64,000 nucleotides of DNA, from contig NZ_CP082164.1 in the NCBI RefSeq assembly GCF_023101685.1, forward strand, positions 3,844,001 to 3,908,000, given 5' to 3'. The stretch's first letter is position 1. Every line of letters begins with the position of its first letter. Source of the stretch: Bradyrhizobium sp. 186. Its GTDB lineage: Bacteria > Pseudomonadota > Alphaproteobacteria > Rhizobiales > Xanthobacteraceae. Positions 1 through 64,000 of the stretch are shown one piece after another. The notes beneath the pieces are model-generated. The model saw only the letters and a program-made list of their open reading frames with translations. It did no database searches and was not told where the DNA came from. The translations under genes and the position numbers were made by a program.

Positions 1-2
1 CG

Positions 3-359
3 GCGATCGACGTCTTCGCCGAGAAATACCGCGTCAAGTACGGCCGGGCGGTCGAATGCCTCGCCAAGGACCGTGACGCGCTGCTGGCCTTCTACGACTT
101 CCCTGCCGAGCATTGGGATCACTTGCGCACGACCAACCCCATCGAAAGCGTGTTCGCAACCGTGCGGCACAGAACCGTGCGGACGAAAGGATCACTGTCG
201 TCAACGACAGCAAGGCTGATGGTGTTCAAGCTGGTCGTCGCCGCATCGAAAACCTGGCGGCGGCTCAAAGGCACAAATCAGTTGCCGAAGGTCATCGCAG
301 GTGTCAGATTCAACGACGGCATCGAGGTCATCCACATGCCGGCAAACCACGCCGCCTGA
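3..359 (+). pseudogene. IS256-family transposase, C-terminal part (cut by window edge)
   Basis: The frame is open from the first bases of the window to a TGA at 357-359, so the start lies outside. The translation contains TTNPIESVFATVRHRT and KTWRRLKG, which match the C-terminal region of mutator-type (IS256) DDE transposases; the visible part carries the last third of the catalytic domain. It could be the end of an intact element or a fragment; only the left flank would tell. The sequence just after the stop (around 365-395) may include the element's terminal repeat, but the other end is not visible to confirm it. It is the first of several mobile-element remnants in the first 9 kb. Confidence 0.8.
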
Positions 360-444
360 TCGCCTCGTCACCCAAAATCCTGCATAGCTCCAACTGCTCC
401 TGCATGTCTCTCATCTTCTGTGTGCCCCAGAGGCACCCTCTGTT

Positions 445-639
445 TCATTCAGTTGAATTGATGGAGGTGTACTTGAGCTCCCGCCGATCCATTTCCGAAC
501 GGAGCAATTCAGCATAGATGCGCAAATTGTCACCAACAAAGCGGGAGCGTCCGCCATTCGCGCGATCAGCCAACACTTGTCGCCGCACACTTTCCCAAAG
601 AGACAATAAGGTCTGATCTTTCGAGTTTGAAAAGTTCAT
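445..639 (-). CDS. Small hypothetical protein (64 aa)
   Basis: This is a 64-residue charged, helical protein beginning MNFSNSKDQTLLSLWESVRR. I chose the ATG at 639 because a GAGGG ribosome site lies about 8 nt upstream; the frame runs on to 753, but the extra residues are proline-rich and look non-coding. Its pattern (a short polar start, LWESVRRQVLADR, then a second helix LRIYAELLRSEMDRREL) resembles small conserved rhizobial proteins of unknown function. No catalytic motif, signal peptide or membrane segment is seen. It lies alone between transposase fragments. Confidence 0.5.
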   Translation of the reverse strand: MNFSNSKDQTLLSLWESVRRQVLADRANGGRSRFVGDNLRIYAELLRSEMDRRELKYTSINSTE

Positions 640-928
640 CCACGGGCCCTCAGTACTTGGCGCGCGGATGGTACCGCGTACCTCATGAGCGGGATTGTTC
701 GGTTGCGGACATTGCTGTGGAGAAGCCGGGCGCCCGTTGCACATTAGCCACATCGTCTATGGCCGAGATAACGGTTGATCACGCCGAAAAGCGCGATGGT
801 TTGCGGCCTGGTTGGTGGCGATCGAATGGAGGCTGCGCATCCAAAGGAGCGCTCCCGTCAGATTTGGTATGGCGCCGGCCCACACATCTCGTGGTCAGGA
901 TGCCGCGGATTGAAAGCGCCGCGCTTAG

Positions 929-1144
929 TTCGCGGCGAAGGCCAAGAAGGCAACAAAGCGATCAGCCGACGGCCATCACGTCATGAGCTTCGATGCGCTC
1001 ATCGCCCATCTCGGCACGCTGGTCCGAAACACGATGCGCGTGCCCCTTCACACCAAGCATCGCTTCATGCTCCATTCCACACCAACCTCCGTCCAGGAGG
1101 CCGCGTTCAAGCTGCTCGATCTTGACCCGCTGCGTGTCCAGTAA
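929..1144 (+). pseudogene. Transposase C-terminal fragment (IS1634/IS4-like)
   Basis: The frame from 929 to the TAA at 1142-1144 encodes about 71 residues. It begins with a Lys/Ala-rich stretch (AAKAKKATKR), then MSFDALIAHLGTLVRNTMRV and EAAFKLLDLDPLRVQ. This layout, a basic linker followed by a short domain on LGTLVRNT and a final hydrophobic helix, is that of the C-terminus of DDE transposases of the IS1634/IS4 type. An in-frame TAG at 926-928 ends homology upstream, so the rest of the gene is gone. The family call is by pattern and is moderate. Confidence 0.55.
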
Positions 1145-1551
1145 TTGAAAACACCGACCGTCAACTTATCGAGTCGGATCAATCCCTTGCACACTTCCCA
1201 AGCGAAAACTTCGGCTTAGTCCGTTGCAAATTATCAAGGTATTGGGATCGGACCGGCGCCAGGGTAGCGGGCATCGTGGGTGCGGATAGGTCCGCTGTGA
1301 CGGGTAAACCGGACCTGCCTTAGGCGAGCGTCGGGCCGCCGCTTTTGACCCTGAGTGGAAGTCCTTTCCCGAACAGTCTGAAAATGATCAGCTCTACTGA
1401 CGCTCCTTTGCTCACCGCTCCGCGCTGCGATACGGATTGCTTCGCGTTGACGTCTTTATTCTTGCTCTGGTGTTCCTCAAGGCATAGCCTGCTCGCTCGC
1501 AACTAGTTCTCGGCGCCACCGCGCCGAAACGGTAAGCATCGCCCGTTTCAT
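1145..1551. other. Intergenic stretch, nothing recognised
   Basis: About 400 bases between the transposase fragment and the Crp/Fnr gene. Short open frames on both strands here have no recognisable protein pattern, and no clear hairpin or repeat was seen. It is probably decayed element sequence. Confidence 0.4.
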
Positions 1552-2295
1552 TTACTGCGTCGGCAGCACCAAAACGCGAGATAGGGCTGCATTCATAGAG
1601 AAGATCCCCTCGACTTCGAGACGCATGGTGTCGCGGCATTCGCATGCCACCACTGCGAGGCGCGATGGGTCGATCTCGATTTCGCCTCGCCGTTCAGATC
1701 TGATCGCTCCGGAAGCGCGCAGATTGCGCATCAGGAGCGACACCGTCGTTCGTCGCACACCCAGTATTTGCGAAAGCGCCTCCTGGGTGAGCGGGAGGAT
1801 GTCGCGGTCGACGCGGTCGCGAAGATGGAGCAGCCAGCGTGCCATGCGGGCTTGGACTGGATGCAGCGCATTGCAGGCCCCGCCGATTTGTAGCTGTATC
1901 AGCATCGCCTTGAAGTGAATCTGGACTGCGTGGCGGATCGCGGGGCTCCGGCTAAAAGCGGCATGGAAGCGCGCTGCGGGGATCCGCGAGGCGGTGCCCG
2001 CGGCACGAACGATGGCAGTAACGGCCGCAGGGGACGGCCCCAGCACGGAAAGAGTGCCTACTGCTCCCTCGCGCCCGATTGCGGCGCTGGCGACCGTCTG
2101 CCCGTTCGCCATGTCGATCATCACCGAAATGGCGCCACTATGAGGGAAGAGGACGTGCTCGGTCTGGTCACCCGCCCGCGAGACGACCGCATCCCGATCG
2201 AGCGCAACCATCTCTAGCTCGGGTGCCAGCAGATCGAAGTCCGCCGCCGGTAGTGCTGCCAGAAGTCGGTTACCAATTCCGCTGGGAAGCGTCAC
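1552..2295 (-). CDS. Crp/Fnr-family transcriptional regulator
   Basis: The protein has an N-terminal cyclic-nucleotide-binding-like beta barrel (LLAALPAADFDLLAPELEMV ... FPHSGAISVMIDMANGQ) and a C-terminal winged helix (LTQEALSQILGVRRTTVSLL, then ASGAIRSERRGEIEID). It lacks the Cys cluster of Fnr oxygen sensors. The open frame continues to 2634, but the first 113 residues do not resemble the family. The GTG at 2295 gives 247 aa, the usual family length, so I prefer it; an ATG at 2478 is the alternative. The effector is unknown. It stands alone in the accessory segment with no obvious target operon next to it. Confidence 0.8.
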   Translation of the reverse strand: MTLPSGIGNRLLAALPAADFDLLAPELEMVALDRDAVVSRAGDQTEHVLFPHSGAISVMIDMANGQTVASAAIGREGAVGTLSVLGPSPAAVTAIVRAAGTASRIPAARFHAAFSRSPAIRHAVQIHFKAMLIQLQIGGACNALHPVQARMARWLLHLRDRVDRDILPLTQEALSQILGVRRTTVSLLMRNLRASGAIRSERRGEIEIDPSRLAVVACECRDTMRLEVEGIFSMNAALSRVLVLPTQ

Positions 2296-2854
2296 CGTAA
2301 GCCGCCGCGAACCATCCGCCGCATCGCATTTCGCGCGGCATAGGGCGGCAACCTCAAACTTTGTTTGAAGCCGCCTACGCTTCGCGCCCAGAAATCCAAT
2401 CCAGCTGTGGAAGCTCTCAATGTCAAAACTCCACACACACTCGTAAGCGCGAGGCGAAATTTTGTCTCGCACGATCATCGAGGACTTAGATCCCAGTTCT
2501 ACGCGGCACAATTGCAAAATGCGTATGGGTAATACCATAGGGAGTTCCAATTTCCGGGGCGCGGCAAACGCCGCTGCGATCTCGGAAGAGTGGTGCGCGA
2601 ACCATGCCGCGCACCGCGGATCGGCGCGTTCCACGCGATGATGCGCGCAAGCTGATCACCCAGTCTCAAGCCGGAAGCCTTATAAAATGACAGTCGGTTT
2701 TCAGACGATCGGAGACGTCCCTGGGTCCAATTCGACAGGTCAGAGGGCGCATTTGACCCCCATTAACGGACTCTGGCACCGTCGCAAGACATCGGGTGCG
2801 CGGATGATCCGGGGCAGGATCGGGTACAGCGAAATGGCGCGGAGCGCCGCGACC

Positions 2855-3176
2855 CAGAACCGGGACTGCGGTTGTCGACTATGTCCAAATCCTGGACGGT
2901 CGAGAACATACAACACGATTATCGTGAGCAAGACGGTCCACAAGCCCGCTGATCATGAAGTCTTTGGAACATGGATCCGTTGCCATGGAACAGCACGACA
3001 CAAGGAACCGCGGGATCCCCGCGATCGATGTCGTGCAGAAGCATGCCATCGCATCGGAGGAAGTTTCCGATGGGTGGATTCTGCGGCTCCGCCAGCTTGG
3101 AGAAAACGACGTTACCGATGACGAGAAGCACCAACAGCGAGGCCGCGATGAGCAATACGGTTTCAGCGGCGGTCAT
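2855..3176 (-). pseudogene. Alpha/beta-hydrolase pseudogene with two frameshifts
   Basis: Reading leftward from the ATG at 3176, the first frame gives a membrane segment (VLLIAASLLVLLVIGNVVFS) and then the hydrolase start DIDRGDPAVPCVVLFHGNGS with the oxyanion HGNGS motif. Homology then moves to a second frame (DFMISGLVDRLAHDNRVV, about 2990-2920) and a third (LYVLDRPGFGHSRQPQSRFW, about 2915-2855). All three pieces fit one alpha/beta hydrolase in order, so two frameshifts separate them. The nucleophile elbow and everything downstream are missing. It is a dead, truncated gene. Confidence 0.75.
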
Positions 3177-3409
3177 TACTGAGACTTGATGATGCCGCCT
3201 CGGCTAAGATCAAGAGCCGCGGTAAGCCAGTTCGTAGAATGATTGAAAGTTGAAGCGCTCGTTCCTGCGCGCAATCGCGGAGCATTGATTAAAAAATAAC
3301 TCGCCGGGAACGGCCCAAAGGTGGCCACGTTTGCCTGTGTAGGATCAGACCTGTGACGGAGACGCATAGGATCCGACCTCACCAACAACAACAACGATGG
3401 AGCAATAAA

Positions 3410-4024
3410 ATGGCCAATCCACGCCCGGAGGAAAAGCCACGCCAGGAGGAAAAGTCTACCCAAAATCCTGAAGACACGATCCGACGCGCCGGCGAGAGGA
3501 GCAGTGAGCAAACGAGACGGATTGGATTAGCCGCGGCTCAGGCCGGGGAGGAGGTGGCTCAAGCCAGCAGCCATTTGTTGCAACAAAATGCCGAGATGCT
3601 GCAAAACACTTGGCGCCATGGCGTTGACATGGCCACGGCGATGATGGGCCGCTCCACTGACCAGCTTGGCCGCACTTTCGGTTTGACGGACGATGAAGCG
3701 CAGCGGGCTACGGAACGCTCGGCGCGGAACGCTGAAGCAATCATGTACTCCGCCACTGCTGTCGCCAAAGGCATGAACGGCGTCTCACGCGAGTACTTTG
3801 ATTTCGTTCGACAGCAGATCGAGAGCAGCATGGACCGCATGAATGAACTCTGGCGCTGCCGAACTCCTCTCGATTTGGCGGCTGTGCACAGCGATCTGGT
3901 GCGGGACACGATCAGTAGCGCCTTAGATACCAGCCGCCGGATGGCAGACATGTCCCTCAAGGTGGCTGACGATGCGGGAAACCACATAGCTCAAAGTATC
4001 GAACGCATGAAGCGCGCTGCGTAG
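3410..4024 (+). CDS. Phasin-family protein
   Basis: A 204-residue, mostly helical, Ala/Arg/Met-rich protein with a polar N-terminus (about 30 residues with EEKPRQEEK-type repeats). A phasin-2-like domain covers roughly residues 40-195 (LLQQNAEMLQNTWRHGVDMA, ISREYFDF-like centre, final MSLKVADDAGN). Phasins coat polyhydroxyalkanoate granules, and rhizobia carry several copies. The ATG at 3410 follows a GGAGC ribosome site; an in-frame GTG at 3353 is less likely. No PHA gene lies nearby, so the granule role is by family only. Confidence 0.75.
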   Translation: MANPRPEEKPRQEEKSTQNPEDTIRRAGERSSEQTRRIGLAAAQAGEEVAQASSHLLQQNAEMLQNTWRHGVDMATAMMGRSTDQLGRTFGLTDDEAQRATERSARNAEAIMYSATAVAKGMNGVSREYFDFVRQQIESSMDRMNELWRCRTPLDLAAVHSDLVRDTISSALDTSRRMADMSLKVADDAGNHIAQSIERMKRAA

Positions 4025-4673
4025 CCGGGCCGCCATCAATTACGGCTGACGTGAGCGGTTGGATCCGAGCCGCTCGCGCCTTGCTGCATGATTGCAACCC
4101 TCTGAGGTGAGTTTGCGACACCTTGTCCGAGGTCCGCGAGCTCGGCGGACCGAGGCGCAACTAAGAATGCGCCCAGCGACAGCAACGAAAAGACCCTGGA
4201 TCAGGTGATCCAACAGGAACTCGGTCCACTTTGCCTAGAGGGCGAAGGGCGTCGCGGTTCGACGATCGGCAGGATGCGACACTGCCGGGGCTCAAATTTC
4301 GCGTCAGCCGGCCGATCTCTCGATGTCGCCGATTTGCCCGTACGCGAAGTCCCGGCCGGATGACCGGTGGTTCGGTTTTGGGGGCAGACCGCAGACCGGA
4401 AGCGGCTCGCCCGTGCGCACCGACCGAGCCGCCTTGATCAGCCTGTCTATGGCATGTTCAGGATCACTTATCCGGATTAGTTGGTCCGGCCTGGCTCGAT
4501 CATGGCCAGCGCGCGATAGTGGATGCCTTTCGTTCGGCTGCAGGGGCTTGTTCTTGGGCTCGGATCTCGTTTCTGGGGCCAGAATGAATCCACCGCATTG
4601 CCGGATTTGGGTCGCATTGTGACCCAGGTCGCAGCCAAGGGTCGTGCCGGGGGGCGCAACACCGGGGGTTTTC
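4025..4673. other. Long gap without a supported gene
   Basis: Several overlapping open frames exist on both strands (for example on the minus strand at 4304-4675), but they look like GC-driven chance frames: no domain, no signal peptide and no convincing ribosome site. No repeat or RNA gene was recognised. Confidence 0.4.
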
Positions 4674-5423
4674 ATGTCCGGTCATTTGCGATTTTGCTTT
4701 GGCGCTCTTGTTCTTCTCTCAGGACTTTCAACGGCGCCTGCGTCTTCGAATCCGTTTGCAGACTTCTTCAATGTCGCGCCCCAGACAGCCACTGCGCCCG
4801 CTTCCGCGGAAAGGGAGTGCTTGCCGCGACCCGGCAAGTCGACGGCGGTCGGTCAGCACTGGGTCTATCGTTTGGACGGCCACCGCAAGTGCTGGTTCCT
4901 GGCTGCCGAGGGGATCGCGACGGTGAAGAAGCCAGTTCGTCATCACGCGGCAAAGGATCGTGTCGCCGCTCCTGCGGAGAACGAGATCCCGTCGCGCAAG
5001 GAGGAGGCGCTTGTGGATGCGCGTGCGGAGCTGCGGCGCTCCGCACCGGCGACGTCTCAACCGATGCCGCCCGCGTCCAAGCTAAAGGTGGCTGATGCCG
5101 CTTCCGTGGTAGCTATCGGGGCCGCAGCCCTCGTCCCATCGGCCCCCATCGCCAACCGCGCGACCGATCAGCTCACTCCAGACCACCCCACGCAGCGCCA
5201 GTTGGACGTGGAGACGCTTCTGGCAGCCGCGCCGGCCGCCAGCGACACGGTTGCCGTCTCCGTGGCTCCGGCCTCACCCGTCGGCTTTCCTATTGCCGAG
5301 GCGGGCGATGACGGGCGGGGCTGGACGGCAAACTGGCTTGGCATGCTGCTGATGGCTCTGGGACTCGTTTCCGTCTTAAGCTCGAGCCGAGCCGTTCGGA
5401 AGGCGATGCTGTTGCGCCATTGA
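4674..5423 (+). CDS. Secreted or membrane-anchored hypothetical protein
   Basis: 249 residues from the ATG at 4674, which has a run of G about 5 nt upstream. An N-terminal signal peptide (FCFGALVLLSGLSTAPASS) is followed by a short conserved patch with CLPRPGKSTAVGQHWVYRLD and HRKCWFL, seen in other rhizobial proteins of unknown function. A long Ala/Pro-rich linker leads to one C-terminal membrane helix (WLGMLLMALGLVSVLSS) and a basic tail. The two Cys in the patch may form a disulfide. It is probably inner-membrane anchored with a periplasmic domain; the function is unknown. Confidence 0.6.
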   Translation: MSGHLRFCFGALVLLSGLSTAPASSNPFADFFNVAPQTATAPASAERECLPRPGKSTAVGQHWVYRLDGHRKCWFLAAEGIATVKKPVRHHAAKDRVAAPAENEIPSRKEEALVDARAELRRSAPATSQPMPPASKLKVADAASVVAIGAAALVPSAPIANRATDQLTPDHPTQRQLDVETLLAAAPAASDTVAVSVAPASPVGFPIAEAGDDGRGWTANWLGMLLMALGLVSVLSSSRAVRKAMLLRH

Positions 5424-5974
5424 TGAAGTGTGGAACTAAGAAAGCTTCGCCACGATTATTTCGGACAGGAGGCCGAAATATGATGCGAGGAAGATCGCCA
5501 CGCCCGATACGAACGATGCTCAACCTAGCCGACCCAAACCAGGTCAAATCCGTAAGAAACGTCTCAGTATCTCCGCCAGCGATCTCGCGAGGATCGTAGA
5601 CAGGATGGGTAGCTCACTAGCGACAATTGAGAAGGAGGTTGAGCTGGAGAGGGTAGCGGCCCTGGAGCAGGCGAACCCGACGAGCGAACCCGAATCTCTT
5701 TTGTAACTCAGAGGAGGCGCTCAGGGGACGGATCGTCTCAAGCAAATCTGATAGCTTCGATTGCACACCGACACTCGTCAGCAAAAGGCTTTCGATATCC
5801 GCGCGTGGGTCAACGATGTTTGGACCAGGTGCACTTGCAAGCTGGGCGAGGCACCTGCGTTGCTGTCCGGTTCGTCAACGTTGCTGACGGTAATTCCCCG
5901 GAATTGCTGTTGCGCCAAACGCGGTCTGAGATGCGGCATCCACTTCGAGGTCAAGATCGCAATGGGAGATGATC
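5424..5974. other. Gap with a possible small decayed gene
   Basis: Apart from the short frame listed at 5605-5706, no gene is supported here. The frame containing it is open from 5440 (after a TAA) to 5706. Confidence 0.4.
5605..5706 (+). CDS. Possible small hypothetical protein or 3' remnant
   Basis: The frame open from 5440 to the TAA at 5704-5706 reads ISASDLARIVDRMGSSLATI and then EKEVELERVAALEQ, which looks like real amphipathic coiled-coil protein. The only ATG in frame is at 5605 (33 residues). The part before it (RKIATPDTNDAQPSRPKPG) looks like the N-terminus of the same small protein without a start codon. It may be a 5'-damaged gene. No function can be given. Confidence 0.3.
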   Translation: MGSSLATIEKEVELERVAALEQANPTSEPESLL

Positions 5975-6400
5975 ATGCGCAGCACAGCACTGGTGATTGC
6001 AGTCGTGATCTCATTGACCGCCCCGGCTTCGGCTCAGAAGGCCGAGATCGAAGCGATTAACACGAAATGGATTGAATTGTTCAACAAGGGCGACTTCTCT
6101 GGGATTGCGTCACTCTACAGCACTGATGCGACCGCCTTCCCGCCCGGTTCTGCGATGGTACAGGGCCGAGCGGCCATCGAGGTAATGTGGAAAGGCATGG
6201 CCGACCAAGTTGGCGATCCAAAGCTCACAACCGTTGACGTCAAGCCGCTTGGCCCTTCCGCGGCACGCGAAATCGGGACCTTCACTCTGAAGACCAAGGG
6301 ACCGACACCGCAGGAGGTGACCGGAAAATATGTCGTCGTTTGGGAAAAGGTCGGAAACGACTGGAAGCTCACCACCGACATATGGAACGACGGCAAATAA
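5975..6400 (+). CDS. Secreted SnoaL-like (DUF4440 / SgcJ-EcaC type) protein
   Basis: The 141-residue protein starts with a signal peptide (MRSTALVIAVVISLTAPASA, cleaved before QKAEIEAI). A single SnoaL-like cone domain follows: helix INTKWIELFNKGDFSGIASL, then YSTDATAFPPGS, and the end VVVWEKVGNDWKLTTDIWN. Proteins of this group are small periplasmic or cytosolic proteins that often lack a defined reaction. The ATG at 5975 has GGGAG 6 nt upstream; the ATG at 5969 touches that site, so it is less likely. It has no operon partners. Confidence 0.75.
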   Translation: MRSTALVIAVVISLTAPASAQKAEIEAINTKWIELFNKGDFSGIASLYSTDATAFPPGSAMVQGRAAIEVMWKGMADQVGDPKLTTVDVKPLGPSAAREIGTFTLKTKGPTPQEVTGKYVVVWEKVGNDWKLTTDIWNDGK

Positions 6401-6804
6401 GCTTCTCTCGTCCTTAGGTCGCTTCGCGCGAAGAGCTACCCTCCTGGTGAGGTCGAAGCGCTGCGACATAAGCATCGCCAAGGGGATGCGGGCTGCGCCA
6501 GTATCAGGCGCGCAGAAAGCAGGTACGTCACGGCATTAGCGCACAGACCATGGCCATGCCGATGATGGTTGCGGTAGAGTTTTAGCGCGTCGATGTGCTT
6601 GAGATCCTCGATATTGAGCACGTGCTGGGCGCCGACGCGTACCGTGGTCGCCGCGCCAAGATTGGGTTCAAACAATTGCATCACCGGACCGATGATCGAA
6701 CGCAATCTTCGTGGCTAAGAGGGTGTTCGGCTCACGAAAGATCGGCGATTGAAGAAGATCGACAAGGCGGTGCCCCATCAATTCTTTGGCGGCTTCTTTT
6801 GCGC
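6401..6804. other. Gap without a supported gene
   Basis: Open frames on both strands lack recognisable features. One on the minus strand (6436-6705) contains a plausible helical stretch but no family match that I recognise. Confidence 0.35.
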
Positions 6805-6891
6805 CGTCATCGTGACGCGGAGCTTTGGCGGCAGGATCGGCTCATTGCGGTATTCCGACACGGTTATCCTCATCCGTCAAAGCAACCTTGA
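6805..6891 (+). pseudogene. Remnant of a small protein paralogous to the next gene
   Basis: The last 28 codons of this frame read HRDAELWRQDRLIAVF, which lines up with NDIELWQLDRRIAVFEP at the end of the intact small gene at 6982-7182. Upstream of this point the frame has no resemblance and no start. It is best read as the tail of a decayed tandem copy. Only one short match supports this. Confidence 0.35.
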
Positions 6892-6981
6892 GAGGGATAG
6901 ACATCAAGCGTGAACACGCGAGCATCAATTTCCGTGGTCTCCCTTTGCATCATGGAGTACTGCTTCTTCCTGGGGGTAGGC

Positions 6982-7182
6982 ATGGCACACTACCGAGCTT
7001 ACCTTTTGGATCAGCACCGCCATGTTATAAGCGTGGCCAATCTGCAGTGCGCCGACGAGCAGGAAGCAAGAGAACGCGTTCAGCAGCTAGTTGACGTCAA
7101 CGACATCGAGCTATGGCAACTTGATCGTCGTATCGCGGTGTTTGAACCTGCCATAACAGGAACCCCGAAGGCTACGGGATAG
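6982..7182 (+). CDS. Small hypothetical protein (66 aa)
   Basis: Begins MAHYRAYLLDQHRHVISVAN with GGGGGTAGGC directly upstream as ribosome site. The pattern, an initial beta strand (YRAYLLD), an Ala/Glu-rich helix (ADEQEARERVQQLVD) and a closing IELWQLDRRIAVFEP, is that of a widespread family of short rhizobial proteins of unknown function. There is no signal peptide or catalytic motif. The frame extends upstream to 6910, but the ribosome site favours 6982. Confidence 0.6.
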   Translation: MAHYRAYLLDQHRHVISVANLQCADEQEARERVQQLVDVNDIELWQLDRRIAVFEPAITGTPKATG

Positions 7183-7264
7183 AACCACCGAGGCACAGAC
7201 CCACGGGTCACTTGGCGCGCGGTTCAACGAAAAATGGCTGGGTCGAAATCTGCAGTGTGGAAAT

Positions 7265-7292
7265 AACAAGCCGCCCCGGAGGGCGGCTTGTT
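7265..7292 (-). terminator. Rho-independent terminator after the integrase
   Basis: Perfect 11-bp arms AACAAGCCGCC / GGCGGCTTGTT around a 6-nt loop. It lies 3 nt beyond the integrase stop, with T-rich sequence (TTATTT) following on the minus strand. Confidence 0.75.
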
Positions 7293-7294
7293 GG

Positions 7295-8629
7295 TTAGGC
7301 GATCAGCTTGAGCTTTGGCCGCTTTCTTGCGGGCGGCTGCTCGCCTGACGTATTCTTGCGCGGCTTGATGAAGTCGGCCCACGCCTGCAGCGCCTCGCGG
7401 CGTCGCGCGATCATCTCGCTTTCCCAGTATGACAGTTCAGCCTCACCGCCGATGCGATGTGACAGGCAGAATTCCAGCACTTCACGGCGAAAATTGTGGT
7501 TCTTGTTATCGGCGCCCCAATTACGGAAGCTCGTGCGGCAGCCGTGCATGGTGGATTTGATGCCAGTTCGCTCGATGGACCCAACAAGCGCGTTTGCCCG
7601 AAACGGCTGATGCGTCTCGGCGTGATCGGACGGGAACACGTACTTACCGGTGCGCGGCATCGAGCGGATGATCTCGATGGCCTGATCGGACAGCGGAACA
7701 AGATGCGGCTTCGGCTCTAGCTCGCCCTTGATCTTCATCTTCTCGGCTGGAACCGTCCACGTCATTGCTTCGAAGTCAAGTTCGTCCTACTCCATCAGCC
7801 GAATTTCCTGAGAGCGCGTGACAGTGAGGATACCGATCTCGACACAACGAGCAGCAACGCCGCCATCATACTGCAGGCCGGTCATCATCTGTGGCATCTT
7901 CGTGTAGGGCACCGACCTGTGCCCCTTCTTGCGATGCAGCTTCCGGGGCGAGGGCAGCAGGTGTTTAAGGTTGCCGCGCCATGCGGCCGGGTTCTCGCCC
8001 GTGCGAAGCTACAACGCCTTGGCAGCGTCCATCAGCCGCTCGATCCGCTGGCGCGTCCGTGACGCCGTGACCGGCTTCACGCTCCAGATCGGCTTGAGCG
8101 CCTCCAGCACGTGCTCAGTTGTGATCTCGTGGACTTTCAGATCATGCAGGCTCGGTACGTCGCGGATGGAGCGCGCCCACTGCTTCTCCTCTTCCTCCGA
8201 CAGACCCTTGCACCAGCCGGGGTATTGCTCCTCGGCGAATTCCTTGAACGTCTTGCCGCGCTCTGTGGTGGCCCGCTTCTTGACGCGCGGATCGACGCCG
8301 TCGCGCTTCAAGGCGACCCTGTATTCGCGGGCCTTGTTGCGCGCGCTGCTCAACGTCAGTACGTCGCCGGCCGCGCTGTCGCGGTCGCCGATCCTGGCGA
8401 ACTCCATTTGCGCCCGTTTGCCGTGAAGGTCGGTGAAGCGGAAGGCCCACACCCGTTCACCACTCTCGCGCACGACCAGATAAAGCCCCCAACCGTCCGC
8501 ATGAACGCCAGCTTGCAGCGATTTAACTTGGTTCGAATTGAGTGCCACTTTAACGTTCCCATTCCGTTTACCACTTACCGTCGCGGATGCTTCGCTCGCG
8601 ACGGTCAGTCCGTTCCAAAATCGACCCAT
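7295..8629 (-). pseudogene. Tyrosine-recombinase integrase, broken by two in-frame TAG codons
   Basis: From the ATG at 8629 one frame runs to a TAA at 7295-7297 (444 codons, normal for P4-type integrases), interrupted by TAG at 8007-8009 and near 7787. The first part carries the arm-binding region (VHADGWGLYLVVRESGERVW) and the core-binding domain (FAEEQYPGWCKGLS). The middle reads RTGENPAAWRGNLKHLLPSP. The catalytic part has HGCRTSFRNWG (second Arg box), CLSHRIGG and the nucleophile Tyr in ELSYWES. The second TAG falls where the family has Trp (RLMxWDEID), so it is probably a TGG to TAG change. There is no frameshift. It is the probable integrase of the accessory segment. Confidence 0.8.
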
Positions 8630-8821
8630 TTCGAATGTATGGCCGTCACGGATACTTTGGAAGGGAGAGTAGGTCAACTTACCGATTTTTCGCCAAAACC
8701 GGCCGGCGTTAGGCGATTTTCGGCGAAATCCAGACGACAGCAGATGCAGATAATCATTTGTAATTGCAACAAAATATGAGGAGAGACGATGGCCGGTGAT
8801 GGCAGGCGCGTTGGTCAAATT

Positions 8822-8851
8822 GGGTACATGATCCGTGACGGCATTCGGTAA
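8822..8851 (+). pseudogene. Possible 3' tail of a response-regulator gene
   Basis: The frame ending at TAA 8849-8851 reads GYMIRDGIR. OmpR-type response regulators typically end in a (R)GVGYxxR pattern, and here the stop overlaps the start of the histidine kinase by 17 nt, as is usual for such pairs. Sequence before about 8820 no longer fits the family. I infer that the accessory segment ends here, inside the 3' end of the regulator gene. Confidence 0.4.
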
Positions 8852-10289
8852 ACTCGTCCGCACCACGGCATTCCGGCTGACGCTGGTCTACCTGTTCTTG
8901 TTTGCGATTTTCGCGGCCTCGCTGCTCGGCTATTTCGCTTGGAATACGCGGCGGCTGATCACCGAAGAGATCACCCAGACGGTGAATGCCGAGACCTCGG
9001 AGATCAACGAGATCTACGGCCGCCGCGGCCTGCGTGGCCTCGTGCTTGCGATCGAGTATCGGGCGCTGCGGCCGGGCGCCAACCTTTATCTCGTGACCAC
9101 GCCGACCGGGCAGGCGATCGCCGGCAACGTCGGCTCGCTGGCGCCAGGCGTGATGGCAACGCGCGGCTGGACCGAGACCGCCTACCGGCGCATCGAGGAT
9201 GCTGACGAACGCGATCACCGCGCGCTGGTGCGCGTGACCGAACTGGACAACGGCTTCCGGCTCCTGATCGGTCGCGACCTCGACGAGCGGCGCCGCCTGT
9301 TCGGCATCGTCGCGAAGGCCGCGCAATGGTCGATCCTGATCGTCGTGGTGCTCGGCCTCGGCGGCGGCGTCTTCGTCGCGCGCAGGGTTTTGAGGCGCAT
9401 CGATGCCATGACCGGCACCGCCCAGCGCATCATGACCGGCGATCTCAGTGAACGCCTGCCCGTTGGGCGCAGCGGTGACGAGCTCGACCGCCTCGCCGAA
9501 AACCTGAATGCCATGCTGGAGCGGATCGAGGCGCTGATGGTGGGGCTGAAGGAGGTCTCCGACAACATCGCCCATGACCTCAAGACGCCGCTGACGCGCT
9601 TACGCAATCGGGCCGAAGAGGCGCTGGCGAAATCGGGCTGCGAGGCCGATTACCGTGCGGCGCTGGAACGGACCATCGAGGAATCCGACGGGCTGATCCG
9701 TACCTTCAACGCGCTATTGATGATCGCGCGTGCGGAATCCGGGCAGGCGCGTGGCAATATGGATGATTTCGACGCCGCCGAGGTCGCCAACGGCATCCAC
9801 GAACTCTATGAGCCGCTCGCCGAAGACGATGGCATGACCTTGAAGGTCAAGGTCGAGCCGACGCCGGTTCACGCCAACCGCGAACTGATCAGCCAGGCGC
9901 TCGCCAATCTGGTCGAGAATGCGATCAAATACGGCAAGCCAGCCACCCAGCCTACGGGAACCGTGGTGAGCATGGACAGCCGGCAGATCGTGATCGAGGC
10001 CAAGCGCGAGGGCGATCAGGTGCTGCTCAGCGTCACCGATCGCGGCCCCGGCATCCCCGAGGGCGACCGCAAGCACGTCGTCGAGCGATTCGTGCGGCTG
10101 GAAGCCAGCCGCACTCTGCCGGGCTCCGGCCTCGGTCTCAGCCTCGCCTCGGCGGTCGCGACATTGCATGGCGGCGAATTGCGGCTGGGCGACGCCCAGC
10201 CCGGTCTCGTCGCCACGCTGGTGCTGCCGGCGCGCGCGGGCGACAGGGTTGCTCCTCCAATGCAGGATGTGCCACAGAAGGTGGCATGA
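8835..10289 (+). CDS. Sensor histidine kinase (HAMP type)
   Basis: 484 residues. TM1 is about 12-35, a short periplasmic domain runs about 36-160, and TM2 is about 165-183. HAMP spans about 184-236. The phosphoacceptor H247 lies in NIAHDLKTPLTRLRNRA, the N box is LANLVENAIKYG (N362), and the G boxes are DRGPGIP (402-408) and GSGLGLSLA (430-438). It is a membrane sensor that phosphorylates a response regulator. The start is a GTG at 8835. Its partner regulator is not in the window: only a probable tail remains upstream. The stop overlaps the glnE start by 4 nt, so the two are likely co-transcribed. The signal is unknown. Confidence 0.92.
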   Translation: MTAFGKLVRTTAFRLTLVYLFLFAIFAASLLGYFAWNTRRLITEEITQTVNAETSEINEIYGRRGLRGLVLAIEYRALRPGANLYLVTTPTGQAIAGNVGSLAPGVMATRGWTETAYRRIEDADERDHRALVRVTELDNGFRLLIGRDLDERRRLFGIVAKAAQWSILIVVVLGLGGGVFVARRVLRRIDAMTGTAQRIMTGDLSERLPVGRSGDELDRLAENLNAMLERIEALMVGLKEVSDNIAHDLKTPLTRLRNRAEEALAKSGCEADYRAALERTIEESDGLIRTFNALLMIARAESGQARGNMDDFDAAEVANGIHELYEPLAEDDGMTLKVKVEPTPVHANRELISQALANLVENAIKYGKPATQPTGTVVSMDSRQIVIEAKREGDQVLLSVTDRGPGIPEGDRKHVVERFVRLEASRTLPGSGLGLSLASAVATLHGGELRLGDAQPGLVATLVLPARAGDRVAPPMQDVPQKVA

Positions 10290-13273
10290 ACCACTCCGCG
10301 CCGGGAAACGCGGACAAGCATGGTGAGAGCCTGGCCGCGCGTTTCGCGGAGGCTCCCCATATTGCCGCTTCCGCAACCGACGAACGACGTTTCGAAAATT
10401 GGCTGGCCGAACTCGAGCCGGCACAATCGACCCGTCTCGAAGCGCTGCTGGTTCATCCCCTCACACGGGATATCCTGGCCGGCATCGCGGAATTCTCTCC
10501 CTATCTGTTTGATCTGGTTCGCGCCGATCCGCCGCGCCTGATCCGGCTTCTTCAATGCGATCCGGATTCGCATATCGAGGCGGTGATCACAGAGGCGAGG
10601 AGTGCGGTGCTCGCTGCATCCGACGAAGCCGACGTGATGCGGCTGCTCCGCCGCATGAAAGCGGAGGCGGCGCTTCTGATTGCGCTATGCGACATCGGCG
10701 GCGTCTGGCCGGTGATGCGCGTGACGGCGACTCTGACCGACGTCGCCGTCTCCTCGGTGCAGTCGGCGCTCCAGTACCTGCTGCGGCAGGAAGCCGCACG
10801 TGGAAAACTCTCGCCGCCCAATCCCGAGGCGCCCGAAGAAGGCTGCGGCCTGATCGTGCTCGCGATGGGCAAGATGGGCGCGGGCGAGCTGAACTATTCC
10901 AGCGACATCGACCTCATCGTGTTCTTCGATCCTGACAACACGACGCTCGCACCCGATATCGAGCCGCAGCCGTTTTTCGTGCGGGTGACGCAAGGGATGG
11001 CGCGCATTCTCCAGCAGCGTACCTATGACGGCTACGTCTTCCGCGTCGATTTGCGCCTGCGTCCCGATCCGTCCTCGACGCAAGTGGCGATCTCCCGGGA
11101 CGCTGCGCTGCACTATTACGAGCGGGAGGGGCGCACCTGGGAACGCGCCGCGATGATCAAGGCGCGTGCCTGCGCCGGCGATCCCGGGGCAGGCGAAGCG
11201 ATGCTCGCTGAGATCGCTCCCTTTGTCTGGCGCAAGCATCTCGACTTCGCCGCGCTTGCCGACGTCCACGACATGAAGCGGCAGATGCAGACCTATCGCG
11301 GTCAGAGTGAGATCGCGGTCGAGGGCCACAACGTCAAGGTCGGGCGCGGCGGCATTCGCGAGATCGAGTTTTTCGCGCAGACGCAGCAATTGATCGCGGG
11401 CGGCCGTCATCCGGAGCTGCGGGTGCGGCCAACGCTCGCTGCGCTCGATGCGCTTGCCGGCAGCAACTGGATCACTTTCGCGGCACGCGACGAACTCACC
11501 AGGGCATACGAGTTTCTGCGCCGGGTCGAGCACCGTCTCCAGATGATCGCCGACGAGCAGACCCATACGCTGCCCGACGACAAGAAGGCGGTCGAGCGCT
11601 TTGCCTGGTTCTTTGGCTATGAGAGCCGCGAGGCCTTTGCGCGCGACCTGTTGCGCCAGCTCGAGATCGTCCAGGGGCACTACGAGAAACTGTTCGAGGG
11701 CGACGATCCGACTGGCACGGCACAGCTGCCGGCCATCGACTACCGCGCCGGCCCCGAGGATCCGCGCCTGTTGCAGTATCTGGCGACGCTCGGTTTCAAG
11801 AAGCCTGCCGCCGTCGCGCAAACCGTGTGCGACTGGATCACCGCCGACTACCGCGTGTTCCGCAACGGGCAGACGCGAAGCGCCTTCGTCGAGTTCGTGC
11901 CGGCCCTGATCGACGGTCTCGCGCATGCCGAGGAGCCGGACCGTGCGGTCGTGGCGTTCGATCATTTCCTCCAGGCGCTCCAGCGTGGCGGGCGCCTGAT
12001 CACGCTGCTCGGCCAGAATCGCGACCTCGTCGCGCTGGTGGCCCTGGTGCTCGGCGCCGCACCGCGGCTCGGCGAGATGCTGGCGCGGAAACCGCAGCTC
12101 ATGGACGGCCTGATCGATCCGCGCTTCTTCGGCGCGATGCCGGATAGACAGGAGCTGTCGGCGCGCCTCGCGACCACAGTGCAGGACGCGGGCTCCTACG
12201 AGGAGTTTTTGGATCGCCTGCGGCTATTCGGGCAGGAGAGCCTGTTCCTGATCGGCACGCGCATCCTTTCCGGCACCGTCTCGGCGCAACAGGCGAGCAC
12301 GGCGTTCGCCGACGTCGCCGAAGGCGTCGTCCATACCGTACACGGCCTCGTTGCCGAACGTTTCGGCGCCCAGCACGGCCGCATCCAGGGGCAGGAAACC
12401 GCGATCATCGCCATGGGCCGGCTCGGCAGCCGCGAGATGACCGCGTCCTCCGATCTCGACCTGATCCTGCTCTATGATTTCGACAGCGAAGCGCCGGACT
12501 CCGACGGGCTGAAATCGCTTCAAGGCGCGCATTATTTCGCTCGCTTCACCCAGCGCCTGATCAGCGCCTTCACGACCCGGACGAACTACGGCGTGCTGTA
12601 TGAGATCGACATGCGGCTGCGTCCTTCGGGGCGGGCCGGCCCGGTGGCATCCAGCCTCGTCTCCTTCTCGGACTACCAGGCGAACGAGGCCTGGACCTGG
12701 GAGCACATGGCCCTGACGCGCGCCCGCGTGGTGTCGGCATCGCCCGAATTCCGCGCGCGGATCGAGAGCATCATCCGCGAGGTCCTCACCCGCCGCCGCG
12801 ATCCGACGGTTACCGCCAACGACGTCGCCGACATGCGCCGCGCGATCGCGCAGGAGAAGGGTGAGACCGACTATTGGGATCTCAAATATGCCGCCGGCGG
12901 CATGGTCGACATCGACTTCATCGCGCAATATCTTCAGCTCGTGCACGCCCACGACAAGCCGGGGATTCTCGACGTCAGCACGTTGCAGGTACTGGACAAT
13001 GCCGCCAGGCTCGGCGTGCTCCCGCAATCAGAGGCCGAGATTTTGCGCGCAGCGGCGCGGCTCTATCACGACCTGACTCAGATCCTGCGGCTCTGTGTCA
13101 GCGACCGGTTCAAGCCGGAGACCGCCGGCACCGACCTTCAGCGCGTGATGGCGCGCGCGGGCGATGCGCCGGATTTCTCGTCGCTGGAGGCGCGCGTGAA
13201 GGAAACGCAGAGCGAGGTGCGGCGGGTGTTCAGGACGCTGTTGGAAGGGACGTGGCCTGCTTCAGCGAGGTGA
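10286..13273 (+). CDS. glnE: Bifunctional glutamine-synthetase adenylyltransferase / adenylyl-removing enzyme
   Basis: At 995 residues this has the usual length. It has two nucleotidyltransferase domains: the N-terminal deadenylylase with GKMGAGELNYSSDIDLIVF (about 197-215) and the C-terminal adenylyltransferase with GRLGSREMTASSDLDLILLY (about 711-730). GlnE adds AMP to glutamine synthetase when nitrogen is plentiful and removes it when nitrogen is scarce, under PII control. The start overlaps the histidine kinase stop (ATGA). Its 3' end overlaps the convergent fdsD gene by 44 nt. Confidence 0.96.
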   Translation: MNHSAPGNADKHGESLAARFAEAPHIAASATDERRFENWLAELEPAQSTRLEALLVHPLTRDILAGIAEFSPYLFDLVRADPPRLIRLLQCDPDSHIEAVITEARSAVLAASDEADVMRLLRRMKAEAALLIALCDIGGVWPVMRVTATLTDVAVSSVQSALQYLLRQEAARGKLSPPNPEAPEEGCGLIVLAMGKMGAGELNYSSDIDLIVFFDPDNTTLAPDIEPQPFFVRVTQGMARILQQRTYDGYVFRVDLRLRPDPSSTQVAISRDAALHYYEREGRTWERAAMIKARACAGDPGAGEAMLAEIAPFVWRKHLDFAALADVHDMKRQMQTYRGQSEIAVEGHNVKVGRGGIREIEFFAQTQQLIAGGRHPELRVRPTLAALDALAGSNWITFAARDELTRAYEFLRRVEHRLQMIADEQTHTLPDDKKAVERFAWFFGYESREAFARDLLRQLEIVQGHYEKLFEGDDPTGTAQLPAIDYRAGPEDPRLLQYLATLGFKKPAAVAQTVCDWITADYRVFRNGQTRSAFVEFVPALIDGLAHAEEPDRAVVAFDHFLQALQRGGRLITLLGQNRDLVALVALVLGAAPRLGEMLARKPQLMDGLIDPRFFGAMPDRQELSARLATTVQDAGSYEEFLDRLRLFGQESLFLIGTRILSGTVSAQQASTAFADVAEGVVHTVHGLVAERFGAQHGRIQGQETAIIAMGRLGSREMTASSDLDLILLYDFDSEAPDSDGLKSLQGAHYFARFTQRLISAFTTRTNYGVLYEIDMRLRPSGRAGPVASSLVSFSDYQANEAWTWEHMALTRARVVSASPEFRARIESIIREVLTRRRDPTVTANDVADMRRAIAQEKGETDYWDLKYAAGGMVDIDFIAQYLQLVHAHDKPGILDVSTLQVLDNAARLGVLPQSEAEILRAAARLYHDLTQILRLCVSDRFKPETAGTDLQRVMARAGDAPDFSSLEARVKETQSEVRRVFRTLLEGTWPASAR

Positions 13274-13463
13274 GAGCCTCGCGGACATTCGGCTCCAGGC
13301 CCGCGCCGCCGGTATCGAGATGGGCGAAGATCGCGCGCTTCATCCGCGGATCCCAGAACTTCTTGATGTGCTCGGCGATCCCCGGCACGGCCTTGTCGTG
13401 GCCCTGGCTGCGGAAGAACGTGCCGATCTGGTTGGCCATGTAGATCAGACGGTCAGGCGACAT
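13230..13463 (-). CDS. fdsD: Formate dehydrogenase delta subunit
   Basis: 77 residues from the ATG at 13463, beginning MSPDRLIYMANQIGTFFRSQ and containing KFWDPRMKRAIFAHLDTGG, the signature of the small FdsD subunit of soluble NAD-dependent Mo formate dehydrogenases. FdsD is needed for an active enzyme and does not itself bind a cofactor. Its start overlaps the fdhD stop by 11 nt, and it is last in the fdsG-B-A-fdhD-fdsD operon. Its final 44 nt lie inside the end of glnE on the other strand. Confidence 0.9.
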   Translation of the reverse strand: MSPDRLIYMANQIGTFFRSQGHDKAVPGIAEHIKKFWDPRMKRAIFAHLDTGGAGLEPNVREALTSLKQATSLPTAS

Positions 13464-14280
13464 CGGCAACCTCCATGGCACGGCGGGCGACAATGCGGCT
13501 GCCATGCGTAAACACTTCAAACCCGTCCTGCCGAGCAATCGCAATCAGCGTGATGCCGGCAGCCTCCGCGGTACGTACGGCGAGCGCGGTCGGCGCGGAG
13601 ACCGCGACCATCACCGGCGCGCCGATTGCTGCCGTCTTCTGCACCATCTCAACCGAGACGCGGCTCGTCAGCAGCACCATGCCGCCGCTCGCCTCCGTCC
13701 GGCTGCGCGCCAGCGAACCTGCGAGCTTGTCGAGCGCGTTGTGGCGGCCGACATCTTCGCGCAGGGCTACAATGCCGCCGACAGGGGACCAGAACGCAGC
13801 GGCGTGAACGGCGCGGGTTTGCAGATTGATCGATTGCAGCGGAGCGATGGCCTGCATCGCCGTCATGATCTGTTCGGGCGTGAAAGCCTGCCCCTGCGGA
13901 ACGACGGCCGCTGGTCGCACCGCTTCCGCAATCGAATCGATACCGCAGATGCCGCAGCCGGTCGGGCCGGCGATGTGGCGCCGGCGCTCGCTGATCCGCC
14001 CGGCATTTTCCGACGCCAGCCACATCCGAAGCTCGATCCCCTCGTCGAGACGCACCACCGCCAGCGACTGGATGTCATCCGCAGACTTGACGATGCCTTC
14101 GCTCAGGCTGAAGCCGACCGCAAAATCTTCCAGGTTCTGCGGCGTTCCCATCATGACGGCATAGGTGCCGCCATTATAGGTCAGAGCCAGCGGCGTCTCC
14201 TCGGGAATCAGCCGCGTCCCTTCGGACGCGACACCGTCGCGCCAGATTTCGCGGTCGATGGCCTGGACCGGCACGTGCAT
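13453..14280 (-). CDS. fdhD: Formate dehydrogenase accessory sulfurtransferase FdhD
   Basis: 275 residues from the ATG at 14280, which has GGAGT 8 nt upstream; the frame is open to 14340 but would overlap fdsA. The conserved CGICG segment (GPTGCGICGIDS) carries the two cysteines that receive sulfur from IscS and pass it to the bis-MGD cofactor of formate dehydrogenase. The C-terminus has HNALDKLAGSLARS and LLTSRVSVEMVQKTA, typical of the family. In fds operons this gene is also called fdsC. It lies 4 nt after fdsA. Confidence 0.93.
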   Translation of the reverse strand: MHVPVQAIDREIWRDGVASEGTRLIPEETPLALTYNGGTYAVMMGTPQNLEDFAVGFSLSEGIVKSADDIQSLAVVRLDEGIELRMWLASENAGRISERRRHIAGPTGCGICGIDSIAEAVRPAAVVPQGQAFTPEQIMTAMQAIAPLQSINLQTRAVHAAAFWSPVGGIVALREDVGRHNALDKLAGSLARSRTEASGGMVLLTSRVSVEMVQKTAAIGAPVMVAVSAPTALAVRTAEAAGITLIAIARQDGFEVFTHGSRIVARRAMEVADVA

Positions 14281-14284
14281 GCCG

Positions 14285-17158
14285 CTACTCCGCGGCTTCG
14301 GCCGGCGCGATGCGGCGGGAGTGCCGCGCCTGCTCGTCATAGGTTTTCTGCCAATCGGACGGGCCGTTCGACGGCGAGATCTGTACCGCCGTGACCTTGT
14401 ATTCGGGACAGTTGGTCGCCCAGTCCGAATAGTCGGTCGTGATCACGTTGGCCTGCGTGTCCGGGTGATGGAAGGTGGTGTAGACGACGCCGGGCGCGAC
14501 GCGGTCGGTGATCTCCGCGCGCAGTGTGGTCTCGCCCGCACGGCTCTTCAGCCGCACCCAGTCGCCGTCGCGCACGCCGCGCTGCTCGGCATCGTGCGGA
14601 TGGATCTCCAGCCGGTCCTCGGCATGCCAAACCACATTCTCGGTGCGCCGGGTCTGCGCGCCGACATTGTACTGGCTGAGGATGCGGCCCGTGGTCAGCA
14701 GCAGCGGGAAGCGCGGACCGGTGCGCTCGTCGGTCGCGACATATTCGGTGATGATGAACTTGCCCTTGCCGCGGACGAAGCCGTCGATGTGCATCACCGG
14801 CGTGCCCTCCGGGGCCTTCTCGTTGCACGGCCACTGCACCGAGCCGAGCTCATCGAGCCAGGCGTAGGAGACGCCGGCGAAGGTCGGCGTCAGCGCCGCG
14901 ATCTCGTCCATGATTTCGGACGGGTGGTTGTAGGGCATGTCGAAGCCCATGGCCTTGGCAAGGGCGATGGTGACCTCCCAGTCGGCCATGCCGTTCTTCG
15001 GCGTCATCACCTTGCGCACGCGCTGGATACGGCGCTCCGCATTGGTGAAGGTGCCGTCCTTTTCGAGGAAGCTCGAGCCGGGCAGGAAGACATGGGCGTA
15101 GTTCGCGGTCTCGTTCAGGAAGAGGTCGTGGACGATGACGCATTCCATCGCCGACAGCGCCGCCACCACATGCTTGGTGTTGGGATCGGATTGCAGGATG
15201 TCCTCGCCCTGGACATAGATGCCCATGAACGTGCCTTCGATCGCGGCATCGAACATGTTGGGGATGCGCAAGCCCGGCTCCGGGTTGAGCTTGACGTTCC
15301 ACAGCGCCTCGAACTGGTCGCGCACGGCGTCGCCCGAGATATGGCGATAGCCGGGCAGCTCGTGCGGGAACGAGCCCATGTCGCAGGAGCCCTGCACGTT
15401 GTTCTGGCCACGCAGCGGGTTCACGCCGACGCCGGAGCGGCCGATATTGCCGGTCGCCATCGCGAGGTTCGCGATCGTGATCACAGTGGTCGAGCCCTGG
15501 CTGTGCTCGGTGACACCGAGGCCGTAGTAGATCGCGCCGTTGCCGCCGGTGGCGTAGATGCGCGCGGCTTCGCGCAGATCGTTCGGATTGACGCCGGTCA
15601 GTATCGCGGTCGCTTCCGGGCTGTTCTGGGGCTGGGCGACGAACGCGGCCCATTCCTCGAACTCGGTCCAGTCGCAGCGCTCGCGCACAAACGCTTCATT
15701 GACGAGGCCCTCGGTCACGATCACATGCGCCAGCGCGGTCATCACGGCGACGTTGGTGCCGGGCATCAGGGGCAGGTGCAGCGCCTTCACGTGCGGCGAT
15801 TCCACCATCTCGGTGCGACGTGGATCGATCACGATCAGTTTTGCGCCCTGGCGCAGCCGCTTCTTCAGGCGCGAGGCGAACACCGGGTGGGCGGACGCCG
15901 GATTGGCGCCGATCACGACCACGACGTCGGTGTCCTCGACCGAGTCGAAATCCTGCGTGCCGGCGGAGGTGCCGAAGGTGACCGAAAGCCCGTAGCCGGT
16001 CGGCGAATGGCAGACGCGGGCACAGGTGTCGACGTTGTTGTTGCCGAAACCCGCGCGGATCAGCTTCTGCACCAGATAGGTCTCTTCATTGGTGCAGCGG
16101 GACGAGGTGATGCCGCCGATCGAGTCGCGACCGTATTTCTTCTGGATGCCGCGCATCCTGTCGGCGGCAAACGAGAAAGCTTCATCCCAGGAGACCTCGC
16201 GCCAGGGATCCTCGATCCGCTCGCGGATCATCGGCTTGAGGATGCGCTCCTTGTGGTTGGTGTAGCCCCAGGCGAAGCGGCCCTTGACGCAGGAATGGCC
16301 GCGATTGGCCTTGCCGTCCTTGTAGGGCACCATGCGCACGACTTCCTCGCCGCGCATCTCCGCCTTGAAGGTGCAGCCGACGCCGCAATAGGCGCAGGTG
16401 GTCACGACCGAATGCTCGGGCTGGCCGATCTCGATCACGGACTTTTCGGTCAGCGTCGCCGTCGGGCAGGCCTGTACGCAGGCGCCGCAGGAGACGCACT
16501 CGGATCCAAGGAAGCTCTCGCTCATGCCGGCCGAGACGCGGCTGTCGAAGCCGCGCCCGGAGATGGTCAGCGCGAATGTGCCCTGCACTTCCTCGCAGGC
16601 ACGGACGCAGCGCGAGCAGACGATGCACTTCGAGGGATCGTAGGTGAAATAGGGGTTCGACTCGTCCTTCGGCATCCAGGCGGCATTCACCTCGCCATTC
16701 GATTTTGCGAAGACGTGGTTCTCGCCCTCGTATCCGTAGCGGACGTCGCGCAGGCCCACGGCGCCGGCCATGTCCTGCAATTCGCAATCACCGTTGGCGC
16801 CGCAGGTGAGGCAGTCGAGCGGATGGTCGGAGATGTAGAGCTCCATCACGCCCTTGCGCAGCTTCTTCAGCCGCTCGCTCTGGGTATGCACGACGAGGCC
16901 GGGCATCACCGGCGTGGTGCAAGAGGCCGGCGTGCCGGCGCGGCCCTCGATCTCGACGACGCAGAGGCGGCAGGAGCCGAACGCATCGACCATGTCGGTT
17001 GCGCAGAGTTTTGGGATCTGGTGGCCCGCGTCCATCGCGGCACGCATGATCGAGGTACCCTCGGGCACCGTGACCTGGTTGCCGTCGATGGTCAGCGTGA
17101 CCATCGTTTCCGATTTTGAACGCGGCGTGCCGAAGTCGATTTCTTCGATCAGAGACAT
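14285..17158 (-). CDS. fdsA: NAD-dependent formate dehydrogenase alpha (catalytic Mo) subunit
   Basis: 957 residues, oxidising formate to CO2. An N-terminal NuoG-like part holds a 2Fe-2S site (CRLCVVEIEGRAG) and an N3-type HxxxCxxC site (HPLDCLTCGANGDCELQ). Two 4Fe-4S ferredoxin motifs (CIVCSRCVRACEE, CVSCGACVQACPT) follow, then CAYCGVGCTF for the cluster next to molybdenum. The Mo-ligating Cys is C383 in CARVCHSPTGYG, so this is a Cys rather than a selenocysteine enzyme. The C-terminal molybdopterin dinucleotide domain contains TGRILSQYNVGAQTRR. The ATG at 17158 has AGGAGAAC upstream; the frame runs on to 17206. It is the third gene of the operon. Confidence 0.96.
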   Translation of the reverse strand: MSLIEEIDFGTPRSKSETMVTLTIDGNQVTVPEGTSIMRAAMDAGHQIPKLCATDMVDAFGSCRLCVVEIEGRAGTPASCTTPVMPGLVVHTQSERLKKLRKGVMELYISDHPLDCLTCGANGDCELQDMAGAVGLRDVRYGYEGENHVFAKSNGEVNAAWMPKDESNPYFTYDPSKCIVCSRCVRACEEVQGTFALTISGRGFDSRVSAGMSESFLGSECVSCGACVQACPTATLTEKSVIEIGQPEHSVVTTCAYCGVGCTFKAEMRGEEVVRMVPYKDGKANRGHSCVKGRFAWGYTNHKERILKPMIRERIEDPWREVSWDEAFSFAADRMRGIQKKYGRDSIGGITSSRCTNEETYLVQKLIRAGFGNNNVDTCARVCHSPTGYGLSVTFGTSAGTQDFDSVEDTDVVVVIGANPASAHPVFASRLKKRLRQGAKLIVIDPRRTEMVESPHVKALHLPLMPGTNVAVMTALAHVIVTEGLVNEAFVRERCDWTEFEEWAAFVAQPQNSPEATAILTGVNPNDLREAARIYATGGNGAIYYGLGVTEHSQGSTTVITIANLAMATGNIGRSGVGVNPLRGQNNVQGSCDMGSFPHELPGYRHISGDAVRDQFEALWNVKLNPEPGLRIPNMFDAAIEGTFMGIYVQGEDILQSDPNTKHVVAALSAMECVIVHDLFLNETANYAHVFLPGSSFLEKDGTFTNAERRIQRVRKVMTPKNGMADWEVTIALAKAMGFDMPYNHPSEIMDEIAALTPTFAGVSYAWLDELGSVQWPCNEKAPEGTPVMHIDGFVRGKGKFIITEYVATDERTGPRFPLLLTTGRILSQYNVGAQTRRTENVVWHAEDRLEIHPHDAEQRGVRDGDWVRLKSRAGETTLRAEITDRVAPGVVYTTFHHPDTQANVITTDYSDWATNCPEYKVTAVQISPSNGPSDWQKTYDEQARHSRRIAPAEAAE

Positions 17159-17168
17159 CGTTGTTCTC

Positions 17169-18725
17169 CTATTCCGCGGCCTGAAGCGTGTTCGGCGCCG
17201 GGACAAAATCTTCCCGGAAGTGCTTCAATGCGCTGAGCACGGGGTAGGGCGTGAAGCCGCCGAGTGCGCAGAGCGAGCCGAATTTCATGGTGTTGCAGAG
17301 GTCTTCGACGAGCGCGAGGTTTTCGCTCACGCGCTCGCCGCGCATGATCTTCTCGATGGTCTCGACGCCACGGGTCGAGCCGATCCGGCACGGCGTACAC
17401 TTGCCGCAGGATTCGATCGCGCAGAACTCCATCGCAAAACGCGCCTGCTTGCGCATGTCGACGCTGTCGTCGAACACGACGATCCCGCCATGGCCGATCA
17501 GGCCGTCGCGCGCGGCAAAGGCCTCGTAGTCGAACGGCGTGTCGAACAGCGCGCGCGGGAAATAGGCGCCCAAGGGGCCGCCGACCTGCACGGCGCGGAC
17601 CGGGCGGCCCGTGAACGTGCCGCCGCCGATGTCGTCGACGAGCTCACCGAGCGTGACGCCGAAGGCCGTCTCGAACAGCCCGCCATGGCAGATGTTGCCG
17701 GCAAGCTGGATCGGCATCGTGCCGCGCGAGCGGCCCATGCCGAAATCCGCATAGGCCTTGGCACCTTCGGCGAGGATGAAGGGAATGGCCGCGAACGACA
17801 GCACGTTGTTGATGACCGTCGGCTTGCCGAACAGGCCATGATGCGCCGGTAGTGGCGGCTTGGCGCGCACGAGGCCGCGGCGGCCTTCGAGGCTTTCCAG
17901 CAGGGACGTCTCTTCGCCGCAGACATAGGCACCGGCGCCGACCCGCACGTCGAGTTCGAAGCTTTGCGTGGACCCGCCGATGTTCGTCCCGAGATAGCCG
18001 CCGCGCTTTGCCGCCGCGATCGCAGCATTCATCGCCTCGACTGCGTGCGGATATTCGCTGCGGATGTAGATATAGCCCTTGGTCGCGCCGACTGTGATCG
18101 CGGCGGTCGTCATGCCCTCGATGACGAGGAAGGGATCGCCTTCCATGATCATGCGGTCGGCAAAGGTGCCGCTGTCACCTTCGTCGGCATTGCAGACGAT
18201 GAACTTGCGATTCGCGCTCGCCTGCGCGACCGTCTTCCACTTGATGCCGGTCGGAAAGCCTGCACCGCCACGGCCGCGCAAGCCGGATGCGGTGACCTCG
18301 GCGAGGATCGCATCGGAGCCGAGCGACAGCGCGCGCTCCAGGCCCTTGTAGCCGCCATGGGCGCGATAGTCGTCGAGTGAGCGCGGGTCGATCACGCCGC
18401 AGCGGGCGAAGGTGAGGCGAGTCTGGCGCTTGAGCCAGGGGATCTCGTCGGTCGCGCCGAGCCGCAGCAGATGCGGGGTGTTGCTGGCAAGCGCATCGAG
18501 CAGGGAGGGCACATCGGCCTCAGTGACCGGGCCGAAGGCGATCCGTCCCTTCGGCGTCGCGACCTCGACCAGGGGTTCCAGCCAATACAGGCCGCGAGAG
18601 CCGGTCCGGACGATCTCGACCGCTACGCCGCGCTTCGCCGCAGCCTGTTCCAGCGCCAGCGCAACCTCGTCGGCGCCGACGGCGACCGCGCCCGCATCGC
18701 GCGAGACGAATAGACGCATGCTCAT
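17169..18725 (-). CDS. fdsB: Formate dehydrogenase beta subunit (FMN / NADH-binding)
   Basis: 518 residues with a NuoE-type thioredoxin-fold N-terminus (about 1-100) and a NuoF-like core. The core includes the NADH/FMN segment LRGRGGAGFPTGIKWK and NADEGDSGTFADR, the GAGAYVCGEETSLLESLEG segment, and a C-terminal 4Fe-4S motif SCGKCTPCRIGS. It passes electrons from FdsA to NAD+. Its start overlaps the fdsG stop (ATGA). The gap to fdsA is 10 nt. Confidence 0.96.
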   Translation of the reverse strand: MSMRLFVSRDAGAVAVGADEVALALEQAAAKRGVAVEIVRTGSRGLYWLEPLVEVATPKGRIAFGPVTEADVPSLLDALASNTPHLLRLGATDEIPWLKRQTRLTFARCGVIDPRSLDDYRAHGGYKGLERALSLGSDAILAEVTASGLRGRGGAGFPTGIKWKTVAQASANRKFIVCNADEGDSGTFADRMIMEGDPFLVIEGMTTAAITVGATKGYIYIRSEYPHAVEAMNAAIAAAKRGGYLGTNIGGSTQSFELDVRVGAGAYVCGEETSLLESLEGRRGLVRAKPPLPAHHGLFGKPTVINNVLSFAAIPFILAEGAKAYADFGMGRSRGTMPIQLAGNICHGGLFETAFGVTLGELVDDIGGGTFTGRPVRAVQVGGPLGAYFPRALFDTPFDYEAFAARDGLIGHGGIVVFDDSVDMRKQARFAMEFCAIESCGKCTPCRIGSTRGVETIEKIMRGERVSENLALVEDLCNTMKFGSLCALGGFTPYPVLSALKHFREDFVPAPNTLQAAE

Positions 18726-19198
18726 CGCTGCGCCTCCGCCACCAGCGCATCGAGGCGCTTTTCATCGAGACGGCCGACGAGGCGGCCGTCGAGCATCGCG
18801 GACGGCGCGGTCGCGCACAGGCCGAGGCAGTAGATCGGCTCCAGCGTGACGCGATCGTCCGCGGTGGTGTTGCCGAGCGACACGCCAAGTCTGGATTCAG
18901 CGCGTGCAGCCAACGCATCGCCGCCCGCAGCCTGGCAGGCTTCCGCGCGGCAGAGCTTCAGCACATGGCGGCCGGCCGGCTTGTGGCGGAAATCATGGTA
19001 GAACGTGAACACGCCATGGACCTCGGCGCGCGACAGATTCAGCGCCTGCGCCACCACGGGAATGGCCGCCTCCGGCACGTAGCCGAATGCCTGCTGGAGC
19101 GCGTGCAGAACGACCAGCGTCGCACCTTCCTGCTTGGCATGTTCGGCGATGATCTCGGCGCCGCGTTTCTCGTCCCAAGGTTCGTAAGCCGCTGTCAT
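18722..19198 (-). CDS. fdsG: Formate dehydrogenase gamma subunit (2Fe-2S)
   Basis: 158 residues, NuoE-like thioredoxin fold with the 2Fe-2S cysteines in CRAEACQAAGG and CLGLCATAPSA. It helps move electrons to the FMN subunit FdsB. First gene of the fds operon, transcribed away from the LysR gene; the roughly 220-bp region between them holds a 9-bp inverted repeat. Confidence 0.94.
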   Translation of the reverse strand: MTAAYEPWDEKRGAEIIAEHAKQEGATLVVLHALQQAFGYVPEAAIPVVAQALNLSRAEVHGVFTFYHDFRHKPAGRHVLKLCRAEACQAAGGDALAARAESRLGVSLGNTTADDRVTLEPIYCLGLCATAPSAMLDGRLVGRLDEKRLDALVAEAQR

Positions 19199-19291
19199 TC
19201 TTCATTCTCGACCGGAGTGACTGATCCCCATCAATATTTGGAATCGTTCGAAGATCAATAAAGCTGTCTCATGCTGCGATCGCGAACTCAG

Positions 19292-19318
19292 ATCGATTGA
19301 CGGGTGCAATCAATCGAT
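19292..19318. promoter_or_regulatory. Inverted repeat between fds operon and divergent lysR gene
   Basis: Perfect 9-bp arms ATCGATTGA / TCAATCGAT separated by 9 bases. A nearby AATTGCAATCG may be a half site. The T-N11-A type geometry and the position between a LysR gene and its divergent operon suggest the LysR operator. Binding is inferred. Confidence 0.55.
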
Positions 19319-19421
19319 ATGAAATTGCAATCGACGCCGTTCCGCCGCCCGGTTTTTGCGTGTTGGGAGGGATCGGGCGTGCTAGCTTGCATGCCACGAC
19401 ATAATCCGAGGGGATGCGCGG

Positions 19422-20315
19422 TTGCTCGACAAACTTGAACTGCTGCTGGCGCTGGCGAAGGAGCGGCATTTCGGCCGGGCCGCGGAGGTGTGCGGCGTGA
19501 CCCAACCGACCATGTCGACCGGGCTGAAGCAGCTCGAGGAGATCCTCGGCGTGATGCTGGTCCAGCGCGGGTCACGTTTCCAGGGCTTCACCCCCGAAGG
19601 CGAGCGAGCGCTGGATTGGGCGCGGCGGATTGTGGGCGATGCCCGCGCCATGCGCCAGGAGATCAATTCGCTGAAGGACAAGCTCTCCGGCGAGATCCGC
19701 ATCGCGGCGATCCCGACCGTGCTCGGCATGGTCGCCTCGCTGACGACGCCGTTCCGCGCCAAACATCCGGACGTGCGCTTCCGCATCCAGTCCACCACCT
19801 CGTCCGAGGTGCTGGGGCTGCTGGAAAACCTCGAAGTCGATGCCGGGCTGACCTATATCGAGAACGAACCGATCGGCAAGGTTCGCACCATTCCGCTCTA
19901 CAACGAGAGCTATCGTCTGCTGACCGCGCCGGATGCGATGTTCGGGGACCGGGAGAGCGTGACCTGGCAGGAAGTCGGTCAGGTTCCACTCTGCCTGTTG
20001 ACGCCCGACATGCAGAACCGCCGCATCATCGACCGCGCGCTGCGTTCGGTCGGCGCGGAGGCGACACCGACGCTGACCTCGAACTCGCTGCTCGTGCTGT
20101 TCACGCATGTGAAGACGGGGCGCTGGGCGAGCGTGATGCCGGCGAAGCTCGCCGAGACGCTCGGGCTTTCCGATACGGTGCGCTCAATCCCGATCATCGA
20201 TCCCGAGGTCAATTACAGCATCGGCATGGTGATCCCGCAGCGCGATCCGATGACGCCGCTGATCGCGGCGCTGGTAAACGTCGCGCGCGAGGTGGCGCCG
20301 ACGCTGCAGCTCTAG
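19422..20315 (+). CDS. LysR-family regulator, probable controller of the fds operon
   Basis: 297 residues with an N-terminal winged helix (LALAKERHFGRAAEVCGVTQ, then PTMSTGLKQLEEILGV) and a periplasmic-binding-like effector domain. The start is a TTG at 19422 with GAGGGG 8 nt upstream; the nearby ATG at 19414 is out of frame. It is divergent from fdsG, the usual place for an fds regulator (FdsR-like). Control of formate dehydrogenase by formate is inferred from position only. Confidence 0.85.
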   Translation: MLDKLELLLALAKERHFGRAAEVCGVTQPTMSTGLKQLEEILGVMLVQRGSRFQGFTPEGERALDWARRIVGDARAMRQEINSLKDKLSGEIRIAAIPTVLGMVASLTTPFRAKHPDVRFRIQSTTSSEVLGLLENLEVDAGLTYIENEPIGKVRTIPLYNESYRLLTAPDAMFGDRESVTWQEVGQVPLCLLTPDMQNRRIIDRALRSVGAEATPTLTSNSLLVLFTHVKTGRWASVMPAKLAETLGLSDTVRSIPIIDPEVNYSIGMVIPQRDPMTPLIAALVNVAREVAPTLQL

Positions 20316-20322
20316 CCCGGCT

Positions 20323-22761
20323 TCACGCCGCGGCGGAAACCCCGATTGCCGCCTTCTTGGCGTCGCGCGGCAGGGTCACGCGCACGACGGTGCCGACTTC
20401 GAGCTTGGAGCGCAATCGCATCGAGCCGCCGTGGAGCTGTGCCAGCGAGCGGGCGATCGCGAGCCCCAGTCCCGAGCCGTGATAGGTCTTGGTGAGCTGG
20501 CTCTCGACCTGCTCGAACGGACGGCCCAGCTTTGCCAGCGACTGCTGTGCAATTCCGATGCCGGTGTCGGCGATCATCAGCACGATCCTGTCGTCGAGCT
20601 GCCGGCTGCGTACCACGATGCGTCCGCCATCCGGCGTGAACTTCACCGCATTCGAGAGCAGGTTGACGATGATCTGCTTGGTGGCGCGGCGGTCGGCGAC
20701 GACGGAGATCGATGTCTCGATGTCGGCGTCGAGCGTCAGATGCTTGTCCTGCGCCCGACCGGTAACGACCCGCAGGGATTCCGCGAGCGTCTGCGCCAGG
20801 TCGAGCTCTTCCATGTCGAGCTTCATGCGGCCGGCCTCGATCTTGGACATGTCGAGGATGTCGTTGATGACCTCGAGCAGATAGTGGCCGCTGGTCAGGA
20901 TGTCGTGGCAGTATTCCTGGTATTTCTCCGAGCCGAGCTCGCCGAACATGCCCGAGCCCATGATCTCGGAGAAGCCAATGATCGCGTTTAGCGGTGTGCG
21001 CAACTCGTGGCTCATATTGGCGAGGAACTTCGACTTGGTCTGGTTGGCTTCCTCGGCGCGGGTCTTCTCGCGCTGATACTTCTCGGCGAGATCGGCGAGT
21101 TCGCCCGCCTGGCGTTCTAGCGCGGCCTGCGAGCGCTTGAGGTCGATGACGGTGGCGCGCAGGCGCAGATCGTTGTCGACGAGCTTCTGCTCGTGCTCCT
21201 TGATGCGGGTGATGTCGGTGCCGACCGAGACGTAGCCGCCGTCCTTGGTGCGGCGTTCGCTGATGTGCAGCCAGCTGCCGTCGTCGAGCTGGGCCTCGAA
21301 GGTGCGTGCGCCCGGGCCCTGGCTTGCGGTCTCGTTGTGGCGGGTGCGGACCTCCGGCATGCGGCCGACTTCGAGCACGGTCTCGTAGGAGGTGCCGGGG
21401 ATGACGGCGCTGTCGGGCAGCTTGTGCAGGCGCTGGAAGTGCGAATTGCAGAGCACCAGGCGGTCGCTCGCGTCCCACAGCACGAAGGCTTCGGGAATGG
21501 TCTCGATCGCGTCGCGCAGCCGCAGGTCGGCTTCCACGGTCCTCTCGGCGAGGCTCTTCTGCTCGGTGATGTCGACGGCGATCCCGATCAGGTGAACGCT
21601 GGAGTCGGTGGCGCCGCGCGTCTTTTCGCAGCGGACGCGGAGCCAGATCCAGTGGCCGTCGACATGCTGCATGCGGAAGGTCTGGTCGATATGATCGATC
21701 TTCTCCGAGATGAGCTGGTCGGCGATCGCGAACAGGTCGATGTCGTCGGACTTCACCAGCGCGTTGACCTCGCCGAAGGTAAGGAGCTCGTTGCGGCCGT
21801 CGAGGCCGAGCATTGAGAACATCGATTGCGACCAGAAGATTCGGCCGCGCGACAGATCCCAGTCCCACAGGCCGCACCGGCCGCGGTTGAGCGCGGTGTC
21901 GATCCGGCCGCGCACGGCGTCGTTGATCAGATCGCCCTCGCGGGCGCGGGTCGACTGCCAGTGGAAGGCGAAGCCGAGAATCAGGACGACGAAGCCGGTG
22001 GTTGCTGACAGCGTCACCGAGAGTGCAGCATCCGAGCCCCAGATCGGCTCGTTGCGCTCCTGGATCACGGTGACGAGGCCCGGCAGGGACTTGATCGGTC
22101 GCGAGGTCGCCATTGCGGCGTTGCCGTTCGGCAGCGTCATGTCGGAAACGTTGCTGTCGCGCGGCGGCGACGCGAGCAATTGCGCCGTGGTGATCGCGTC
22201 GAGCAGGCGATCGTTGCCGGCCGGATCGCTGTCGATGGGAATGCGGGCGAGGATGCGGCGGTCGACGCCGGCCGAGGTGACGATGACGTGCCGGCCCGAG
22301 GCCGTGCCCCAGGACGGGATCAGGTCGGGCAGCAGCGTCGGCAGGCTCTCGATGTTCTTCAGTCGTTCCTGCCGTGACGAGGTGAGGCGGTCGACGCGTT
22401 CGGCGAGGAGGTCGGCCAGCGCCGAGATGTCATGCCGGATCACCGACCGCTTCTGGCGCGTCTGATCGACGACCTGAACGAAGGCGCCGAGGCAGATCGT
22501 GATCAAGAAGGCGATGATGAGCGTCGGCACGGCGCGACGCAGCGCCGGCTCCGCGATCAGGAGCCGATGATAGGCAGGTTTCGCGATCGATTGCGCCAAT
22601 CCTTTGATCGAATCGGATTGGACGCACGCGTCCGCGGCGTCTGCGCGCGCCATGCCTTCGGCCCCCTGAAAACCTGCTTGCGACGAGGTTCGGAAACAGC
22701 CCCACGTCGCTTCCGAATCACAGCGATTTGAATCCAGTTTTCGCAGGCTGTCGAGAGTCAA
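20323..22761 (-). CDS. Membrane PAS-domain sensor histidine kinase
   Basis: 812 residues. TM1 is about 76-98 (PTLIIAFLITICLGAFVQVV), followed by a periplasmic part of about 150 residues and TM2 about 240-265. Two PAS domains follow (one with CGLWDWDLSRGRIFWSQ, the next with IPEAFVLWDASDRLVLCNS), then a coiled coil, HisKA with the phospho-His in MSHELRTPLNAIIGFSE, and HATPase (NLLSNAVKFTPDGG, DTGIGI, GSGLGLAIARSL). This is the PleC/DivJ-like layout common in alphaproteobacteria. No receiver domain is fused. The start may instead be the ATG at 22653. The ligand and partner are unknown. Confidence 0.9.
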   Translation of the reverse strand: MTLDSLRKLDSNRCDSEATWGCFRTSSQAGFQGAEGMARADAADACVQSDSIKGLAQSIAKPAYHRLLIAEPALRRAVPTLIIAFLITICLGAFVQVVDQTRQKRSVIRHDISALADLLAERVDRLTSSRQERLKNIESLPTLLPDLIPSWGTASGRHVIVTSAGVDRRILARIPIDSDPAGNDRLLDAITTAQLLASPPRDSNVSDMTLPNGNAAMATSRPIKSLPGLVTVIQERNEPIWGSDAALSVTLSATTGFVVLILGFAFHWQSTRAREGDLINDAVRGRIDTALNRGRCGLWDWDLSRGRIFWSQSMFSMLGLDGRNELLTFGEVNALVKSDDIDLFAIADQLISEKIDHIDQTFRMQHVDGHWIWLRVRCEKTRGATDSSVHLIGIAVDITEQKSLAERTVEADLRLRDAIETIPEAFVLWDASDRLVLCNSHFQRLHKLPDSAVIPGTSYETVLEVGRMPEVRTRHNETASQGPGARTFEAQLDDGSWLHISERRTKDGGYVSVGTDITRIKEHEQKLVDNDLRLRATVIDLKRSQAALERQAGELADLAEKYQREKTRAEEANQTKSKFLANMSHELRTPLNAIIGFSEIMGSGMFGELGSEKYQEYCHDILTSGHYLLEVINDILDMSKIEAGRMKLDMEELDLAQTLAESLRVVTGRAQDKHLTLDADIETSISVVADRRATKQIIVNLLSNAVKFTPDGGRIVVRSRQLDDRIVLMIADTGIGIAQQSLAKLGRPFEQVESQLTKTYHGSGLGLAIARSLAQLHGGSMRLRSKLEVGTVVRVTLPRDAKKAAIGVSAAA

Positions 22762-22878
22762 CGAATCGTTAATGCGAATTTATTCTTATCCCGCGCAGAG
22801 TTTGCGCGGCTCGCGTCCGCAAGTTTACGTGCGCCATGAGTCCGAAACGAGAACGTGTGACTCTTCGCGCGCACTGAA

Positions 22879-24252
22879 TCACGCGCGCGGCGGCTCGGCG
22901 TGACTGATCACGCGCTTCACGGTGGGGAACGCGCGCCGCAGCGCGCGCTCGATCGCATCGACATGCTCGTGCACTCTAATCACGCTCATCGACGGCGTGG
23001 CGCGGCAATGGAAGTTGACGATCTCGCCGGCATCGGTGTTGCGGACACGCACATTGTGGATGTCGTGGATATCGCCGCCGGCGGCATATTCGGTGAGCGC
23101 GGCCGCGATAGTCTGCACTCGTTCGGGCGCTGCGTCGACACCGAACGGAAGTTCCGGCTCCAACGGCTCGATATGGACGTCGATCTCCACGTCGGCGCCG
23201 AACTCCTCCTGGATGTTGCGCTCCAGCGTGTTGGCGACGTCATGGGCAGCGTCGAGCGCCATCTCGCCGTCGACCTCGAGGTCGATGCCGACAATCAGCT
23301 TGGCGCCGAGGTCGTACACCGTGACGTGGTGGATGGCGAGGCCCGAATTGCGCGCAATCACCATGATGCGGTCCCGCACGGTCTCGTTGTCGCGTGCGAC
23401 GGGGACGGCCGTGAAGGTGAGGTCAGTATCGCCGAATGCCTTGGTCACGGCCGCTTGCGCGTTGCGCTTGATCTCTTCGACACGGTCGATCGGATAGGTG
23501 CGCGGCACCTTTGCGATGGTGTCGATGAAATAGGTTGCACCGACCATGCGCACCCGCAATCGCTCGACGTCGATTACGCCGGGCACGCCGCGAATCGCGG
23601 CGGTCGCCTGCTCCTGGGCGCCTTCCGGCGCGCGGTCGACCAGCGTTTGCACGGTCGAGCCGGCCATGCGCAGGCCGAGTAGCGCAATCATCACGGCGAC
23701 GGCCGCTGCGGCCGCGGCGTCGCCCCACCAATAGCCGAGGGCGGCAAGCATCAGGCCGACGATCACGGCGAAGGAGCCCATGACGTCGGAGGCGAAATGC
23801 AGCGCGTCCGCGGCGAGCGCCTGGCTCCGCGTTTCCCGCGCGGCGCGATGCAGCGCGCGGGCGCGCCAAAGATTGACCACGATGTCGATCACCAGCACGA
23901 CGAACGGCACGGCCGAGATCGTCGGCGGCGGGGTTCCCTCGCGCAGGCGGCTATAGGCTTCGACCAGGATGCCGCCGGCGAGCACGTAGAGCAGGGCGGT
24001 AACGCCGAGCGCGGAGATGCTTTCGAGCTTGCCGTGGCCGTAATGGTGCTCCTCGTCGGCTGGCTTGTCGGACACCCGAACCACCGCCCAGGTGATGATG
24101 GTCGCGATCAGGTCGACCGAGGAGTGCAGGGCCTCGGAGATCAGCGCGAGCGAGCCGATCGCGATGCCGACCGCGAATTTGGCCGCCGCCATGCCGCCGC
24201 TGGCGAAGATCGAGATCGCTGCGACCGATGTCTTGCTGTGCTGGGAGGTCAT
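22879..24252 (-). CDS. Cation diffusion facilitator (divalent metal exporter)
   Basis: 457 residues with six membrane helices. TM2 holds HSSVD and TM5 holds HFASD, the two His/Asp pairs of the CDF metal site, and HYGHGK lies in the first cytoplasmic loop. The cytoplasmic part is long and appears to contain two successive CDF C-terminal domains (around IAKVPRTYPID and VTVYDLGAKLIVGIDLEVDG). It exports Zn2+, Fe2+, Mn2+ or similar by proton exchange; the metal cannot be told from sequence. It is a single-gene unit. Confidence 0.9.
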   Translation of the reverse strand: MTSQHSKTSVAAISIFASGGMAAAKFAVGIAIGSLALISEALHSSVDLIATIITWAVVRVSDKPADEEHHYGHGKLESISALGVTALLYVLAGGILVEAYSRLREGTPPPTISAVPFVVLVIDIVVNLWRARALHRAARETRSQALAADALHFASDVMGSFAVIVGLMLAALGYWWGDAAAAAAVAVMIALLGLRMAGSTVQTLVDRAPEGAQEQATAAIRGVPGVIDVERLRVRMVGATYFIDTIAKVPRTYPIDRVEEIKRNAQAAVTKAFGDTDLTFTAVPVARDNETVRDRIMVIARNSGLAIHHVTVYDLGAKLIVGIDLEVDGEMALDAAHDVANTLERNIQEEFGADVEIDVHIEPLEPELPFGVDAAPERVQTIAAALTEYAAGGDIHDIHNVRVRNTDAGEIVNFHCRATPSMSVIRVHEHVDAIERALRRAFPTVKRVISHAEPPRA

Positions 24253-24378
24253 GGCGGGGATTTAGCAGCCCACGGGCGAACATCAAGCGATGATCCACAG
24301 GTGTAGTCGCTAGTGATTTGCAGGAGCGATGCTGCTGCGAACTGTTCCGAATAGAACGGTCGGTTCGCCTTTAATTCC

Positions 24379-24453
24379 GTCATTCCGGGGCGCCGAAGGC
24401 AACCCGGAATCTCGAGATTTCGGGTTCGGTCCCTCGGACCGCCCCGGAATGAC
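24379..24453. repeat. Dispersed palindromic repeat, family A copy 1
   Basis: Arms GTCATTCCGGGGC and GCCCCGGAATGAC, 13 bp and exactly complementary, around a 49-base interior that itself contains inverted sequence. It starts 11 nt beyond the stop of the minus-strand dehydrogenase. The same arms occur at 30123-30157. Confidence 0.8.
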
Positions 24454-24463
24454 AGTCACGCAA

Positions 24464-25432
24464 TCACATCGTCACGACAATCTTGCCGAGGTGCTTGTTC
24501 GCCTCCATGTGCTCGAAGGCCTCATTGATGTCGTCGAATGCGAACACCTTGTCGATCGGCAGTTGCAGCTTTCGCGATTCCACCGCGCCCCAGATGTCCT
24601 TGCGGACTTCGTCGAAGATCTCGCGGACCTCCTCGATGGTGCGGGTGCGGAAGGTGACGCCGACATAGTTGATGCGGCGCGCCGCATGCAGGTCGAAGTT
24701 GAAATCGGCATGGGTGCCGCCGAGCCGGCCGACATTGACGATGCGGCCCTTGATTTTGGTCGCAGCGAGGTTCTGGTTGGCGACTTTGCCGGAGACCTGG
24801 TCGACGATGAGGTCGACGCCTTCGCCGTTCGTCGCCTTCAGCACCTCGTCGACCCACTTGGGATCGGACGAGTCGACGGCGAGGTCGGCGCCATATTCCG
24901 TCAGCCGGCCGCGGCGATAGGAATCGGTCGACGAGCCGATCACCAACTTGGCGCCTTTCAGCTTGGCGATCTGCATCGCCATCAGGCCGACGCCGGAGCT
25001 TGCGCCCTGGATCAGCACGCTTTGGCCGGGTTGCACGCCGCCGACGGTGACGACGGCGTTGTGCATCGTCGCGAGCGCGACGGGGAGGGTGGCGGCTTCC
25101 TCGAAATTCATGTTTGAGGGTGCGCGGAACAGCCGGCCGTGATCGGCCAGCGTATATTCCGCGAACGCAGCACCGCCCGAGCCCATGATGCGGTCACCGA
25201 CCTTGACGCCTTTCGCGTGAGGCCCGAGCTCGGCGACTTCGCCGGCCCATTCCATGCCGAGTACGGCGCCGACGCCACCGGCCGCACCATGCGCGTGGCC
25301 CTTGCGCATGCCGGTGTCGGCGCGGTTCAGGCCGCAGGCGCGGACGCGGACCAGCACTTGCGTGCCTTTTGGCGTGGGCTTTGCGACGTCGGAAATCGCT
25401 GCCCCGTCAGGGCCATAGACATAAGCCTTCAT
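24464..25432 (-). CDS. NAD(P)H:quinone-oxidoreductase-type dehydrogenase (MDR family)
   Basis: 322 residues of the medium-chain dehydrogenase fold. A GroES-like N-terminus (VRVRACGLNRADTGMRKG) and a Rossmann domain with GASSGVGLMAMQIAKLKGAK are visible. The catalytic zinc ligands of alcohol dehydrogenases are missing, so it belongs to the zinc-free quinone-reductase branch. The substrate is unknown. It lies 25 nt after the nitronate monooxygenase gene on the same strand, so the two may be one unit. Confidence 0.85.
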   Translation of the reverse strand: MKAYVYGPDGAAISDVAKPTPKGTQVLVRVRACGLNRADTGMRKGHAHGAAGGVGAVLGMEWAGEVAELGPHAKGVKVGDRIMGSGGAAFAEYTLADHGRLFRAPSNMNFEEAATLPVALATMHNAVVTVGGVQPGQSVLIQGASSGVGLMAMQIAKLKGAKLVIGSSTDSYRRGRLTEYGADLAVDSSDPKWVDEVLKATNGEGVDLIVDQVSGKVANQNLAATKIKGRIVNVGRLGGTHADFNFDLHAARRINYVGVTFRTRTIEEVREIFDEVRKDIWGAVESRKLQLPIDKVFAFDDINEAFEHMEANKHLGKIVVTM

Positions 25433-25457
25433 GAATTGCTCTCGCTTCTTACAGTGA

Positions 25458-26534
<1,077 letters not shown>

Positions 26535-26671
26535 CTATTGCGCCGGCGTGGTGGGGGCGGGGCGATTATGCGAGGGGTGTGGATGATTCCGCAGGGCGGA
26601 TAATTTCGGATGTGCGGTGCCTCACCGCGTCGTCTTGGCTTTTGCCAGGACGACGGCGGGAACGCGGCTTG

Positions 26672-27322
26672 CTACTCCGCCGACAGCCGCACCATCTGGC
26701 GGCCACCGTTTATTTCCTTGAGGGTGTTGACGAAGTTTTCCGGGCGCTGCCAGCGGTACGGGACCTTCAGTCCCATGAATTCAGCGATGTCGCCGATGAA
26801 GCCGGTGCAGTTCGTGGTCTCGGCGTTCCAGACCGGCGAACTCGCCTGCAATTTCTTGATGTAGGCGAACACGCGTTTGGCGTCGGCTTCGCTCAGGTAG
26901 ACGCGATAGCTGGCGGTCAAATAGTCCGGATCGAGATCGCCGTAGCTTGCGCCGGTCTCGGACGGCACCCAGGTCAGGTGACCGAGCACGTAAGCCCAGG
27001 TGTCACCGGCGGGCGTGAGGCCGGCGACCTCGACGGCGCGTTCGCTGGTCTTGCCGTACCAGACGAAGGCGTGGCCCCAACTCGCGGCCGTACGTGCGCG
27101 GAAATCGACGTAGTAGGGACCCTTCTCCGCTCTTGCGACAGGCCGTCGCGCCGATTGCGGTGCCGGTTCTGATCCAGGGTCGTTCGAGACAAGCGCATTC
27201 GCGTCAGCAACGCGCTTGTTCGCTTCGTGGGCCGAGGCCGATGGCATCGTGCACGCGATCATGGCCGCAAGGCCGAGCCCTGCGAGCAGGCAGGATCCCG
27301 ATCGATCAGCTTTGTTCGTCAC
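26672..27322 (-). CDS. Secreted hypothetical protein
   Basis: 216 residues from a GTG at 27322 with GAGGGGGC 6 nt upstream; the frame is open to 27352. The signal peptide is LLAGLGLAAMIACTMPSASA. The mature part has aromatic patches (WGHAFVWYGK, YLTASYRVYLS) and ETTNCTGFIGDIAEFMGLK, a Cys-containing segment before a predicted helix as in papain-like or NlpC-like folds. I cannot place it in a family with confidence. It is probably periplasmic. Confidence 0.65.
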   Translation of the reverse strand: MTNKADRSGSCLLAGLGLAAMIACTMPSASAHEANKRVADANALVSNDPGSEPAPQSARRPVARAEKGPYYVDFRARTAASWGHAFVWYGKTSERAVEVAGLTPAGDTWAYVLGHLTWVPSETGASYGDLDPDYLTASYRVYLSEADAKRVFAYIKKLQASSPVWNAETTNCTGFIGDIAEFMGLKVPYRWQRPENFVNTLKEINGGRQMVRLSAE

Positions 27323-27380
27323 GTTGTGCCCCCTCGACTGCCGGCCGTTCACGCTGATTCAGCGCTTGCTAGATCACGCG

Positions 27381-27572
27381 TCAGTAGCGCGACGCCACCG
27401 GGCCCGGCGCCTTGCCGATCGGGGACTTTCCAACCGGGCTCTTGCCAATCGGCATCTTGCCGATCGGCGCCTGCTGCTGGACATAGACGGGCTGCCGGCG
27501 CGGCAGATCCGCGGCATTCGCAGCCGTCACCAGAGCAAGCGTAGCACCCACGACAAATACAATCTTCTTCAC
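27381..27572 (-). CDS. Small secreted protein with PIGK repeats
   Basis: About 63 residues. A signal peptide (KKIVFVVGATLALVTAANA) is followed by a short proline/glutamine stretch and a lysine-rich repeat: PIGKM-PIGKS-PVGKS-PIGKA, four units of five residues. The GTG at 27572 fits the AGGGG ribosome site better than the ATG at 27578, 6 nt upstream in the same frame. The mature protein would be under 50 residues and strongly basic, exported to the periplasm or outside. The function is unknown. Confidence 0.6.
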   Translation of the reverse strand: MKKIVFVVGATLALVTAANAADLPRRQPVYVQQQAPIGKMPIGKSPVGKSPIGKAPGPVASRY

Positions 27573-27751
27573 AGTCATACCCCTGAAGGTTTGGTCCAAA
27601 CACGGCGACGCCGTGCCCCCAGACACGCCTCACAGATGGGCGTCGGAATGCGTCTACAGTGCGGCGGACGCGGGACATGTTGGCGGCATATGTCTGGCGT
27701 GCGGGAGCTGTGATGTGTGTCCAAATGTTTCGCAGCTGCGCCGCGCGTTCG

Positions 27752-28468
27752 TCAGCGATCAGCACGCAGACGAAAATTCATCTCGATCCTTGCGCGCGAT
27801 GGCTCGCCTGCAACGCGCCACGGCGAATAACCGGGCGTGGGATCTGGGTCTGACGGAAGATCGATCTGCCAGGTTTCCGCAGGACTGCCCGGGAGCGTCA
27901 GGCTGACGACCCGGTGGCGCGTCTTGTACATCAGCGAGGCGGAGGCGAGGATCACCGGGCGGTCGCCATCATGAGCGCGCCAACTTGCAGCCGGCGATGC
28001 GATCGCATGCCCCCGCGCTTCCTCGACCTCGATCTGCACGTCCTCCTTGTCATCCGGCAGGGTCATTCCGGGGGGCAATCGGAACTGAAGCTCGAGCGTC
28101 ATGAAGCCGTGGCTGAGATAGGGCGAGCGGATGAACTCGTACCACGCCCACCAGACCAGGCCTGCTGTGATCAGCAGAAGCGTGACGGCGAAGGGGAAAG
28201 ACAGGCGCGTCTCGGCGCGAACTGCGGCGTTGGATGTTTCCGCAACGGGCGGAGCCGCACTGTTTCGAACGAGGCCGATGCGCGCGAATAGCCAGATGCC
28301 AGCGATCAGGCCGACCACGCCGCCTATCGGGCCGATGTTGAAGAATGCACCCATGGCGATGCCGCCATCGCGGTCCGGCCCGGCCAGCATGATCACCAGC
28401 GCTGCAAGCGCGGACCAGCCGGCGAGCATGCCGAGCAGAGCGGAGAGGAGACCGAGGATGAAGCGCAT
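27752..28468 (-). CDS. Hypothetical membrane protein
   Basis: 238 residues from the ATG at 28468; the frame extends to 28522. Membrane helices occur at about 2-30 (ILGLLSALLGMLAGWSALAALVIMLAG), 40-65 (IGPIGGVVGLIAGIWLF) and 92-112 (FAVTLLLITAGLVWWAW). A soluble C-terminal domain of about 110 residues follows (LELQFRLPPGMTLPDDKEDV onward), probably periplasmic beta-rich. No family recognised. It follows the coiled-coil membrane protein on the same strand, 50 nt away. Confidence 0.65.
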   Translation of the reverse strand: MRFILGLLSALLGMLAGWSALAALVIMLAGPDRDGGIAMGAFFNIGPIGGVVGLIAGIWLFARIGLVRNSAAPPVAETSNAAVRAETRLSFPFAVTLLLITAGLVWWAWYEFIRSPYLSHGFMTLELQFRLPPGMTLPDDKEDVQIEVEEARGHAIASPAASWRAHDGDRPVILASASLMYKTRHRVVSLTLPGSPAETWQIDLPSDPDPTPGYSPWRVAGEPSRARIEMNFRLRADR

Positions 28469-28518
28469 GCGAGGTTGGTCGCATGGATATGGATCGCGGT
28501 TCGAATCCCGTGCGTGTT

Positions 28519-29925
28519 TCACCCGATCCGGTTCAGGCTGTTCCTGATGGTCGAGAAGATGCCGCCGATGTCCTTGCGCAAGCCGTCGAGGGCGTTGAAA
28601 TTGTCGAAGATGCGGACGAGACGGTCCTCGACCTCGCGCTTGCTCTTGGTGAGTGCGTCGACACGTGAGGTGAGCGTCACATCGCCGTTCGCTTCAATCT
28701 CGCCGACGGTGTTGGCGAGGAGGTCGCGGGTGGTGCTGACCTCGGCGATCAGCGCCTCGATGCCGAACACCGGAGCCTTCAGCGGGACGAGGTCGGCCTG
28801 CGACTTCGAAAGCTCGATCTTGAAGGCGTTCAATGTCGTCAGCGTCTCTTGCAATGCGCCAAGACGCTGGCGCGACTGAATGATAAAATCGTTCAGCGCA
28901 TTCTGGCGGTCGGCGAGGGTCTTGCCGTCGGGGTCGGTCTCGACCTCTGCAAGCGAGCGTTCGAGCTGCGCCTGGCGCTGACCGAGCTCCTCGAAATCGA
29001 GCCGGATCGCCTTCAGGATGTTGGAGCTGTCGTCGATGCGCGCCAGGCGCTGCTCGATCTCGATCTTGTTGCTCGAGAGTGCCTCGACGCGTGTGCTGAG
29101 CGGCGTCTCGCCGCCGGTCTCGAGCTCGTCGATGGTCTTGGCGAGGCGTTCATGGCTGAGGCTCAATTCGCCGACCAGGGTGTCGATGCCGGCCTCGGAC
29201 GAGCGCAGCGGCACCAGCTCGGCGTGGGATTTCGCCAGATCTTCCTTGTACTGGTTGAGGGTCGCGAACGTGTCCTGGGCCGTGCCCACCCGGGACAGCA
29301 GCGTCGATACGTCGCGCGCGATATCCTTGAGCCGGTCGGCGAGGTTGTTCTTGCGGTCGTCGGTCTCGAGGTCGAGCAGGGAGCGCTCGAGTTGGTTCTG
29401 GCGGTCGCGGATCTCGGTGAAGACCGGCTCGACCGCGCGGCGCTGCTCGGCGACCTTGCCGACCATCTCGCGCAGCCCCTGCTGGCGGCGGCGGATTTCG
29501 GCGAGCTGGTCGTGCATGTCGGTGGATTGGTTGCGGCTCTGCTGGAGCAGGGCCCGCTGCTCGGTCTCGCCCAGCTTGTCGTGGAGCGCGGAGACGGCCT
29601 CCCGGGGGTCGCTCTCGATCAGGTGCTGGACCGTCGCGTCCAGGTGGTTTTGCAGGGCATGGGCGACGACGACGTCCTCCCGCGTCTTCTTGAGGCGGTC
29701 GCGTAGCGTGCTGAGACGCCGGTCCTGGCGCGAAATCCGCCAGGCCTGAAGGCCGATCAGCGCCAGCGCCACGGCCAGGATGGCACCCGCCGCGATGCGC
29801 TGCGGCATCGGCAGGGCCGAAAACAGGGCGGCCAGGTGGCCGACGTCGTAACCAAACGCCTGCTGGGCGAAGATCGCGATGGCGGCGAGCAGGACAAACC
29901 AGGCAACCAGGAAAAACAGCCACAT
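28519..29925 (-). CDS. Membrane-anchored coiled-coil protein with 142-residue tandem repeat
   Basis: 468 residues from the ATG at 29925. Two N-terminal membrane helices (about 2-20 and 43-60) are followed by a long, Glu/Leu/Arg-rich coiled coil to the end. Residues about 173-313 and 315-455 are two copies of one unit: RQNQLERSL and RQAQLERSL, HAELVPLR and QADLVPLK, LETGGETPLSTRVEAL and IEANGDVTLTSRVDAL align at a constant offset of 142. The layout is like that of envelope or septal structural proteins or chemoreceptor-like rods, but I see no signalling motif. The function is unknown. Confidence 0.75.
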   Translation of the reverse strand: MWLFFLVAWFVLLAAIAIFAQQAFGYDVGHLAALFSALPMPQRIAAGAILAVALALIGLQAWRISRQDRRLSTLRDRLKKTREDVVVAHALQNHLDATVQHLIESDPREAVSALHDKLGETEQRALLQQSRNQSTDMHDQLAEIRRRQQGLREMVGKVAEQRRAVEPVFTEIRDRQNQLERSLLDLETDDRKNNLADRLKDIARDVSTLLSRVGTAQDTFATLNQYKEDLAKSHAELVPLRSSEAGIDTLVGELSLSHERLAKTIDELETGGETPLSTRVEALSSNKIEIEQRLARIDDSSNILKAIRLDFEELGQRQAQLERSLAEVETDPDGKTLADRQNALNDFIIQSRQRLGALQETLTTLNAFKIELSKSQADLVPLKAPVFGIEALIAEVSTTRDLLANTVGEIEANGDVTLTSRVDALTKSKREVEDRLVRIFDNFNALDGLRKDIGGIFSTIRNSLNRIG

Positions 29926-30122
29926 CGTGAATTCCACACGCCGGCACACAACATTCCTGTGTTGCTATTTGAGAGTGGAACCGAGATCAAAGGGGCGGAC
30001 GGGCTGCAGGGGTGTTTCGGAGGGGGCGATCCAGGCCGGCCGGGTCGACCGATCGGTGGATGGCCCTCCGAGGCTTGCCGGGTTTTCCCGCGTTTTTGGG
30101 GCGCGCCCCATACCTTCCAGTT

Positions 30123-30157
30123 GTCATTCCGGGGCGGCGGTCGCGCCCCGGAATGAC
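30123..30157. repeat. Dispersed palindromic repeat, family A copy 2
   Basis: Arms GTCATTCCGGGGC and GCCCCGGAATGAC identical to those at 24379-24453, but only a 9-base interior (a simple hairpin). It starts 18 nt beyond the stop of the minus-strand FAH-family gene and may act as its terminator. Confidence 0.8.
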
Positions 30158-30174
30158 GGGGAGAAGGGAAGCAG

Positions 30175-30963
30175 CTACAGCCGAAACTCGTTGGTCAGCT
30201 CGCCGATGCCGTCGATCGCGACCGTCACCGTATTCGCCGGCTCCTTCATCACGCCAACGCCGACCGAGGTGCCGACGGCGATGAGGTCACCGGGGAGGAG
30301 GGTCATGTCATGCGAAATTTTGCTGACCAGCTCCTGGGCGCTGAAGATCATGTCGGCGATCGGATAGTTCTGCCGCTCCGCGCCGTTGAGGATGGTGCGG
30401 ACTGTGAGCTTGGCCGGATCTAGGCCGGTCGTGATCACCGGCCCGAACGGGCCGTAATCGTCGATCCCCTTGGCGCGCGCCCATTGGGCGAAGGTCGGGT
30501 CGCGGGTCAGGATGTCGTTTGCGGTGATGTCGTTGACGCAGGTGTAGCCGAAGATGAAGGCATCGGCTTCCGCCGGCGTGACGCGGGCGCAGGTCTTGCC
30601 GATGACGATGCCGAGCTCGCCTTCATAGGTGGTCTTGCCGTCATACGAGGCGGGGCGGCGGATCACGGCGCCGGGCGCCGCGATGCTGGTGGTGGCCTTC
30701 AGGAGATAGAGCGGCTCCGGCGGCTCGGGCTGGTTGAGCTTGGCGGCGAGCGCGTGAAAATTGTTCCACAGCGCGACGATCTTGCTGGGCGCGCAGGGTG
30801 CCAGCAGCTCGACTTCGGCCAGCGCCAGCGTCTTTCCGTTCGCTGCGTTGCGGCCGAACATCTCGCCCTCATGCACGCTGATGCCGGATGGCGTCAGTGT
30901 CCCGAAACCGGTCGCTCCGCCGTGACGAAAGCGCAGCCATTTTTTCGTCTCGGCGGTCATCAT
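30175..30963 (-). CDS. Fumarylacetoacetate-hydrolase-family protein, last gene of the CBS-PanE operon
   Basis: 262 residues with the FAH C-terminal fold. Metal ligands are seen in YEGELGIVIGK (the two Glu) and the conserved Asp in NDITAND. DYGPFGPVITT and PGDLIAVGTSVGVGV are the usual active-site stretches. Family members hydrolyse C-C bonds, isomerise, or decarboxylate (for example oxaloacetate). The start overlaps the panE-like stop by 4 nt, so the two are translated together. Because that operon carries an oxalate-type GntR site, a role on a small dicarbonyl acid is plausible, but this is inference. Confidence 0.85.
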   Translation of the reverse strand: MMTAETKKWLRFRHGGATGFGTLTPSGISVHEGEMFGRNAANGKTLALAEVELLAPCAPSKIVALWNNFHALAAKLNQPEPPEPLYLLKATTSIAAPGAVIRRPASYDGKTTYEGELGIVIGKTCARVTPAEADAFIFGYTCVNDITANDILTRDPTFAQWARAKGIDDYGPFGPVITTGLDPAKLTVRTILNGAERQNYPIADMIFSAQELVSKISHDMTLLPGDLIAVGTSVGVGVMKEPANTVTVAIDGIGELTNEFRL

Positions 30964-31979
30964 GCCACCGCCAGGGCGCGCGGATCGGCCGGCGTCGAGA
31001 CGCCGTCATAGAGGCCGGCGATGCGGGCGCGCTGGGTCACCATCGCCAGCACCGAGTCGAGCGCGGGCGTCGCAATCCCGGTCAGGCGGCCCATCTCCTG
31101 CACCACCGTGACGAGCGGGTCGATCTCCATTGGGCGGCCGCGCTCCAGATCCTGGAGCATCGAGGTCTTGTGCGCGCCGACCTTGCGGGCGCCCTCGATG
31201 CGGCGCTCGACATCGACGCGGAATTTGACGCCAAATGTCTCGGCGATGCCTTGCGTCTCCACCATGATCGCACGCGACAGCGCGCGTGTGGCCGGATCGG
31301 TGCAGATCACGTCGAGCGTTGCATGGGTCAGCGCGCTGATCGGGTTGAAGCAGACATTGCCCCACAGCTTTAGCCAAATCTCGTCACGGATGCGGTCGAG
31401 CACCGGGGCCTTCAGGCCGGCGGCGACAAAGAGATCGGCGAGGCGCTGCACGTCGGCGGTGATCTCGCCGGAGGGCTCGCCGAGCGGAAAGTTGTTGCCG
31501 TAGACGTGGCGGATCACGCCGGGCGCCTCGATCTCGGTCGCGGGATAGACGATGCAGCCGATGGCCCGCTCGGCCCCCAGCTCGCGCCACTGCCGCCCGC
31601 CGGGATCAATGCTCTCCAGCGTCGAGTTCTCGTGTTGGCCGCCGTGCTTGTGGAAGTACCAATAGGGGATGCCGTTGACGGCGGTGACAATGCGCGTGTG
31701 GGGCCCGAGCAGTGGCTGCATCTTCTCGATCACGCCGGTGATCGAATGCGCCTTCAGCGTGATGATGATGTAATCCTGCACGCCGAGCTCGGCGGCATCA
31801 TCGGTGCAGCGGGGATAGACGGTGTGCTTCTCTTCGCCTGCGAGCAGCGTCAGGCCGCGCTCGCGCATCGCGGCGAGGTGGGCGCCGCGCGCGATCAGGC
31901 TGACATCGGCGCCAGCGCGTGCGAGCTGAACCCCGAGATATCCGCCGATCGCGCCGGCGCCGTAGATGCAGATCTTCAT
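30960..31979 (-). CDS. PanE/ApbA-family reductase, candidate oxalyl-CoA reductase
   Basis: 339 residues. The NADPH-binding motif GAGAIGGYLG is at residues 7-16, and the central helix DEIWLKLWGNVCFNPISALT carries the Lys/Asn pattern of ketopantoate reductases. The C-terminal part (ERGRPMEIDPLVTVVQEMGR) also fits. By family it would reduce 2-dehydropantoate. However, in Methylobacterium extorquens the PanE2 paralogue reduces oxalyl-CoA to glyoxylate. Here the gene lies in an operon headed by an oxalate-type GntR site beside two oxalate transporters, so oxalyl-CoA is the likelier substrate (inference). The start is the ATG at 31979. Confidence 0.85.
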   Translation of the reverse strand: MKICIYGAGAIGGYLGVQLARAGADVSLIARGAHLAAMRERGLTLLAGEEKHTVYPRCTDDAAELGVQDYIIITLKAHSITGVIEKMQPLLGPHTRIVTAVNGIPYWYFHKHGGQHENSTLESIDPGGRQWRELGAERAIGCIVYPATEIEAPGVIRHVYGNNFPLGEPSGEITADVQRLADLFVAAGLKAPVLDRIRDEIWLKLWGNVCFNPISALTHATLDVICTDPATRALSRAIMVETQGIAETFGVKFRVDVERRIEGARKVGAHKTSMLQDLERGRPMEIDPLVTVVQEMGRLTGIATPALDSVLAMVTQRARIAGLYDGVSTPADPRALAVA

Positions 31980-32018
31980 GAAATCCTCGCGAGCAGAAAC
32001 CGGGACGAAAGATCCGGT

Positions 32019-32042
32019 CCGGCTCGGAAGGATCCGAGCCGG
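32019..32042. other. Hairpin between the CBS gene and panE-like gene
   Basis: Inverted repeat CCGGCTCGGA / TCCGAGCCGG with a 4-base loop in the 95-base gap. There is no good T-run after it, so it may modulate rather than end transcription, or stabilise processed RNA. Confidence 0.45.
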
Positions 32043-32074
32043 GGCCGGCAGTCGCAGGGGAAGGGTAGTGCCGC

Positions 32075-32500
32075 TTAGGCTGCTTGCGGCGTACCGTTGA
32101 TCGCTTCGTCCATGGCAGCGGCGATGTCGCGCATGCTGATGACGGAGACGAGGCTGTAATCGTCGATCACCGGCAGGTGGCGGATGTGATTGCGGTTCAT
32201 CAAGTGGCGGACGTGCTCGATCGTGTCGCTCGAGGTGCAGGACACCAGCTGCTGCACCGAGACGAGCTGCGAGACCTTGACGTTGACGCCATTGGCGCCG
32301 TGCTCGGCGACGGCGCGCACCACGTCGCGCTCGGTGAACATGCCGACGGCGGTGTTGCCTTCCGAGCGGACCACGTCCTTGACCACCAGCGCGCTGATGT
32401 TGTTGGCGCGCATCAGCTTGGCGGCGATACCCATCGTTTCGTTCATTCGCACCGTGACAACGCGCGGCGTCTTCTTGCGCAGAATGTCTCCGACCAGCAT
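32075..32500 (-). CDS. Two-CBS-domain protein in the oxalate regulon
   Basis: 141 residues formed almost entirely of a CBS pair: first about 5-62 (VTVRMNETMGIAAKLMRANN, AVGMFTERDVVRAV), second about 75-135 (SCTSSDTIEHVRHLMNRNHI, LVSVISMRDIAAAM). CBS pairs bind adenine nucleotides such as ATP, AMP or S-adenosylmethionine and act as sensors. The ATG at 32500 has GGAGG 5 nt upstream; another in-frame ATG at 32512 is upstream of that site. A GntR-type palindrome sits 34 nt before the start. It leads an operon with the PanE-like and FAH genes. Confidence 0.85.
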   Translation of the reverse strand: MLVGDILRKKTPRVVTVRMNETMGIAAKLMRANNISALVVKDVVRSEGNTAVGMFTERDVVRAVAEHGANGVNVKVSQLVSVQQLVSCTSSDTIEHVRHLMNRNHIRHLPVIDDYSLVSVISMRDIAAAMDEAINGTPQAA

Positions 32501-32533
32501 TGCAACCTCCATGGGTGAATGATGGATTGAAGT

Positions 32534-32552
32534 TTGGTATACATAATGCCAA
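32534..32552 (-). promoter_or_regulatory. GntR-type operator, site 1 (CBS-panE-FAH operon)
   Basis: TTGGTATACATAATGCCAA, 34-52 nt upstream of the CBS start. One of six matches to YTGGYAT-N5-ATGCCAN in this window. Confidence 0.7.
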
Positions 32553-32630
32553 TCGTCAAGGACTCAATTTGGCTGATCCGAAAATTCTTGCGGCAGTCAA
32601 GCTGACGTTTGTCGCTCCCGGCAAAAAGAA

Positions 32631-32654
32631 AAGGGGCGCATCGCTGCGCCCCTT
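32631..32654 (-). terminator. Terminator after the first OxlT gene
   Basis: 10-bp arms AAGGGGCGCA / TGCGCCCCTT, loop TCGC; the minus strand continues TTCTTTTTGCC. Confidence 0.85.
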
Positions 32655-32680
32655 CTGACCGACGTGAAGGTGTGTGGTCG

Positions 32681-34003
32681 CTACGCCGTCTCGGTTTTGG
32701 CGTTGCCCGTCGCAGTGTTCGCGCTCTCGGCTTCCTTGCCGAGGATGAACGAGCGGCGCAGCGGCTTGATCACGAACAGTGCCATCAGCGCAGCCGTGGC
32801 GTTCAGCGCCACCGCCACCACGAACACGGCCTTCCAGCCGTAGGCAGTCGAGATCACGCTTGCGAGCGGGACCAGCAGCGAGGCGGTGCCCTTCGCGGTG
32901 TAAAGCATGCCGTTGTTGGTGGTCGCGAACTTCGAGCCGAAGGTGTCGCCGCAGGTCGCAGGGAACAGCGAATAGATCTCGCCGAACACGCCGAAGTAAA
33001 CCGCGGTCGCGAGCACGAACACGATCGGCACGTGACCGTAGGCCGACAACGCCAGCAGCATCACCGCGGCAGTGCCGAAGGCGATGAACATGGTGTGCTC
33101 GCGGCCGATCGTGTCGGAGACCCAGCCGAAGAACGGCCGGCCAAAGCCGTCGAAGATGCGGTCGAGCGAGATCGCAAAGGTCAGTGCCGCCATCTGGAAG
33201 CCCGCAAGCGTGACCGGCGTGTCGGCGATCTTGAAGTCGTGCGCGATCGGCGCGATCTGCGCCGCGGTCATCAGGCCGCCGGAGGCGACCATGACGAAAA
33301 CGAGGTACATTACCCAGAAAATAGGGGCACGCAGCACCTGCGGTGGCGTGAAATCGATCTTGGTCTGCGGCAGGTTGAGCTGCTTCTTTTTCGGCGGGAT
33401 CGCAATCCGCGGCGGCTGGATGAAGAAGGCGAGCACGAACACGATCAGTCCCTGGCCGATGCCGAACTTCAAGAACGCGCTCTGGTAGCCGCTCGATGCG
33501 ATCATCATCGCGATCGGCACCACGGTAAGCGCGGCGCCCGCGCCGAAGCCTGCGGCAGTCGCGCCAGCGGCAAGACCTCGGCGATCGGGAAACCATTTTA
33601 GCGCGTTGCCGACGCAAGTACCGTAGACCGCGCCCGCGCCCATGCCGCCGACGACCGCGGCCGCATAGAGCAGGGTGAGCGAGTCGGCATACGAGTTAAG
33701 AATCCACGAGAGCGCGATCATCACGCCGCCGAACACGATGACGATGCGCGGGCCGTATTTGTCGACGAACCAGGCTTCGACCGGCACCAGCCAGGTCTCG
33801 GTGACGACGAAGATGGTGAAGGCGAGCTGGATCGCCGCGCGTCCCCAATGGTGGGCCGCATCGATTGGATCGACGAACAGCGTCCAGCCATATTGCAGGT
33901 TGGCGATCATCGCCATGCAGACGATGCCCATGCCGAGTTGGAACCAACGGAAACCGGTTCGAAGGGGCGCAGCGGTCACGGCGCCATCCGTGCTGGAAAT
34001 CAT
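32681..34003 (-). CDS. oxlT: Oxalate/formate antiporter family (MFS), copy 1
   Basis: 440 residues, twelve predicted membrane helices, OFA branch of the major facilitator family. It carries the branch-typical segments YGWTLFVDPI, VYGTCVGNALKWFPDRRG and FGEIYSLFPATCGDTFGSKF. OxlT exchanges oxalate for formate across the inner membrane. The ATG at 34003 follows GGGAGG; the frame continues to 34129. A GntR-type site lies 101-119 nt upstream. A paralogue lies just upstream at 34265-35551. The substrate assignment rests on family plus the oxc/frc genes in the same regulon. Confidence 0.85.
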   Translation of the reverse strand: MISSTDGAVTAAPLRTGFRWFQLGMGIVCMAMIANLQYGWTLFVDPIDAAHHWGRAAIQLAFTIFVVTETWLVPVEAWFVDKYGPRIVIVFGGVMIALSWILNSYADSLTLLYAAAVVGGMGAGAVYGTCVGNALKWFPDRRGLAAGATAAGFGAGAALTVVPIAMMIASSGYQSAFLKFGIGQGLIVFVLAFFIQPPRIAIPPKKKQLNLPQTKIDFTPPQVLRAPIFWVMYLVFVMVASGGLMTAAQIAPIAHDFKIADTPVTLAGFQMAALTFAISLDRIFDGFGRPFFGWVSDTIGREHTMFIAFGTAAVMLLALSAYGHVPIVFVLATAVYFGVFGEIYSLFPATCGDTFGSKFATTNNGMLYTAKGTASLLVPLASVISTAYGWKAVFVVAVALNATAALMALFVIKPLRRSFILGKEAESANTATGNAKTETA

Positions 34004-34103
34004 CAACAACCTCCCAAGGCGCCTGTCTGGTCGCAAACACTGCTGCCAAGATGACTTAGTGTCGCAAATATTGTGGCTTATCGTCGCAAGCGCGGCGGGG
34101 ACC

Positions 34104-34122
34104 TTGGTATACCATATTCCAG
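34104..34122 (-). promoter_or_regulatory. GntR-type operator, site 2 (first oxlT)
   Basis: TTGGTATACCATATTCCAG, upstream of the oxlT copy at 32681-34003; right arm less perfect than the others. Confidence 0.65.
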
Positions 34123-34211
34123 AATGCAAGCCTTAACTGGCGCCCTGGCGCAAAGAAAATGCGCAGTTCCGTTCGGATTATTGGAATCGAGAAGGCTTTG
34201 CGCAAACGAAA

Positions 34212-34235
34212 ACGCCCGGCCGCGAGGCCGGGCGT
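34212..34235 (-). terminator. Terminator after the second OxlT gene
   Basis: 10-bp arms ACGCCCGGCC / GGCCGGGCGT with a 4-base loop; the minus strand continues TTTCGTTTG. It lies 30 nt beyond the stop. Confidence 0.85.
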
Positions 34236-34264
34236 CATGCGCGAGATAGCGCTTGTGAGGCGTA

Positions 34265-35551
34265 TCAGACGGTCGATTTCGCGACTACGATCTTGCGCCA
34301 GGGCTTGAGCACCGCGATCGCGAGCAGCGAAGCCAGGATGTTGGCGCCGGCCGCGATGATGAACACGTTGTCCCAATTGCCCGAGCCCTGCTGCATCAGG
34401 TTTGCGACCGGAACGAGGAGCGCGGCGGTGCCCTTTGCGGTGTAGAGCAGGCCCGCATTGGTGGTCGCGAACTTCGCGCCGAACGTATCGGTGCAGGTGG
34501 AGGGGAACAGCGAGTAGATCTCGCCCCAGGCGAAGAACACGAAGCCCGACAGCAGCACGAACCAGATCGGGTCGTGGCCCCAAAGATAGAGCATCCAGAT
34601 GCCGAAGCCTTCCATGCCGAAGGCGAGGAACATCGTGTTCTCGCGGCCGATCATGTCGGAGATCCAGCCGAAGAACGGACGCGTCAGGCCGTTGAGCACG
34701 CGGTCAATCGTCGCTGCGAACGTCACCGCCGTCATGGTCATGCCGATCAGTGTTACCGGAACGCTGTCGACCTTCCAGTCGACCGCGATCGGCTTCAGGT
34801 TCGCCGTTACCATCAGCCCGCCGGCGCCGACGATCACGAACATGAAGTACATCAGCCAGAAGATCGGCTGGCGCAGCACCTCGGTCGGCTGGTAGTTGCG
34901 ACGGCTCTGCACCAGCGCGGCATTCGCCACCACACTCGGCACCTGTCCCGGCTTCGGCGCCAGCAGGAAGAAGGCGAGGATGCAGATGATGATGCCTTGG
35001 CCCAGGCCGAAATAGAGGAAGGTGGTCTGGAATCCACTGTCCTTGATCATGGCCTGGATCGGCGCGACGGTGAGCGCGGAGCCGGCGCCGAAGCCTGCGG
35101 CCGTGATGCCCGCAGCGAGGCCGCGCTTGTCGGGAAACCATTTCAGCGCGTTGCCGACGCAAGTGCCGTAGACGCCGCCGGCGCCGATGCCGGCGATGAT
35201 CATGCCGAGATAGAAGCCGTTGAGCGTGGTGGCCTCCGCATTGATCACCCAGCCGATCGCGCAGAGCGCGCCGCCGATCAGCACGACGAGGCGCGGACCA
35301 TATTTATCGACGAACCATCCTTCGACCGGAACGAGCCAGGTCTCGAACAGCACGAAGAGCGTGAAGGCCCATTGGATCGAGGCGCGATCCCAGCCGAACT
35401 TCTTCTGGATGTCGGGGACGAAGAACGTCCAGCCGTATTGATAGTTGGCGATCATCACCATCGCCGCTACACCGACCGCCAATTGCGCCCAGCGATACGT
35501 GTCGCTAACCCGCGTGGCTGTAGGGGCCGTTGCCTGCACCATGTCCGTCAT
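34265..35551 (-). CDS. oxlT: Oxalate/formate antiporter family (MFS), copy 2
   Basis: 428 residues, twelve predicted helices, same OFA signatures as its neighbour (YGWTFFVPDIQKKFGWDRAS, VYGTCVGNALKWFPDKRG, WGEIYSLFPSTCTDTFGAKF). The two copies differ through most of their length, so the duplication is not recent. Each has its own GntR-type site and terminator, hence its own transcript. One copy may prefer oxalate and the other formate or a related acid; this cannot be read from sequence. Confidence 0.85.
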   Translation of the reverse strand: MTDMVQATAPTATRVSDTYRWAQLAVGVAAMVMIANYQYGWTFFVPDIQKKFGWDRASIQWAFTLFVLFETWLVPVEGWFVDKYGPRLVVLIGGALCAIGWVINAEATTLNGFYLGMIIAGIGAGGVYGTCVGNALKWFPDKRGLAAGITAAGFGAGSALTVAPIQAMIKDSGFQTTFLYFGLGQGIIICILAFFLLAPKPGQVPSVVANAALVQSRRNYQPTEVLRQPIFWLMYFMFVIVGAGGLMVTANLKPIAVDWKVDSVPVTLIGMTMTAVTFAATIDRVLNGLTRPFFGWISDMIGRENTMFLAFGMEGFGIWMLYLWGHDPIWFVLLSGFVFFAWGEIYSLFPSTCTDTFGAKFATTNAGLLYTAKGTAALLVPVANLMQQGSGNWDNVFIIAAGANILASLLAIAVLKPWRKIVVAKSTV

Positions 35552-35601
35552 AAAGCCTCCCGTGGCGCCTCTAATTTTTCTGCGAGCGCTGGAGCGGCAT
35601 T

Positions 35602-35620
35602 CTTGTATTCATTATGCCAA
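35602..35620 (-). promoter_or_regulatory. GntR-type operator, site 3 (second oxlT)
   Basis: CTTGTATTCATTATGCCAA, 51-69 nt upstream of the oxlT copy at 34265-35551. The left arm is degenerate. Confidence 0.55.
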
Positions 35621-35702
35621 GGTTCAAGCGCTGGTCCGGTCACCGTGCGCAAATGCCGCAGACCTTTCCGGCCCCGGCTGTGAATCGGATAACGCAAATA
35701 GA

Positions 35703-35727
35703 AATGGCCCCGTCGTGCGGGGCCATT
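35703..35727 (-). terminator. Terminator after the 45-residue gene
   Basis: 10-bp arms AATGGCCCCG / CGGGGCCATT around a 5-base loop; the minus strand continues TTCTATTTG. Confidence 0.8.
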
Positions 35728-35793
35728 CATCAAAAGTAGTATGTGGACTGTTCCGAAACCCGCGCGTCGCGGTCGCGGCGCGGAAGGCGTTGG

Positions 35794-35931
35794 TTACAGG
35801 CCGAAGCGGGGCAGGTCGCCGTTGTGATTCGAGATCTCGGCGCTCGCCATCAGGAAGCGGTCGACCGCCGCCATGAAACGGGCGAACAGCGAGGTGGAGG
35901 GGGCGAGCGCGACGGAGGCGGTCTTGGACAT
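35794..35931 (-). CDS. 45-residue microprotein of the oxalate regulon
   Basis: The minus strand encodes 45 residues starting MSKTASVALAPSTSLFARFM and ending NHNGDLPRFGL. The start has AAGGGA about 7 nt upstream. A promoter-proximal GntR-type site lies 56-74 nt upstream, and a strong terminator begins 67 nt after the stop, so it forms a complete single-gene transcript. The middle (TSLFARFMAAVDRFLMASAE) is an amphipathic helix. There is no membrane helix or signal peptide. The function is unknown; its context suggests a small partner or regulator in oxalate transport or metabolism. Confidence 0.8.
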   Translation of the reverse strand: MSKTASVALAPSTSLFARFMAAVDRFLMASAEISNHNGDLPRFGL

Positions 35932-36293
35932 GGGAAATCCCTTTCTTGAGACGGTCAGTACTGCTGTCTCATTTCGGAGGGTAATCTATGTATACCAGAT
36001 GCCACTGTCTATGCGTGTCATTGCATAGCAGCATCCGACCTACCGCATTGCAACATAATGACGCGTTAACGCGGCCGTTTCGGGCATAAAATTTCTGTCG
36101 TAACAAGGTGGTGGCCATAAAATGCCTTTCCCCGTCGCAGAAAGACGTGGAAGCAGGGGCGCGTTATTTCGCCCGAAGCGCACCGGCGCCACGATGGGTG
36201 CGAATTCCGGCCGGCCACAATGGACCGGGTCTTGGCAGGGCAATTCAAAGCCGCTAGTGGTCTGCCCCTTCCAATCATCTGTCAGAGTGGTTC
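35932..36293. other. Intergenic region with one operator
   Basis: Divergent promoter region between the microprotein and the Hsp70-like gene. The only element seen is the GntR-type site at 35987-36005; short open frames here look spurious. Confidence 0.5.
35987..36005 (-). promoter_or_regulatory. GntR-type operator, site 4 (microprotein)
   Basis: TATGTATACCAGATGCCAC, upstream of the 45-residue gene; the right arm ATGCCA is intact. Confidence 0.6.
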
Positions 36294-37625
36294 ATGTCGA
36301 GCGCCTCGTCCGCCGTCTCGATCGGCATCGATTTTGGAACCAGCAATACGGTCGTCGCACTCGCGGCGGACGATCGCCGGGTCGAAGCCATTCGCTTCGA
36401 TCATGGTGGGCAACGGCACAGCGTCTACGTGTCGGCCCTGTGCTTCTGGGAGGACCGCCCGGGAGCCGGAGCTCAGGCTGAAGGGGGCCCCTGGGCGATC
36501 GAGCAGTTTCTCGAAGGACGCCACATCAACCGCTTCCTCCAGTCGTTCAAGACCTTCGCCGGAAGTGCCAGCTTCAATTCCACCCAGGTGTTCCGGCAGC
36601 GCTACAAGTTCGAGGACCTCCTCGCGGCGTTCCTGCGGACGCTGGCACGCCACGGCAGCGACAGGTTCGGCTTCGAGGCGGCAAGCATCACGGTCGGCCG
36701 CCCCGTGCGCTTCGCCGGCGGCAATCCCGACGAGGCGCTGGCGATGCAGCGCTATCGGGCCGCGTTCGAACGGCTGGGCGCCGGCCACGCGCGCTATGTC
36801 TACGAGCCTGTGGGAGCAGCGTTCTCCTTCGCCCGCCGGCTGGAGCGCGATGCCACCGTCTTGGTTGCGGATTTCGGCGGCGGCACCAGCGATTTTTCCG
36901 TGATGCGTTTCTCGCGAGCAGGCGGCAACTTGCGCGCCGAGCCGCTCGGCCATGCCGGCATCGGCATCGCGGGCGACACCTTCGATTACCGCATCGTCGA
37001 CCACGTCGTCTCGCCGCGGCTGGGAAAAGGCTCCAGCTTTCGCTCGTTCGACAAGGTGCTGCCGATCCCCAACAGTCACTACACCAACCTCGCGCGCTGG
37101 CATCAACTCGCGCTGATGAAGAGCAACGGCGATTTGCGCGAGCTGCGGGAGCTTTCGCGCACCGCGCTGAAGCCGGCCCTGCTTCAGGATTTCATCACCA
37201 TCGTCGACTTCGACCTCGGCTTTTCGCTGTACCGCGCGGTGTCCGACGCCAAGGTCGCGCTGTCGGCCCGGGATGAGGTGGACTTCCACTTCAATGGCGG
37301 CGGCGTCGACATTCGCTCGACCATCACACGGAAGAACTTCGAAGCCTGGATTGCCGACGATATCGCCCGGCTCGGCGCTACCGTCGACAAGGTGCTGGGC
37401 GAGGCCGGCATCACCGCGCGCGAGGTGGAGAAGGTGTTCTTGACCGGCGGGACCTCCTTCGTGCCCGCCGTCCGCCGGCTGTTCGCCGAGCGGTTCGGCA
37501 ACGAACGGCTGATGTCGGGGGACCAGTTCGAGTCGATCGCCTACGGCCTCGCCTTGATCGGGCACAGTCCCGACCCGGACCGCTGGACCGCAGCCGGCGG
37601 GCTCGAGTCGAGGGCGGGCGCGTAG
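36294..37625 (+). CDS. Hsp70-like ATPase (YegD type)
   Basis: 443 residues that form only an actin/Hsp70 ATPase: phosphate-1 motif IGIDFGTSNTVVAL (10-23), phosphate-2 VLVADFGGGTSDFSV (about 198-212) and adenosine motif VFLTGGTSFVPAVRRLF (about 380-396). The substrate-binding and lid domains of DnaK are absent. This matches the YegD group of Hsp70 relatives, whose clients are unknown. No DnaJ or GrpE gene lies nearby. It is a single-gene unit. Confidence 0.88.
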   Translation: MSSASSAVSIGIDFGTSNTVVALAADDRRVEAIRFDHGGQRHSVYVSALCFWEDRPGAGAQAEGGPWAIEQFLEGRHINRFLQSFKTFAGSASFNSTQVFRQRYKFEDLLAAFLRTLARHGSDRFGFEAASITVGRPVRFAGGNPDEALAMQRYRAAFERLGAGHARYVYEPVGAAFSFARRLERDATVLVADFGGGTSDFSVMRFSRAGGNLRAEPLGHAGIGIAGDTFDYRIVDHVVSPRLGKGSSFRSFDKVLPIPNSHYTNLARWHQLALMKSNGDLRELRELSRTALKPALLQDFITIVDFDLGFSLYRAVSDAKVALSARDEVDFHFNGGGVDIRSTITRKNFEAWIADDIARLGATVDKVLGEAGITAREVEKVFLTGGTSFVPAVRRLFAERFGNERLMSGDQFESIAYGLALIGHSPDPDRWTAAGGLESRAGA

Positions 37626-37668
37626 CCCCACAGCCATGCGGCCGCCCGCGCCCTTTCTCGTCCTGGCC

Positions 37669-38112
37669 CTATTGATTGATCTCGGGCTCGACGAGCCGTG
37701 CCAAGTTCCGTAGCGATTCCTGCCAGCCGAGATAACAGGCTTCCGGTGGAATGACGTCCGGTATGCCCGCCTGCGTGATATCCAGCTCGGTGCCGACGGA
37801 GACTTTCTTCAGCGTCACGGTCACCTGAATTTCGCCGGGCAAATTGGGGTCGTCGAATTTGTCGGTGTAGCGCAGCCGTTCGCTCGGGACGAGCTCGACA
37901 TATTCGCCGCCGAACGCGTGGCTGTTGCCCGTCGTGAAGTTGCGGAACGACATTCTAAACGTGCCGCCGACCTTGGGCTCCAAATGATGCACCGTGCAGG
38001 CAAAGCCGTTCGGCGGCAGCCATTTCGCAAGCGCATCCGCCTCGAGGAAAGCGCGATAGATTTTCTCCGGGCTGGTCGTCAGAACGCGGTGCAGACGTAC
38101 GGTGCTGGGCAT
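37669..38112 (-). CDS. SRPBCC / AHSA1-family protein
   Basis: 147 residues of the Bet v1-like (START) fold. The family start VLTTSPEKIYRAFLEADALA, KWLPPNGF and the end ACYLGWQESLRNLARLVEP are typical of the 'activator of Hsp90 ATPase' homologues found widely in bacteria. It has a hydrophobic cavity for a small ligand. The ATG at 38112 has GAGG 9 nt upstream; others at 38121 and 38127 are possible. The reaction, if any, is unknown. Confidence 0.85.
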   Translation of the reverse strand: MPSTVRLHRVLTTSPEKIYRAFLEADALAKWLPPNGFACTVHHLEPKVGGTFRMSFRNFTTGNSHAFGGEYVELVPSERLRYTDKFDDPNLPGEIQVTVTLKKVSVGTELDITQAGIPDVIPPEACYLGWQESLRNLARLVEPEINQ

Positions 38113-38254
38113 ATTCGTCATCCTCATGAATTGATGGGCCCGACGTTGACGTCTGTTGCCCCTTCATGCCCCGAGGACGAACGAGACGTTGCCGGTCCGA
38201 CACGACATCTCGGATTTCTTGCCGGCTTTTTTGGGGAGCGCCCGGCCGGACCAG

Positions 38255-38944
38255 CTAAACTGCCGCCACATCCGGCGGCGTCATTGTAAACGCCAATCTG
38301 TAGCGGCCGATGGTCGGATTGTTCCGCGCGCCTGCGACGTGAAGCGCTGGCGGCGAGAGCTTGTCGGCGACCACGCGCTCGACCACACCGGCATCGTACC
38401 CTGACAGCAGGATGATCCAGTCGGCGGCGCCGTCCTTGCCGCGGATCTGCTGCTCGGTCGTGGGCGAGCTCGTCCTGGGTGTGTCGGTCAGGAGGAGGTG
38501 GCCGCCCGTCAGTCCCGGTTGCGGCGCCAGCGTGCGGAGGATATCGGAGAGTTGTGCCTGCAACTCAGTCTCCCGTCCGGTCTCCGGCGAGAGCCTGATG
38601 GTGGCGAGCGAGGTCGCAACGCCGCCGCCAAAACTCGCCGCGACCCGGCACTGGCTGCGGACCATGCCGCGATGATGTGGCATCATCTTGGTCGACCATG
38701 GTGTCGGTGCGTTAAGTCGGTCGAGATATCCGCGCAACGTGAGGACTTCGTATTGCTCCAGCTCGTAGAGCACGAAGAAGCCATCAGCATCATCGGTGCT
38801 GGTCCATCGCGAGCCGCGCCGGAAGCCGGGAATGCTCATCCGCTCCGGGAAATGCTCGTGCGAATGCCAGTCGCCGAACTCCGCGCGTTGCTCGGGGCGG
38901 ACGTTCCACCACATTGCGACGGCCGCCTTGCCCAACAATGACAT
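38255..38944 (-). CDS. Hypothetical protein, EthD/Dabb-like
   Basis: 229 residues. The first half (WWNVRPEQRAEFGDWHSHEH, FPERMSIPGFRRGSRW, FFVLYELEQYEVLTL) looks like a ferredoxin-like dimeric alpha-beta barrel, with WHSHEHFPER as its conserved patch; the second half may repeat the fold. Proteins of this type serve as small monooxygenases or lyases in catabolic clusters. The reaction is unknown. It ends the minus-strand run below the FAH and DUF1185 genes. Confidence 0.6.
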   Translation of the reverse strand: MSLLGKAAVAMWWNVRPEQRAEFGDWHSHEHFPERMSIPGFRRGSRWTSTDDADGFFVLYELEQYEVLTLRGYLDRLNAPTPWSTKMMPHHRGMVRSQCRVAASFGGGVATSLATIRLSPETGRETELQAQLSDILRTLAPQPGLTGGHLLLTDTPRTSSPTTEQQIRGKDGAADWIILLSGYDAGVVERVVADKLSPPALHVAGARNNPTIGRYRLAFTMTPPDVAAV

Positions 38945-39037
38945 GCTGACCTCGACTGCTCTCCGGCAATTGCTTTACAGCAGAGCCGCCGAGAACCAAA
39001 GGCCTAGCCGTTCCGGGCTACCGCAAGTCCGGGTGTC

Positions 39038-39622
39038 TCAACGCTGCCCGTCGTGAACCGAAATATCCGACGCGGAGAGCCCGCCGATCCGCGCATGCGG
39101 GCGTCCACCGGTTGCCATCACGAGACCAAAGGCGATTTCGTCGCGCCGGGGAGCATCCCATAGCGTCATCTCGGCCGTCCCGAAATGACTTCGGACATAA
39201 GCGGCGTGAATGTGACCAAGCGGGACCATGAGGCGCGTGCCTGCACCGCCGATGGTCTTTGCCGCCGGGACGATCGCCTTCGGCTGTCCGAGCACCTCGC
39301 GCATGCCTTGTCCCCCCGCCTCGTGCCAGACGGCGCCGTGCTCGAGCTCGCCGTCTTCGCCGACGATGATGCCCTTGCCGTAGGCTTCGACATGCCTTGC
39401 TCCCCCAAGCTGCGCGATCAGGCTCGTCGCGAGCTCGCGCCCAAGCTCGCGCAAAGCAGCTTGAAACGGCATCAGGTCCGGCTCGTAGCGTCCCGCGAAC
39501 GGATTGCGGATCACGGCAATGGCGGTGCCGACGAGCAGGGGCTTTTCGAGCCGGGGACCGCGCTCATGCCAGATCGTCTCGATACCGAGCGCGGTCTTCC
39601 GAACATCATAACTGGATGTCAT
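39038..39622 (-). CDS. DUF1185 (amino-acid-synthesis) family protein
   Basis: 194 residues from the ATG at 39622. The patterns AVIRNPFAGRYEPDLMPFQ, YGKGIIVGEDGELEHGAVWH and HIHAAYVRSHFGTAEMTLWD are typical of DUF1185. Structures of this family exist, but the reaction is unproven; members often occur in aromatic or organic-acid catabolic operons. It follows the FAH-family gene by 8 nt and is surely co-transcribed with it. Confidence 0.75.
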   Translation of the reverse strand: MTSSYDVRKTALGIETIWHERGPRLEKPLLVGTAIAVIRNPFAGRYEPDLMPFQAALRELGRELATSLIAQLGGARHVEAYGKGIIVGEDGELEHGAVWHEAGGQGMREVLGQPKAIVPAAKTIGGAGTRLMVPLGHIHAAYVRSHFGTAEMTLWDAPRRDEIAFGLVMATGGRPHARIGGLSASDISVHDGQR

Positions 39623-39630
39623 CCGCCGTC

Positions 39631-40494
39631 TTATGCCTCGTCGACCACGGGATTGCGCAACACGCCGATGTTCTCGATCTCGACCTCGACGACGTCGCCG
39701 GGCTTGAGGAAGATCGGCGGCTTGCGGGTGAAGCCGACGCCGGCCGGCGTGCCGGTGGCGATCACGTCGCCCGGCACGAGGTCGAAAATGGTCGAGCAAT
39801 ATTCGATCAGGCGCGGGATCGAGAAGATCAGCATCGAGGTGGTGGAGGTCTGCATCACCGTGCCGTTGACGCGAGTCTCCAGCTTCAGATTGGTCGGATC
39901 GCCGATCTCGTCCGGCGTGACGAGCCATGGCCCGAAGGGACCCGTGCCGACGAAGTTCTTGCCGGAGGCGATCTGCTGCGCATGCCGTTGCCAGTCGCGA
40001 ACGCTGACGTCGTTGTAGATCGAGTAGCCCGCCACGTGATTCCATGCATCGGCCTGGCTGATATGACGGCCGCCCTTGCCGATGATGACGGCGAGTTCGC
40101 CCTCCCAGTCGAAATTGTCCGACACTTTCGGCCGGATGACCGGCGCGTTGTGACCGACCTGGGAGCGCCAGACCCGGAGGAAGATCGGCGGAAATTCCGT
40201 GATCTCGCGCTTCATGCCGAACGCCACCGCTTCGTGGTGATGGTCGAGATAGTTGCGCACCGCGCACACGATCTTCTCGGGCCGCGGGATTACGGGAAGG
40301 TATTTGATGTCGCCGAGCTTCAGGTCGGGCTTGTGCCGGCCGACAATGGCGTCGCGGCGCTCGTAGTCATTGCTGCCGACGAAATCCGCGAGCGTCGGGT
40401 ATTGCGGCAAGGCGCGGCCCAGATCCACGACGCCGTTTTCGATAACGGCCCCCCAACTTTCCCGGGCTCCCGCGGCGAACGACAACAGCTTCAT
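39631..40494 (-). CDS. Fumarylacetoacetate-hydrolase-family protein (second)
   Basis: 287 residues. Metal-binding Glu residues are in WEGELAVIIGKGGRHIS, with NDVSVRDWQ and GPFGPWLVTPDEIGDP around the active site and PGDVIATGTPAGVGFTRKP near the end. It probably cleaves or isomerises a ring-fission-type keto acid. It heads an operon with the DUF1185 gene. A 16-bp GntR-type site lies 38-53 nt upstream of its start. Confidence 0.88.
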   Translation of the reverse strand: MKLLSFAAGARESWGAVIENGVVDLGRALPQYPTLADFVGSNDYERRDAIVGRHKPDLKLGDIKYLPVIPRPEKIVCAVRNYLDHHHEAVAFGMKREITEFPPIFLRVWRSQVGHNAPVIRPKVSDNFDWEGELAVIIGKGGRHISQADAWNHVAGYSIYNDVSVRDWQRHAQQIASGKNFVGTGPFGPWLVTPDEIGDPTNLKLETRVNGTVMQTSTTSMLIFSIPRLIEYCSTIFDLVPGDVIATGTPAGVGFTRKPPIFLKPGDVVEVEIENIGVLRNPVVDEA

Positions 40495-40531
40495 GGTGCG
40501 GCCTCAAAGATTGACGTTTTTCGATCTTGTG

Positions 40532-40547
40532 TATTATTTTCGAAAAT
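40532..40547 (-). promoter_or_regulatory. Second operator type, site 1 (FAH-DUF1185 operon)
   Basis: TATTATTTTCGAAAAT, whose 12-base core ATTTTCGAAAAT is a perfect palindrome. An identical 16-mer occurs at 41360-41375 on the other side of the GntR gene. Confidence 0.7.
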
Positions 40548-40587
40548 TTAGCCGAGCGCAAGTCCGTCGCGAACGAAATCGGACGCC

Positions 40588-41289
40588 CTATTCCGTTTCG
40601 AGCAGGTGCCCGGCGTATTTCGCGACGTTGTCGGCGGTGGTGCGGATATGGGTCTCGATCAGCTCTGCGGCCTGGTCGGCATTGCGTGATATGGCCGCCT
40701 GCATGATCGCCTGGTGCTCGCCGGCCTTGTCGCGCGGGCGCGGCCGGAAATTGGCAGAGAGATGCCGGTAGCGCTCGGCGCGGTCGAACAGTTCGGCGCG
40801 TATCGCCAGCAGGGTCGCGGAGCCGCAGGCCGAGACCAGTGCCTGATGGAATTGGCGATGGGCAATCTTCCATTCGCCGTCGCGCAAAGCATGCTCGGGA
40901 TCGCGCTGCTCGATGCGCTTCAATCTGTGCAGCGTCGAGATGACGGCGATTTCCCAGTCGTCATCGCCTTTCTGAATTGAACGCCGGATCAATTCGACTT
41001 CGATGAGAACGCGGGCATCGGTCACTTCCACAAGATCCTGGCTGGAGACCGGCGCGACCCGGAATCCGCGCTGCTCCTGGGCATCGACCAGCCCCTCCGC
41101 GGCGAGCGCGGTCAACGCCTCCCGCAACGTGGTGAAACTGGCGCCGAACCGTTCGCGCAGCACGTCGAAACGCAAGGGCTCGCCCGGCGGAAGGGCGCAG
41201 GTGACGATTTCTTCGCGCAGCCGATACGTGATGTCGGCGGCGATGGTCTTGCCGAATTCCTTGCGGGGGCGAATGGCGCTGTGAGGCAT
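40588..41289 (-). CDS. GntR/FadR-type regulator of the unknown catabolic cluster
   Basis: About 233 residues from the ATG at 41289 (an ATG at 41319 is the alternative; the frame is open to 41343). Winged helix (LREEIVTCALPPGEPLRFDV, then FTTLREALTALAAEGLVDAQ) followed by an all-helical FCD effector domain with its metal-binding His residues (HRQFHQALVSACGS, EHQAIMQAAISR). It lies between the FAH operon and the divergent dehydrogenase operon. Both promoters carry the same 16-bp palindrome, its likely operator. Confidence 0.88.
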   Translation of the reverse strand: MPHSAIRPRKEFGKTIAADITYRLREEIVTCALPPGEPLRFDVLRERFGASFTTLREALTALAAEGLVDAQEQRGFRVAPVSSQDLVEVTDARVLIEVELIRRSIQKGDDDWEIAVISTLHRLKRIEQRDPEHALRDGEWKIAHRQFHQALVSACGSATLLAIRAELFDRAERYRHLSANFRPRPRDKAGEHQAIMQAAISRNADQAAELIETHIRTTADNVAKYAGHLLETE

Positions 41290-41341
41290 GGTTCTGCCAA
41301 TGAATCGATGCCTCAACATGCCGCGCGAACGACCATCTTGC

Positions 41342-41375
41342 AATAATTTTCGTAAACGATATTATTTTCGAAAAT
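41342..41375. promoter_or_regulatory. Second operator type, site 2 plus a degenerate tandem copy
   Basis: TATTATTTTCGAAAAT at 41360-41375 is identical to the site at 40532-40547. AATAATTTTCGTAAAC at 41342-41357 matches it at 12 of 16 positions, 18 bp away. The site lies 25 nt before the dehydrogenase start and upstream of the GntR gene. Confidence 0.65.
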
Positions 41376-41399
41376 ACAGGTCTGGCGAGGGGATTACTC

Positions 41400-42392
41400 A
41401 TGAAGGCGGTTCTGGTGCGTCAGCCGGGTGGGCCGGATGCACTCGAGGTGGTCGAGCTTCCGGTCCCCGTGCCGGCAGCGGGGCAGGTCCAAATCCGTGC
41501 CGAGGCGTTCGGGGTGGGACAGCCCGACGTTCTGATCCGCCGTGGCGTCTACAAATGGATGCCGCCGCTCCCGGCCAATCCCGGCAATGATGTCGCCGGC
41601 CGCATTTCCGCAATCGGCTCCGGCGTCGAGGGTATGGCGATCGGTCAGAAAGTCCTGCTGAGCGCGCGGGACCTTGCCCAGCGTGGCGGCTGTTACGCCG
41701 AGTATGTCGTTGCCCCCGCAGACGCTGTTCACGTGCTTCCCGAGGATGTCGATCTGCACGCGGCGGTCTGCCTCTCGAACTACCAGGTGGCTTACGCGCT
41801 GCTGCACGAGTGTCGTCATCCGCGCGCGGGCGCGAGTGTGCTGGTGATCGGAGCGGCCGGCGGCGTCGGCACGGCGCTGGTGCAACTCGCCAAGCTCGCG
41901 CAGATGACGGTCGTCGGCACCGTCTCCACCGAGGAGAAGGCAGAGTTCGCGCGCCGCAACGGCGCAGACCACGTGATCTTCTACCGCCGTGAGGATGTCG
42001 TGGCGCGAACCCGTGAACTGACGAAGGGCGAGGGCGTAGGCCTCGTGCTCGATCACGTCTGCGGGCCGGAGTTCACGAGCTATCTGGGTGCGCTCGGCAA
42101 GTGGGGCACGCTGTTGTCCTACAACGCGTTTGCGGGACTGCCGGAAGAGAACCTGATGGCCGCGATGCGCGATCATCTCGATATCTGTCCCGCCGTGCGC
42201 TGCTTCTCCTTCCATATCTACGATCACGACCGCGAAGGGCGCCGTGCACTCATGCGCAACGTGATCGACGCGCTGAGCCGCACCGCGATCAGGCCGGCGA
42301 TATCGGCGCGATTGAAGCTTGAAGACGTCGGGAAAGCTCACGCGCTGCTCGAGCAGGGCTCCGCGCTGGGCAAGATCATCATGACACCATGA
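41400..42392 (+). CDS. Quinone-oxidoreductase-type dehydrogenase (MDR family)
   Basis: 330 residues. GroES-like N-terminus (QIRAEAFGVGQPDVLIRRG, NPGNDVAGRISAIGSGV) and Rossmann motif GAAGGVGTALVQLAKLAQ. No zinc ligands, so it is a zinc-free NAD(P)H-dependent reductase. It is the first gene of the plus-strand arm of the catabolic cluster, and its stop overlaps the start of the ring-cleavage-like gene (ATGA). Confidence 0.87.
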   Translation: MKAVLVRQPGGPDALEVVELPVPVPAAGQVQIRAEAFGVGQPDVLIRRGVYKWMPPLPANPGNDVAGRISAIGSGVEGMAIGQKVLLSARDLAQRGGCYAEYVVAPADAVHVLPEDVDLHAAVCLSNYQVAYALLHECRHPRAGASVLVIGAAGGVGTALVQLAKLAQMTVVGTVSTEEKAEFARRNGADHVIFYRREDVVARTRELTKGEGVGLVLDHVCGPEFTSYLGALGKWGTLLSYNAFAGLPEENLMAAMRDHLDICPAVRCFSFHIYDHDREGRRALMRNVIDALSRTAIRPAISARLKLEDVGKAHALLEQGSALGKIIMTP

Positions 42393-43312
42393 GCGGCAGC
42401 AACGCGATGACGACACAGGCTCCCATAGCGCGGTTCACCAGGTTGCGGCACGCGACCTTCGCTTCGCCGGATACGGAACGATTGCTCGACTATTACCAGG
42501 CGGTGATCGGTCTCGGCCTGGTCGGCCGCGACAAGGATCGCATCTATCTCGCCAGCGACTCCGAGCAGCTTTCACTCGTGATCGAGTCCGGCGATGCGGC
42601 GCTGAACAGCATCGCCTTCGAGATATCTCCAGATGTCGAGCTGGAGGCCCTCGGCGCTGCTCTGAAGCAATCCGGCCTGAGGGCGGAGCTGCGCAGCGAT
42701 CCGCTGCCCGGCATATCCAGGTTGCTGTCGTTCTTCGATCCCGAAGGCACGCAATTCGAGTTGATCCAGGGCTGGACGCCGACGCCGGCGCAGGAGCGGA
42801 TCGGCGCGCTCGCCGTCACCAAGCTCGGTCACGTTGCGCTTGGCACACCCGATCCGCTCGCGACTTCGAAGTTCTGCGCAGACGTGATGGGCCTGCGGGT
42901 CTCGGACTGGGTTGAGGACCGCTTCGTCTTCATGCGCAGCGGCTACGAACATCACACGCTGAACTTCGCGCGCGCTCCGGTGCGCGGCCTGCATCACCTC
43001 GCATTCGAATTGCGCGGTGCCGCCCACATGCAGCAGGCCTGCGACCATCTCGCCCGGCACAAGCTCGCCATTCTCTGGGGGCCTGTTCGTCACGGACCCG
43101 GACACAACACCGCCGTCTACCACCGCAATCCCGACGGGCACCTGGTCGAGCTGTTCTACGATCTCGATCGCATGGTCGATGAAGAGCTCGGCTATTTCGA
43201 TCCGCGCCCGTGGCATCGCGATCGTCCGCAGCGGCCAAAAGTCTGGGTCGGGCTGCCGCGCGATGTCTGGGGGCTGCCGCCGTCGCCGGAATGCGTCGAG
43301 TTCGCCCGCTAG
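42389..43312 (+). CDS. Two-domain VOC protein, extradiol-dioxygenase-like
   Basis: 307 residues, two vicinal-oxygen-chelate modules (about 15-130 and 145-275). The second carries the likely iron ligands: His in GHVALGTPDP, His in HHLAFEL, and Glu in GHLVELFYDL, with HGPGHNTAVYHRNPDGH as in type I extradiol dioxygenases. It is therefore a candidate ring-cleaving enzyme acting on a catechol-like substrate. Translationally coupled to the dehydrogenase gene. The start may be 42389 or the ATG at 42407. Confidence 0.82.
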   Translation: MSGSNAMTTQAPIARFTRLRHATFASPDTERLLDYYQAVIGLGLVGRDKDRIYLASDSEQLSLVIESGDAALNSIAFEISPDVELEALGAALKQSGLRAELRSDPLPGISRLLSFFDPEGTQFELIQGWTPTPAQERIGALAVTKLGHVALGTPDPLATSKFCADVMGLRVSDWVEDRFVFMRSGYEHHTLNFARAPVRGLHHLAFELRGAAHMQQACDHLARHKLAILWGPVRHGPGHNTAVYHRNPDGHLVELFYDLDRMVDEELGYFDPRPWHRDRPQRPKVWVGLPRDVWGLPPSPECVEFAR

Positions 43313-43394
43313 GCGGTTTGACACGATTGAAGGCTGCCGCATCGCTTGCGGCCAAGCAATAAGACCAGGGAAGACAGTCAGGGAGGATGCATCC

Positions 43395-44375
43395 ATGCGA
43401 TGGATGAAGCGGCTTGCTGCGGCAGTATTTCTCGTTGCCAGCTTCTTTTCAGCGGGGCCCGCGGCGGCGGCGGACAACTATCCATCCCGCCCGATACGAT
43501 TGCTGCACGGCTTTGCAGCCGGCGGCGCCGCCGACACCTTGTCGCGCATCATCGCCGATGGGCTCTCGAAGAAGCTCGGGCAGCCGATCATCGTCGAGGC
43601 CAAGCCCGGCGCGGGCGGAAACATTGCGGCGGATGCTGTCGCGAAAGCGGCGCCCGATGGCTATACGATCGGGCTTGTCACCGGCGCTCACGCGATATCG
43701 GCCGCGACCTACAAGAGCCTCAGCTACCAGCCCGCTGAAAGCTTCTATATGATCTCGACGCTGGTCTACTACGCACTCGTGATCGCGGTGCGTAACGACT
43801 ATCCGGCCAAATCGCTGGGCGAGCTCATTGCCGTGGCCAAGCAGAAGCCCGGCTCCTTGAGCTTCGGATCGGTCGGCTTTGGCAGCACGCATCATCTCGC
43901 AGGCGAACTCTTGAACGCGATGGCCGGCATCGACATCGTGCACGTGCCCTATCGTGGCGATTCCCAATCCATCACTGCGCTGTTGGGCGGGGAGGTGCCG
44001 GTCATCGTCGGCACGCCCGTCCTGCTTGGACCGCAGATTGCGAGCGGAGCGGTCCGCGGTCTCGCCGTGACCTCGCCTAGCCGGACCGCCCTTTTACCGA
44101 ACGTTCCAACGGTCCAGGAAGCCGGCATCAAGGACTACGACGTGCGCACCTGGGCGGGATTGCTGGCGCCCAAAGGCACCGCGCCCGCCATCATTGCCGC
44201 TCTCAATACGGCGACGCTCGAGGCGCTCAGGGATCCTGAGCTCAAGCAGCGTCTTGAAACCGCCGTTGGCGGCGAGGTCGGCGGAAGCACGCCGGACGAG
44301 ATGAAGAAGCTGATCGAGACGGAAATCGCCAAATGGTCGGGCGTGGTGGAGCGGGCGAAGATCCCGAAGATCTGA
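43395..44375 (+). CDS. Tripartite tricarboxylate transporter (Bug-family) solute receptor
   Basis: 326 residues from the ATG at 43395, GGGAGG 8 nt upstream. Signal peptide (LAAAVFLVASFFSAGPAAAA) then the Bug fold: YPSRPIRLLHGFAAGGAADT, KPGAGGNIAADAVAKAAPDG and YRGDSQSITALLGGEV. These periplasmic receptors bind carboxylic acids. The transporter membrane subunits (TctA/TctB) are not nearby, as is usual for the large Bug families. Last gene of the plus-strand arm. Confidence 0.9.
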   Translation: MRWMKRLAAAVFLVASFFSAGPAAAADNYPSRPIRLLHGFAAGGAADTLSRIIADGLSKKLGQPIIVEAKPGAGGNIAADAVAKAAPDGYTIGLVTGAHAISAATYKSLSYQPAESFYMISTLVYYALVIAVRNDYPAKSLGELIAVAKQKPGSLSFGSVGFGSTHHLAGELLNAMAGIDIVHVPYRGDSQSITALLGGEVPVIVGTPVLLGPQIASGAVRGLAVTSPSRTALLPNVPTVQEAGIKDYDVRTWAGLLAPKGTAPAIIAALNTATLEALRDPELKQRLETAVGGEVGGSTPDEMKKLIETEIAKWSGVVERAKIPKI

Positions 44376-44513
44376 GCCATCCTCCGATTGGTAGCGGGTC
44401 CGGGCAAGTCAAGCGCGCTGCTAGCGATTAACCGCAAGAGGACGAGTTTCCCTCTGCAGCTCGTTTCCGAGCGCTAGGGCGGGCGACCTGACAAACACCA
44501 GGATCGGTTGCAC

Positions 44514-45503
44514 TTATTGATCGAGTCGAATCTGCGCGGTTTTGACAATGTCCTGCCAGCGCGCGATCTCTTCGGCCATCCGCCGCTTGAGCGGTTCGGG
44601 GCCTCGCTGATCCGGCGGCGGCAGGATCAAGCCTACCAGTTCAAGCCGTCTCCGCACGCTGTCGTCGTCGAGCGCTGCGCGAAGCGCATCGGAGAACCGG
44701 TCGCGAATGGCGTCAGGCACACCTTTCGGCAGGTAGAACGCGAACCAGCTCGATGCGACAAAATGTGGAAGCCCTGCTTCCCTAGCCGTCGGCGTGTCCG
44801 GCAATTGCGGAACTCGTGCGGGAGCCGAAACGGTCAGAAAACGCAAGTTGTTGTTACCCAGGAAGGGAAGAACGTCTCCCAACAGTCCACAGCTGAAGTC
44901 GCTGCGGCCTGCGATCAGGTCGGTCATCGCCAGCGCCGATCCGCGATATGGCACCTCCACCGGCTTGAACCCGATCACGGTGGTGAACAGCAGACAGCTG
45001 ATGTGGCTGATCGAACCGACACCCGCATGGGCCAGGGTGAGGTCCGGGCCACGCGCCTTGGCGATCGCGATGAACGACGCCATGCTGTCTGCGGCGAGGT
45101 CGCGGCGAACGGCGACGAGGATCGGCGTTTCCGCGACCAGGCCAATCGGCGTGAAATCAACCAGCGGGTCGTAACGAAGATTCGGATACAGCGCGACCGA
45201 TGCGGCATGCGTGCCGACGTGACCGCTGACCAGCGTATAACCGTCGGGAGCGCTTTTCGCGACGCGCGTTGAGCCTGTCGTGCCGCCCGCCCCGGCGACG
45301 TTCTCGACGATGATCGGCTGCCCGAGTTTTCGCGACATGTGTTCGGACACGATCCGGCTCATCACGTCATTGGGGCCGCCAGCCGCGAACGGGACGATCA
45401 AGATGATCGGCCGTGACGGGAACGGCGACTCGGCCTGTGCCGCATTCAACATTGTCAGCACCGCAGCTGCGACGAGGACCGTGCGCGTGCATTTCAGAAT
45501 CAT
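44514..45503 (-). CDS. Bug-family solute receptor (second)
   Basis: 329 residues. Signal peptide (VLVAAAVLTMLNAAQA), then FPSRPIILIVPFAAGGPNDV, NVAGAGGTTGSTRVAKSAPD and VPYRGSALAMTDLIAGRSD. The start overlaps the lyase stop by 4 nt, so receptor and enzyme are made together. It converges on the other Bug gene; the two receptors may serve the same or related aromatic or dicarboxylic substrates. Confidence 0.9.
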   Translation of the reverse strand: MILKCTRTVLVAAAVLTMLNAAQAESPFPSRPIILIVPFAAGGPNDVMSRIVSEHMSRKLGQPIIVENVAGAGGTTGSTRVAKSAPDGYTLVSGHVGTHAASVALYPNLRYDPLVDFTPIGLVAETPILVAVRRDLAADSMASFIAIAKARGPDLTLAHAGVGSISHISCLLFTTVIGFKPVEVPYRGSALAMTDLIAGRSDFSCGLLGDVLPFLGNNNLRFLTVSAPARVPQLPDTPTAREAGLPHFVASSWFAFYLPKGVPDAIRDRFSDALRAALDDDSVRRRLELVGLILPPPDQRGPEPLKRRMAEEIARWQDIVKTAQIRLDQ

Positions 45504-46915
45504 ATGGTCTCACCCCGTATCAATGGTGTCGCCTCTCGCACCGTGCTGGCTGGTCGATCAGCACAGGCCGCGAGGACACGATCGACCTCACGGCCGGACA
45601 GGCCGATGTATCGGGCCGGGTCCGCGGCCGCTTCGATCTCATGCGGCGCGATGTGGGCCGTCACGGCCGGATCGCGCGAAAGGCTCTGGGCTAATGTCAG
45701 GCCCGAAGCGATGGCGTGCGTGCATGCCGCACTCACCATTTCGTGCGCATGATGGCGCCCGACGCGCGGCGCCAGCGCCATCATGACGGCCTCGGCGGCG
45801 ATGAGCCCCTGTGTCCGCCCGAGATTGGCCTGCATCGCATCGGGTCTGACGACCAGTCCGGTGCAGAGCCGAACGGCGTTATCCATGGCCCGGGAGACCA
45901 GCACGAACGCTTCCGGCAGCAGCAACCATTCGGCTTGCCACGGTCCCGTCGCCCGTTCATGGTCGTGGACCGAAGCGTCGAGCATGGCGCTTGCGAGCCG
46001 GCGCAGCGACACTCCGGTGCTGAGAATCTGCTCGCAGACGATCGGGTTTCGCTTGTGCGGCATGGTGCTGGAGGCGCCATGGCCATGGCCGCCTGGCTCC
46101 AGCACTTCGCCGACCTCGGTCTGCGCCATTAACGCGACATCGGTTGCGATCTTGCTCAGGGTCGCGGAGATCAGCCCAAGCAGGCAAACCGTCTCGGCCA
46201 AGCCGTCGCGCGCGGCATGCCATGCCACCAGCGGCTCGCCGAGTCCGAGTTCGCGGGCCAGCGCAGCGCGGACGCGGTCGCCATCGTCGCCGAGCGACGC
46301 GAAAGTGCCGACCGCGCCGCCGAACTGAACCTGCAGGACCCTTGGTACGAGTTCGGCGAGACGTTGCCTGTGGCGCAGCAGGCCCGACAGCCAGACGGAA
46401 ACCTTGAAGCCGAAGGTGATCGGGATCGCGTGTTGAAGTTTGGTCCTGCCGACCATGGGCGTATCGCGATGGGTACGCGCCAGATCCGCAATCGCCGATA
46501 TCAGGCGCTCCAGATCGCGGTGGATGAGCTCGAGCGCGTCGCGCATCTGCATCACGAGCGCGGTGTCCATGATGTCCTGACTCGTGGCACCCCAATGGAC
46601 GAATTCGCCATGGGGTTTACCGGTGAGCCGGATCAACTGCTCGACCAGATTCACGACCGGCAAACCAGCGCGCAAAGTGCCCGCGGCCAATTCGTCAAGA
46701 TCGAGTAGTTCAGTACGTGCAGCGGAGGCGATCGCAGCAGCAGCCTCGACAGGAATCACACCGAGCTGCCCTTGAACCTTGGCCAGCGCGACCTCGACCA
46801 GGAGCATGGATTCCAGTGAATTGCGCTCACCGAAAATAGCGCGCATCGGCGCGGTGCTGAAAATATCGGCGAGGTGACGGCTGCTGAAGACCGTTCCGGG
46901 TTCGAAACTCAGCAT
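45500..46915 (-). CDS. Fumarase/aspartase-superfamily lyase (PcaB-like)
   Basis: 471 residues. It has the superfamily signature SSTMPHKRNPIVCEQIL, the second conserved region VHWGATSQDIMDTAL with the catalytic His/Ser pattern, and GRTKLQHAIPITFG. Closest by pattern to 3-carboxy-cis,cis-muconate cycloisomerase (PcaB), although the adenylosuccinate-lyase branch looks similar. No other protocatechuate-branch genes (pcaC, pcaG/H) are present, so the true substrate is open. It is overlapped by the Bug gene and preceded by a glutathione transferase. Confidence 0.82.
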   Translation of the reverse strand: MLSFEPGTVFSSRHLADIFSTAPMRAIFGERNSLESMLLVEVALAKVQGQLGVIPVEAAAAIASAARTELLDLDELAAGTLRAGLPVVNLVEQLIRLTGKPHGEFVHWGATSQDIMDTALVMQMRDALELIHRDLERLISAIADLARTHRDTPMVGRTKLQHAIPITFGFKVSVWLSGLLRHRQRLAELVPRVLQVQFGGAVGTFASLGDDGDRVRAALARELGLGEPLVAWHAARDGLAETVCLLGLISATLSKIATDVALMAQTEVGEVLEPGGHGHGASSTMPHKRNPIVCEQILSTGVSLRRLASAMLDASVHDHERATGPWQAEWLLLPEAFVLVSRAMDNAVRLCTGLVVRPDAMQANLGRTQGLIAAEAVMMALAPRVGRHHAHEMVSAACTHAIASGLTLAQSLSRDPAVTAHIAPHEIEAAADPARYIGLSGREVDRVLAACADRPASTVREATPLIRGETI

Positions 46916-47508
46916 GGCCGTGTCGCGATCATGGATGACCGAACGCGCGCGCGTTCATACCAGTCAGCAAGCCTTGGTCTTTCGGAACGCCATGACAGAT
47001 GCCCCGCGCGAAAATCGAGATAGCCAAGTCCACAGGCGAGCCCGATGTCGCCGAGGTCGAAGCGCCGGTCATGGAGGTCGAAGCGGGCTTCAATCGATGA
47101 CAGCGTCCGCGTAATCGCTCGCTCCTGACGCGCAACCCAATCCGCCCAGCGCAACTCCGATGGCCTGCGCCCTTCGATTGCGCAGATGAAGGTTGCATCT
47201 ATCAGGCCCTGACACAGAGCGGCCCGTCCAAGGCAGAGGTGTCGCGCAGGCTCCTCTTTCGGGATGAGTTGCGAGTCGACGGTCAGGCCGTGCAAGGCCT
47301 GCCCGATCGTGTCGCTCTCGGTCACAAGCGTCCCGTTGGCGAGAACCAGTGCCGGCACTTTGGAGAGCGGGTTGGCGTCGATGAAGTCATGCGACTCGAG
47401 CCAGGGGTCGACCTCGACAAACTGAATCGCGTCGCTTATTCCGAGTTCGTGAATGGCAACCCTTACCTTGCGGGCGTATGGCGACGTCTGATTATAAAAT
47501 AGCCGCAT
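46909..47508 (-). CDS. Glutathione S-transferase-like protein
   Basis: 199 residues. Thioredoxin-fold N-terminus with SPYARKVRVAIHELG and NPLSKVPALVLANGTLVTES (cis-Pro and the Glu-Ser glutathione motif), then a helical C-terminal domain. The stop overlaps the lyase start by 7 nt. In aromatic pathways GST-like proteins isomerise ring-fission products (maleylpyruvate isomerase type); that role here is inferred. Confidence 0.85.
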   Translation of the reverse strand: MRLFYNQTSPYARKVRVAIHELGISDAIQFVEVDPWLESHDFIDANPLSKVPALVLANGTLVTESDTIGQALHGLTVDSQLIPKEEPARHLCLGRAALCQGLIDATFICAIEGRRPSELRWADWVARQERAITRTLSSIEARFDLHDRRFDLGDIGLACGLGYLDFRAGHLSWRSERPRLADWYERARVRSSMIATRPC

Positions 47509-48335
47509 AGGTCGGTGTCGATCCCTCCGTCGTCGCGCCCCATTGCGCAGCCGTACGGCTTGGCATCTATCAAGCCTAGATTACCCCTCCGTTTTGTAAA
47601 AATGCATTATTGCGATACATGCGTTCTGAATTGGAGAACGCTGTCAAAGGCGCCGAAAATTTCGGAATTCGCGATATCGCCAACTGTGATCAAGTTGGGT
47701 TGCAGGCGCGCGGCTTGGACGCCGCATGCGAGGCTGCTTTCGATATCAACATGCGCGTCCACGTGTTCGGCTTTGAGGGCATCGGTCAGATGGTTGAAGC
47801 CGGGTTCGCTATTTTGCCTCAAGGGGCGGTTCTTCCTTTATCTAGATAGTCGCAGCATCACGGCTATGACGCTTGACGAGCCCTGGGCGAACCGCACGCG
47901 TTTCAGGCAACGCTCCGACTGCGGCGATTGACGAGCTTGCGGCCGCCAAACGTGCCAGCAGGATTCGACCGGGCAGCCTTCCACCGCGAGTTCAATGCGA
48001 CCGTCGTGCAGTTCTTTCGCGAGCAGCTCGCGAGCGGTGATCGCTGAGCGCCCGGGCGAAGCTCATGTCGTCGCCGTCAAGCTTGCAAACGCTTGCGAAG
48101 GCTCCGTAGCCTCGCCTCTGAGCCTTCTGGGCATGTTCCGACGCCCTCACGGGCGCAATTAAAACCGGGCGAGCCTTGCAAATGACGATGATGAGGTATA
48201 CCTTAAAATCATTCGTTCAGCCGCTGTGCCTTGTTGAATGCGCCCGCGGGCTCCTTTTCCAGAGACATCGACGAGTTGAATCGGTTCTGCGTGAGCGTCA
48301 CGCGGACTGCGCGCATGTGCGCTTTGGAGAAGAAA
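47509..48335. other. Long gap with one gene remnant
   Basis: No intact gene supported. Short complementary open frames at about 47607-47850 on both strands lack recognisable motifs. A hydrolase-like tail is listed separately. The last 150 bases are probably the long 5' leader of the cold-shock gene. Confidence 0.4.
47943..48047 (+). pseudogene. Tail of a dienelactone-hydrolase-like gene
   Basis: The frame ending with TGA at 48045-48047 reads PPNVPAGFDRAAFHREFNAT and VVQFFREQLASGDR. An AFHREFNATVVxFFREHL end is common in dienelactone-hydrolase-like alpha/beta hydrolases. No catalytic residues remain upstream. A short match only, so moderate to low confidence. Confidence 0.4.
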
Positions 48336-48545
48336 ATGACGACAGGTACTGTGAAGTGGTTCAACGGCCAGAAGGGCTTTGGGTTCATTCAGCCCAACGA
48401 CGGCGGCAACGATGTGTTCGTTCACATCAGCGCGGTCGAGCGGGCTGGTCTTGCGGGCCTCGCCGAGGGCCAAAAGGTCAACTTCGAGGTCAAGACCGAC
48501 AAGATGCGGGGCAAGGTCAGCGCTGAGAATCTCTCGCTGGCTTGA
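48336..48545 (+). CDS. Cold-shock protein (CspA family)
   Basis: 69 residues, a single OB fold with both RNA-binding motifs: KGFGFIQ (RNP1) and DVFVHIS (RNP2). These proteins melt RNA secondary structure during cold or growth shifts. The ATG at 48336 follows GGAGA; the frame is open to 48231 but the extra N-terminus does not fit the family. A terminator follows at 48589. Confidence 0.95.
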
Positions 48546-48588
48546 GTTCTTTGTGCCGTTTCACCGATGTACTGAAACGGCCACGCTG

Positions 48589-48618
48589 CCCGCTTGATCC
48601 CTGGATCGAGCGGGTTTT
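48589..48618 (+). terminator. Terminator after the cold-shock gene
   Basis: Stem CCCGCTTGATC / GATCGAGCGGG (one G-T pair) followed by TTTT on the plus strand, 44 nt after the stop. Confidence 0.7.
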
Positions 48619-48642
48619 GTCCGTTCCGGAGCAGGGTGAAGG

Positions 48643-48885
48643 ATGAGCGCCAGGAAATCGGCAGAACCGTCACCCGAAGGTATCGCGCGCTCCAATCGCC
48701 AGCGTTTGGCATCTGAAGAAGGAGCGCGGGCAATGGCGGATGCCGAAAAGCAAGCCGTCGATGTTCGCAAGAACATGGCGCGGCTCCGAGAGCTGCGCGA
48801 AGCCAAGGAAGCGGCCGACGCAACTCTTCAAGCATCGTTGCCGGCGCCCACCCTGACGAAGCGCAAGAAGAAGGTGCCGCGATAG
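48643..48885 (+). CDS. Small basic hypothetical protein (80 aa)
   Basis: Begins MSARKSAEPSPEGIARSNRQ; the middle ADAEKQAVDVRKNMARLREL is a long charged helix and the tail is Lys/Arg-rich (TKRKKKVPR). No catalytic motif. The composition is that of small conserved rhizobial proteins that may bind nucleic acid; this is inferred from charge only. Confidence 0.6.
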   Translation: MSARKSAEPSPEGIARSNRQRLASEEGARAMADAEKQAVDVRKNMARLRELREAKEAADATLQASLPAPTLTKRKKKVPR

Positions 48886-48948
48886 TTGCCTTCAATAGCG
48901 CCGACGAAAATCTGGTGAGGGCCGGTCACATGCCAACGAGTGCGGGTC

Positions 48949-49164
48949 GTGCCTAGAGTCAAGTCGGACGGCGGTGGCACAATCACCTTTTTCCTTGCGC
49001 TTGGCGCAGGCCGACAGATGTGCCGACTTGCGACCACGTTTCAGACGCAGAAGCAGGCCTTCAGCTATCTTCAGAAATACCGGACGGAGTTCGAGCGCAT
49101 CGCGCGGACGCGGCTGGCTTCCGGGGAGCTGGAAGACGGGATCGTCGTGCTCTCGATGCTCTAG
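48949..49164 (+). CDS. Small conserved hypothetical protein (71 aa)
   Basis: Likely start is the GTG at 48949 (MPRVKSDGGGTITFFLALGA); another GTG at 48940 is in frame. The chain then reads CRLATTFQTQKQAFSYLQKY, FERIARTRLASGELEDGIV. One beta hairpin followed by helices is expected. It resembles short Bradyrhizobium proteins of unknown function. No operon partner. Confidence 0.6.
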   Translation: MPRVKSDGGGTITFFLALGAGRQMCRLATTFQTQKQAFSYLQKYRTEFERIARTRLASGELEDGIVVLSML

Positions 49165-49254
49165 ATCGGGGGCAGGCGTCGATTTCGACGCAGCGCCTTC
49201 AGCGCGATCCTCAATCGCCCGGACGTAGGATCGTAACCTCGCACAGAACGCCTT

Positions 49255-49437
49255 CTATTCGGAGCGACCTTTCGGCTTGGCCTCGCGGGCCAATCGCTCC
49301 GCTTTCAGCCGCTCGCGATTCTCGTTAATGGAGTGCTGATCCTTCGCATAGTCATTCATCGGCTTCTGCGTTGTGACAGGCTTGAATGCCTTGTTGGCTT
49401 CACGCTTGGCTCGATCAGAGGATTGATCTCTCAACAT
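49255..49437 (-). CDS. Small conserved hypothetical protein (60 aa)
   Basis: From the ATG at 49437 with GAGG about 6 nt upstream. MLRDQSSDRAKREANKAFKP, then KPMNDYAKDQHSINENRERL and KAERLAREAKPKG. Highly charged, probably helical, with a basic tail. A pattern common among rhizobial small proteins; function unknown. Confidence 0.6.
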   Translation of the reverse strand: MLRDQSSDRAKREANKAFKPVTTQKPMNDYAKDQHSINENRERLKAERLAREAKPKGRSE

Positions 49438-49748
49438 TTCGACCTCAATTTGATCAACGAGCGTGGTCCCGACGAGCGCCGGACGCGACGCCTCCTGCTT
49501 GCACGCCAATATGGATCAACTTGTCACCATCAGACAAGAAGGCAGCCAATTCTTCAGCGTTGGGCAGGTCTTCTGCGAGGCTCAGTCACTCGCTATGGAG
49601 GCGGCACGCTCGCATTTTCTGATAGCATGCCGGTGGAGAGGATAACAGCCGGCCACCGGATCTGTTCCTCCGGATCGGTCTTTAATTCAGAGTTGGCAGC
49701 GCGGGACGCGTGCCGATTAAGGGAAGCAGCCGTTACCAAAGCCAACAA
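49438..49748. other. Gap before the frc terminator
   Basis: Open frames here overlap one another without motifs; nothing supported. Confidence 0.4.
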
Positions 49749-49774
49749 AAAGGCCGCCGAAACCGGCGGCCTTT
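49749..49774 (-). terminator. Terminator after frc
   Basis: 11-bp arms AAAGGCCGCCG / CGGCGGCCTTT, 4-base loop, then a T-run (TTGTTGG) on the minus strand, 20 nt beyond the frc stop. Confidence 0.85.
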
Positions 49775-49794
49775 CGTGTCTGCGGATGAACCGC

Positions 49795-51072
49795 TTACTC
49801 CGCGGCCTGCTTCTGCGGCGGATCGAGCGCGCCGGACTTGTGGATATCGGCGACCTGGTGATCGCTGAAGCCGAGCACGCTGCGCAGGATCTCGTCGGTG
49901 TGCTCGCCGAGCAGGGGAGAGCGCTCCACGTCGCTCGGTGAGTCCGACAGCTTGATCGGATTGCCGACCGAGATGTACTTGCCGCGGGTGGGATGGTCGA
50001 CTTCGACCACGGTGCCAGTGGCGCGCAACGACTGGTCCTCGATGATCTCCTTCATCGACAGGATCGGACCGCAGGGGATGTCGTCCTTGTTGAGGATTTC
50101 CATCGCCTCGAACTTGGTCTTGGTCATGGTCCACTGCTCGACGCGTGCGAAGATCTCGTTGAGGCGCGACAGCCGGGCCGGCGGCTTGGCGTAGTCGGGA
50201 TGGGTCTTCCAGCCGGGTTCGCCTATCACGTCGCAAATCTTTTCCCAGACCGGCGCCTGGGTGATGAAATAGAGGTAGGCGTTGGGATCGGTCTCCCAGC
50301 CCTTGCACTTGACGATGCGGCCGGGCTGGCCGCCGCCGGAATCATTGCCGGCGCGCGGCACGGCTTCGCCGAACGGAATGCCTTCGCCATACTGGCTATA
50401 TTCCTTCAGCGGGCCATAGGCGAGGCGCTGCTGGTCGCGCAGTTTTACGCGCGCGAGGTTGAGCACGCCGTCCTGCATCGCAGCCGTAACCTTCTGGCCC
50501 CTGCCGGTGACGGTGCGCTGGTAGAGCGCGGTGACGATGCCGAGCGCGAGGTGCAGGCCGGTGCCGCTGTCGCCGATCTGCGCGCCGGTCACGAGCGGCA
50601 GGCCATCGCGGAAGCCGGTGGTGGAAGCGGCGCCGCCGGTGCACTGCGCGACGTTCTCATAGACCTTGCAGTCTTCGTACGGCCCGGGACCAAAACCCTT
50701 GATCGAGGCGACGATCATCTTCGGGTTGATCGCCTGGATCTTCTCCCAGGGGAAGCCCATGCGGTCGAGCACGCCGGGGCCGAAATTCTCCACCAGCACG
50801 TCGCACTTCTTGATCAGCTCGGTGAGGACTTCCTTGCCCTTGGGGTTCTTGGTGTCGAGGGTGATCGAGCGCTTGTTGTGGTTGAGCATGGTGAAATACA
50901 GGCTGTCCACGTTCGGGATGTCCTGCAACTGGCCGCGGGTGATGTCACCCACGCCCGGACGTTCCACCTTGATCACGTCGGCGCCGAACCATGCGAGCAA
51001 CTGCGTGCAGGTCGGTCCGGACTGGACGTGGGTGAAGTCGAGAATGCGAACGCCCGCGAGCGCTTTGGTCAT
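49795..51072 (-). CDS. frc: Formyl-CoA:oxalate CoA-transferase
   Basis: 425 residues, family III CoA-transferase of the length of Oxalobacter Frc. Start [20 protein letters not shown], then [12 protein letters not shown] and [14 protein letters not shown]. The catalytic Asp is in [15 protein letters not shown], and the glycine loop region is around [13 protein letters not shown]. It moves CoA from formyl-CoA to oxalate, giving oxalyl-CoA for Oxc and releasing formate. It lies downstream of oxc, 148 nt away, with a repeat element between. Confidence 0.95.
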
Positions 51073-51132
51073 CGTGTTGCTCCGTACTCTGTCTGCCCCT
51101 GCATCCGCAGGGAATAATGGGTTGAACGGGGA

Positions 51133-51219
51133 CTAAAGCGCGATGGTCATCGCGCTTTAGCTTTTTGTTTGCGCATGATCTTTTCGGAAAACCGCTTCAC
51201 ACTTTTCCGGATCATGCGT
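51133..51219. repeat. Palindromic repeat element between frc and oxc
   Basis: A hairpin with 12-bp arms CTAAAGCGCGAT / ATCGCGCTTTAG is followed by CTTTTTGTTT. A second imperfect palindrome then starts GCATGATC and ends GATCATGC (51173-51217). Such two-hairpin elements recur in rhizobial intergenic regions. The first hairpin plus T-run would terminate transcription on the plus strand, opposite to the oxc-frc genes. Confidence 0.65.
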
Positions 51220-51220
51220 T

Positions 51221-52954
51221 TTACTTTTTCTTCTGCAAGACGCTCTGCGGATTGAGGTTGCCGATGCGGCCGCTCTCCGAGCCCGCAGCCGGATCGATCA
51301 CCGCATTAATGAGCGTCGGCTTGCCCGAGGCCATCGCCTCGTTGACGGCGCGCTTGAGCTCGTCGGGCGAGGTGGCATTCACGCCGACGCCGCCGAAGGC
51401 TTCCATCATCTTGTCGTAGCGCGCGCCCTTGACGAACACGGTCGTCGCCGGATCGGCGTTGGCGCTGTTGACGTCGGTGCCGCGATAGATGCCGTCATTG
51501 TTGAAGATGACGATGCAGATCGGCAAATTGTAGCGGCAGATGGTCTCGACCTCCATGCCGGAGAAGCCGAAGGCGCTGTCGCCTTCCACCGCGAGCACGG
51601 GGTGGCCGGTCTCGAGCGCCGCCGCGATTGCCTGGCCCATGCCGATGCCCATCACGCCCCAGGTACCGACGTCGAGACGCTTGCGCGGCTTGTACATGTC
51701 GATGACGCCGCGGGCGAGGTCGAGCGTGTTGGCGCCCTCGTTGACGAGGATCGCCTCGGGATGCTCCTTGATGACGTTCTTCAGCACGCCGAGCGCGCCG
51801 TGATAGTCCATCGGCGACTTGTTGTTCATGAGCTTCGGCGCCATCTTGGCGACGTTCTCTTCGCGCTTGGACACAATTGCCTTGGTCCATTCGGCCGGCG
51901 GGGCGGTCCAGCTTGAACCCATCGCCTGGTTGAACGCCGAGACGACGGAGCCGATGTCGCCGACGACGGGCGCGACGATCTCGACGTTGGAGTCCATCTC
52001 CCTCGGCTCGATGTCGACCTGGATGAATTTCTTGGGCGCTTCGCCCCAGCTCTTGCCCTTGCCGTGCGAGAGCAGCCAGTTCAGCCGCGCGCCGATCAGC
52101 ATCACCACGTCGGCCTCTTTCAGCACCGTCGAGCGGGCCGCACCGGCGCATTGCGGATGGTTGTCGGCGAGAAGACCCTTGGCCATGCTCATCGGCAGGA
52201 ACGGGACGCCGCTCTTCTCGACGAAGCTCTTAATCTCTTCATCCGCCTGCGCGTAGGCGGCGCCCTTGCCGAGGATGATCAACGGACGTTTTGCACTCTT
52301 GAGCACGTCGAGCGCGCGCTTGACGGAGGCGGACGAGGGGATCTGCGCAGGCGCCGCGTCGATCACCTTGACCAGTGATTTCTGGCCGGCATCGGCGTTC
52401 ATCACCTGGCCGAACAGCTTTGCCGGCAGGTCAAGATAGACGCCGCCCGGACGGCCGGAGACCGCGGCACGGATGGCGCGGGCGAGACCGATGCCGATGT
52501 CCTGGGCGTGCAGCACGCGATAGGCCGCCTTGCACAGCGGCTTGGCGATCGCGAGCTGGTCCATCTCTTCATAGTCGCCTTGCTGGAGGTCGACGATCTC
52601 GCGCTCGGAGGAGCCCGAGACCAGGATCATCGGATAGCAGTTGGTGGTGGCGTGAGCGAGCGCGGTGAGACCGTTGAGGAAGCCGGGCGCGGAAACCGTG
52701 AGGCAGACGCCGGGCTTCTTGGTGAGGTAGCCGGCGATGCCCGCAGCGTAACCGGCGTTCTGTTCGTGGCGGAACGAGATCACGCGAATGCCGGCGGCTT
52801 GCGCCATGCGGCCCAAATCCGTGATCGGGATGCCCGGCACATTATAGATGGTGTTGATGCCGTTCAGCTTGAGCGCGTCGATGACGAGATGAAAACCATC
52901 CGTCAATTCCTGCTCGGTGCCCGGTGCTTCGGACTTGGTCGCGGTATTCAGCAT
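51221..52954 (-). CDS. oxc: Oxalyl-CoA decarboxylase
   Basis: 577 residues, thiamine-diphosphate enzyme. The N-terminal Pyr domain has the catalytic Glu64 in [10 protein letters not shown], followed by the central domain. The C-terminal PP domain has the Mg/TPP motif from [11 protein letters not shown] to FNNDGIYRG. It decarboxylates oxalyl-CoA to formyl-CoA and CO2. It lies 80 nt after the GntR gene with no separate operator, so GntR, oxc and frc are probably one transcript. Confidence 0.96.
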
Positions 52955-53034
52955 GGGCCTTGTCTCCCTGGTCTCAAGGTACGGTTTTAGGTTTTGGGGG
53001 GCGAATGGCTCGCCCTTCTGGTGAACGTTGCTAG

Positions 53035-53763
53035 TTAAAAGAGTTCCTGACCATGCGCTTCGACGTAAGCGGCAAGGCCAAGGGTGTGGTCGCGGGCGCG
53101 CTTCTCGGCGAGCTCGGTATCGCGCGCTTCGAGAGCTTCGATCATGCCGAGATGCTCGGGCAGCGAGGTCGCGGTGCGGTCCTTCCGTCCGATCGTCAGT
53201 TGCCGATAGCCACGCACGTGCAACAGCAGATCGTTGGTGAGATCGACCAGCACCGGCGATTCCGACAGCGAGATCAGCGCCTGGTGGAAGGCGATGTTGG
53301 CACGCGAATATTCCTCGACGTGATCCTCGGGCAGGCGGTCCTTGCTGAAATCCTTGAAGTAGTCGCGCAGCGCCGTGATGTCCTTCTTGCGCGCGGTGGT
53401 CGTGATCAGGCGCGCGGCCATGCTCTCCAGCGCCGCCCAGGCCCGGATCATGTCGACGATCTCGCTCTTGGTCCGCCGCACCACCATGATGCCGCGGCGC
53501 GGCACGGTCTTGACGAAGCCGTCCTGCTCGAGCATCGCGATGGCTTCGCGGATTGGCGTGCGGCTGACGCCAAGACGTTCGGACAGCGCGCGCTCATCGA
53601 GCATCACCGGCTCGGGCGTCGAGTAGATGTCCATCTTGAGGATAGCTTCCTTCAAGGCGTCATAGGCCTTGTTCTTGAAGCTGCTCTCCGGGGCAATACG
53701 AACGATTGCGATGTCTGCCTCGGCCATGTTCGGCAACGCCTTGGTTGGTTTCCGCAGTGACAC
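53035..53763 (-). CDS. GntR/FadR-type regulator, probable oxalate regulator
   Basis: 242 residues from a GTG at 53763. Winged helix with [20 protein letters not shown] and [20 protein letters not shown], then an FCD domain ([33 protein letters not shown]). FCD regulators bind small organic acids, usually as repressors. It heads the GntR-oxc-frc operon. The operator proposed for it occurs twice between it and the divergent acyl-CoA synthetase gene and four more times near the transporter cluster. Confidence 0.9.
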
Positions 53764-53818
53764 GACGATTCTCCTCCAGTGGGAGTCGTCTTTTACAGGA
53801 ATATTAACTGGAAAGTTT

Positions 53819-53837
53819 TTGGCATACCAAATGCCAG
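53819..53837. promoter_or_regulatory. GntR-type operator, site 5 (gntR-oxc-frc)
   Basis: TTGGCATACCAAATGCCAG, 56-74 nt upstream of the GntR start. The arms TGGCAT / ATGCCA are a perfect palindrome around 5 bases. Confidence 0.8.
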
Positions 53838-53899
53838 CGTGTCAAGCTGCCTATATTTTGCAGCGTTCTAATCGATGCGCCGGCTTGACAAGTTGGCTT

Positions 53900-53918
53900 C
53901 TGGCATACCAAATGCCAT
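53900..53918. promoter_or_regulatory. GntR-type operator, site 6 (acyl-CoA synthetase)
   Basis: CTGGCATACCAAATGCCAT, a second perfect palindrome in the same 307-bp divergent intergenic region, 81 bp from site 5. The 17-base core TGGCATACCAAATGCCA is identical in sites 5 and 6. Confidence 0.8.
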
Positions 53919-54070
53919 CGCCAGCCATTTTTGATCCAAGCCGGCGGAGCATCTGGCCAATCTGCCACTCCGGTCCGCTGCACGGAACAGGCGCGGCGCA
54001 TGGCAAGCATCACGGGCAGCCACAATCGCGCCCCCGTAAAGCAAGAATTTGAAGTCAAGGAGGAAGCCAC

Positions 54071-56200
54071 ATGTCCAATTCCAAAGATGCCGTCCGCAAG
54101 GTGCTTGACCAAGTCAAGTCGGACAATCGCACCAGCCTGACGGCTCCCGAGGGCAAGCTGGTCTGCGACGCCTACGGCATCCCGGTGCCGAAGGAGGGCG
54201 TGGTGAAGTCGGCGGGCGAGGCCGGCAAGGTCGCGTCCTCGATGGGCTTCCCGGTCGTGATGAAGATCGTCTCGCCCGATATTCTCCACAAGACCGAGGC
54301 CGGCGGCGTCATCGTCGGCGTCAAGACGGCGCAGGATGCCGAGAGGGCCTACGAGACCATTCTCTCCAACGCCAAGAAGTACAAGGCCGACGCCAAGATC
54401 GAGGGCATCCAGGTGCAGCAGATGCTGGCCGGCGGCACCGAGGTGATCGTCGGCTCCATCACCGACGGCTCGTTCGGCAAGCTGGTCGCCTTTGGCCTCG
54501 GCGGCGTGCTGGTCGAAGTTCTGAAGGACATCACCTTCCGTCTTGCACCGGCGACCAAGGAAGATGCCCTGTCGATGCTCGACGGCATCCAGGCGCATGA
54601 GATTTTGAAGGGCGTCCGCGGCGGCGAGCCGGTCAACCGCACGGCGCTCGCCGAAATTATCGTCAAGGTCTCGCAGCTCGTTACCGATTTCCCGGAGATC
54701 GTCGAGCTCGACCTCAACCCTGTCTTTGCGACCGCCAAGAATGCGACCGCCGCCGACGTACGCATCGTCGTCGACTTCGCCTACAAGCCCAAGCCGAAGC
54801 CGCGCCCGACCGAGGAAATCGTCGCGGCGATGAGCCGCATCATGCAGCCGAAGGGCGTCGCCGTGATCGGCGCCTCCGCCGAGGACGGCAAGATCGGCAA
54901 CTCCGTGATGAAGAACCTCATCAACGGTGGCTACAAGGGCGAGATCTATCCGATCCACCCGAAGGCGCCGGAGATTTTGGGCTACAAGGCCTACAAGAGC
55001 GTCAAGGACGTGCCCGGCGTCATCGACACTGCGGTGTTTGCGATCCCCGCGAAGTTCGTCGCCGGCGCGCTGGCCGAATGCGGCGAGAAGAAAATCCCGG
55101 GCGCGGTCCTGATTCCGTCGGGTTTTGCGGAAGCCGGCGCTCCCGAGCTCCAGGCAGAGATCGTTGAAGTCGGCAAGAAGTACGACATCCGCTTGATGGG
55201 CCCGAACATCTACGGCTTCTACTATACGCCTGCGAACCTCTGCGCGACCTTCTGCACGGCCTATGACGTCAAGGGCCACGCGGCGCTGTCTTCGCAGTCG
55301 GGCGGCATCGGCATGGCCATCATCGGCTTCTCGCGTTCGGCCAAGATGGGCGTCTCCGCGATCGTCGGCCTCGGCAACAAGTCGGACATCGACGAGGACG
55401 ATCTGCTCGCCTTCTTCGAGCAGGATCCCAACACCAATTTGATCGCGCAGCACTGCGAGGACCTGAAAGACGGCCGCGCCTTTGCCGAAGCGGCAAAACG
55501 GGTCTCCAAGAAGAAGCCGGTGATCGTGCTCAAGGCCGGCCGTACCTCAGCCGGTGCGAAGGCGGCCTCGTCGCACACCGGCGCGCTCGCCGGCAACGAC
55601 AAGATCTACGAGGATGTCCTGGCGCAGTCCGGCGTGATCCGCGCTCGCTCGCTTCGCCAACTGCTCGAATTCGCCCGCGGCGTGCCGGTGCTGCCGACGC
55701 CCAAGGGTGAGAACGTGCTGATCATCACCGGTGCCGGCGGTTCGGGCGTGCTGCTCTCGGACTCCGTGGTCGACAACGGCCTGTCGCTGATGTCGATGCC
55801 GCCTGATCTCGATGCGGCTTTCCGCAAGTTCATTCCGCCGTTCGGTGCGGCCGGAAATCCTGTGGATATCACCGGCGGCGAGCCGCCGATCACCTATGTC
55901 AACACAGTGAAGCTCGGCCTGTCGGACGAGCGTATCCATTCGTTGATCCTCGGCTACTGGCACACCATCGTCACGCCGCCGATGGTGTTCGCCCGCAACA
56001 TGGTCGAGGTGAAGAAGGAGATGGAGGCCAAGGGCTTTGTGAAGCCGATCGTTGCCTCGCTCGCCGGCGACGTCGAGGTCGAGGAGGCCGCCGAATATCT
56101 CTACCAGAACGGCATCCCGGCCTACGCCTATTCGACCGAGCTGCCGGTTGAGGTGCTCGGTGCCAAGTACAAGTGGGCGCGCGGGGCGGGGCTGCTCTGA
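54071..56200 (+). CDS. ADP-forming acyl-CoA synthetase, beta-alpha domain order
   Basis: 709 residues, AAGGAGG upstream of the ATG. An ATP-grasp domain comes first (about 10-230, FPVVMKIVSPDILHKTEAGG) and then a CoA-binding Rossmann domain (from about 258, KGVAVIGASAEDGKIGNSVM). A succinyl-CoA-ligase-like domain follows with the phospho-His H502 in SSHTGALAGND. The more common order in fused enzymes is the reverse. Such enzymes form an acyl-CoA from acid, ATP and CoA, releasing ADP. Divergent from the GntR-oxc-frc operon and sharing its operator, so oxalate, formate or a C2 acid is the likely substrate (inference). Confidence 0.9.
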   Translation: MSNSKDAVRKVLDQVKSDNRTSLTAPEGKLVCDAYGIPVPKEGVVKSAGEAGKVASSMGFPVVMKIVSPDILHKTEAGGVIVGVKTAQDAERAYETILSNAKKYKADAKIEGIQVQQMLAGGTEVIVGSITDGSFGKLVAFGLGGVLVEVLKDITFRLAPATKEDALSMLDGIQAHEILKGVRGGEPVNRTALAEIIVKVSQLVTDFPEIVELDLNPVFATAKNATAADVRIVVDFAYKPKPKPRPTEEIVAAMSRIMQPKGVAVIGASAEDGKIGNSVMKNLINGGYKGEIYPIHPKAPEILGYKAYKSVKDVPGVIDTAVFAIPAKFVAGALAECGEKKIPGAVLIPSGFAEAGAPELQAEIVEVGKKYDIRLMGPNIYGFYYTPANLCATFCTAYDVKGHAALSSQSGGIGMAIIGFSRSAKMGVSAIVGLGNKSDIDEDDLLAFFEQDPNTNLIAQHCEDLKDGRAFAEAAKRVSKKKPVIVLKAGRTSAGAKAASSHTGALAGNDKIYEDVLAQSGVIRARSLRQLLEFARGVPVLPTPKGENVLIITGAGGSGVLLSDSVVDNGLSLMSMPPDLDAAFRKFIPPFGAAGNPVDITGGEPPITYVNTVKLGLSDERIHSLILGYWHTIVTPPMVFARNMVEVKKEMEAKGFVKPIVASLAGDVEVEEAAEYLYQNGIPAYAYSTELPVEVLGAKYKWARGAGLL

Positions 56201-56244
56201 GACGGGATGCCGCTTCGGCCATGATCCGGAGCGGGTGGTTCTTC

Positions 56245-56375
56245 ACCTCTCCCCGCTTGCGGGGAGAGGTCGAATTTGAGCGAAGCTCGAATTCGGGTGA
56301 GGGGGATTCTCCGCGAGTCTCTTTGTCACCGACCTCGTGGAAGCTCCCCCTCTCCCCGCAAGCGGGGCGAGGGAG
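56245..56375. repeat. Dispersed palindromic repeat, family B copy 1
   Basis: Opens with a hairpin of 12-bp arms ACCTCTCCCCGC / GCGGGGAGAGGT, has an inner palindrome CGAATTTGAGCGAAGCTCGA, and closes with CCCTCTCCCCGCAAGCGGGG. It begins 45 nt after the acyl-CoA synthetase stop and ends 15 nt before the IclR start. A related copy is at 62807. Confidence 0.75.
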
Positions 56376-56390
56376 AACGGTCAGGTCGCG

Positions 56391-57239
56391 ATGAGCAAGA
56401 ACGTGATCCGGCGCAAATCGCTCGAGCCTCGATCGCCATCGGAGGCTGACCACGACGCGCGCGACGGCGGCGTGCAGTCGGTCGATCGCGCGCTGTCGAT
56501 CCTCGAAACGCTGGCCGAAGACGACGAGGGTTATCGCCTCAGCGACCTCGCCGTCCGCACCGGCCTGTCGGCCTCCACCGTGCATCGGCTGCTCTCGACG
56601 CTGGAAAGCCGCCGCTTTGTGCAGTTCGACCGCGCCGAGTCCAAATGGCATGTCGGCGTCCGCAGCTTTACGGTGGGCGCGAGTTTCGCGCGGCGTCGCA
56701 ATTTCACCGCGCAGGCGATTCCCTATCTCCGCAAGCTCCGCGATCTCACCCGCGAGACCGCCAATCTCGCCGTTGTCGACGACGAGTTCATTATCGTGCT
56801 GACGCGGATGGAAAGCCGCGAGATCATGCGCTCGCTGACCAAGGTCGGTGGCCGCGTTCCCATGGTGACGTCGGGTGTCGGCAAGGCGGTGCTCGCGACC
56901 TATTCGGACGAGGACGTCGGCGCCATCATCCGTCACCACGGCATGCCGCGGCTGACGGAAAAGTCCATTGTGCGGGCGAGCGATCTGTTCCGGGAGCTCA
57001 ACGTGATCCGGAAGCAGGGTTTTGCGGTGGACGACGAAGAAGCCGAGATGGGCCTGCGCTGCGTCGCCGCCGTCGTCTACAACGCGCTTGCCGAACCGCT
57101 CGCCGCGATCTCAGTCTCAGGCCTGACCAGCCGCGTCACCGACGGGCGGCTGCCGGAGATCGGCCGCGTGGTGCGCGAGGTCGCGGCGGAGCTGACGGCT
57201 GCGCTCGGGGGCGTGACGCCGGTGGCGAAACCAGCCTGA
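56391..57239 (+). CDS. IclR-family transcriptional regulator
   Basis: 282 residues from the ATG at 56391; the frame is open upstream into the repeat. Helix-turn-helix YRLSDLAVRTGLSASTVHRL, then the ligand domain (LRKLRDLTRETANLAVVDDE, VPMVTSGVGKAVLAT, GLRCVAAVVYNALAEPLAAI). IclR proteins often control aromatic, acetate or glyoxylate genes. There is no strong ribosome site just before the start, because the repeat element occupies that region. The target is unknown; gcl-hyi-glxR 4 kb away is a possibility. Confidence 0.9.
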   Translation: MSKNVIRRKSLEPRSPSEADHDARDGGVQSVDRALSILETLAEDDEGYRLSDLAVRTGLSASTVHRLLSTLESRRFVQFDRAESKWHVGVRSFTVGASFARRRNFTAQAIPYLRKLRDLTRETANLAVVDDEFIIVLTRMESREIMRSLTKVGGRVPMVTSGVGKAVLATYSDEDVGAIIRHHGMPRLTEKSIVRASDLFRELNVIRKQGFAVDDEEAEMGLRCVAAVVYNALAEPLAAISVSGLTSRVTDGRLPEIGRVVREVAAELTAALGGVTPVAKPA

Positions 57240-57347
57240 GCCGGGTTTGCAGTCCGTCGCGACCCGTTAACGGAAATCAGGTCTGGCGGCAGGAGCCCCG
57301 ACATCGGTATATCCATCCACCTTTGTCGCGTCCTTTTGGGGAATGTC

Positions 57348-58148
57348 ATGCCTGCTGAGCTTCGTTCGCCCCGTCTCGCTGTCCTGATCGATGCCGACAA
57401 TGCATCCGCAAAAATCGCTGATGGACTGTTCGAGGAGATTGCCAAGATCGGCGAGGCCAGCGTTCGCCGCATCTATGGGGACTTCTCCAATGCGCGATCA
57501 AGGGCGTGGGCTGACATCCTGTCGAAACACGCCATCATACCGCAGCAGCAGTTCGCCTATACGACGGGAAAGAATGCCTCCGACATAACGCTGGTCATCG
57601 ACGCAATGGACCTGCTTCACAGCGGTCGGTTTGATGGCTTTTGCCTGGTATCGTCCGACAGCGATTTTACCCGTCTTGCCGCGCGCATCCGGGAGCAAGG
57701 CGTCGATGTCTTTGGATTCGGCGAGCAGAAGACACCGGAGAGCTTCAGGCAGGCCTGCCGGAGGTTCGTTTATACTGAGAACCTGCTTGCCGCCCCGGCG
57801 AACACCCAGGACGCCGCCTTAAGATCGGCATCGCTTCAGCCACTCGATGCAGCGACCCCCATTATCAAGAAGGTCATCACCCAGATGGAGAGCGAAGACG
57901 GCTGGGTCGCTCTCGGGGAAGTCGGCCGGCAGCTTGCCAATTTGGCTTCCGATTTCGATCCGAGGACCTTTGGCTTCCGCAAGCTGAGCGACCTCGTGCG
58001 AAAGACAAATTCGTTCGAGATTGATGAGCCAAAGGGCCGGTCGATGCGGATTCGGGTCAAGCCCACTGTCGCACCACCGTTGAGAGCGCGGAACTCGCGC
58101 AGACCTGCAAGGTCGGGGACGGCAGGCGGTTCGCCGCCTAAGGCGTAA
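57348..58148 (+). CDS. NYN-domain nuclease-like protein with OST-HTH/LOTUS domain
   Basis: 266 residues from the ATG at 57348, GGGG upstream. NYN (PIN-like) domain about 8-145 with acidic metal-binding residues in LAVLIDADNAS, SDITLVIDAMDLL and LVSSDSDF. An OST-HTH (LOTUS) domain lies at about 165-235 (IIKKVITQMESEDGWVALGE to FRKLSDLVRKTNSFEI) with a basic tail. This pairing suggests RNA binding and cleavage, but bacterial members are poorly studied. It stands alone on its strand. Confidence 0.88.
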   Translation: MPAELRSPRLAVLIDADNASAKIADGLFEEIAKIGEASVRRIYGDFSNARSRAWADILSKHAIIPQQQFAYTTGKNASDITLVIDAMDLLHSGRFDGFCLVSSDSDFTRLAARIREQGVDVFGFGEQKTPESFRQACRRFVYTENLLAAPANTQDAALRSASLQPLDAATPIIKKVITQMESEDGWVALGEVGRQLANLASDFDPRTFGFRKLSDLVRKTNSFEIDEPKGRSMRIRVKPTVAPPLRARNSRRPARSGTAGGSPPKA

Positions 58149-58232
58149 GCAGGCGTGCCGTTATATTTGAGCTTGCCCGGCTTGGCGCAGGGCGTAACCA
58201 TCGCGCGGCTGTAATGCCACGCGAGGGTCCTG

Positions 58233-60035
58233 ATGACCAGACTTACCCGCTTCACCGTCGCCCCGCTGCATTCGATGACCCGCCGTCTGGCCGATGTCGC
58301 CTCCGCGCGTGTCGCGCCGGATCTCGTCGTCACCGGTGCGCGGGTGCTCTCCACCTATTCGGAGCGCGTTCATCCCGGACGGGAGGTCTGGATCGCGGGC
58401 GGGCGGATCGCCGCGGTGAAGCCGGCCGGCGCGGCCAAGAAGGTGTGGAGCGACGTTGCGGTTTATGACGCGGCCGACGGCATCATCGCGCCGGGGTTGG
58501 TCGATCCGCACATCCACATCGAATCTTCGATGGTAACGGCCTGCGCTTATGCGGAGGCCGCACTCCTCAACGGCACCACCACGATCTTCTGCGACAGCCA
58601 CGAGATCGGCAACGTCATGGACGTCGCCGGCGTCGAGGCGATGCTGGAGGACGCGCGCGAGGCGCCGCTCTCGATCTTCCTGACGGTGCCGAGCACGGTG
58701 CCGGCTACCTCAGCCGAACTCGAGACAGCGGGTGGCGATCTGACGCCGGACAAGATCGCCGGCCTGTTCGACCGCTGGCCGGAAGCGGTCGCGCTCGGCG
58801 AGAAGATGGATTTCGTGCCGGTGACCATGGGCGACGAGCGCAGCCATGCGATCCTTGCAGCCGCCTTGAAGCGCGGGCGGCCGGTGTCCGGCCACGTCTA
58901 CGGCCGCGAATTCGTCGCGGCCTATGCGGCATCCGGTGTCACCGATACGCATGAGGCGATCGACCGCGACATCGCCGACGATCTGCTCGATGCCGGTGTC
59001 TGGGTTTTCCTGCGTGGCGGCCCGCCAACCACGCCCTGGCACTCGCTGCCACAGGCGATCCGCACCATCACGGAGCTCGGTGCGTCGCACAAGCGGACCG
59101 CCGTCTGTACCGATGACCGCGATGCCGACGATCTCCTGCTGTTCGGTCTCGACTGGGTGGTGCGCCAGGCCGTGAAGGCCGGCATGTCGCCAGAGCAGGC
59201 CTGGTCGATGGGTTCCCTCCACGGCGCGACGCGCTTCAACATGGAGGGCGACATCGGCGGGCTCGGCGGCGGCCGCCGCGCCGATCTGGTGCTGATGGAC
59301 GACAATCTGAAGCCGCAATGCACCTGGTATGGCGGCGAGCTCGTCGTCGAGAACCGCAAGATCACGCCGCGCCTCGATCAGGCGCTGTCACAGCGCTATC
59401 AATATCCGAACGCGGCATACGTGACCGTCAAGCTGCCGGAGAAACTGAAGCTGACGCCGGAGCTGCCGACCAAGGCCTGCATGGTCAATGCGATCAAGAC
59501 CGCGCTGCCAGGCATTACGCTGATCCACGAAAAGGTCGCGATCGAGCCGGCAAAGGACTGGCTGGAGCTGCTTGCGCGATACGGCCTGTGCTTCGTCACC
59601 GTGGTCGAGCGCCACGGCAAGTCGGCAGGCAATGTCGCCTATGGGCTGCTGAAGGATTTCGGCCTGAAACGCGGCGCGGTCGCCTCCAGCGTCGGCCATG
59701 ACAGCCACAATATCATCATCGCTGGCATCAACGAGGCCGATATGCAGGCGGCGATCGCGGCCATCAAGGACCAACAGGGTGGCGTCTGCGTCGTCGCGGA
59801 GGGCAAGGTGAGGGCGCTGGTGCCGCTGCCGATCGCGGGGCTGTTGTCCGACAAGCGCGTCACCGAAGTGGCCGAGGAGGTCAAGGTGCTGAAGAAGGAA
59901 TGGGCGGAGGCCGGCTGCACCATCCCCTACATGGGCTTCAATCTGATTCCGCTATCGGTCATTCCGGAAATCCGCATCACCGACAAGGGCCTCGTGCTGG
60001 TGCCGCAGATGGAGCTGGCGCCGCTGTTCGAGTAG
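58233..60035 (+). CDS. ade: Adenine deaminase
   Basis: 600 residues of the amidohydrolase superfamily, the length of bacterial Ade. Metal-binding [10 protein letters not shown] lies at about residues 91-100, with further ligand regions at [15 protein letters not shown] and SGHVYGRE. The C-terminal signature [13 protein letters not shown] is typical. It deaminates adenine to hypoxanthine in purine salvage or degradation. Nearby gcl-hyi-glxR can consume glyoxylate from purine breakdown, so the position may not be accidental. Confidence 0.93.
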
Positions 60036-60187
60036 CGGCTTTCACGCATTTCTCAATCTAACTGATTGAGACCGCCGCGATTTTTCTGCCGTTGCCGCAT
60101 CGTGGAAAATAAAATCGATCTCGTTGAGCACAGCCCGCGCGCGCCCGATGATCCCGCTCGAGCCAATGCAATCGAGCGAGGTCCGAT

Positions 60188-61978
60188 ATGGCGAAGATGC
60201 GAGCCATCGATGCTGCCGTCCGTATTCTGGAGAAGGAAGGCATCTCCACCGCGTTCGGAGTTCCCGGGGCGGCGATCAATCCGCTCTACTCCGCGCTGAA
60301 GAAGCGCGGTTCGATCCGCCATATCCTGGCGCGCCATGTCGAGGGCGCCTCCCATATGGCGGAGGGCTATACGCGGGCGAAGGCCGGCAATATCGGCGTC
60401 TGCATCGGCACCTCGGGGCCGGCCGGCACCGACATGATCACCGGGCTTTATTCGGCGATTGCCGATTCCATTCCGATCCTCTGCATCACGGGCCAGGCGC
60501 CGCGGGCGCGGCTCTACAAGGAGGATTTTCAGGCCGTCGACATAGAGTCCATCGCAAAACCCGTGACCAAATGGGCGGTGACGGTGCGCGAGCCGGCGCT
60601 GGTGCCGCGCGTGTTCAGCCAGGCCTTTCACGTGATGCGCTCCGGCCGGCCGGGGCCGGTGCTGATCGACATGCCGCTCGACGTCCAGCTCGCCGAGATC
60701 GAGTTCGACGACGAGACCTATGAGCCGCTGCCGGTCTACAAGCCGACCGCGACGCGCAAGCAGGTCGAGAAGGCGCTGGAGATGCTCAACGCTGCGGAGC
60801 GGCCGCTGATCGTCGCGGGCGGCGGCATCATCAACGCCGATGCCTCGGATCTGCTGGTGGCGTTCGCCGAGATCACCAACGTGCCTGTCGTGCCGACGCT
60901 GATGGGATGGGGCGCGATCCCCGACGATCACGTGCTGATGGCCGGCATGGTCGGCCTTCAGACCAGCCACCGCTACGGCAATGCCACCATGCTCGAATCC
61001 GATTTCGTGCTCGGCATCGGCAACCGCTGGGCCAACCGGCACACCGGCTCGGTCGAGACCTACACCAGAGGCCGCACCTTCGTGCACGTCGATATCGAGC
61101 CGACCCAGATCGGGCGCGTGTTCAATCCCGATCTCGGCATCGTCTCGGATGCCAAGGCCGCGCTGGAGTTGTTCGTCACCGTCGCCAGGGAGTGGCGCCG
61201 GTCAGGCAGGTTGCGCGAGCGCCAGGCGTGGCCCGCGGCCTGCCGCGATCGCAAGCGTTCGATGCTGCGCAAGAGCCATTTCGACAACATCCCGATCAAG
61301 CCTCAGCGCGTCTATGAGGAGATGAACAAGGCCTTCGGCCGCGATACCTGCTACGTCACGGTGATCGGCCTGTCGCAGATCGCCGGCGCGCAATTCCTGG
61401 GCGTCTACAAGCCTCGTAACTGGATCAACGCCGGTCAGGCGGGACCGCTGGGCTGGACGCTGCCTGCGGCGCTCGGCGTGCGCGCGGCGTGTCCGGATCG
61501 CGACATCGTCGCGCTCTCCGGCGACTACGATTTCCAGTTCCTGATCGAGGAGCTCGCGGTCGGGGCGCAGTTCAATCTGCCCTATATCCACGTCGTCGTG
61601 AACAATTCCTATCTCGGGCTGATCCGCCAGGCCCAGCGCGGCTTCGACATGGACTATCACGTCCAGCTCTCGTTCGAGAACATCAACGCGCCCGAGCTCG
61701 GCGGCTACGGCGTCGATCACGTCGCGGTCGCGGAAGGGCTCGGCTGCAAGGCGATCCGCGTCACCGATCCGAAAGACGCGCAAGCCGCGTTCGTGACCGC
61801 GCGCGAGTTGATGGCAAAGCACCGGGTGCCGGTGGTGGTTGAGTTCATCCTCGAACGCGTCACCAACATAGCGATGGGAACCGAGATCGACAATATCGTC
61901 GAGTTCGAGGAGGTGCTGGATCTGCCGCTCGATGAGGTCGCGACCACACGGCCCGGTGTACTTCAGCCGGCAGAATAG
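60188..61978 (+). CDS. gcl: Glyoxylate carboligase (tartronate-semialdehyde synthase)
   Basis: 596 residues. Thiamine-diphosphate enzyme with Val51 ([12 protein letters not shown]) in place of the usual catalytic Glu, the hallmark of Gcl; compare Glu64 in Oxc. TPP motif around [19 protein letters not shown]. It joins two glyoxylates to tartronate semialdehyde with loss of CO2. It starts the gcl-hyi-glxR operon with 11 nt to hyi. Confidence 0.96.
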
Positions 61979-61989
61979 GGGACAGCATC

Positions 61990-62775
61990 ATGCCGAAGTT
62001 CGCCGCCAACCTCACCATGCTCTTCAACGAGATGCCGTTCCTCGACCGCTTCGCCGCAGCGAAGGCCGCGGGCTTCAGTGGGGTCGAATATCTCTTTCCC
62101 TATGATTTCGACAAGGCGCTGCTGCGCGAGCAGCTCGACAGCCATGGCCTGACGCAGGTGCTGCACAATCTCCCCGCCGGCAACTGGGCGGCGGGCGAGC
62201 GCGGCATCGCGATCCTGCCCGATCGCGTCGCCGAGTTTCGCGATGGTGTGTTCCGCGCCATCGACCATGCCAAGTCGCTCGATTGCGAGCAGCTCAACTG
62301 CCTCGTCGGCATCGCGCCGGTCGATGCCGATCCGCGCGAGCTCAACGAAACGCTGGTCGGAAACCTGCGCTTCGCGGCATCGACGCTCGCACGGGAAAAC
62401 ATCAAGCTGCTGGTCGAGCCGATCAATACGCTCGACATTCCCGGCTTCTACCTCAACGGCACCGAACAGGCGGTGCAGCTCGTCTCCGAGGTGCGCTCGA
62501 ACAATTTGTTCATCCAGTACGACATCTATCACATGCAAATCATGGAAGGCGATCTCGCCCGCACCATGCAGGAATATCTCGATCGCATCGCCCACATCCA
62601 GCTCGCTGACAATCCCGGCCGCCACGAGCCCGGCACCGGCGAGATCAACTATCCCTTCCTGTTCCGCCACCTCGATGCGATCGGCTATCGCGGCTGGGTC
62701 GGCTGCGAATACAAGCCGCGCACCACGACGCTGGAAGGGCTGTCGTGGCATGCGGCGCAGACATTCGAGACGTAG
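61990..62775 (+). CDS. hyi: Hydroxypyruvate isomerase
   Basis: 261 residues, xylose-isomerase-like TIM barrel. MPKFAANLTMLFNEMPFLDR at the start, catalytic Glu regions LLVEPINTLDIPGFYL and VGCEYKPR, and metal ligands in QYDIYHMQIMEGD. It interconverts hydroxypyruvate and tartronate semialdehyde. Directly downstream of gcl. Confidence 0.95.
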   Translation: MPKFAANLTMLFNEMPFLDRFAAAKAAGFSGVEYLFPYDFDKALLREQLDSHGLTQVLHNLPAGNWAAGERGIAILPDRVAEFRDGVFRAIDHAKSLDCEQLNCLVGIAPVDADPRELNETLVGNLRFAASTLARENIKLLVEPINTLDIPGFYLNGTEQAVQLVSEVRSNNLFIQYDIYHMQIMEGDLARTMQEYLDRIAHIQLADNPGRHEPGTGEINYPFLFRHLDAIGYRGWVGCEYKPRTTTLEGLSWHAAQTFET

Positions 62776-62806
62776 TAAGGCAATGAGCCATGGTCACCGG
62801 TGCGCT

Positions 62807-62940
62807 CCCTCTCCCGCTTGCGGGAGAGGGGTGGGGTGAGGGTGTCTCCATGATGGGACTCATTTGGAAGTCTTGAAATCCCCGAGTGGACAGAACCCTC
62901 ACCCGGCGCTTCGCGCCGACCTCTCCCGCAAGCGGGAGAT
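62807..62940. repeat. Dispersed palindromic repeat, family B copy 2
   Basis: Opens with CCCTCTCCCGC / GCGGGAGAGGG, 11-bp arms, and closes with ACCTCTCCCGCAAGCGGGAG. The same layout as the element at 56245, shifted to three-C runs. It starts 31 nt after the hyi stop and lies in the 218-bp gap before glxR. Confidence 0.75.
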
Positions 62941-62993
62941 GTGCACCGCGCACGTGGATGAATTTCGCTAATGCAACTGAGAGAAACGCAGAC

Positions 62994-63881
62994 ATGATCG
63001 ACATCGGCTTCATCGGACTTGGCACCATGGGACGGCCGATGGCCGGCCATCTCCTGGCGGCGGGGCATCGCGTTCTCCTGCATGACGTCGCGCCGGTCGC
63101 GCCTGAGCTGATTGCAGCCGGCGGCGTCGCCTGCAAGTCGGGCAAGGAGGTCGCGGAAGAGGCGGATGCCGTCATCATCATGGTGCCTGACACCCCGCAT
63201 GTGGAGGCGGTGCTGTTCGGTAAGGACGGTGTCGCAGCTGGAATCTCAAAGGGCAAGATCGTCGTCGACATGAGTTCGATCTCGCCACTGGCGACCAAAG
63301 AGTTCGCAAAGAAGATCGAGGCGTTGGGGGCGGACTATCTCGACGCGCCGGTGTCGGGTGGGGAGGTCGGGGCGAAAGCCGCGAGCCTCACCATCATGGT
63401 CGGCGGGCCCGAGCGGGCCTTTGGCACCATGAGGCCGATCTTCGACAGGATGGGCAAGAACGTCACGCATGTCGGCGCCAATGGCGATGGCCAGACGACG
63501 AAGGTCGCCAATCAGATCATTGTCGCGCTGACGATCGAGGCCGTGAGCGAAGCGCTGCTGTTCGCATCCAAGGCCGGTGCGAACCCTGCGTTGGTGCGCA
63601 AGGCGCTGATGGGCGGGTTCGCGTCCTCGCGGATTCTCGAGGTGCATGGCGAGCGCATGGTGAAGCGCAATTTCGAACCCGGCTTCCGCATCGAGCTGCA
63701 TCAGAAGGATCTCAACCTCGCGCTCGAAGGTGCGCGCGCGCTCGGCCTGTCGCTGCCGAGCACGGCGGTCGCGCAGCAACTGTTCTCGGCCTGCACCGCG
63801 CATGGCGGCAAGGGCTGGGATCACTCGGCCATGGTGCGGGCGCTGGAACTGATGGCGGGCCACGAAATCGCCGCGGCGTGA
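62994..63881 (+). CDS. glxR: 2-hydroxy-3-oxopropionate (tartronate semialdehyde) reductase
   Basis: 295 residues, beta-hydroxyacid dehydrogenase family. NAD(P) motif GFIGLGTMGRPMAGHLL at 5-21, substrate motif DAPVSGGEVGAK, catalytic Lys in TTKVANQIIV. It reduces tartronate semialdehyde to glycerate, the exit of the glycerate pathway. The ATG at 62994 follows a GAGA site; the frame is open to 62886 but through repeat DNA. It belongs with gcl and hyi, although a repeat separates it. Confidence 0.94.
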   Translation: MIDIGFIGLGTMGRPMAGHLLAAGHRVLLHDVAPVAPELIAAGGVACKSGKEVAEEADAVIIMVPDTPHVEAVLFGKDGVAAGISKGKIVVDMSSISPLATKEFAKKIEALGADYLDAPVSGGEVGAKAASLTIMVGGPERAFGTMRPIFDRMGKNVTHVGANGDGQTTKVANQIIVALTIEAVSEALLFASKAGANPALVRKALMGGFASSRILEVHGERMVKRNFEPGFRIELHQKDLNLALEGARALGLSLPSTAVAQQLFSACTAHGGKGWDHSAMVRALELMAGHEIAAA

Positions 63882-64000
63882 AGTGTTACGCGGTAACAGT
63901 TCTTCAGTGTGATGGCGTCTTTCGTCGCGGCGCAACCGGAACAATGATCCGGATCGCGCGGTTGAAGGTGCAGAACAATCACTGGAGACTGAGGACATGA
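63882..64000. other. Intergenic end; possible next start codon
   Basis: An ATG at 63997-63999 preceded by a GAGG site suggests the next plus-strand gene begins at the window edge; nothing of its product is visible. Confidence 0.3.

Follow-up and report, generated by a model that had tools for sequence, protein, structure and literature searches.

One conserved operator seems to hold the oxalate-use genes of Bradyrhizobium under a common switch

A 64-kb stretch of Bradyrhizobium DNA (henceforth, the window) carries genes for oxalate use in two separate clusters and raises the question of whether, and by which regulator, they are controlled together. Oxalate is plentiful in soils and plants, and in 2014 Koch et al. 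reportedly tied its use, with a perhaps, to Bradyrhizobium nodulation. In Burkholderia phytofirmans, oxalate use is tied to root colonisation in the available text of PMC3886118. As far as the available parts of the reports extend, the same oxalate enzymes as in the window occur in B. diazoefficiens (frc bll3156, oxc bll3157) and Cupriavidus necator (frc-oxc, apbA2). Arabinose-grown B. diazoefficiens contains more of the frc product, and also more of the oxc product in a cytoplasm-enriched fraction (PMC5996035, available part). The main texts of PMC5996035 and PMC7486775, as available, name the enzymes and contain “gntr” 0 times, the regulator being absent from them.

Operators and genes in the window

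A sequence-only reading of the window had placed six palindromes of the form YTGGYAT-N5-ATGCCA upstream of gene starts. All six were recovered at their positions:

32534..32552, strand., predicted operator before cbs-panE-fah; exact consensus
34104..34122, strand., predicted operator before oxlT_A; one mismatch (ATTCCA)
35602..35620, strand., predicted operator before oxlT_B; one mismatch (CTTGTAT)
35987..36005, strand., predicted operator before orf45, the weakest of the six; two mismatches (TATGTAT)
53819..53837, strand., predicted operator before gntR-oxc-frc; exact consensus, CTTGACA 3 bases 5'
53900..53918, strand., predicted operator before acs; exact consensus, CTTGACA 9 bases 5'

With only three exact fits, two of one mismatch and one of two, the statement that all six fit was loose, and the true consensus is wider than first written. 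The sites at 53819 and 53900, both in the gntR-acs gap, do share the exact core TGGCATACCAAATGCCA, as proposed. A 10-bp palindromic core, TGGTATACCA, was dropped because across 50 distinct sites variation falls on the inner positions and spares the outer arms, these sites having been chosen at ≥20 bits with the six-site matrix, a choice that favours the arms. At up to two mismatches the window yields 18 rows (both strands counted) vs 3.62 ± 2.16, maximum 11, in 100 shuffles. The matrix scan found no site of at least 12 bits near the TctC genes of the window at 43017 and 44514.

The genes concerned are the following:

30175..30963, minus strand, fah, FAA-hydrolase-family protein (Pfam FAA_hydrolase)
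30960..32030, minus strand, panE/apbA homologue, probable oxalyl-CoA reductase (Pfam ApbA, ApbA_C; PRK06522.1-4, 533.1 bits, cut-off 223)
32075..32512, minus strand, cbs, CBS-domain protein (Pfam CBS)
32681..34003, minus strand, oxlT_A, oxalate/formate MFS antiporter (TIGR04259, 639 bits, cut-off 335)
34265..35551, minus strand, oxlT_B, oxalate/formate MFS antiporter (TIGR04259, 643.2 bits, cut-off 335)
35794..35931, minus strand, orf45, conserved 45-aa protein (matched in 40/40 regions at 55-100% identity)
49795..51072, minus strand, frc, formyl-CoA:oxalate CoA-transferase (TIGR03253, 743.6 bits, cut-off 504.2)
51221..52954, minus strand, oxc, oxalyl-CoA decarboxylase (TIGR03254, 1057.8 bits, cut-off 739.4)
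53035..53763, minus strand, gntR, 242-aa regulator of the GntR/FCD family, predicted to repress the regulon and its own gene (Pfam GntR and FCD)
54071..56200, plus strand, acs, NDP-forming acyl-CoA synthetase, 709 aa (Pfam ATP-grasp_5, CoA_binding_2, Succ_CoA_lig, Ligase_CoA_2)

The proposal that the operators bring unknown genes into oxalate use understated panE. In two records from Cupriavidus species other than C. necator, a homologue of 71% identity adjoins both gntR and frc, and one of 84% lies near glyoxylate carboligase at another locus (L301); in C. necator, deletion of apbA2, near frc-oxc, slows growth on oxalate according to the available text of PMC7486775. The panE of the window is probably an oxalyl-CoA reductase, perhaps of the type of M. 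extorquens PanE2 or C. necator ApbA2. Of 57 named loci, 4 have a fah homologue in the neighbourhood of gntR. For acs, the family profile search reached no NCBIfam cut-off; orf45 has a single match in its own genome and no Pfam match.

Conservation in the genus and distribution in genomes

The sites are kept in orthologous promoters of 40 Bradyrhizobium regions, which were picked for carrying gntR and oxlT on one contig and also trained the matrix used to score them, the GntR relatives, fdh1B and sucC. A site precedes gntR, acs, cbs and orf45 in 40/40 regions each, the gntR and acs counts describing the one intergenic gap that both genes share; it precedes oxlT_B in 39/40, and oxlT_A in all 24 regions that carry this gene at ≥70% identity. 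Site centres in these relatives lie upstream of the same starts (by about 30 bases for cbs, 60 for oxlT_B, 65 for orf45 and gntR, and 85-110 for oxlT_A). Among 21 extra site rows in the 40 regions, the ones read precede a TctCBA insert (loci L085 and L073) or a further oxlT (L086).

Scanning the genome of origin with WKGYATNNNNNATDCCA returned 19 rows, vs 6 for the backwards control, at 14 places, six of them inside the window. Five weaker places (L103, L104, L105, L107 and L012; at most 12.9 bits or below 5) were left out of the regulon. A candidate site at a porin gene on contig C2 (L017) scores 21.3 bits.

Across 40 genomes the exact pattern occurs at 235 places, vs 9 for the backwards pattern, and the reversed sequence of the 40 regions (643,886 bases) holds 0 matches to the operator matrix. 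Together with the shuffles, these controls rule out that the palindromes arose by chance or form a repeat family, a reading of negligible probability. Nor are the matches scattered over unrelated genes: in the 13 genomes listed in full, 63/73 exact matches lie at the oxalate cluster, a formate dehydrogenase (fdh1) or sucC. The regulon is therefore larger than the six sites of the window. On both counts, conservation and placement of the sites, the initial reading was supported.

The regulator encoded beside the oxalate genes

The gntR product combines an N-terminal winged helix (PF00392, 47.1 bits, cut-off 27) with a C-terminal FCD domain (PF07729, 77 bits, cut-off 24.3). Its AlphaFold2 model (mean pLDDT 82.7) shows six helices after the wing and matches the fold of FCD regulators, with 58 PDB matches at E ≤ 0.001, the best being 7u5q (a Brucella melitensis protein of the GntR family). 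PmiR (7xp1), Atu1419 VanR (6z74, 6za3) and Tm0439 (3sxy), also among the best matches, are alike in winged helix and FCD domain, yet share only 22-26% identity over aligned columns and belong to other pathways, whereas the operator of the gntR regulon is TGGYAT-N5-ATRCCA. Three histidines (H160, H204 and H226) are conserved at ≥90% across 27 sequences and may correspond to those that bind metal in the FCD pocket. Assignments as the phosphonate regulator PhnR (TIGR03338, 93.9 bits, cut-off 271.5) and as NanR (NF003011, 64.1 bits, cut-off 260) were rejected, both scores falling below the cut-off.

An ortholog of 87-100% identity is present in 79 of 80 genus genomes, its own included. Among named GntR relatives, frc or oxc is a neighbour in 46/57 of at least 40% identity vs 0/23 below 40%, and a site (≥18 bits within 350 bp of the gntR start) lies upstream in 29/57 vs 1/23; control segments contained one in 2/272 and 2/98. 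The oxalate genes adjoin gntR orthologs in records from the alpha-, beta- and gammaproteobacteria; the orthologs with an upstream site, about half, are mostly alphaproteobacterial, and the 28/57 without include the two Cupriavidus records with the panE homologue. Outside the family but within the order, 20 regions, several of which stop at a contig edge, had frc or oxc nearby in only 9 and a site in 11. Other bacteria have sucC, fdh1B, tctC or panE near the gntR ortholog. Because frc/oxc and the sites co-occur with orthologs of the GntR at 53035, and hardly ever with paralogs below 40%, we tie the sites to this protein; the operators are probably worked by the GntR encoded beside the oxalate genes.

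Other FCD proteins have half-sites like these. This, the genome's GntR-like candidates (58 places, of which 34 were scored and one reached E ≤ 1e-30) and the share of distant orthologs without a visible site would fit a different FCD regulator binding the palindromes, with the adjacent GntR coincidental or sharing them. We regard this as very improbable, since frc/oxc neighbours and upstream sites follow this ortholog group and not the paralogs, and gntR itself is preceded by a site in every one of the 40 regions. Taken as a GntR/FCD member, gntR has a regulon with this operator that appears well supported by the comparisons, and of which our literature searches found no description. By description, GlcR of Paracoccus denitrificans, another alphaproteobacterium, is comparable: this GntR-type repressor acts on a C2-acid pathway, but its target is glycolate oxidase, and the available part of the paper mentions no control of oxalate genes (PMC11323563).

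Predicted repression and its reach to fdh1 and sucC

In promoters of regulon genes the core TGGYAT-N5-ATRCCA lies mostly directly behind a CTTGAC-like -35 box, which suggests repression by promoter blocking; at orf45 no clear -35 box was seen. The same regulator could instead activate or act both ways: some relatives activate, E. coli GlcC being termed an activator in the available text of PMC11323563, and the operator begins 9 bases from the -35 at acs and 3 at gntR. That is improbable, as most operators begin right behind the -35, where bound protein would block polymerase, although the -10 boxes are uncertain.

We hold it highly probable that the GntR/FCD protein acts as a dimer to repress oxalate use and is released by an effector. 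In the mechanism we infer, a dimer would bind the 17-bp palindrome, and in most promoters the bound operator would cover the spacer and -10 directly behind the -35 and block RNA polymerase. The effector, most likely oxalate or oxalyl-CoA, would be a small carboxylate or CoA ester accumulating with oxalate or its precursors; it would enter the FCD pocket and free the DNA. Derepression would then permit exchange and uptake by the two OxlT proteins, in relatives also by the TctCBA system, activation and decarboxylation via frc, oxc and acs, and reduction to glyoxylate via panE. Elsewhere on the chromosome it would extend to formate oxidation (fdh1) and the sucC operon, perhaps for CoA thioester supply.

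The operator stands at fdh1B in 24/30 loci and at sucC in 29/30 (control pieces 0/120 each), with operator columns conserved at 0.94 and 0.99 and flanks at 0.49-0.68 in rows picked by site score. The other 6/30 fdh1B loci have no 18-bit site; where present, it lies near -160 in 5/24 and at -46 to -82 in the remainder. In the genome of origin (contig C1, L129), fdh1 encodes a fused NuoE-NuoF-like beta subunit (7e5z_B, E 6.2e-257), and the following gene matches the alpha subunit 7vw6_A (E 3.8e-232; 417 aa read, to the locus end), a gene layout that by sequence fits the tungsten formate dehydrogenases represented by 7e5z and 7vw6.

The surprising member is sucC. Its site could belong to another regulator with a similar motif, leaving the window sites to this GntR and making the TCA link spurious: only 2/30 genomes outside the genus have it, and no strong site was seen in the four named loci where a sucC (≥55% identity) lies close to gntR (L270 two weak ones, L272 one of 16.5 bits, L258 and L268 none). 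We consider this rather unlikely. Both outside-genus genomes with the site carry a GntR relative (2/15 with a relative, 0/15 without), those sucC genes near gntR-oxc-frc occur in 4/57 named loci vs 0/23 controls, and L267 has two strong sites (30.0 and 32.7 bits) between a 41% SucC-like gene and gntR. At sucC, moreover, the operator has a TTGC 8 bases to its 5' side, resembling the other promoters of the regulon. A tentative proposal, to which we give slightly less than an even chance, is that direct control by one oxalate-responsive FCD repressor covers the sucC operon, fdh1 and oxalate uptake together, with orf45 and acs as functional parts of the machinery.

A defined operator yields a genome-wide regulon map. 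It places acs, cbs, fah, orf45 and the TctCBA transporter in the oxalate pathway, and predicts that oxalate use is linked with formate dehydrogenase and with the TCA cycle. One conserved DNA switch seems to govern the oxalate-use genes of this soil bacterium, and the same predicted switch also stands before formate dehydrogenase and the TCA-cycle gene sucC. If the tentative proposal is true, control of the sucC operon would couple the succinyl-CoA pool to oxalate load.

Predicted operators of the oxalate genes and their conservation

The six palindromes that the sequence-only reading had reported for the window are all present, at 32534, 34104, 35602, 35987, 53819 and 53900, yet its consensus YTGGYAT-N5-ATGCCAN stands for three of them: 32534, 53819 and 53900 fit exactly, 34104 and 35602 deviate at one position and 35987 at two. 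At up to two mismatches to this consensus, the window holds 18 hits against a mean of 3.62 in shuffled sequence, and none of 100 shuffles reached 18. TGGYAT-N5-ATRCCA is the core of these predicted operators, which lie among the following genes.

Genes near the predicted operators (window coordinates)
30175-30963, FAA hydrolase (fah)
30960-32030, PanE/ApbA (panE)
32075-32512, CBS protein (cbs)
32681-34003, oxalate/formate antiporter (oxlT_A)
34265-35551, oxalate/formate antiporter (oxlT_B)
35794-35931, 45-residue protein (orf45)
49795-51072, formyl-CoA transferase (frc)
51221-52954, oxalyl-CoA decarboxylase (oxc)
53035-53763, GntR/FCD regulator (gntR)
54071-56200, NDP-forming acyl-CoA synthetase (acs)

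The orf45 protein has no Pfam match and no second match in its own genome. An extra palindrome match (53894-53911, 19.4 bits by the site matrix) overlaps the acs operator and is found again in many near relatives; an IclR-family regulator gene (56337-57239) adjoins acs.

The regulator's named near relatives belong to Bradyrhizobium. Orthologs of it (87-100% identity) occur in 79 of 80 genomes of the genus, the own genome counted in. For OxlT_B, 74 of the 80 contain a match reaching E <= 1e-150; in G015 and G032, which are among the 74, its identity is only 57%. In 40 regions holding both gntR and oxlT_B (643,886 bases), a matrix built from the six sites gave its best matches at near-constant distances upstream of the same genes. 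A second matrix, made from 50 distinct sites of these regions and thus trained on the sequence it then scored, yielded 301 hits of at least 18 bits and none on the reversed sequence. Conservation in orthologous promoters, proposed earlier as a check, was borne out: a site lies within 260 bp upstream of gntR, acs, cbs and orf45 in 40/40 regions each (gntR and acs share one gap, so their counts cover the same intergenic stretch), of oxlT_B in 39/40, and of oxlT_A in 24/24, a count that leaves out 16 regions in which no oxlT_A reaches 70% identity. G4, A6, T7, A13, T14 and A18 are invariant among the 50 distinct sites, and the middle is variable.

Twenty-one of the 301 hits lie away from the six genes, 17 in regions where an insert separates orf45 from oxlT_B and four in regions L086 and L100; in L086, an oxalate/formate antiporter gene (530 bits, family cut-off 335) lies downstream of the site. 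The insert is a TctCBA transporter in L085 (5682-8806) and L073 (9921-13454), in both with a site about 300 bases upstream of tctC, making it a candidate oxalate uptake system with its own predicted operator.

Sites beyond the cluster

Across the own 10.77-Mb genome, the pattern covering the six sites gave 19 hits at 14 places, and the backwards control six hits. Three places outside the window are strong, C1:8170580 (25.6 bits) and C1:10258088 (27.4 bits) on the first contig and C2:323711 (21.3 bits) on the second; the remaining five score at most 12.9 bits. At C1:8170580, the site centre lies 55 bases upstream of fdh1B, whose protein matches the beta subunit of a tungsten formate dehydrogenase (PDB 7e5z, E 6.2e-257), while the product of the next gene matches the alpha subunit (E 3.8e-232); judged by sequence, fdh1 is predicted to be of the enzyme type oxidising oxalate-derived formate. 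At C1:10258088, the site lies 66 bases upstream of sucC (572.8 bits, family cut-off 370), which stands behind mdh. The site on the 359-kb second contig (L017, 1501-1517) is upstream of a porin gene (1581-3014, Pfam Porin_4).

Among 30 loci for each gene, the best of 40 genomes, a site of at least 18 bits within 220 bp upstream precedes fdh1B in 24 (19 at -46 to -82, five near -160) and sucC in 29, with 0/120 control pieces for either gene. The sole sucC miss (L180) belongs to G015; this genome has another sucC copy, preceded by an exact site at a distance of no more than 300 bases. Column conservation is 0.94 and 0.99 in the operators against 0.49-0.68 in the flanks (19 fdh1B and 29 sucC rows, picked by site score).

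In 40 genomes, including the own one, 235 places match TGGYAT-N5-ATRCCA exactly, and nine match the backwards pattern. Hits equally frequent at unrelated genes would have counted against a regulon; in the 13 fully listed genomes, 63 of 73 places are within 32 kb of gntR (44), before sucC (13) or before fdh1B (6), and ten are elsewhere.

Association with the regulator across bacteria

The best 80 of 584 named loci in GTDB genomes were divided into 57 whose GntR reaches 40% identity and 23 below. Neighbours were sought up to 4 kb to either side and counted at identities of at least 50% (frc), 60% (oxc) and 55% (sucC). An frc or oxc neighbour is found in 46/57 vs 0/23 of these, and a site of at least 18 bits within 350 bp upstream of gntR in 29/57 vs 1/23 (control segments, 2/272 and 2/98). 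Other neighbours among the 57 are sucC (4), fdh1B (3), tctC (9), panE (5) and fah (4), each 0/23 in the lower group. Thus sucC (L258 from Azospirillum oryzae, L268, L270, L272) and fdh1B (L226, L267, L271), first found through the operator, sit inside the cluster in some bacteria; the four sucC loci have weak sites or none.

The other 28 of the 57 orthologs in this best 80 of 584, including both Cupriavidus records, have no upstream site visible to the matrix; Paraburkholderia L238 and L240 carry the variant GTGATATACAATATTCCA instead, upstream of oxc. Other families of the order were covered by 20 regions, several ending at contig edges, where GntR identity is 48-61%; frc or oxc is present in 9/20 and a site before gntR in 11/20. 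Outside the genus, the sucC site occurs in 2/15 genomes with a GntR relative (E <= 1e-40) and 0/15 without. The oxalate cluster of L109, from another family, holds two SucC-like genes (4729-5904 and 7933-9135; 39% and 73% identical to the own SucC) near oxlT, gntR, panE and fah.

Several gntR clusters contain a TPP enzyme just 23-27% identical to Oxc (L126, 4250-5950; L128, 1099-2826; also L250-L252, L254, L259, L261, L263, L266 and L275), and most also hold frc. For the L126 and L128 enzymes, the top-scoring models are those of acetolactate synthase and of 2-hydroxyacyl-CoA lyase, with scores below cut-off. PMC7176365 describes a GntR gene adjoining a formyl-CoA-releasing lyase and GntR genes beside 2-hydroxyisobutyrate clusters; the low-identity clusters possibly produce formyl-CoA by another pathway that this regulator also controls.

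Putative mechanism and probable role of PanE

In promoter consensuses, with upper-case bases in at least 90% of rows, CTTGACA stands 3 bases 5' of the gntR operator and 9 bases 5' of the acs operator (41 rows each), with TTGAC at cbs and CTTG at oxlT_B (41 rows each) and CTTGC at oxlT_A (25 rows); the orf45 consensus has no clear -35-like element. Since such an element lies just 5' of the operator in most of these promoters, the predicted operator would cover the spacer and the presumed -10 region, which is a fitting place for a repressor. The regulator is thus predicted to repress by blocking the promoter, and an oxalate-derived ligand would relieve repression. Its predicted model has FCD regulators, including PmiR, VanR and Tm0439, as top fold matches, and the pocket histidines H160, H204 and H226, presumably metal-binding, are at least 90% conserved.

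Among the non-subscription papers listed as matches, PMC11323563, PMC12927642 and PMC9476978 included, none describes a GntR regulator of oxalate genes in the text available, and the terms looked for were absent from the accessible part of PMC3886118. For B. diazoefficiens on arabinose, PMC5996035 reports Frc as more abundant and Oxc as up in the cytoplasm-enriched, not the membrane-enriched, fraction; this arabinose path passes via glyoxylate and oxalate and would fit an oxalate-type effector.

The window PanE is probably an oxalyl-CoA reductase, because deletion of C. necator apbA2, a gene near frc-oxc identified through similarity to M. extorquens panE2, slows growth on oxalate (PMC7486775). 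Of the ten exact places elsewhere, two in G010 were read, one of which lies between malic enzyme and gamma-glutamyltranspeptidase genes. The other (L301, 2083-2099) lies about 70 bases before iclR, followed by a glyoxylate carboligase gene that runs off the region end, and a PanE 84% identical to that of the window is at least about 550 bases off on the site's other side. With a PanE homologue on one side and the iclR and glyoxylate carboligase genes on the other, this predicted operator is placed as would be expected if PanE makes glyoxylate.
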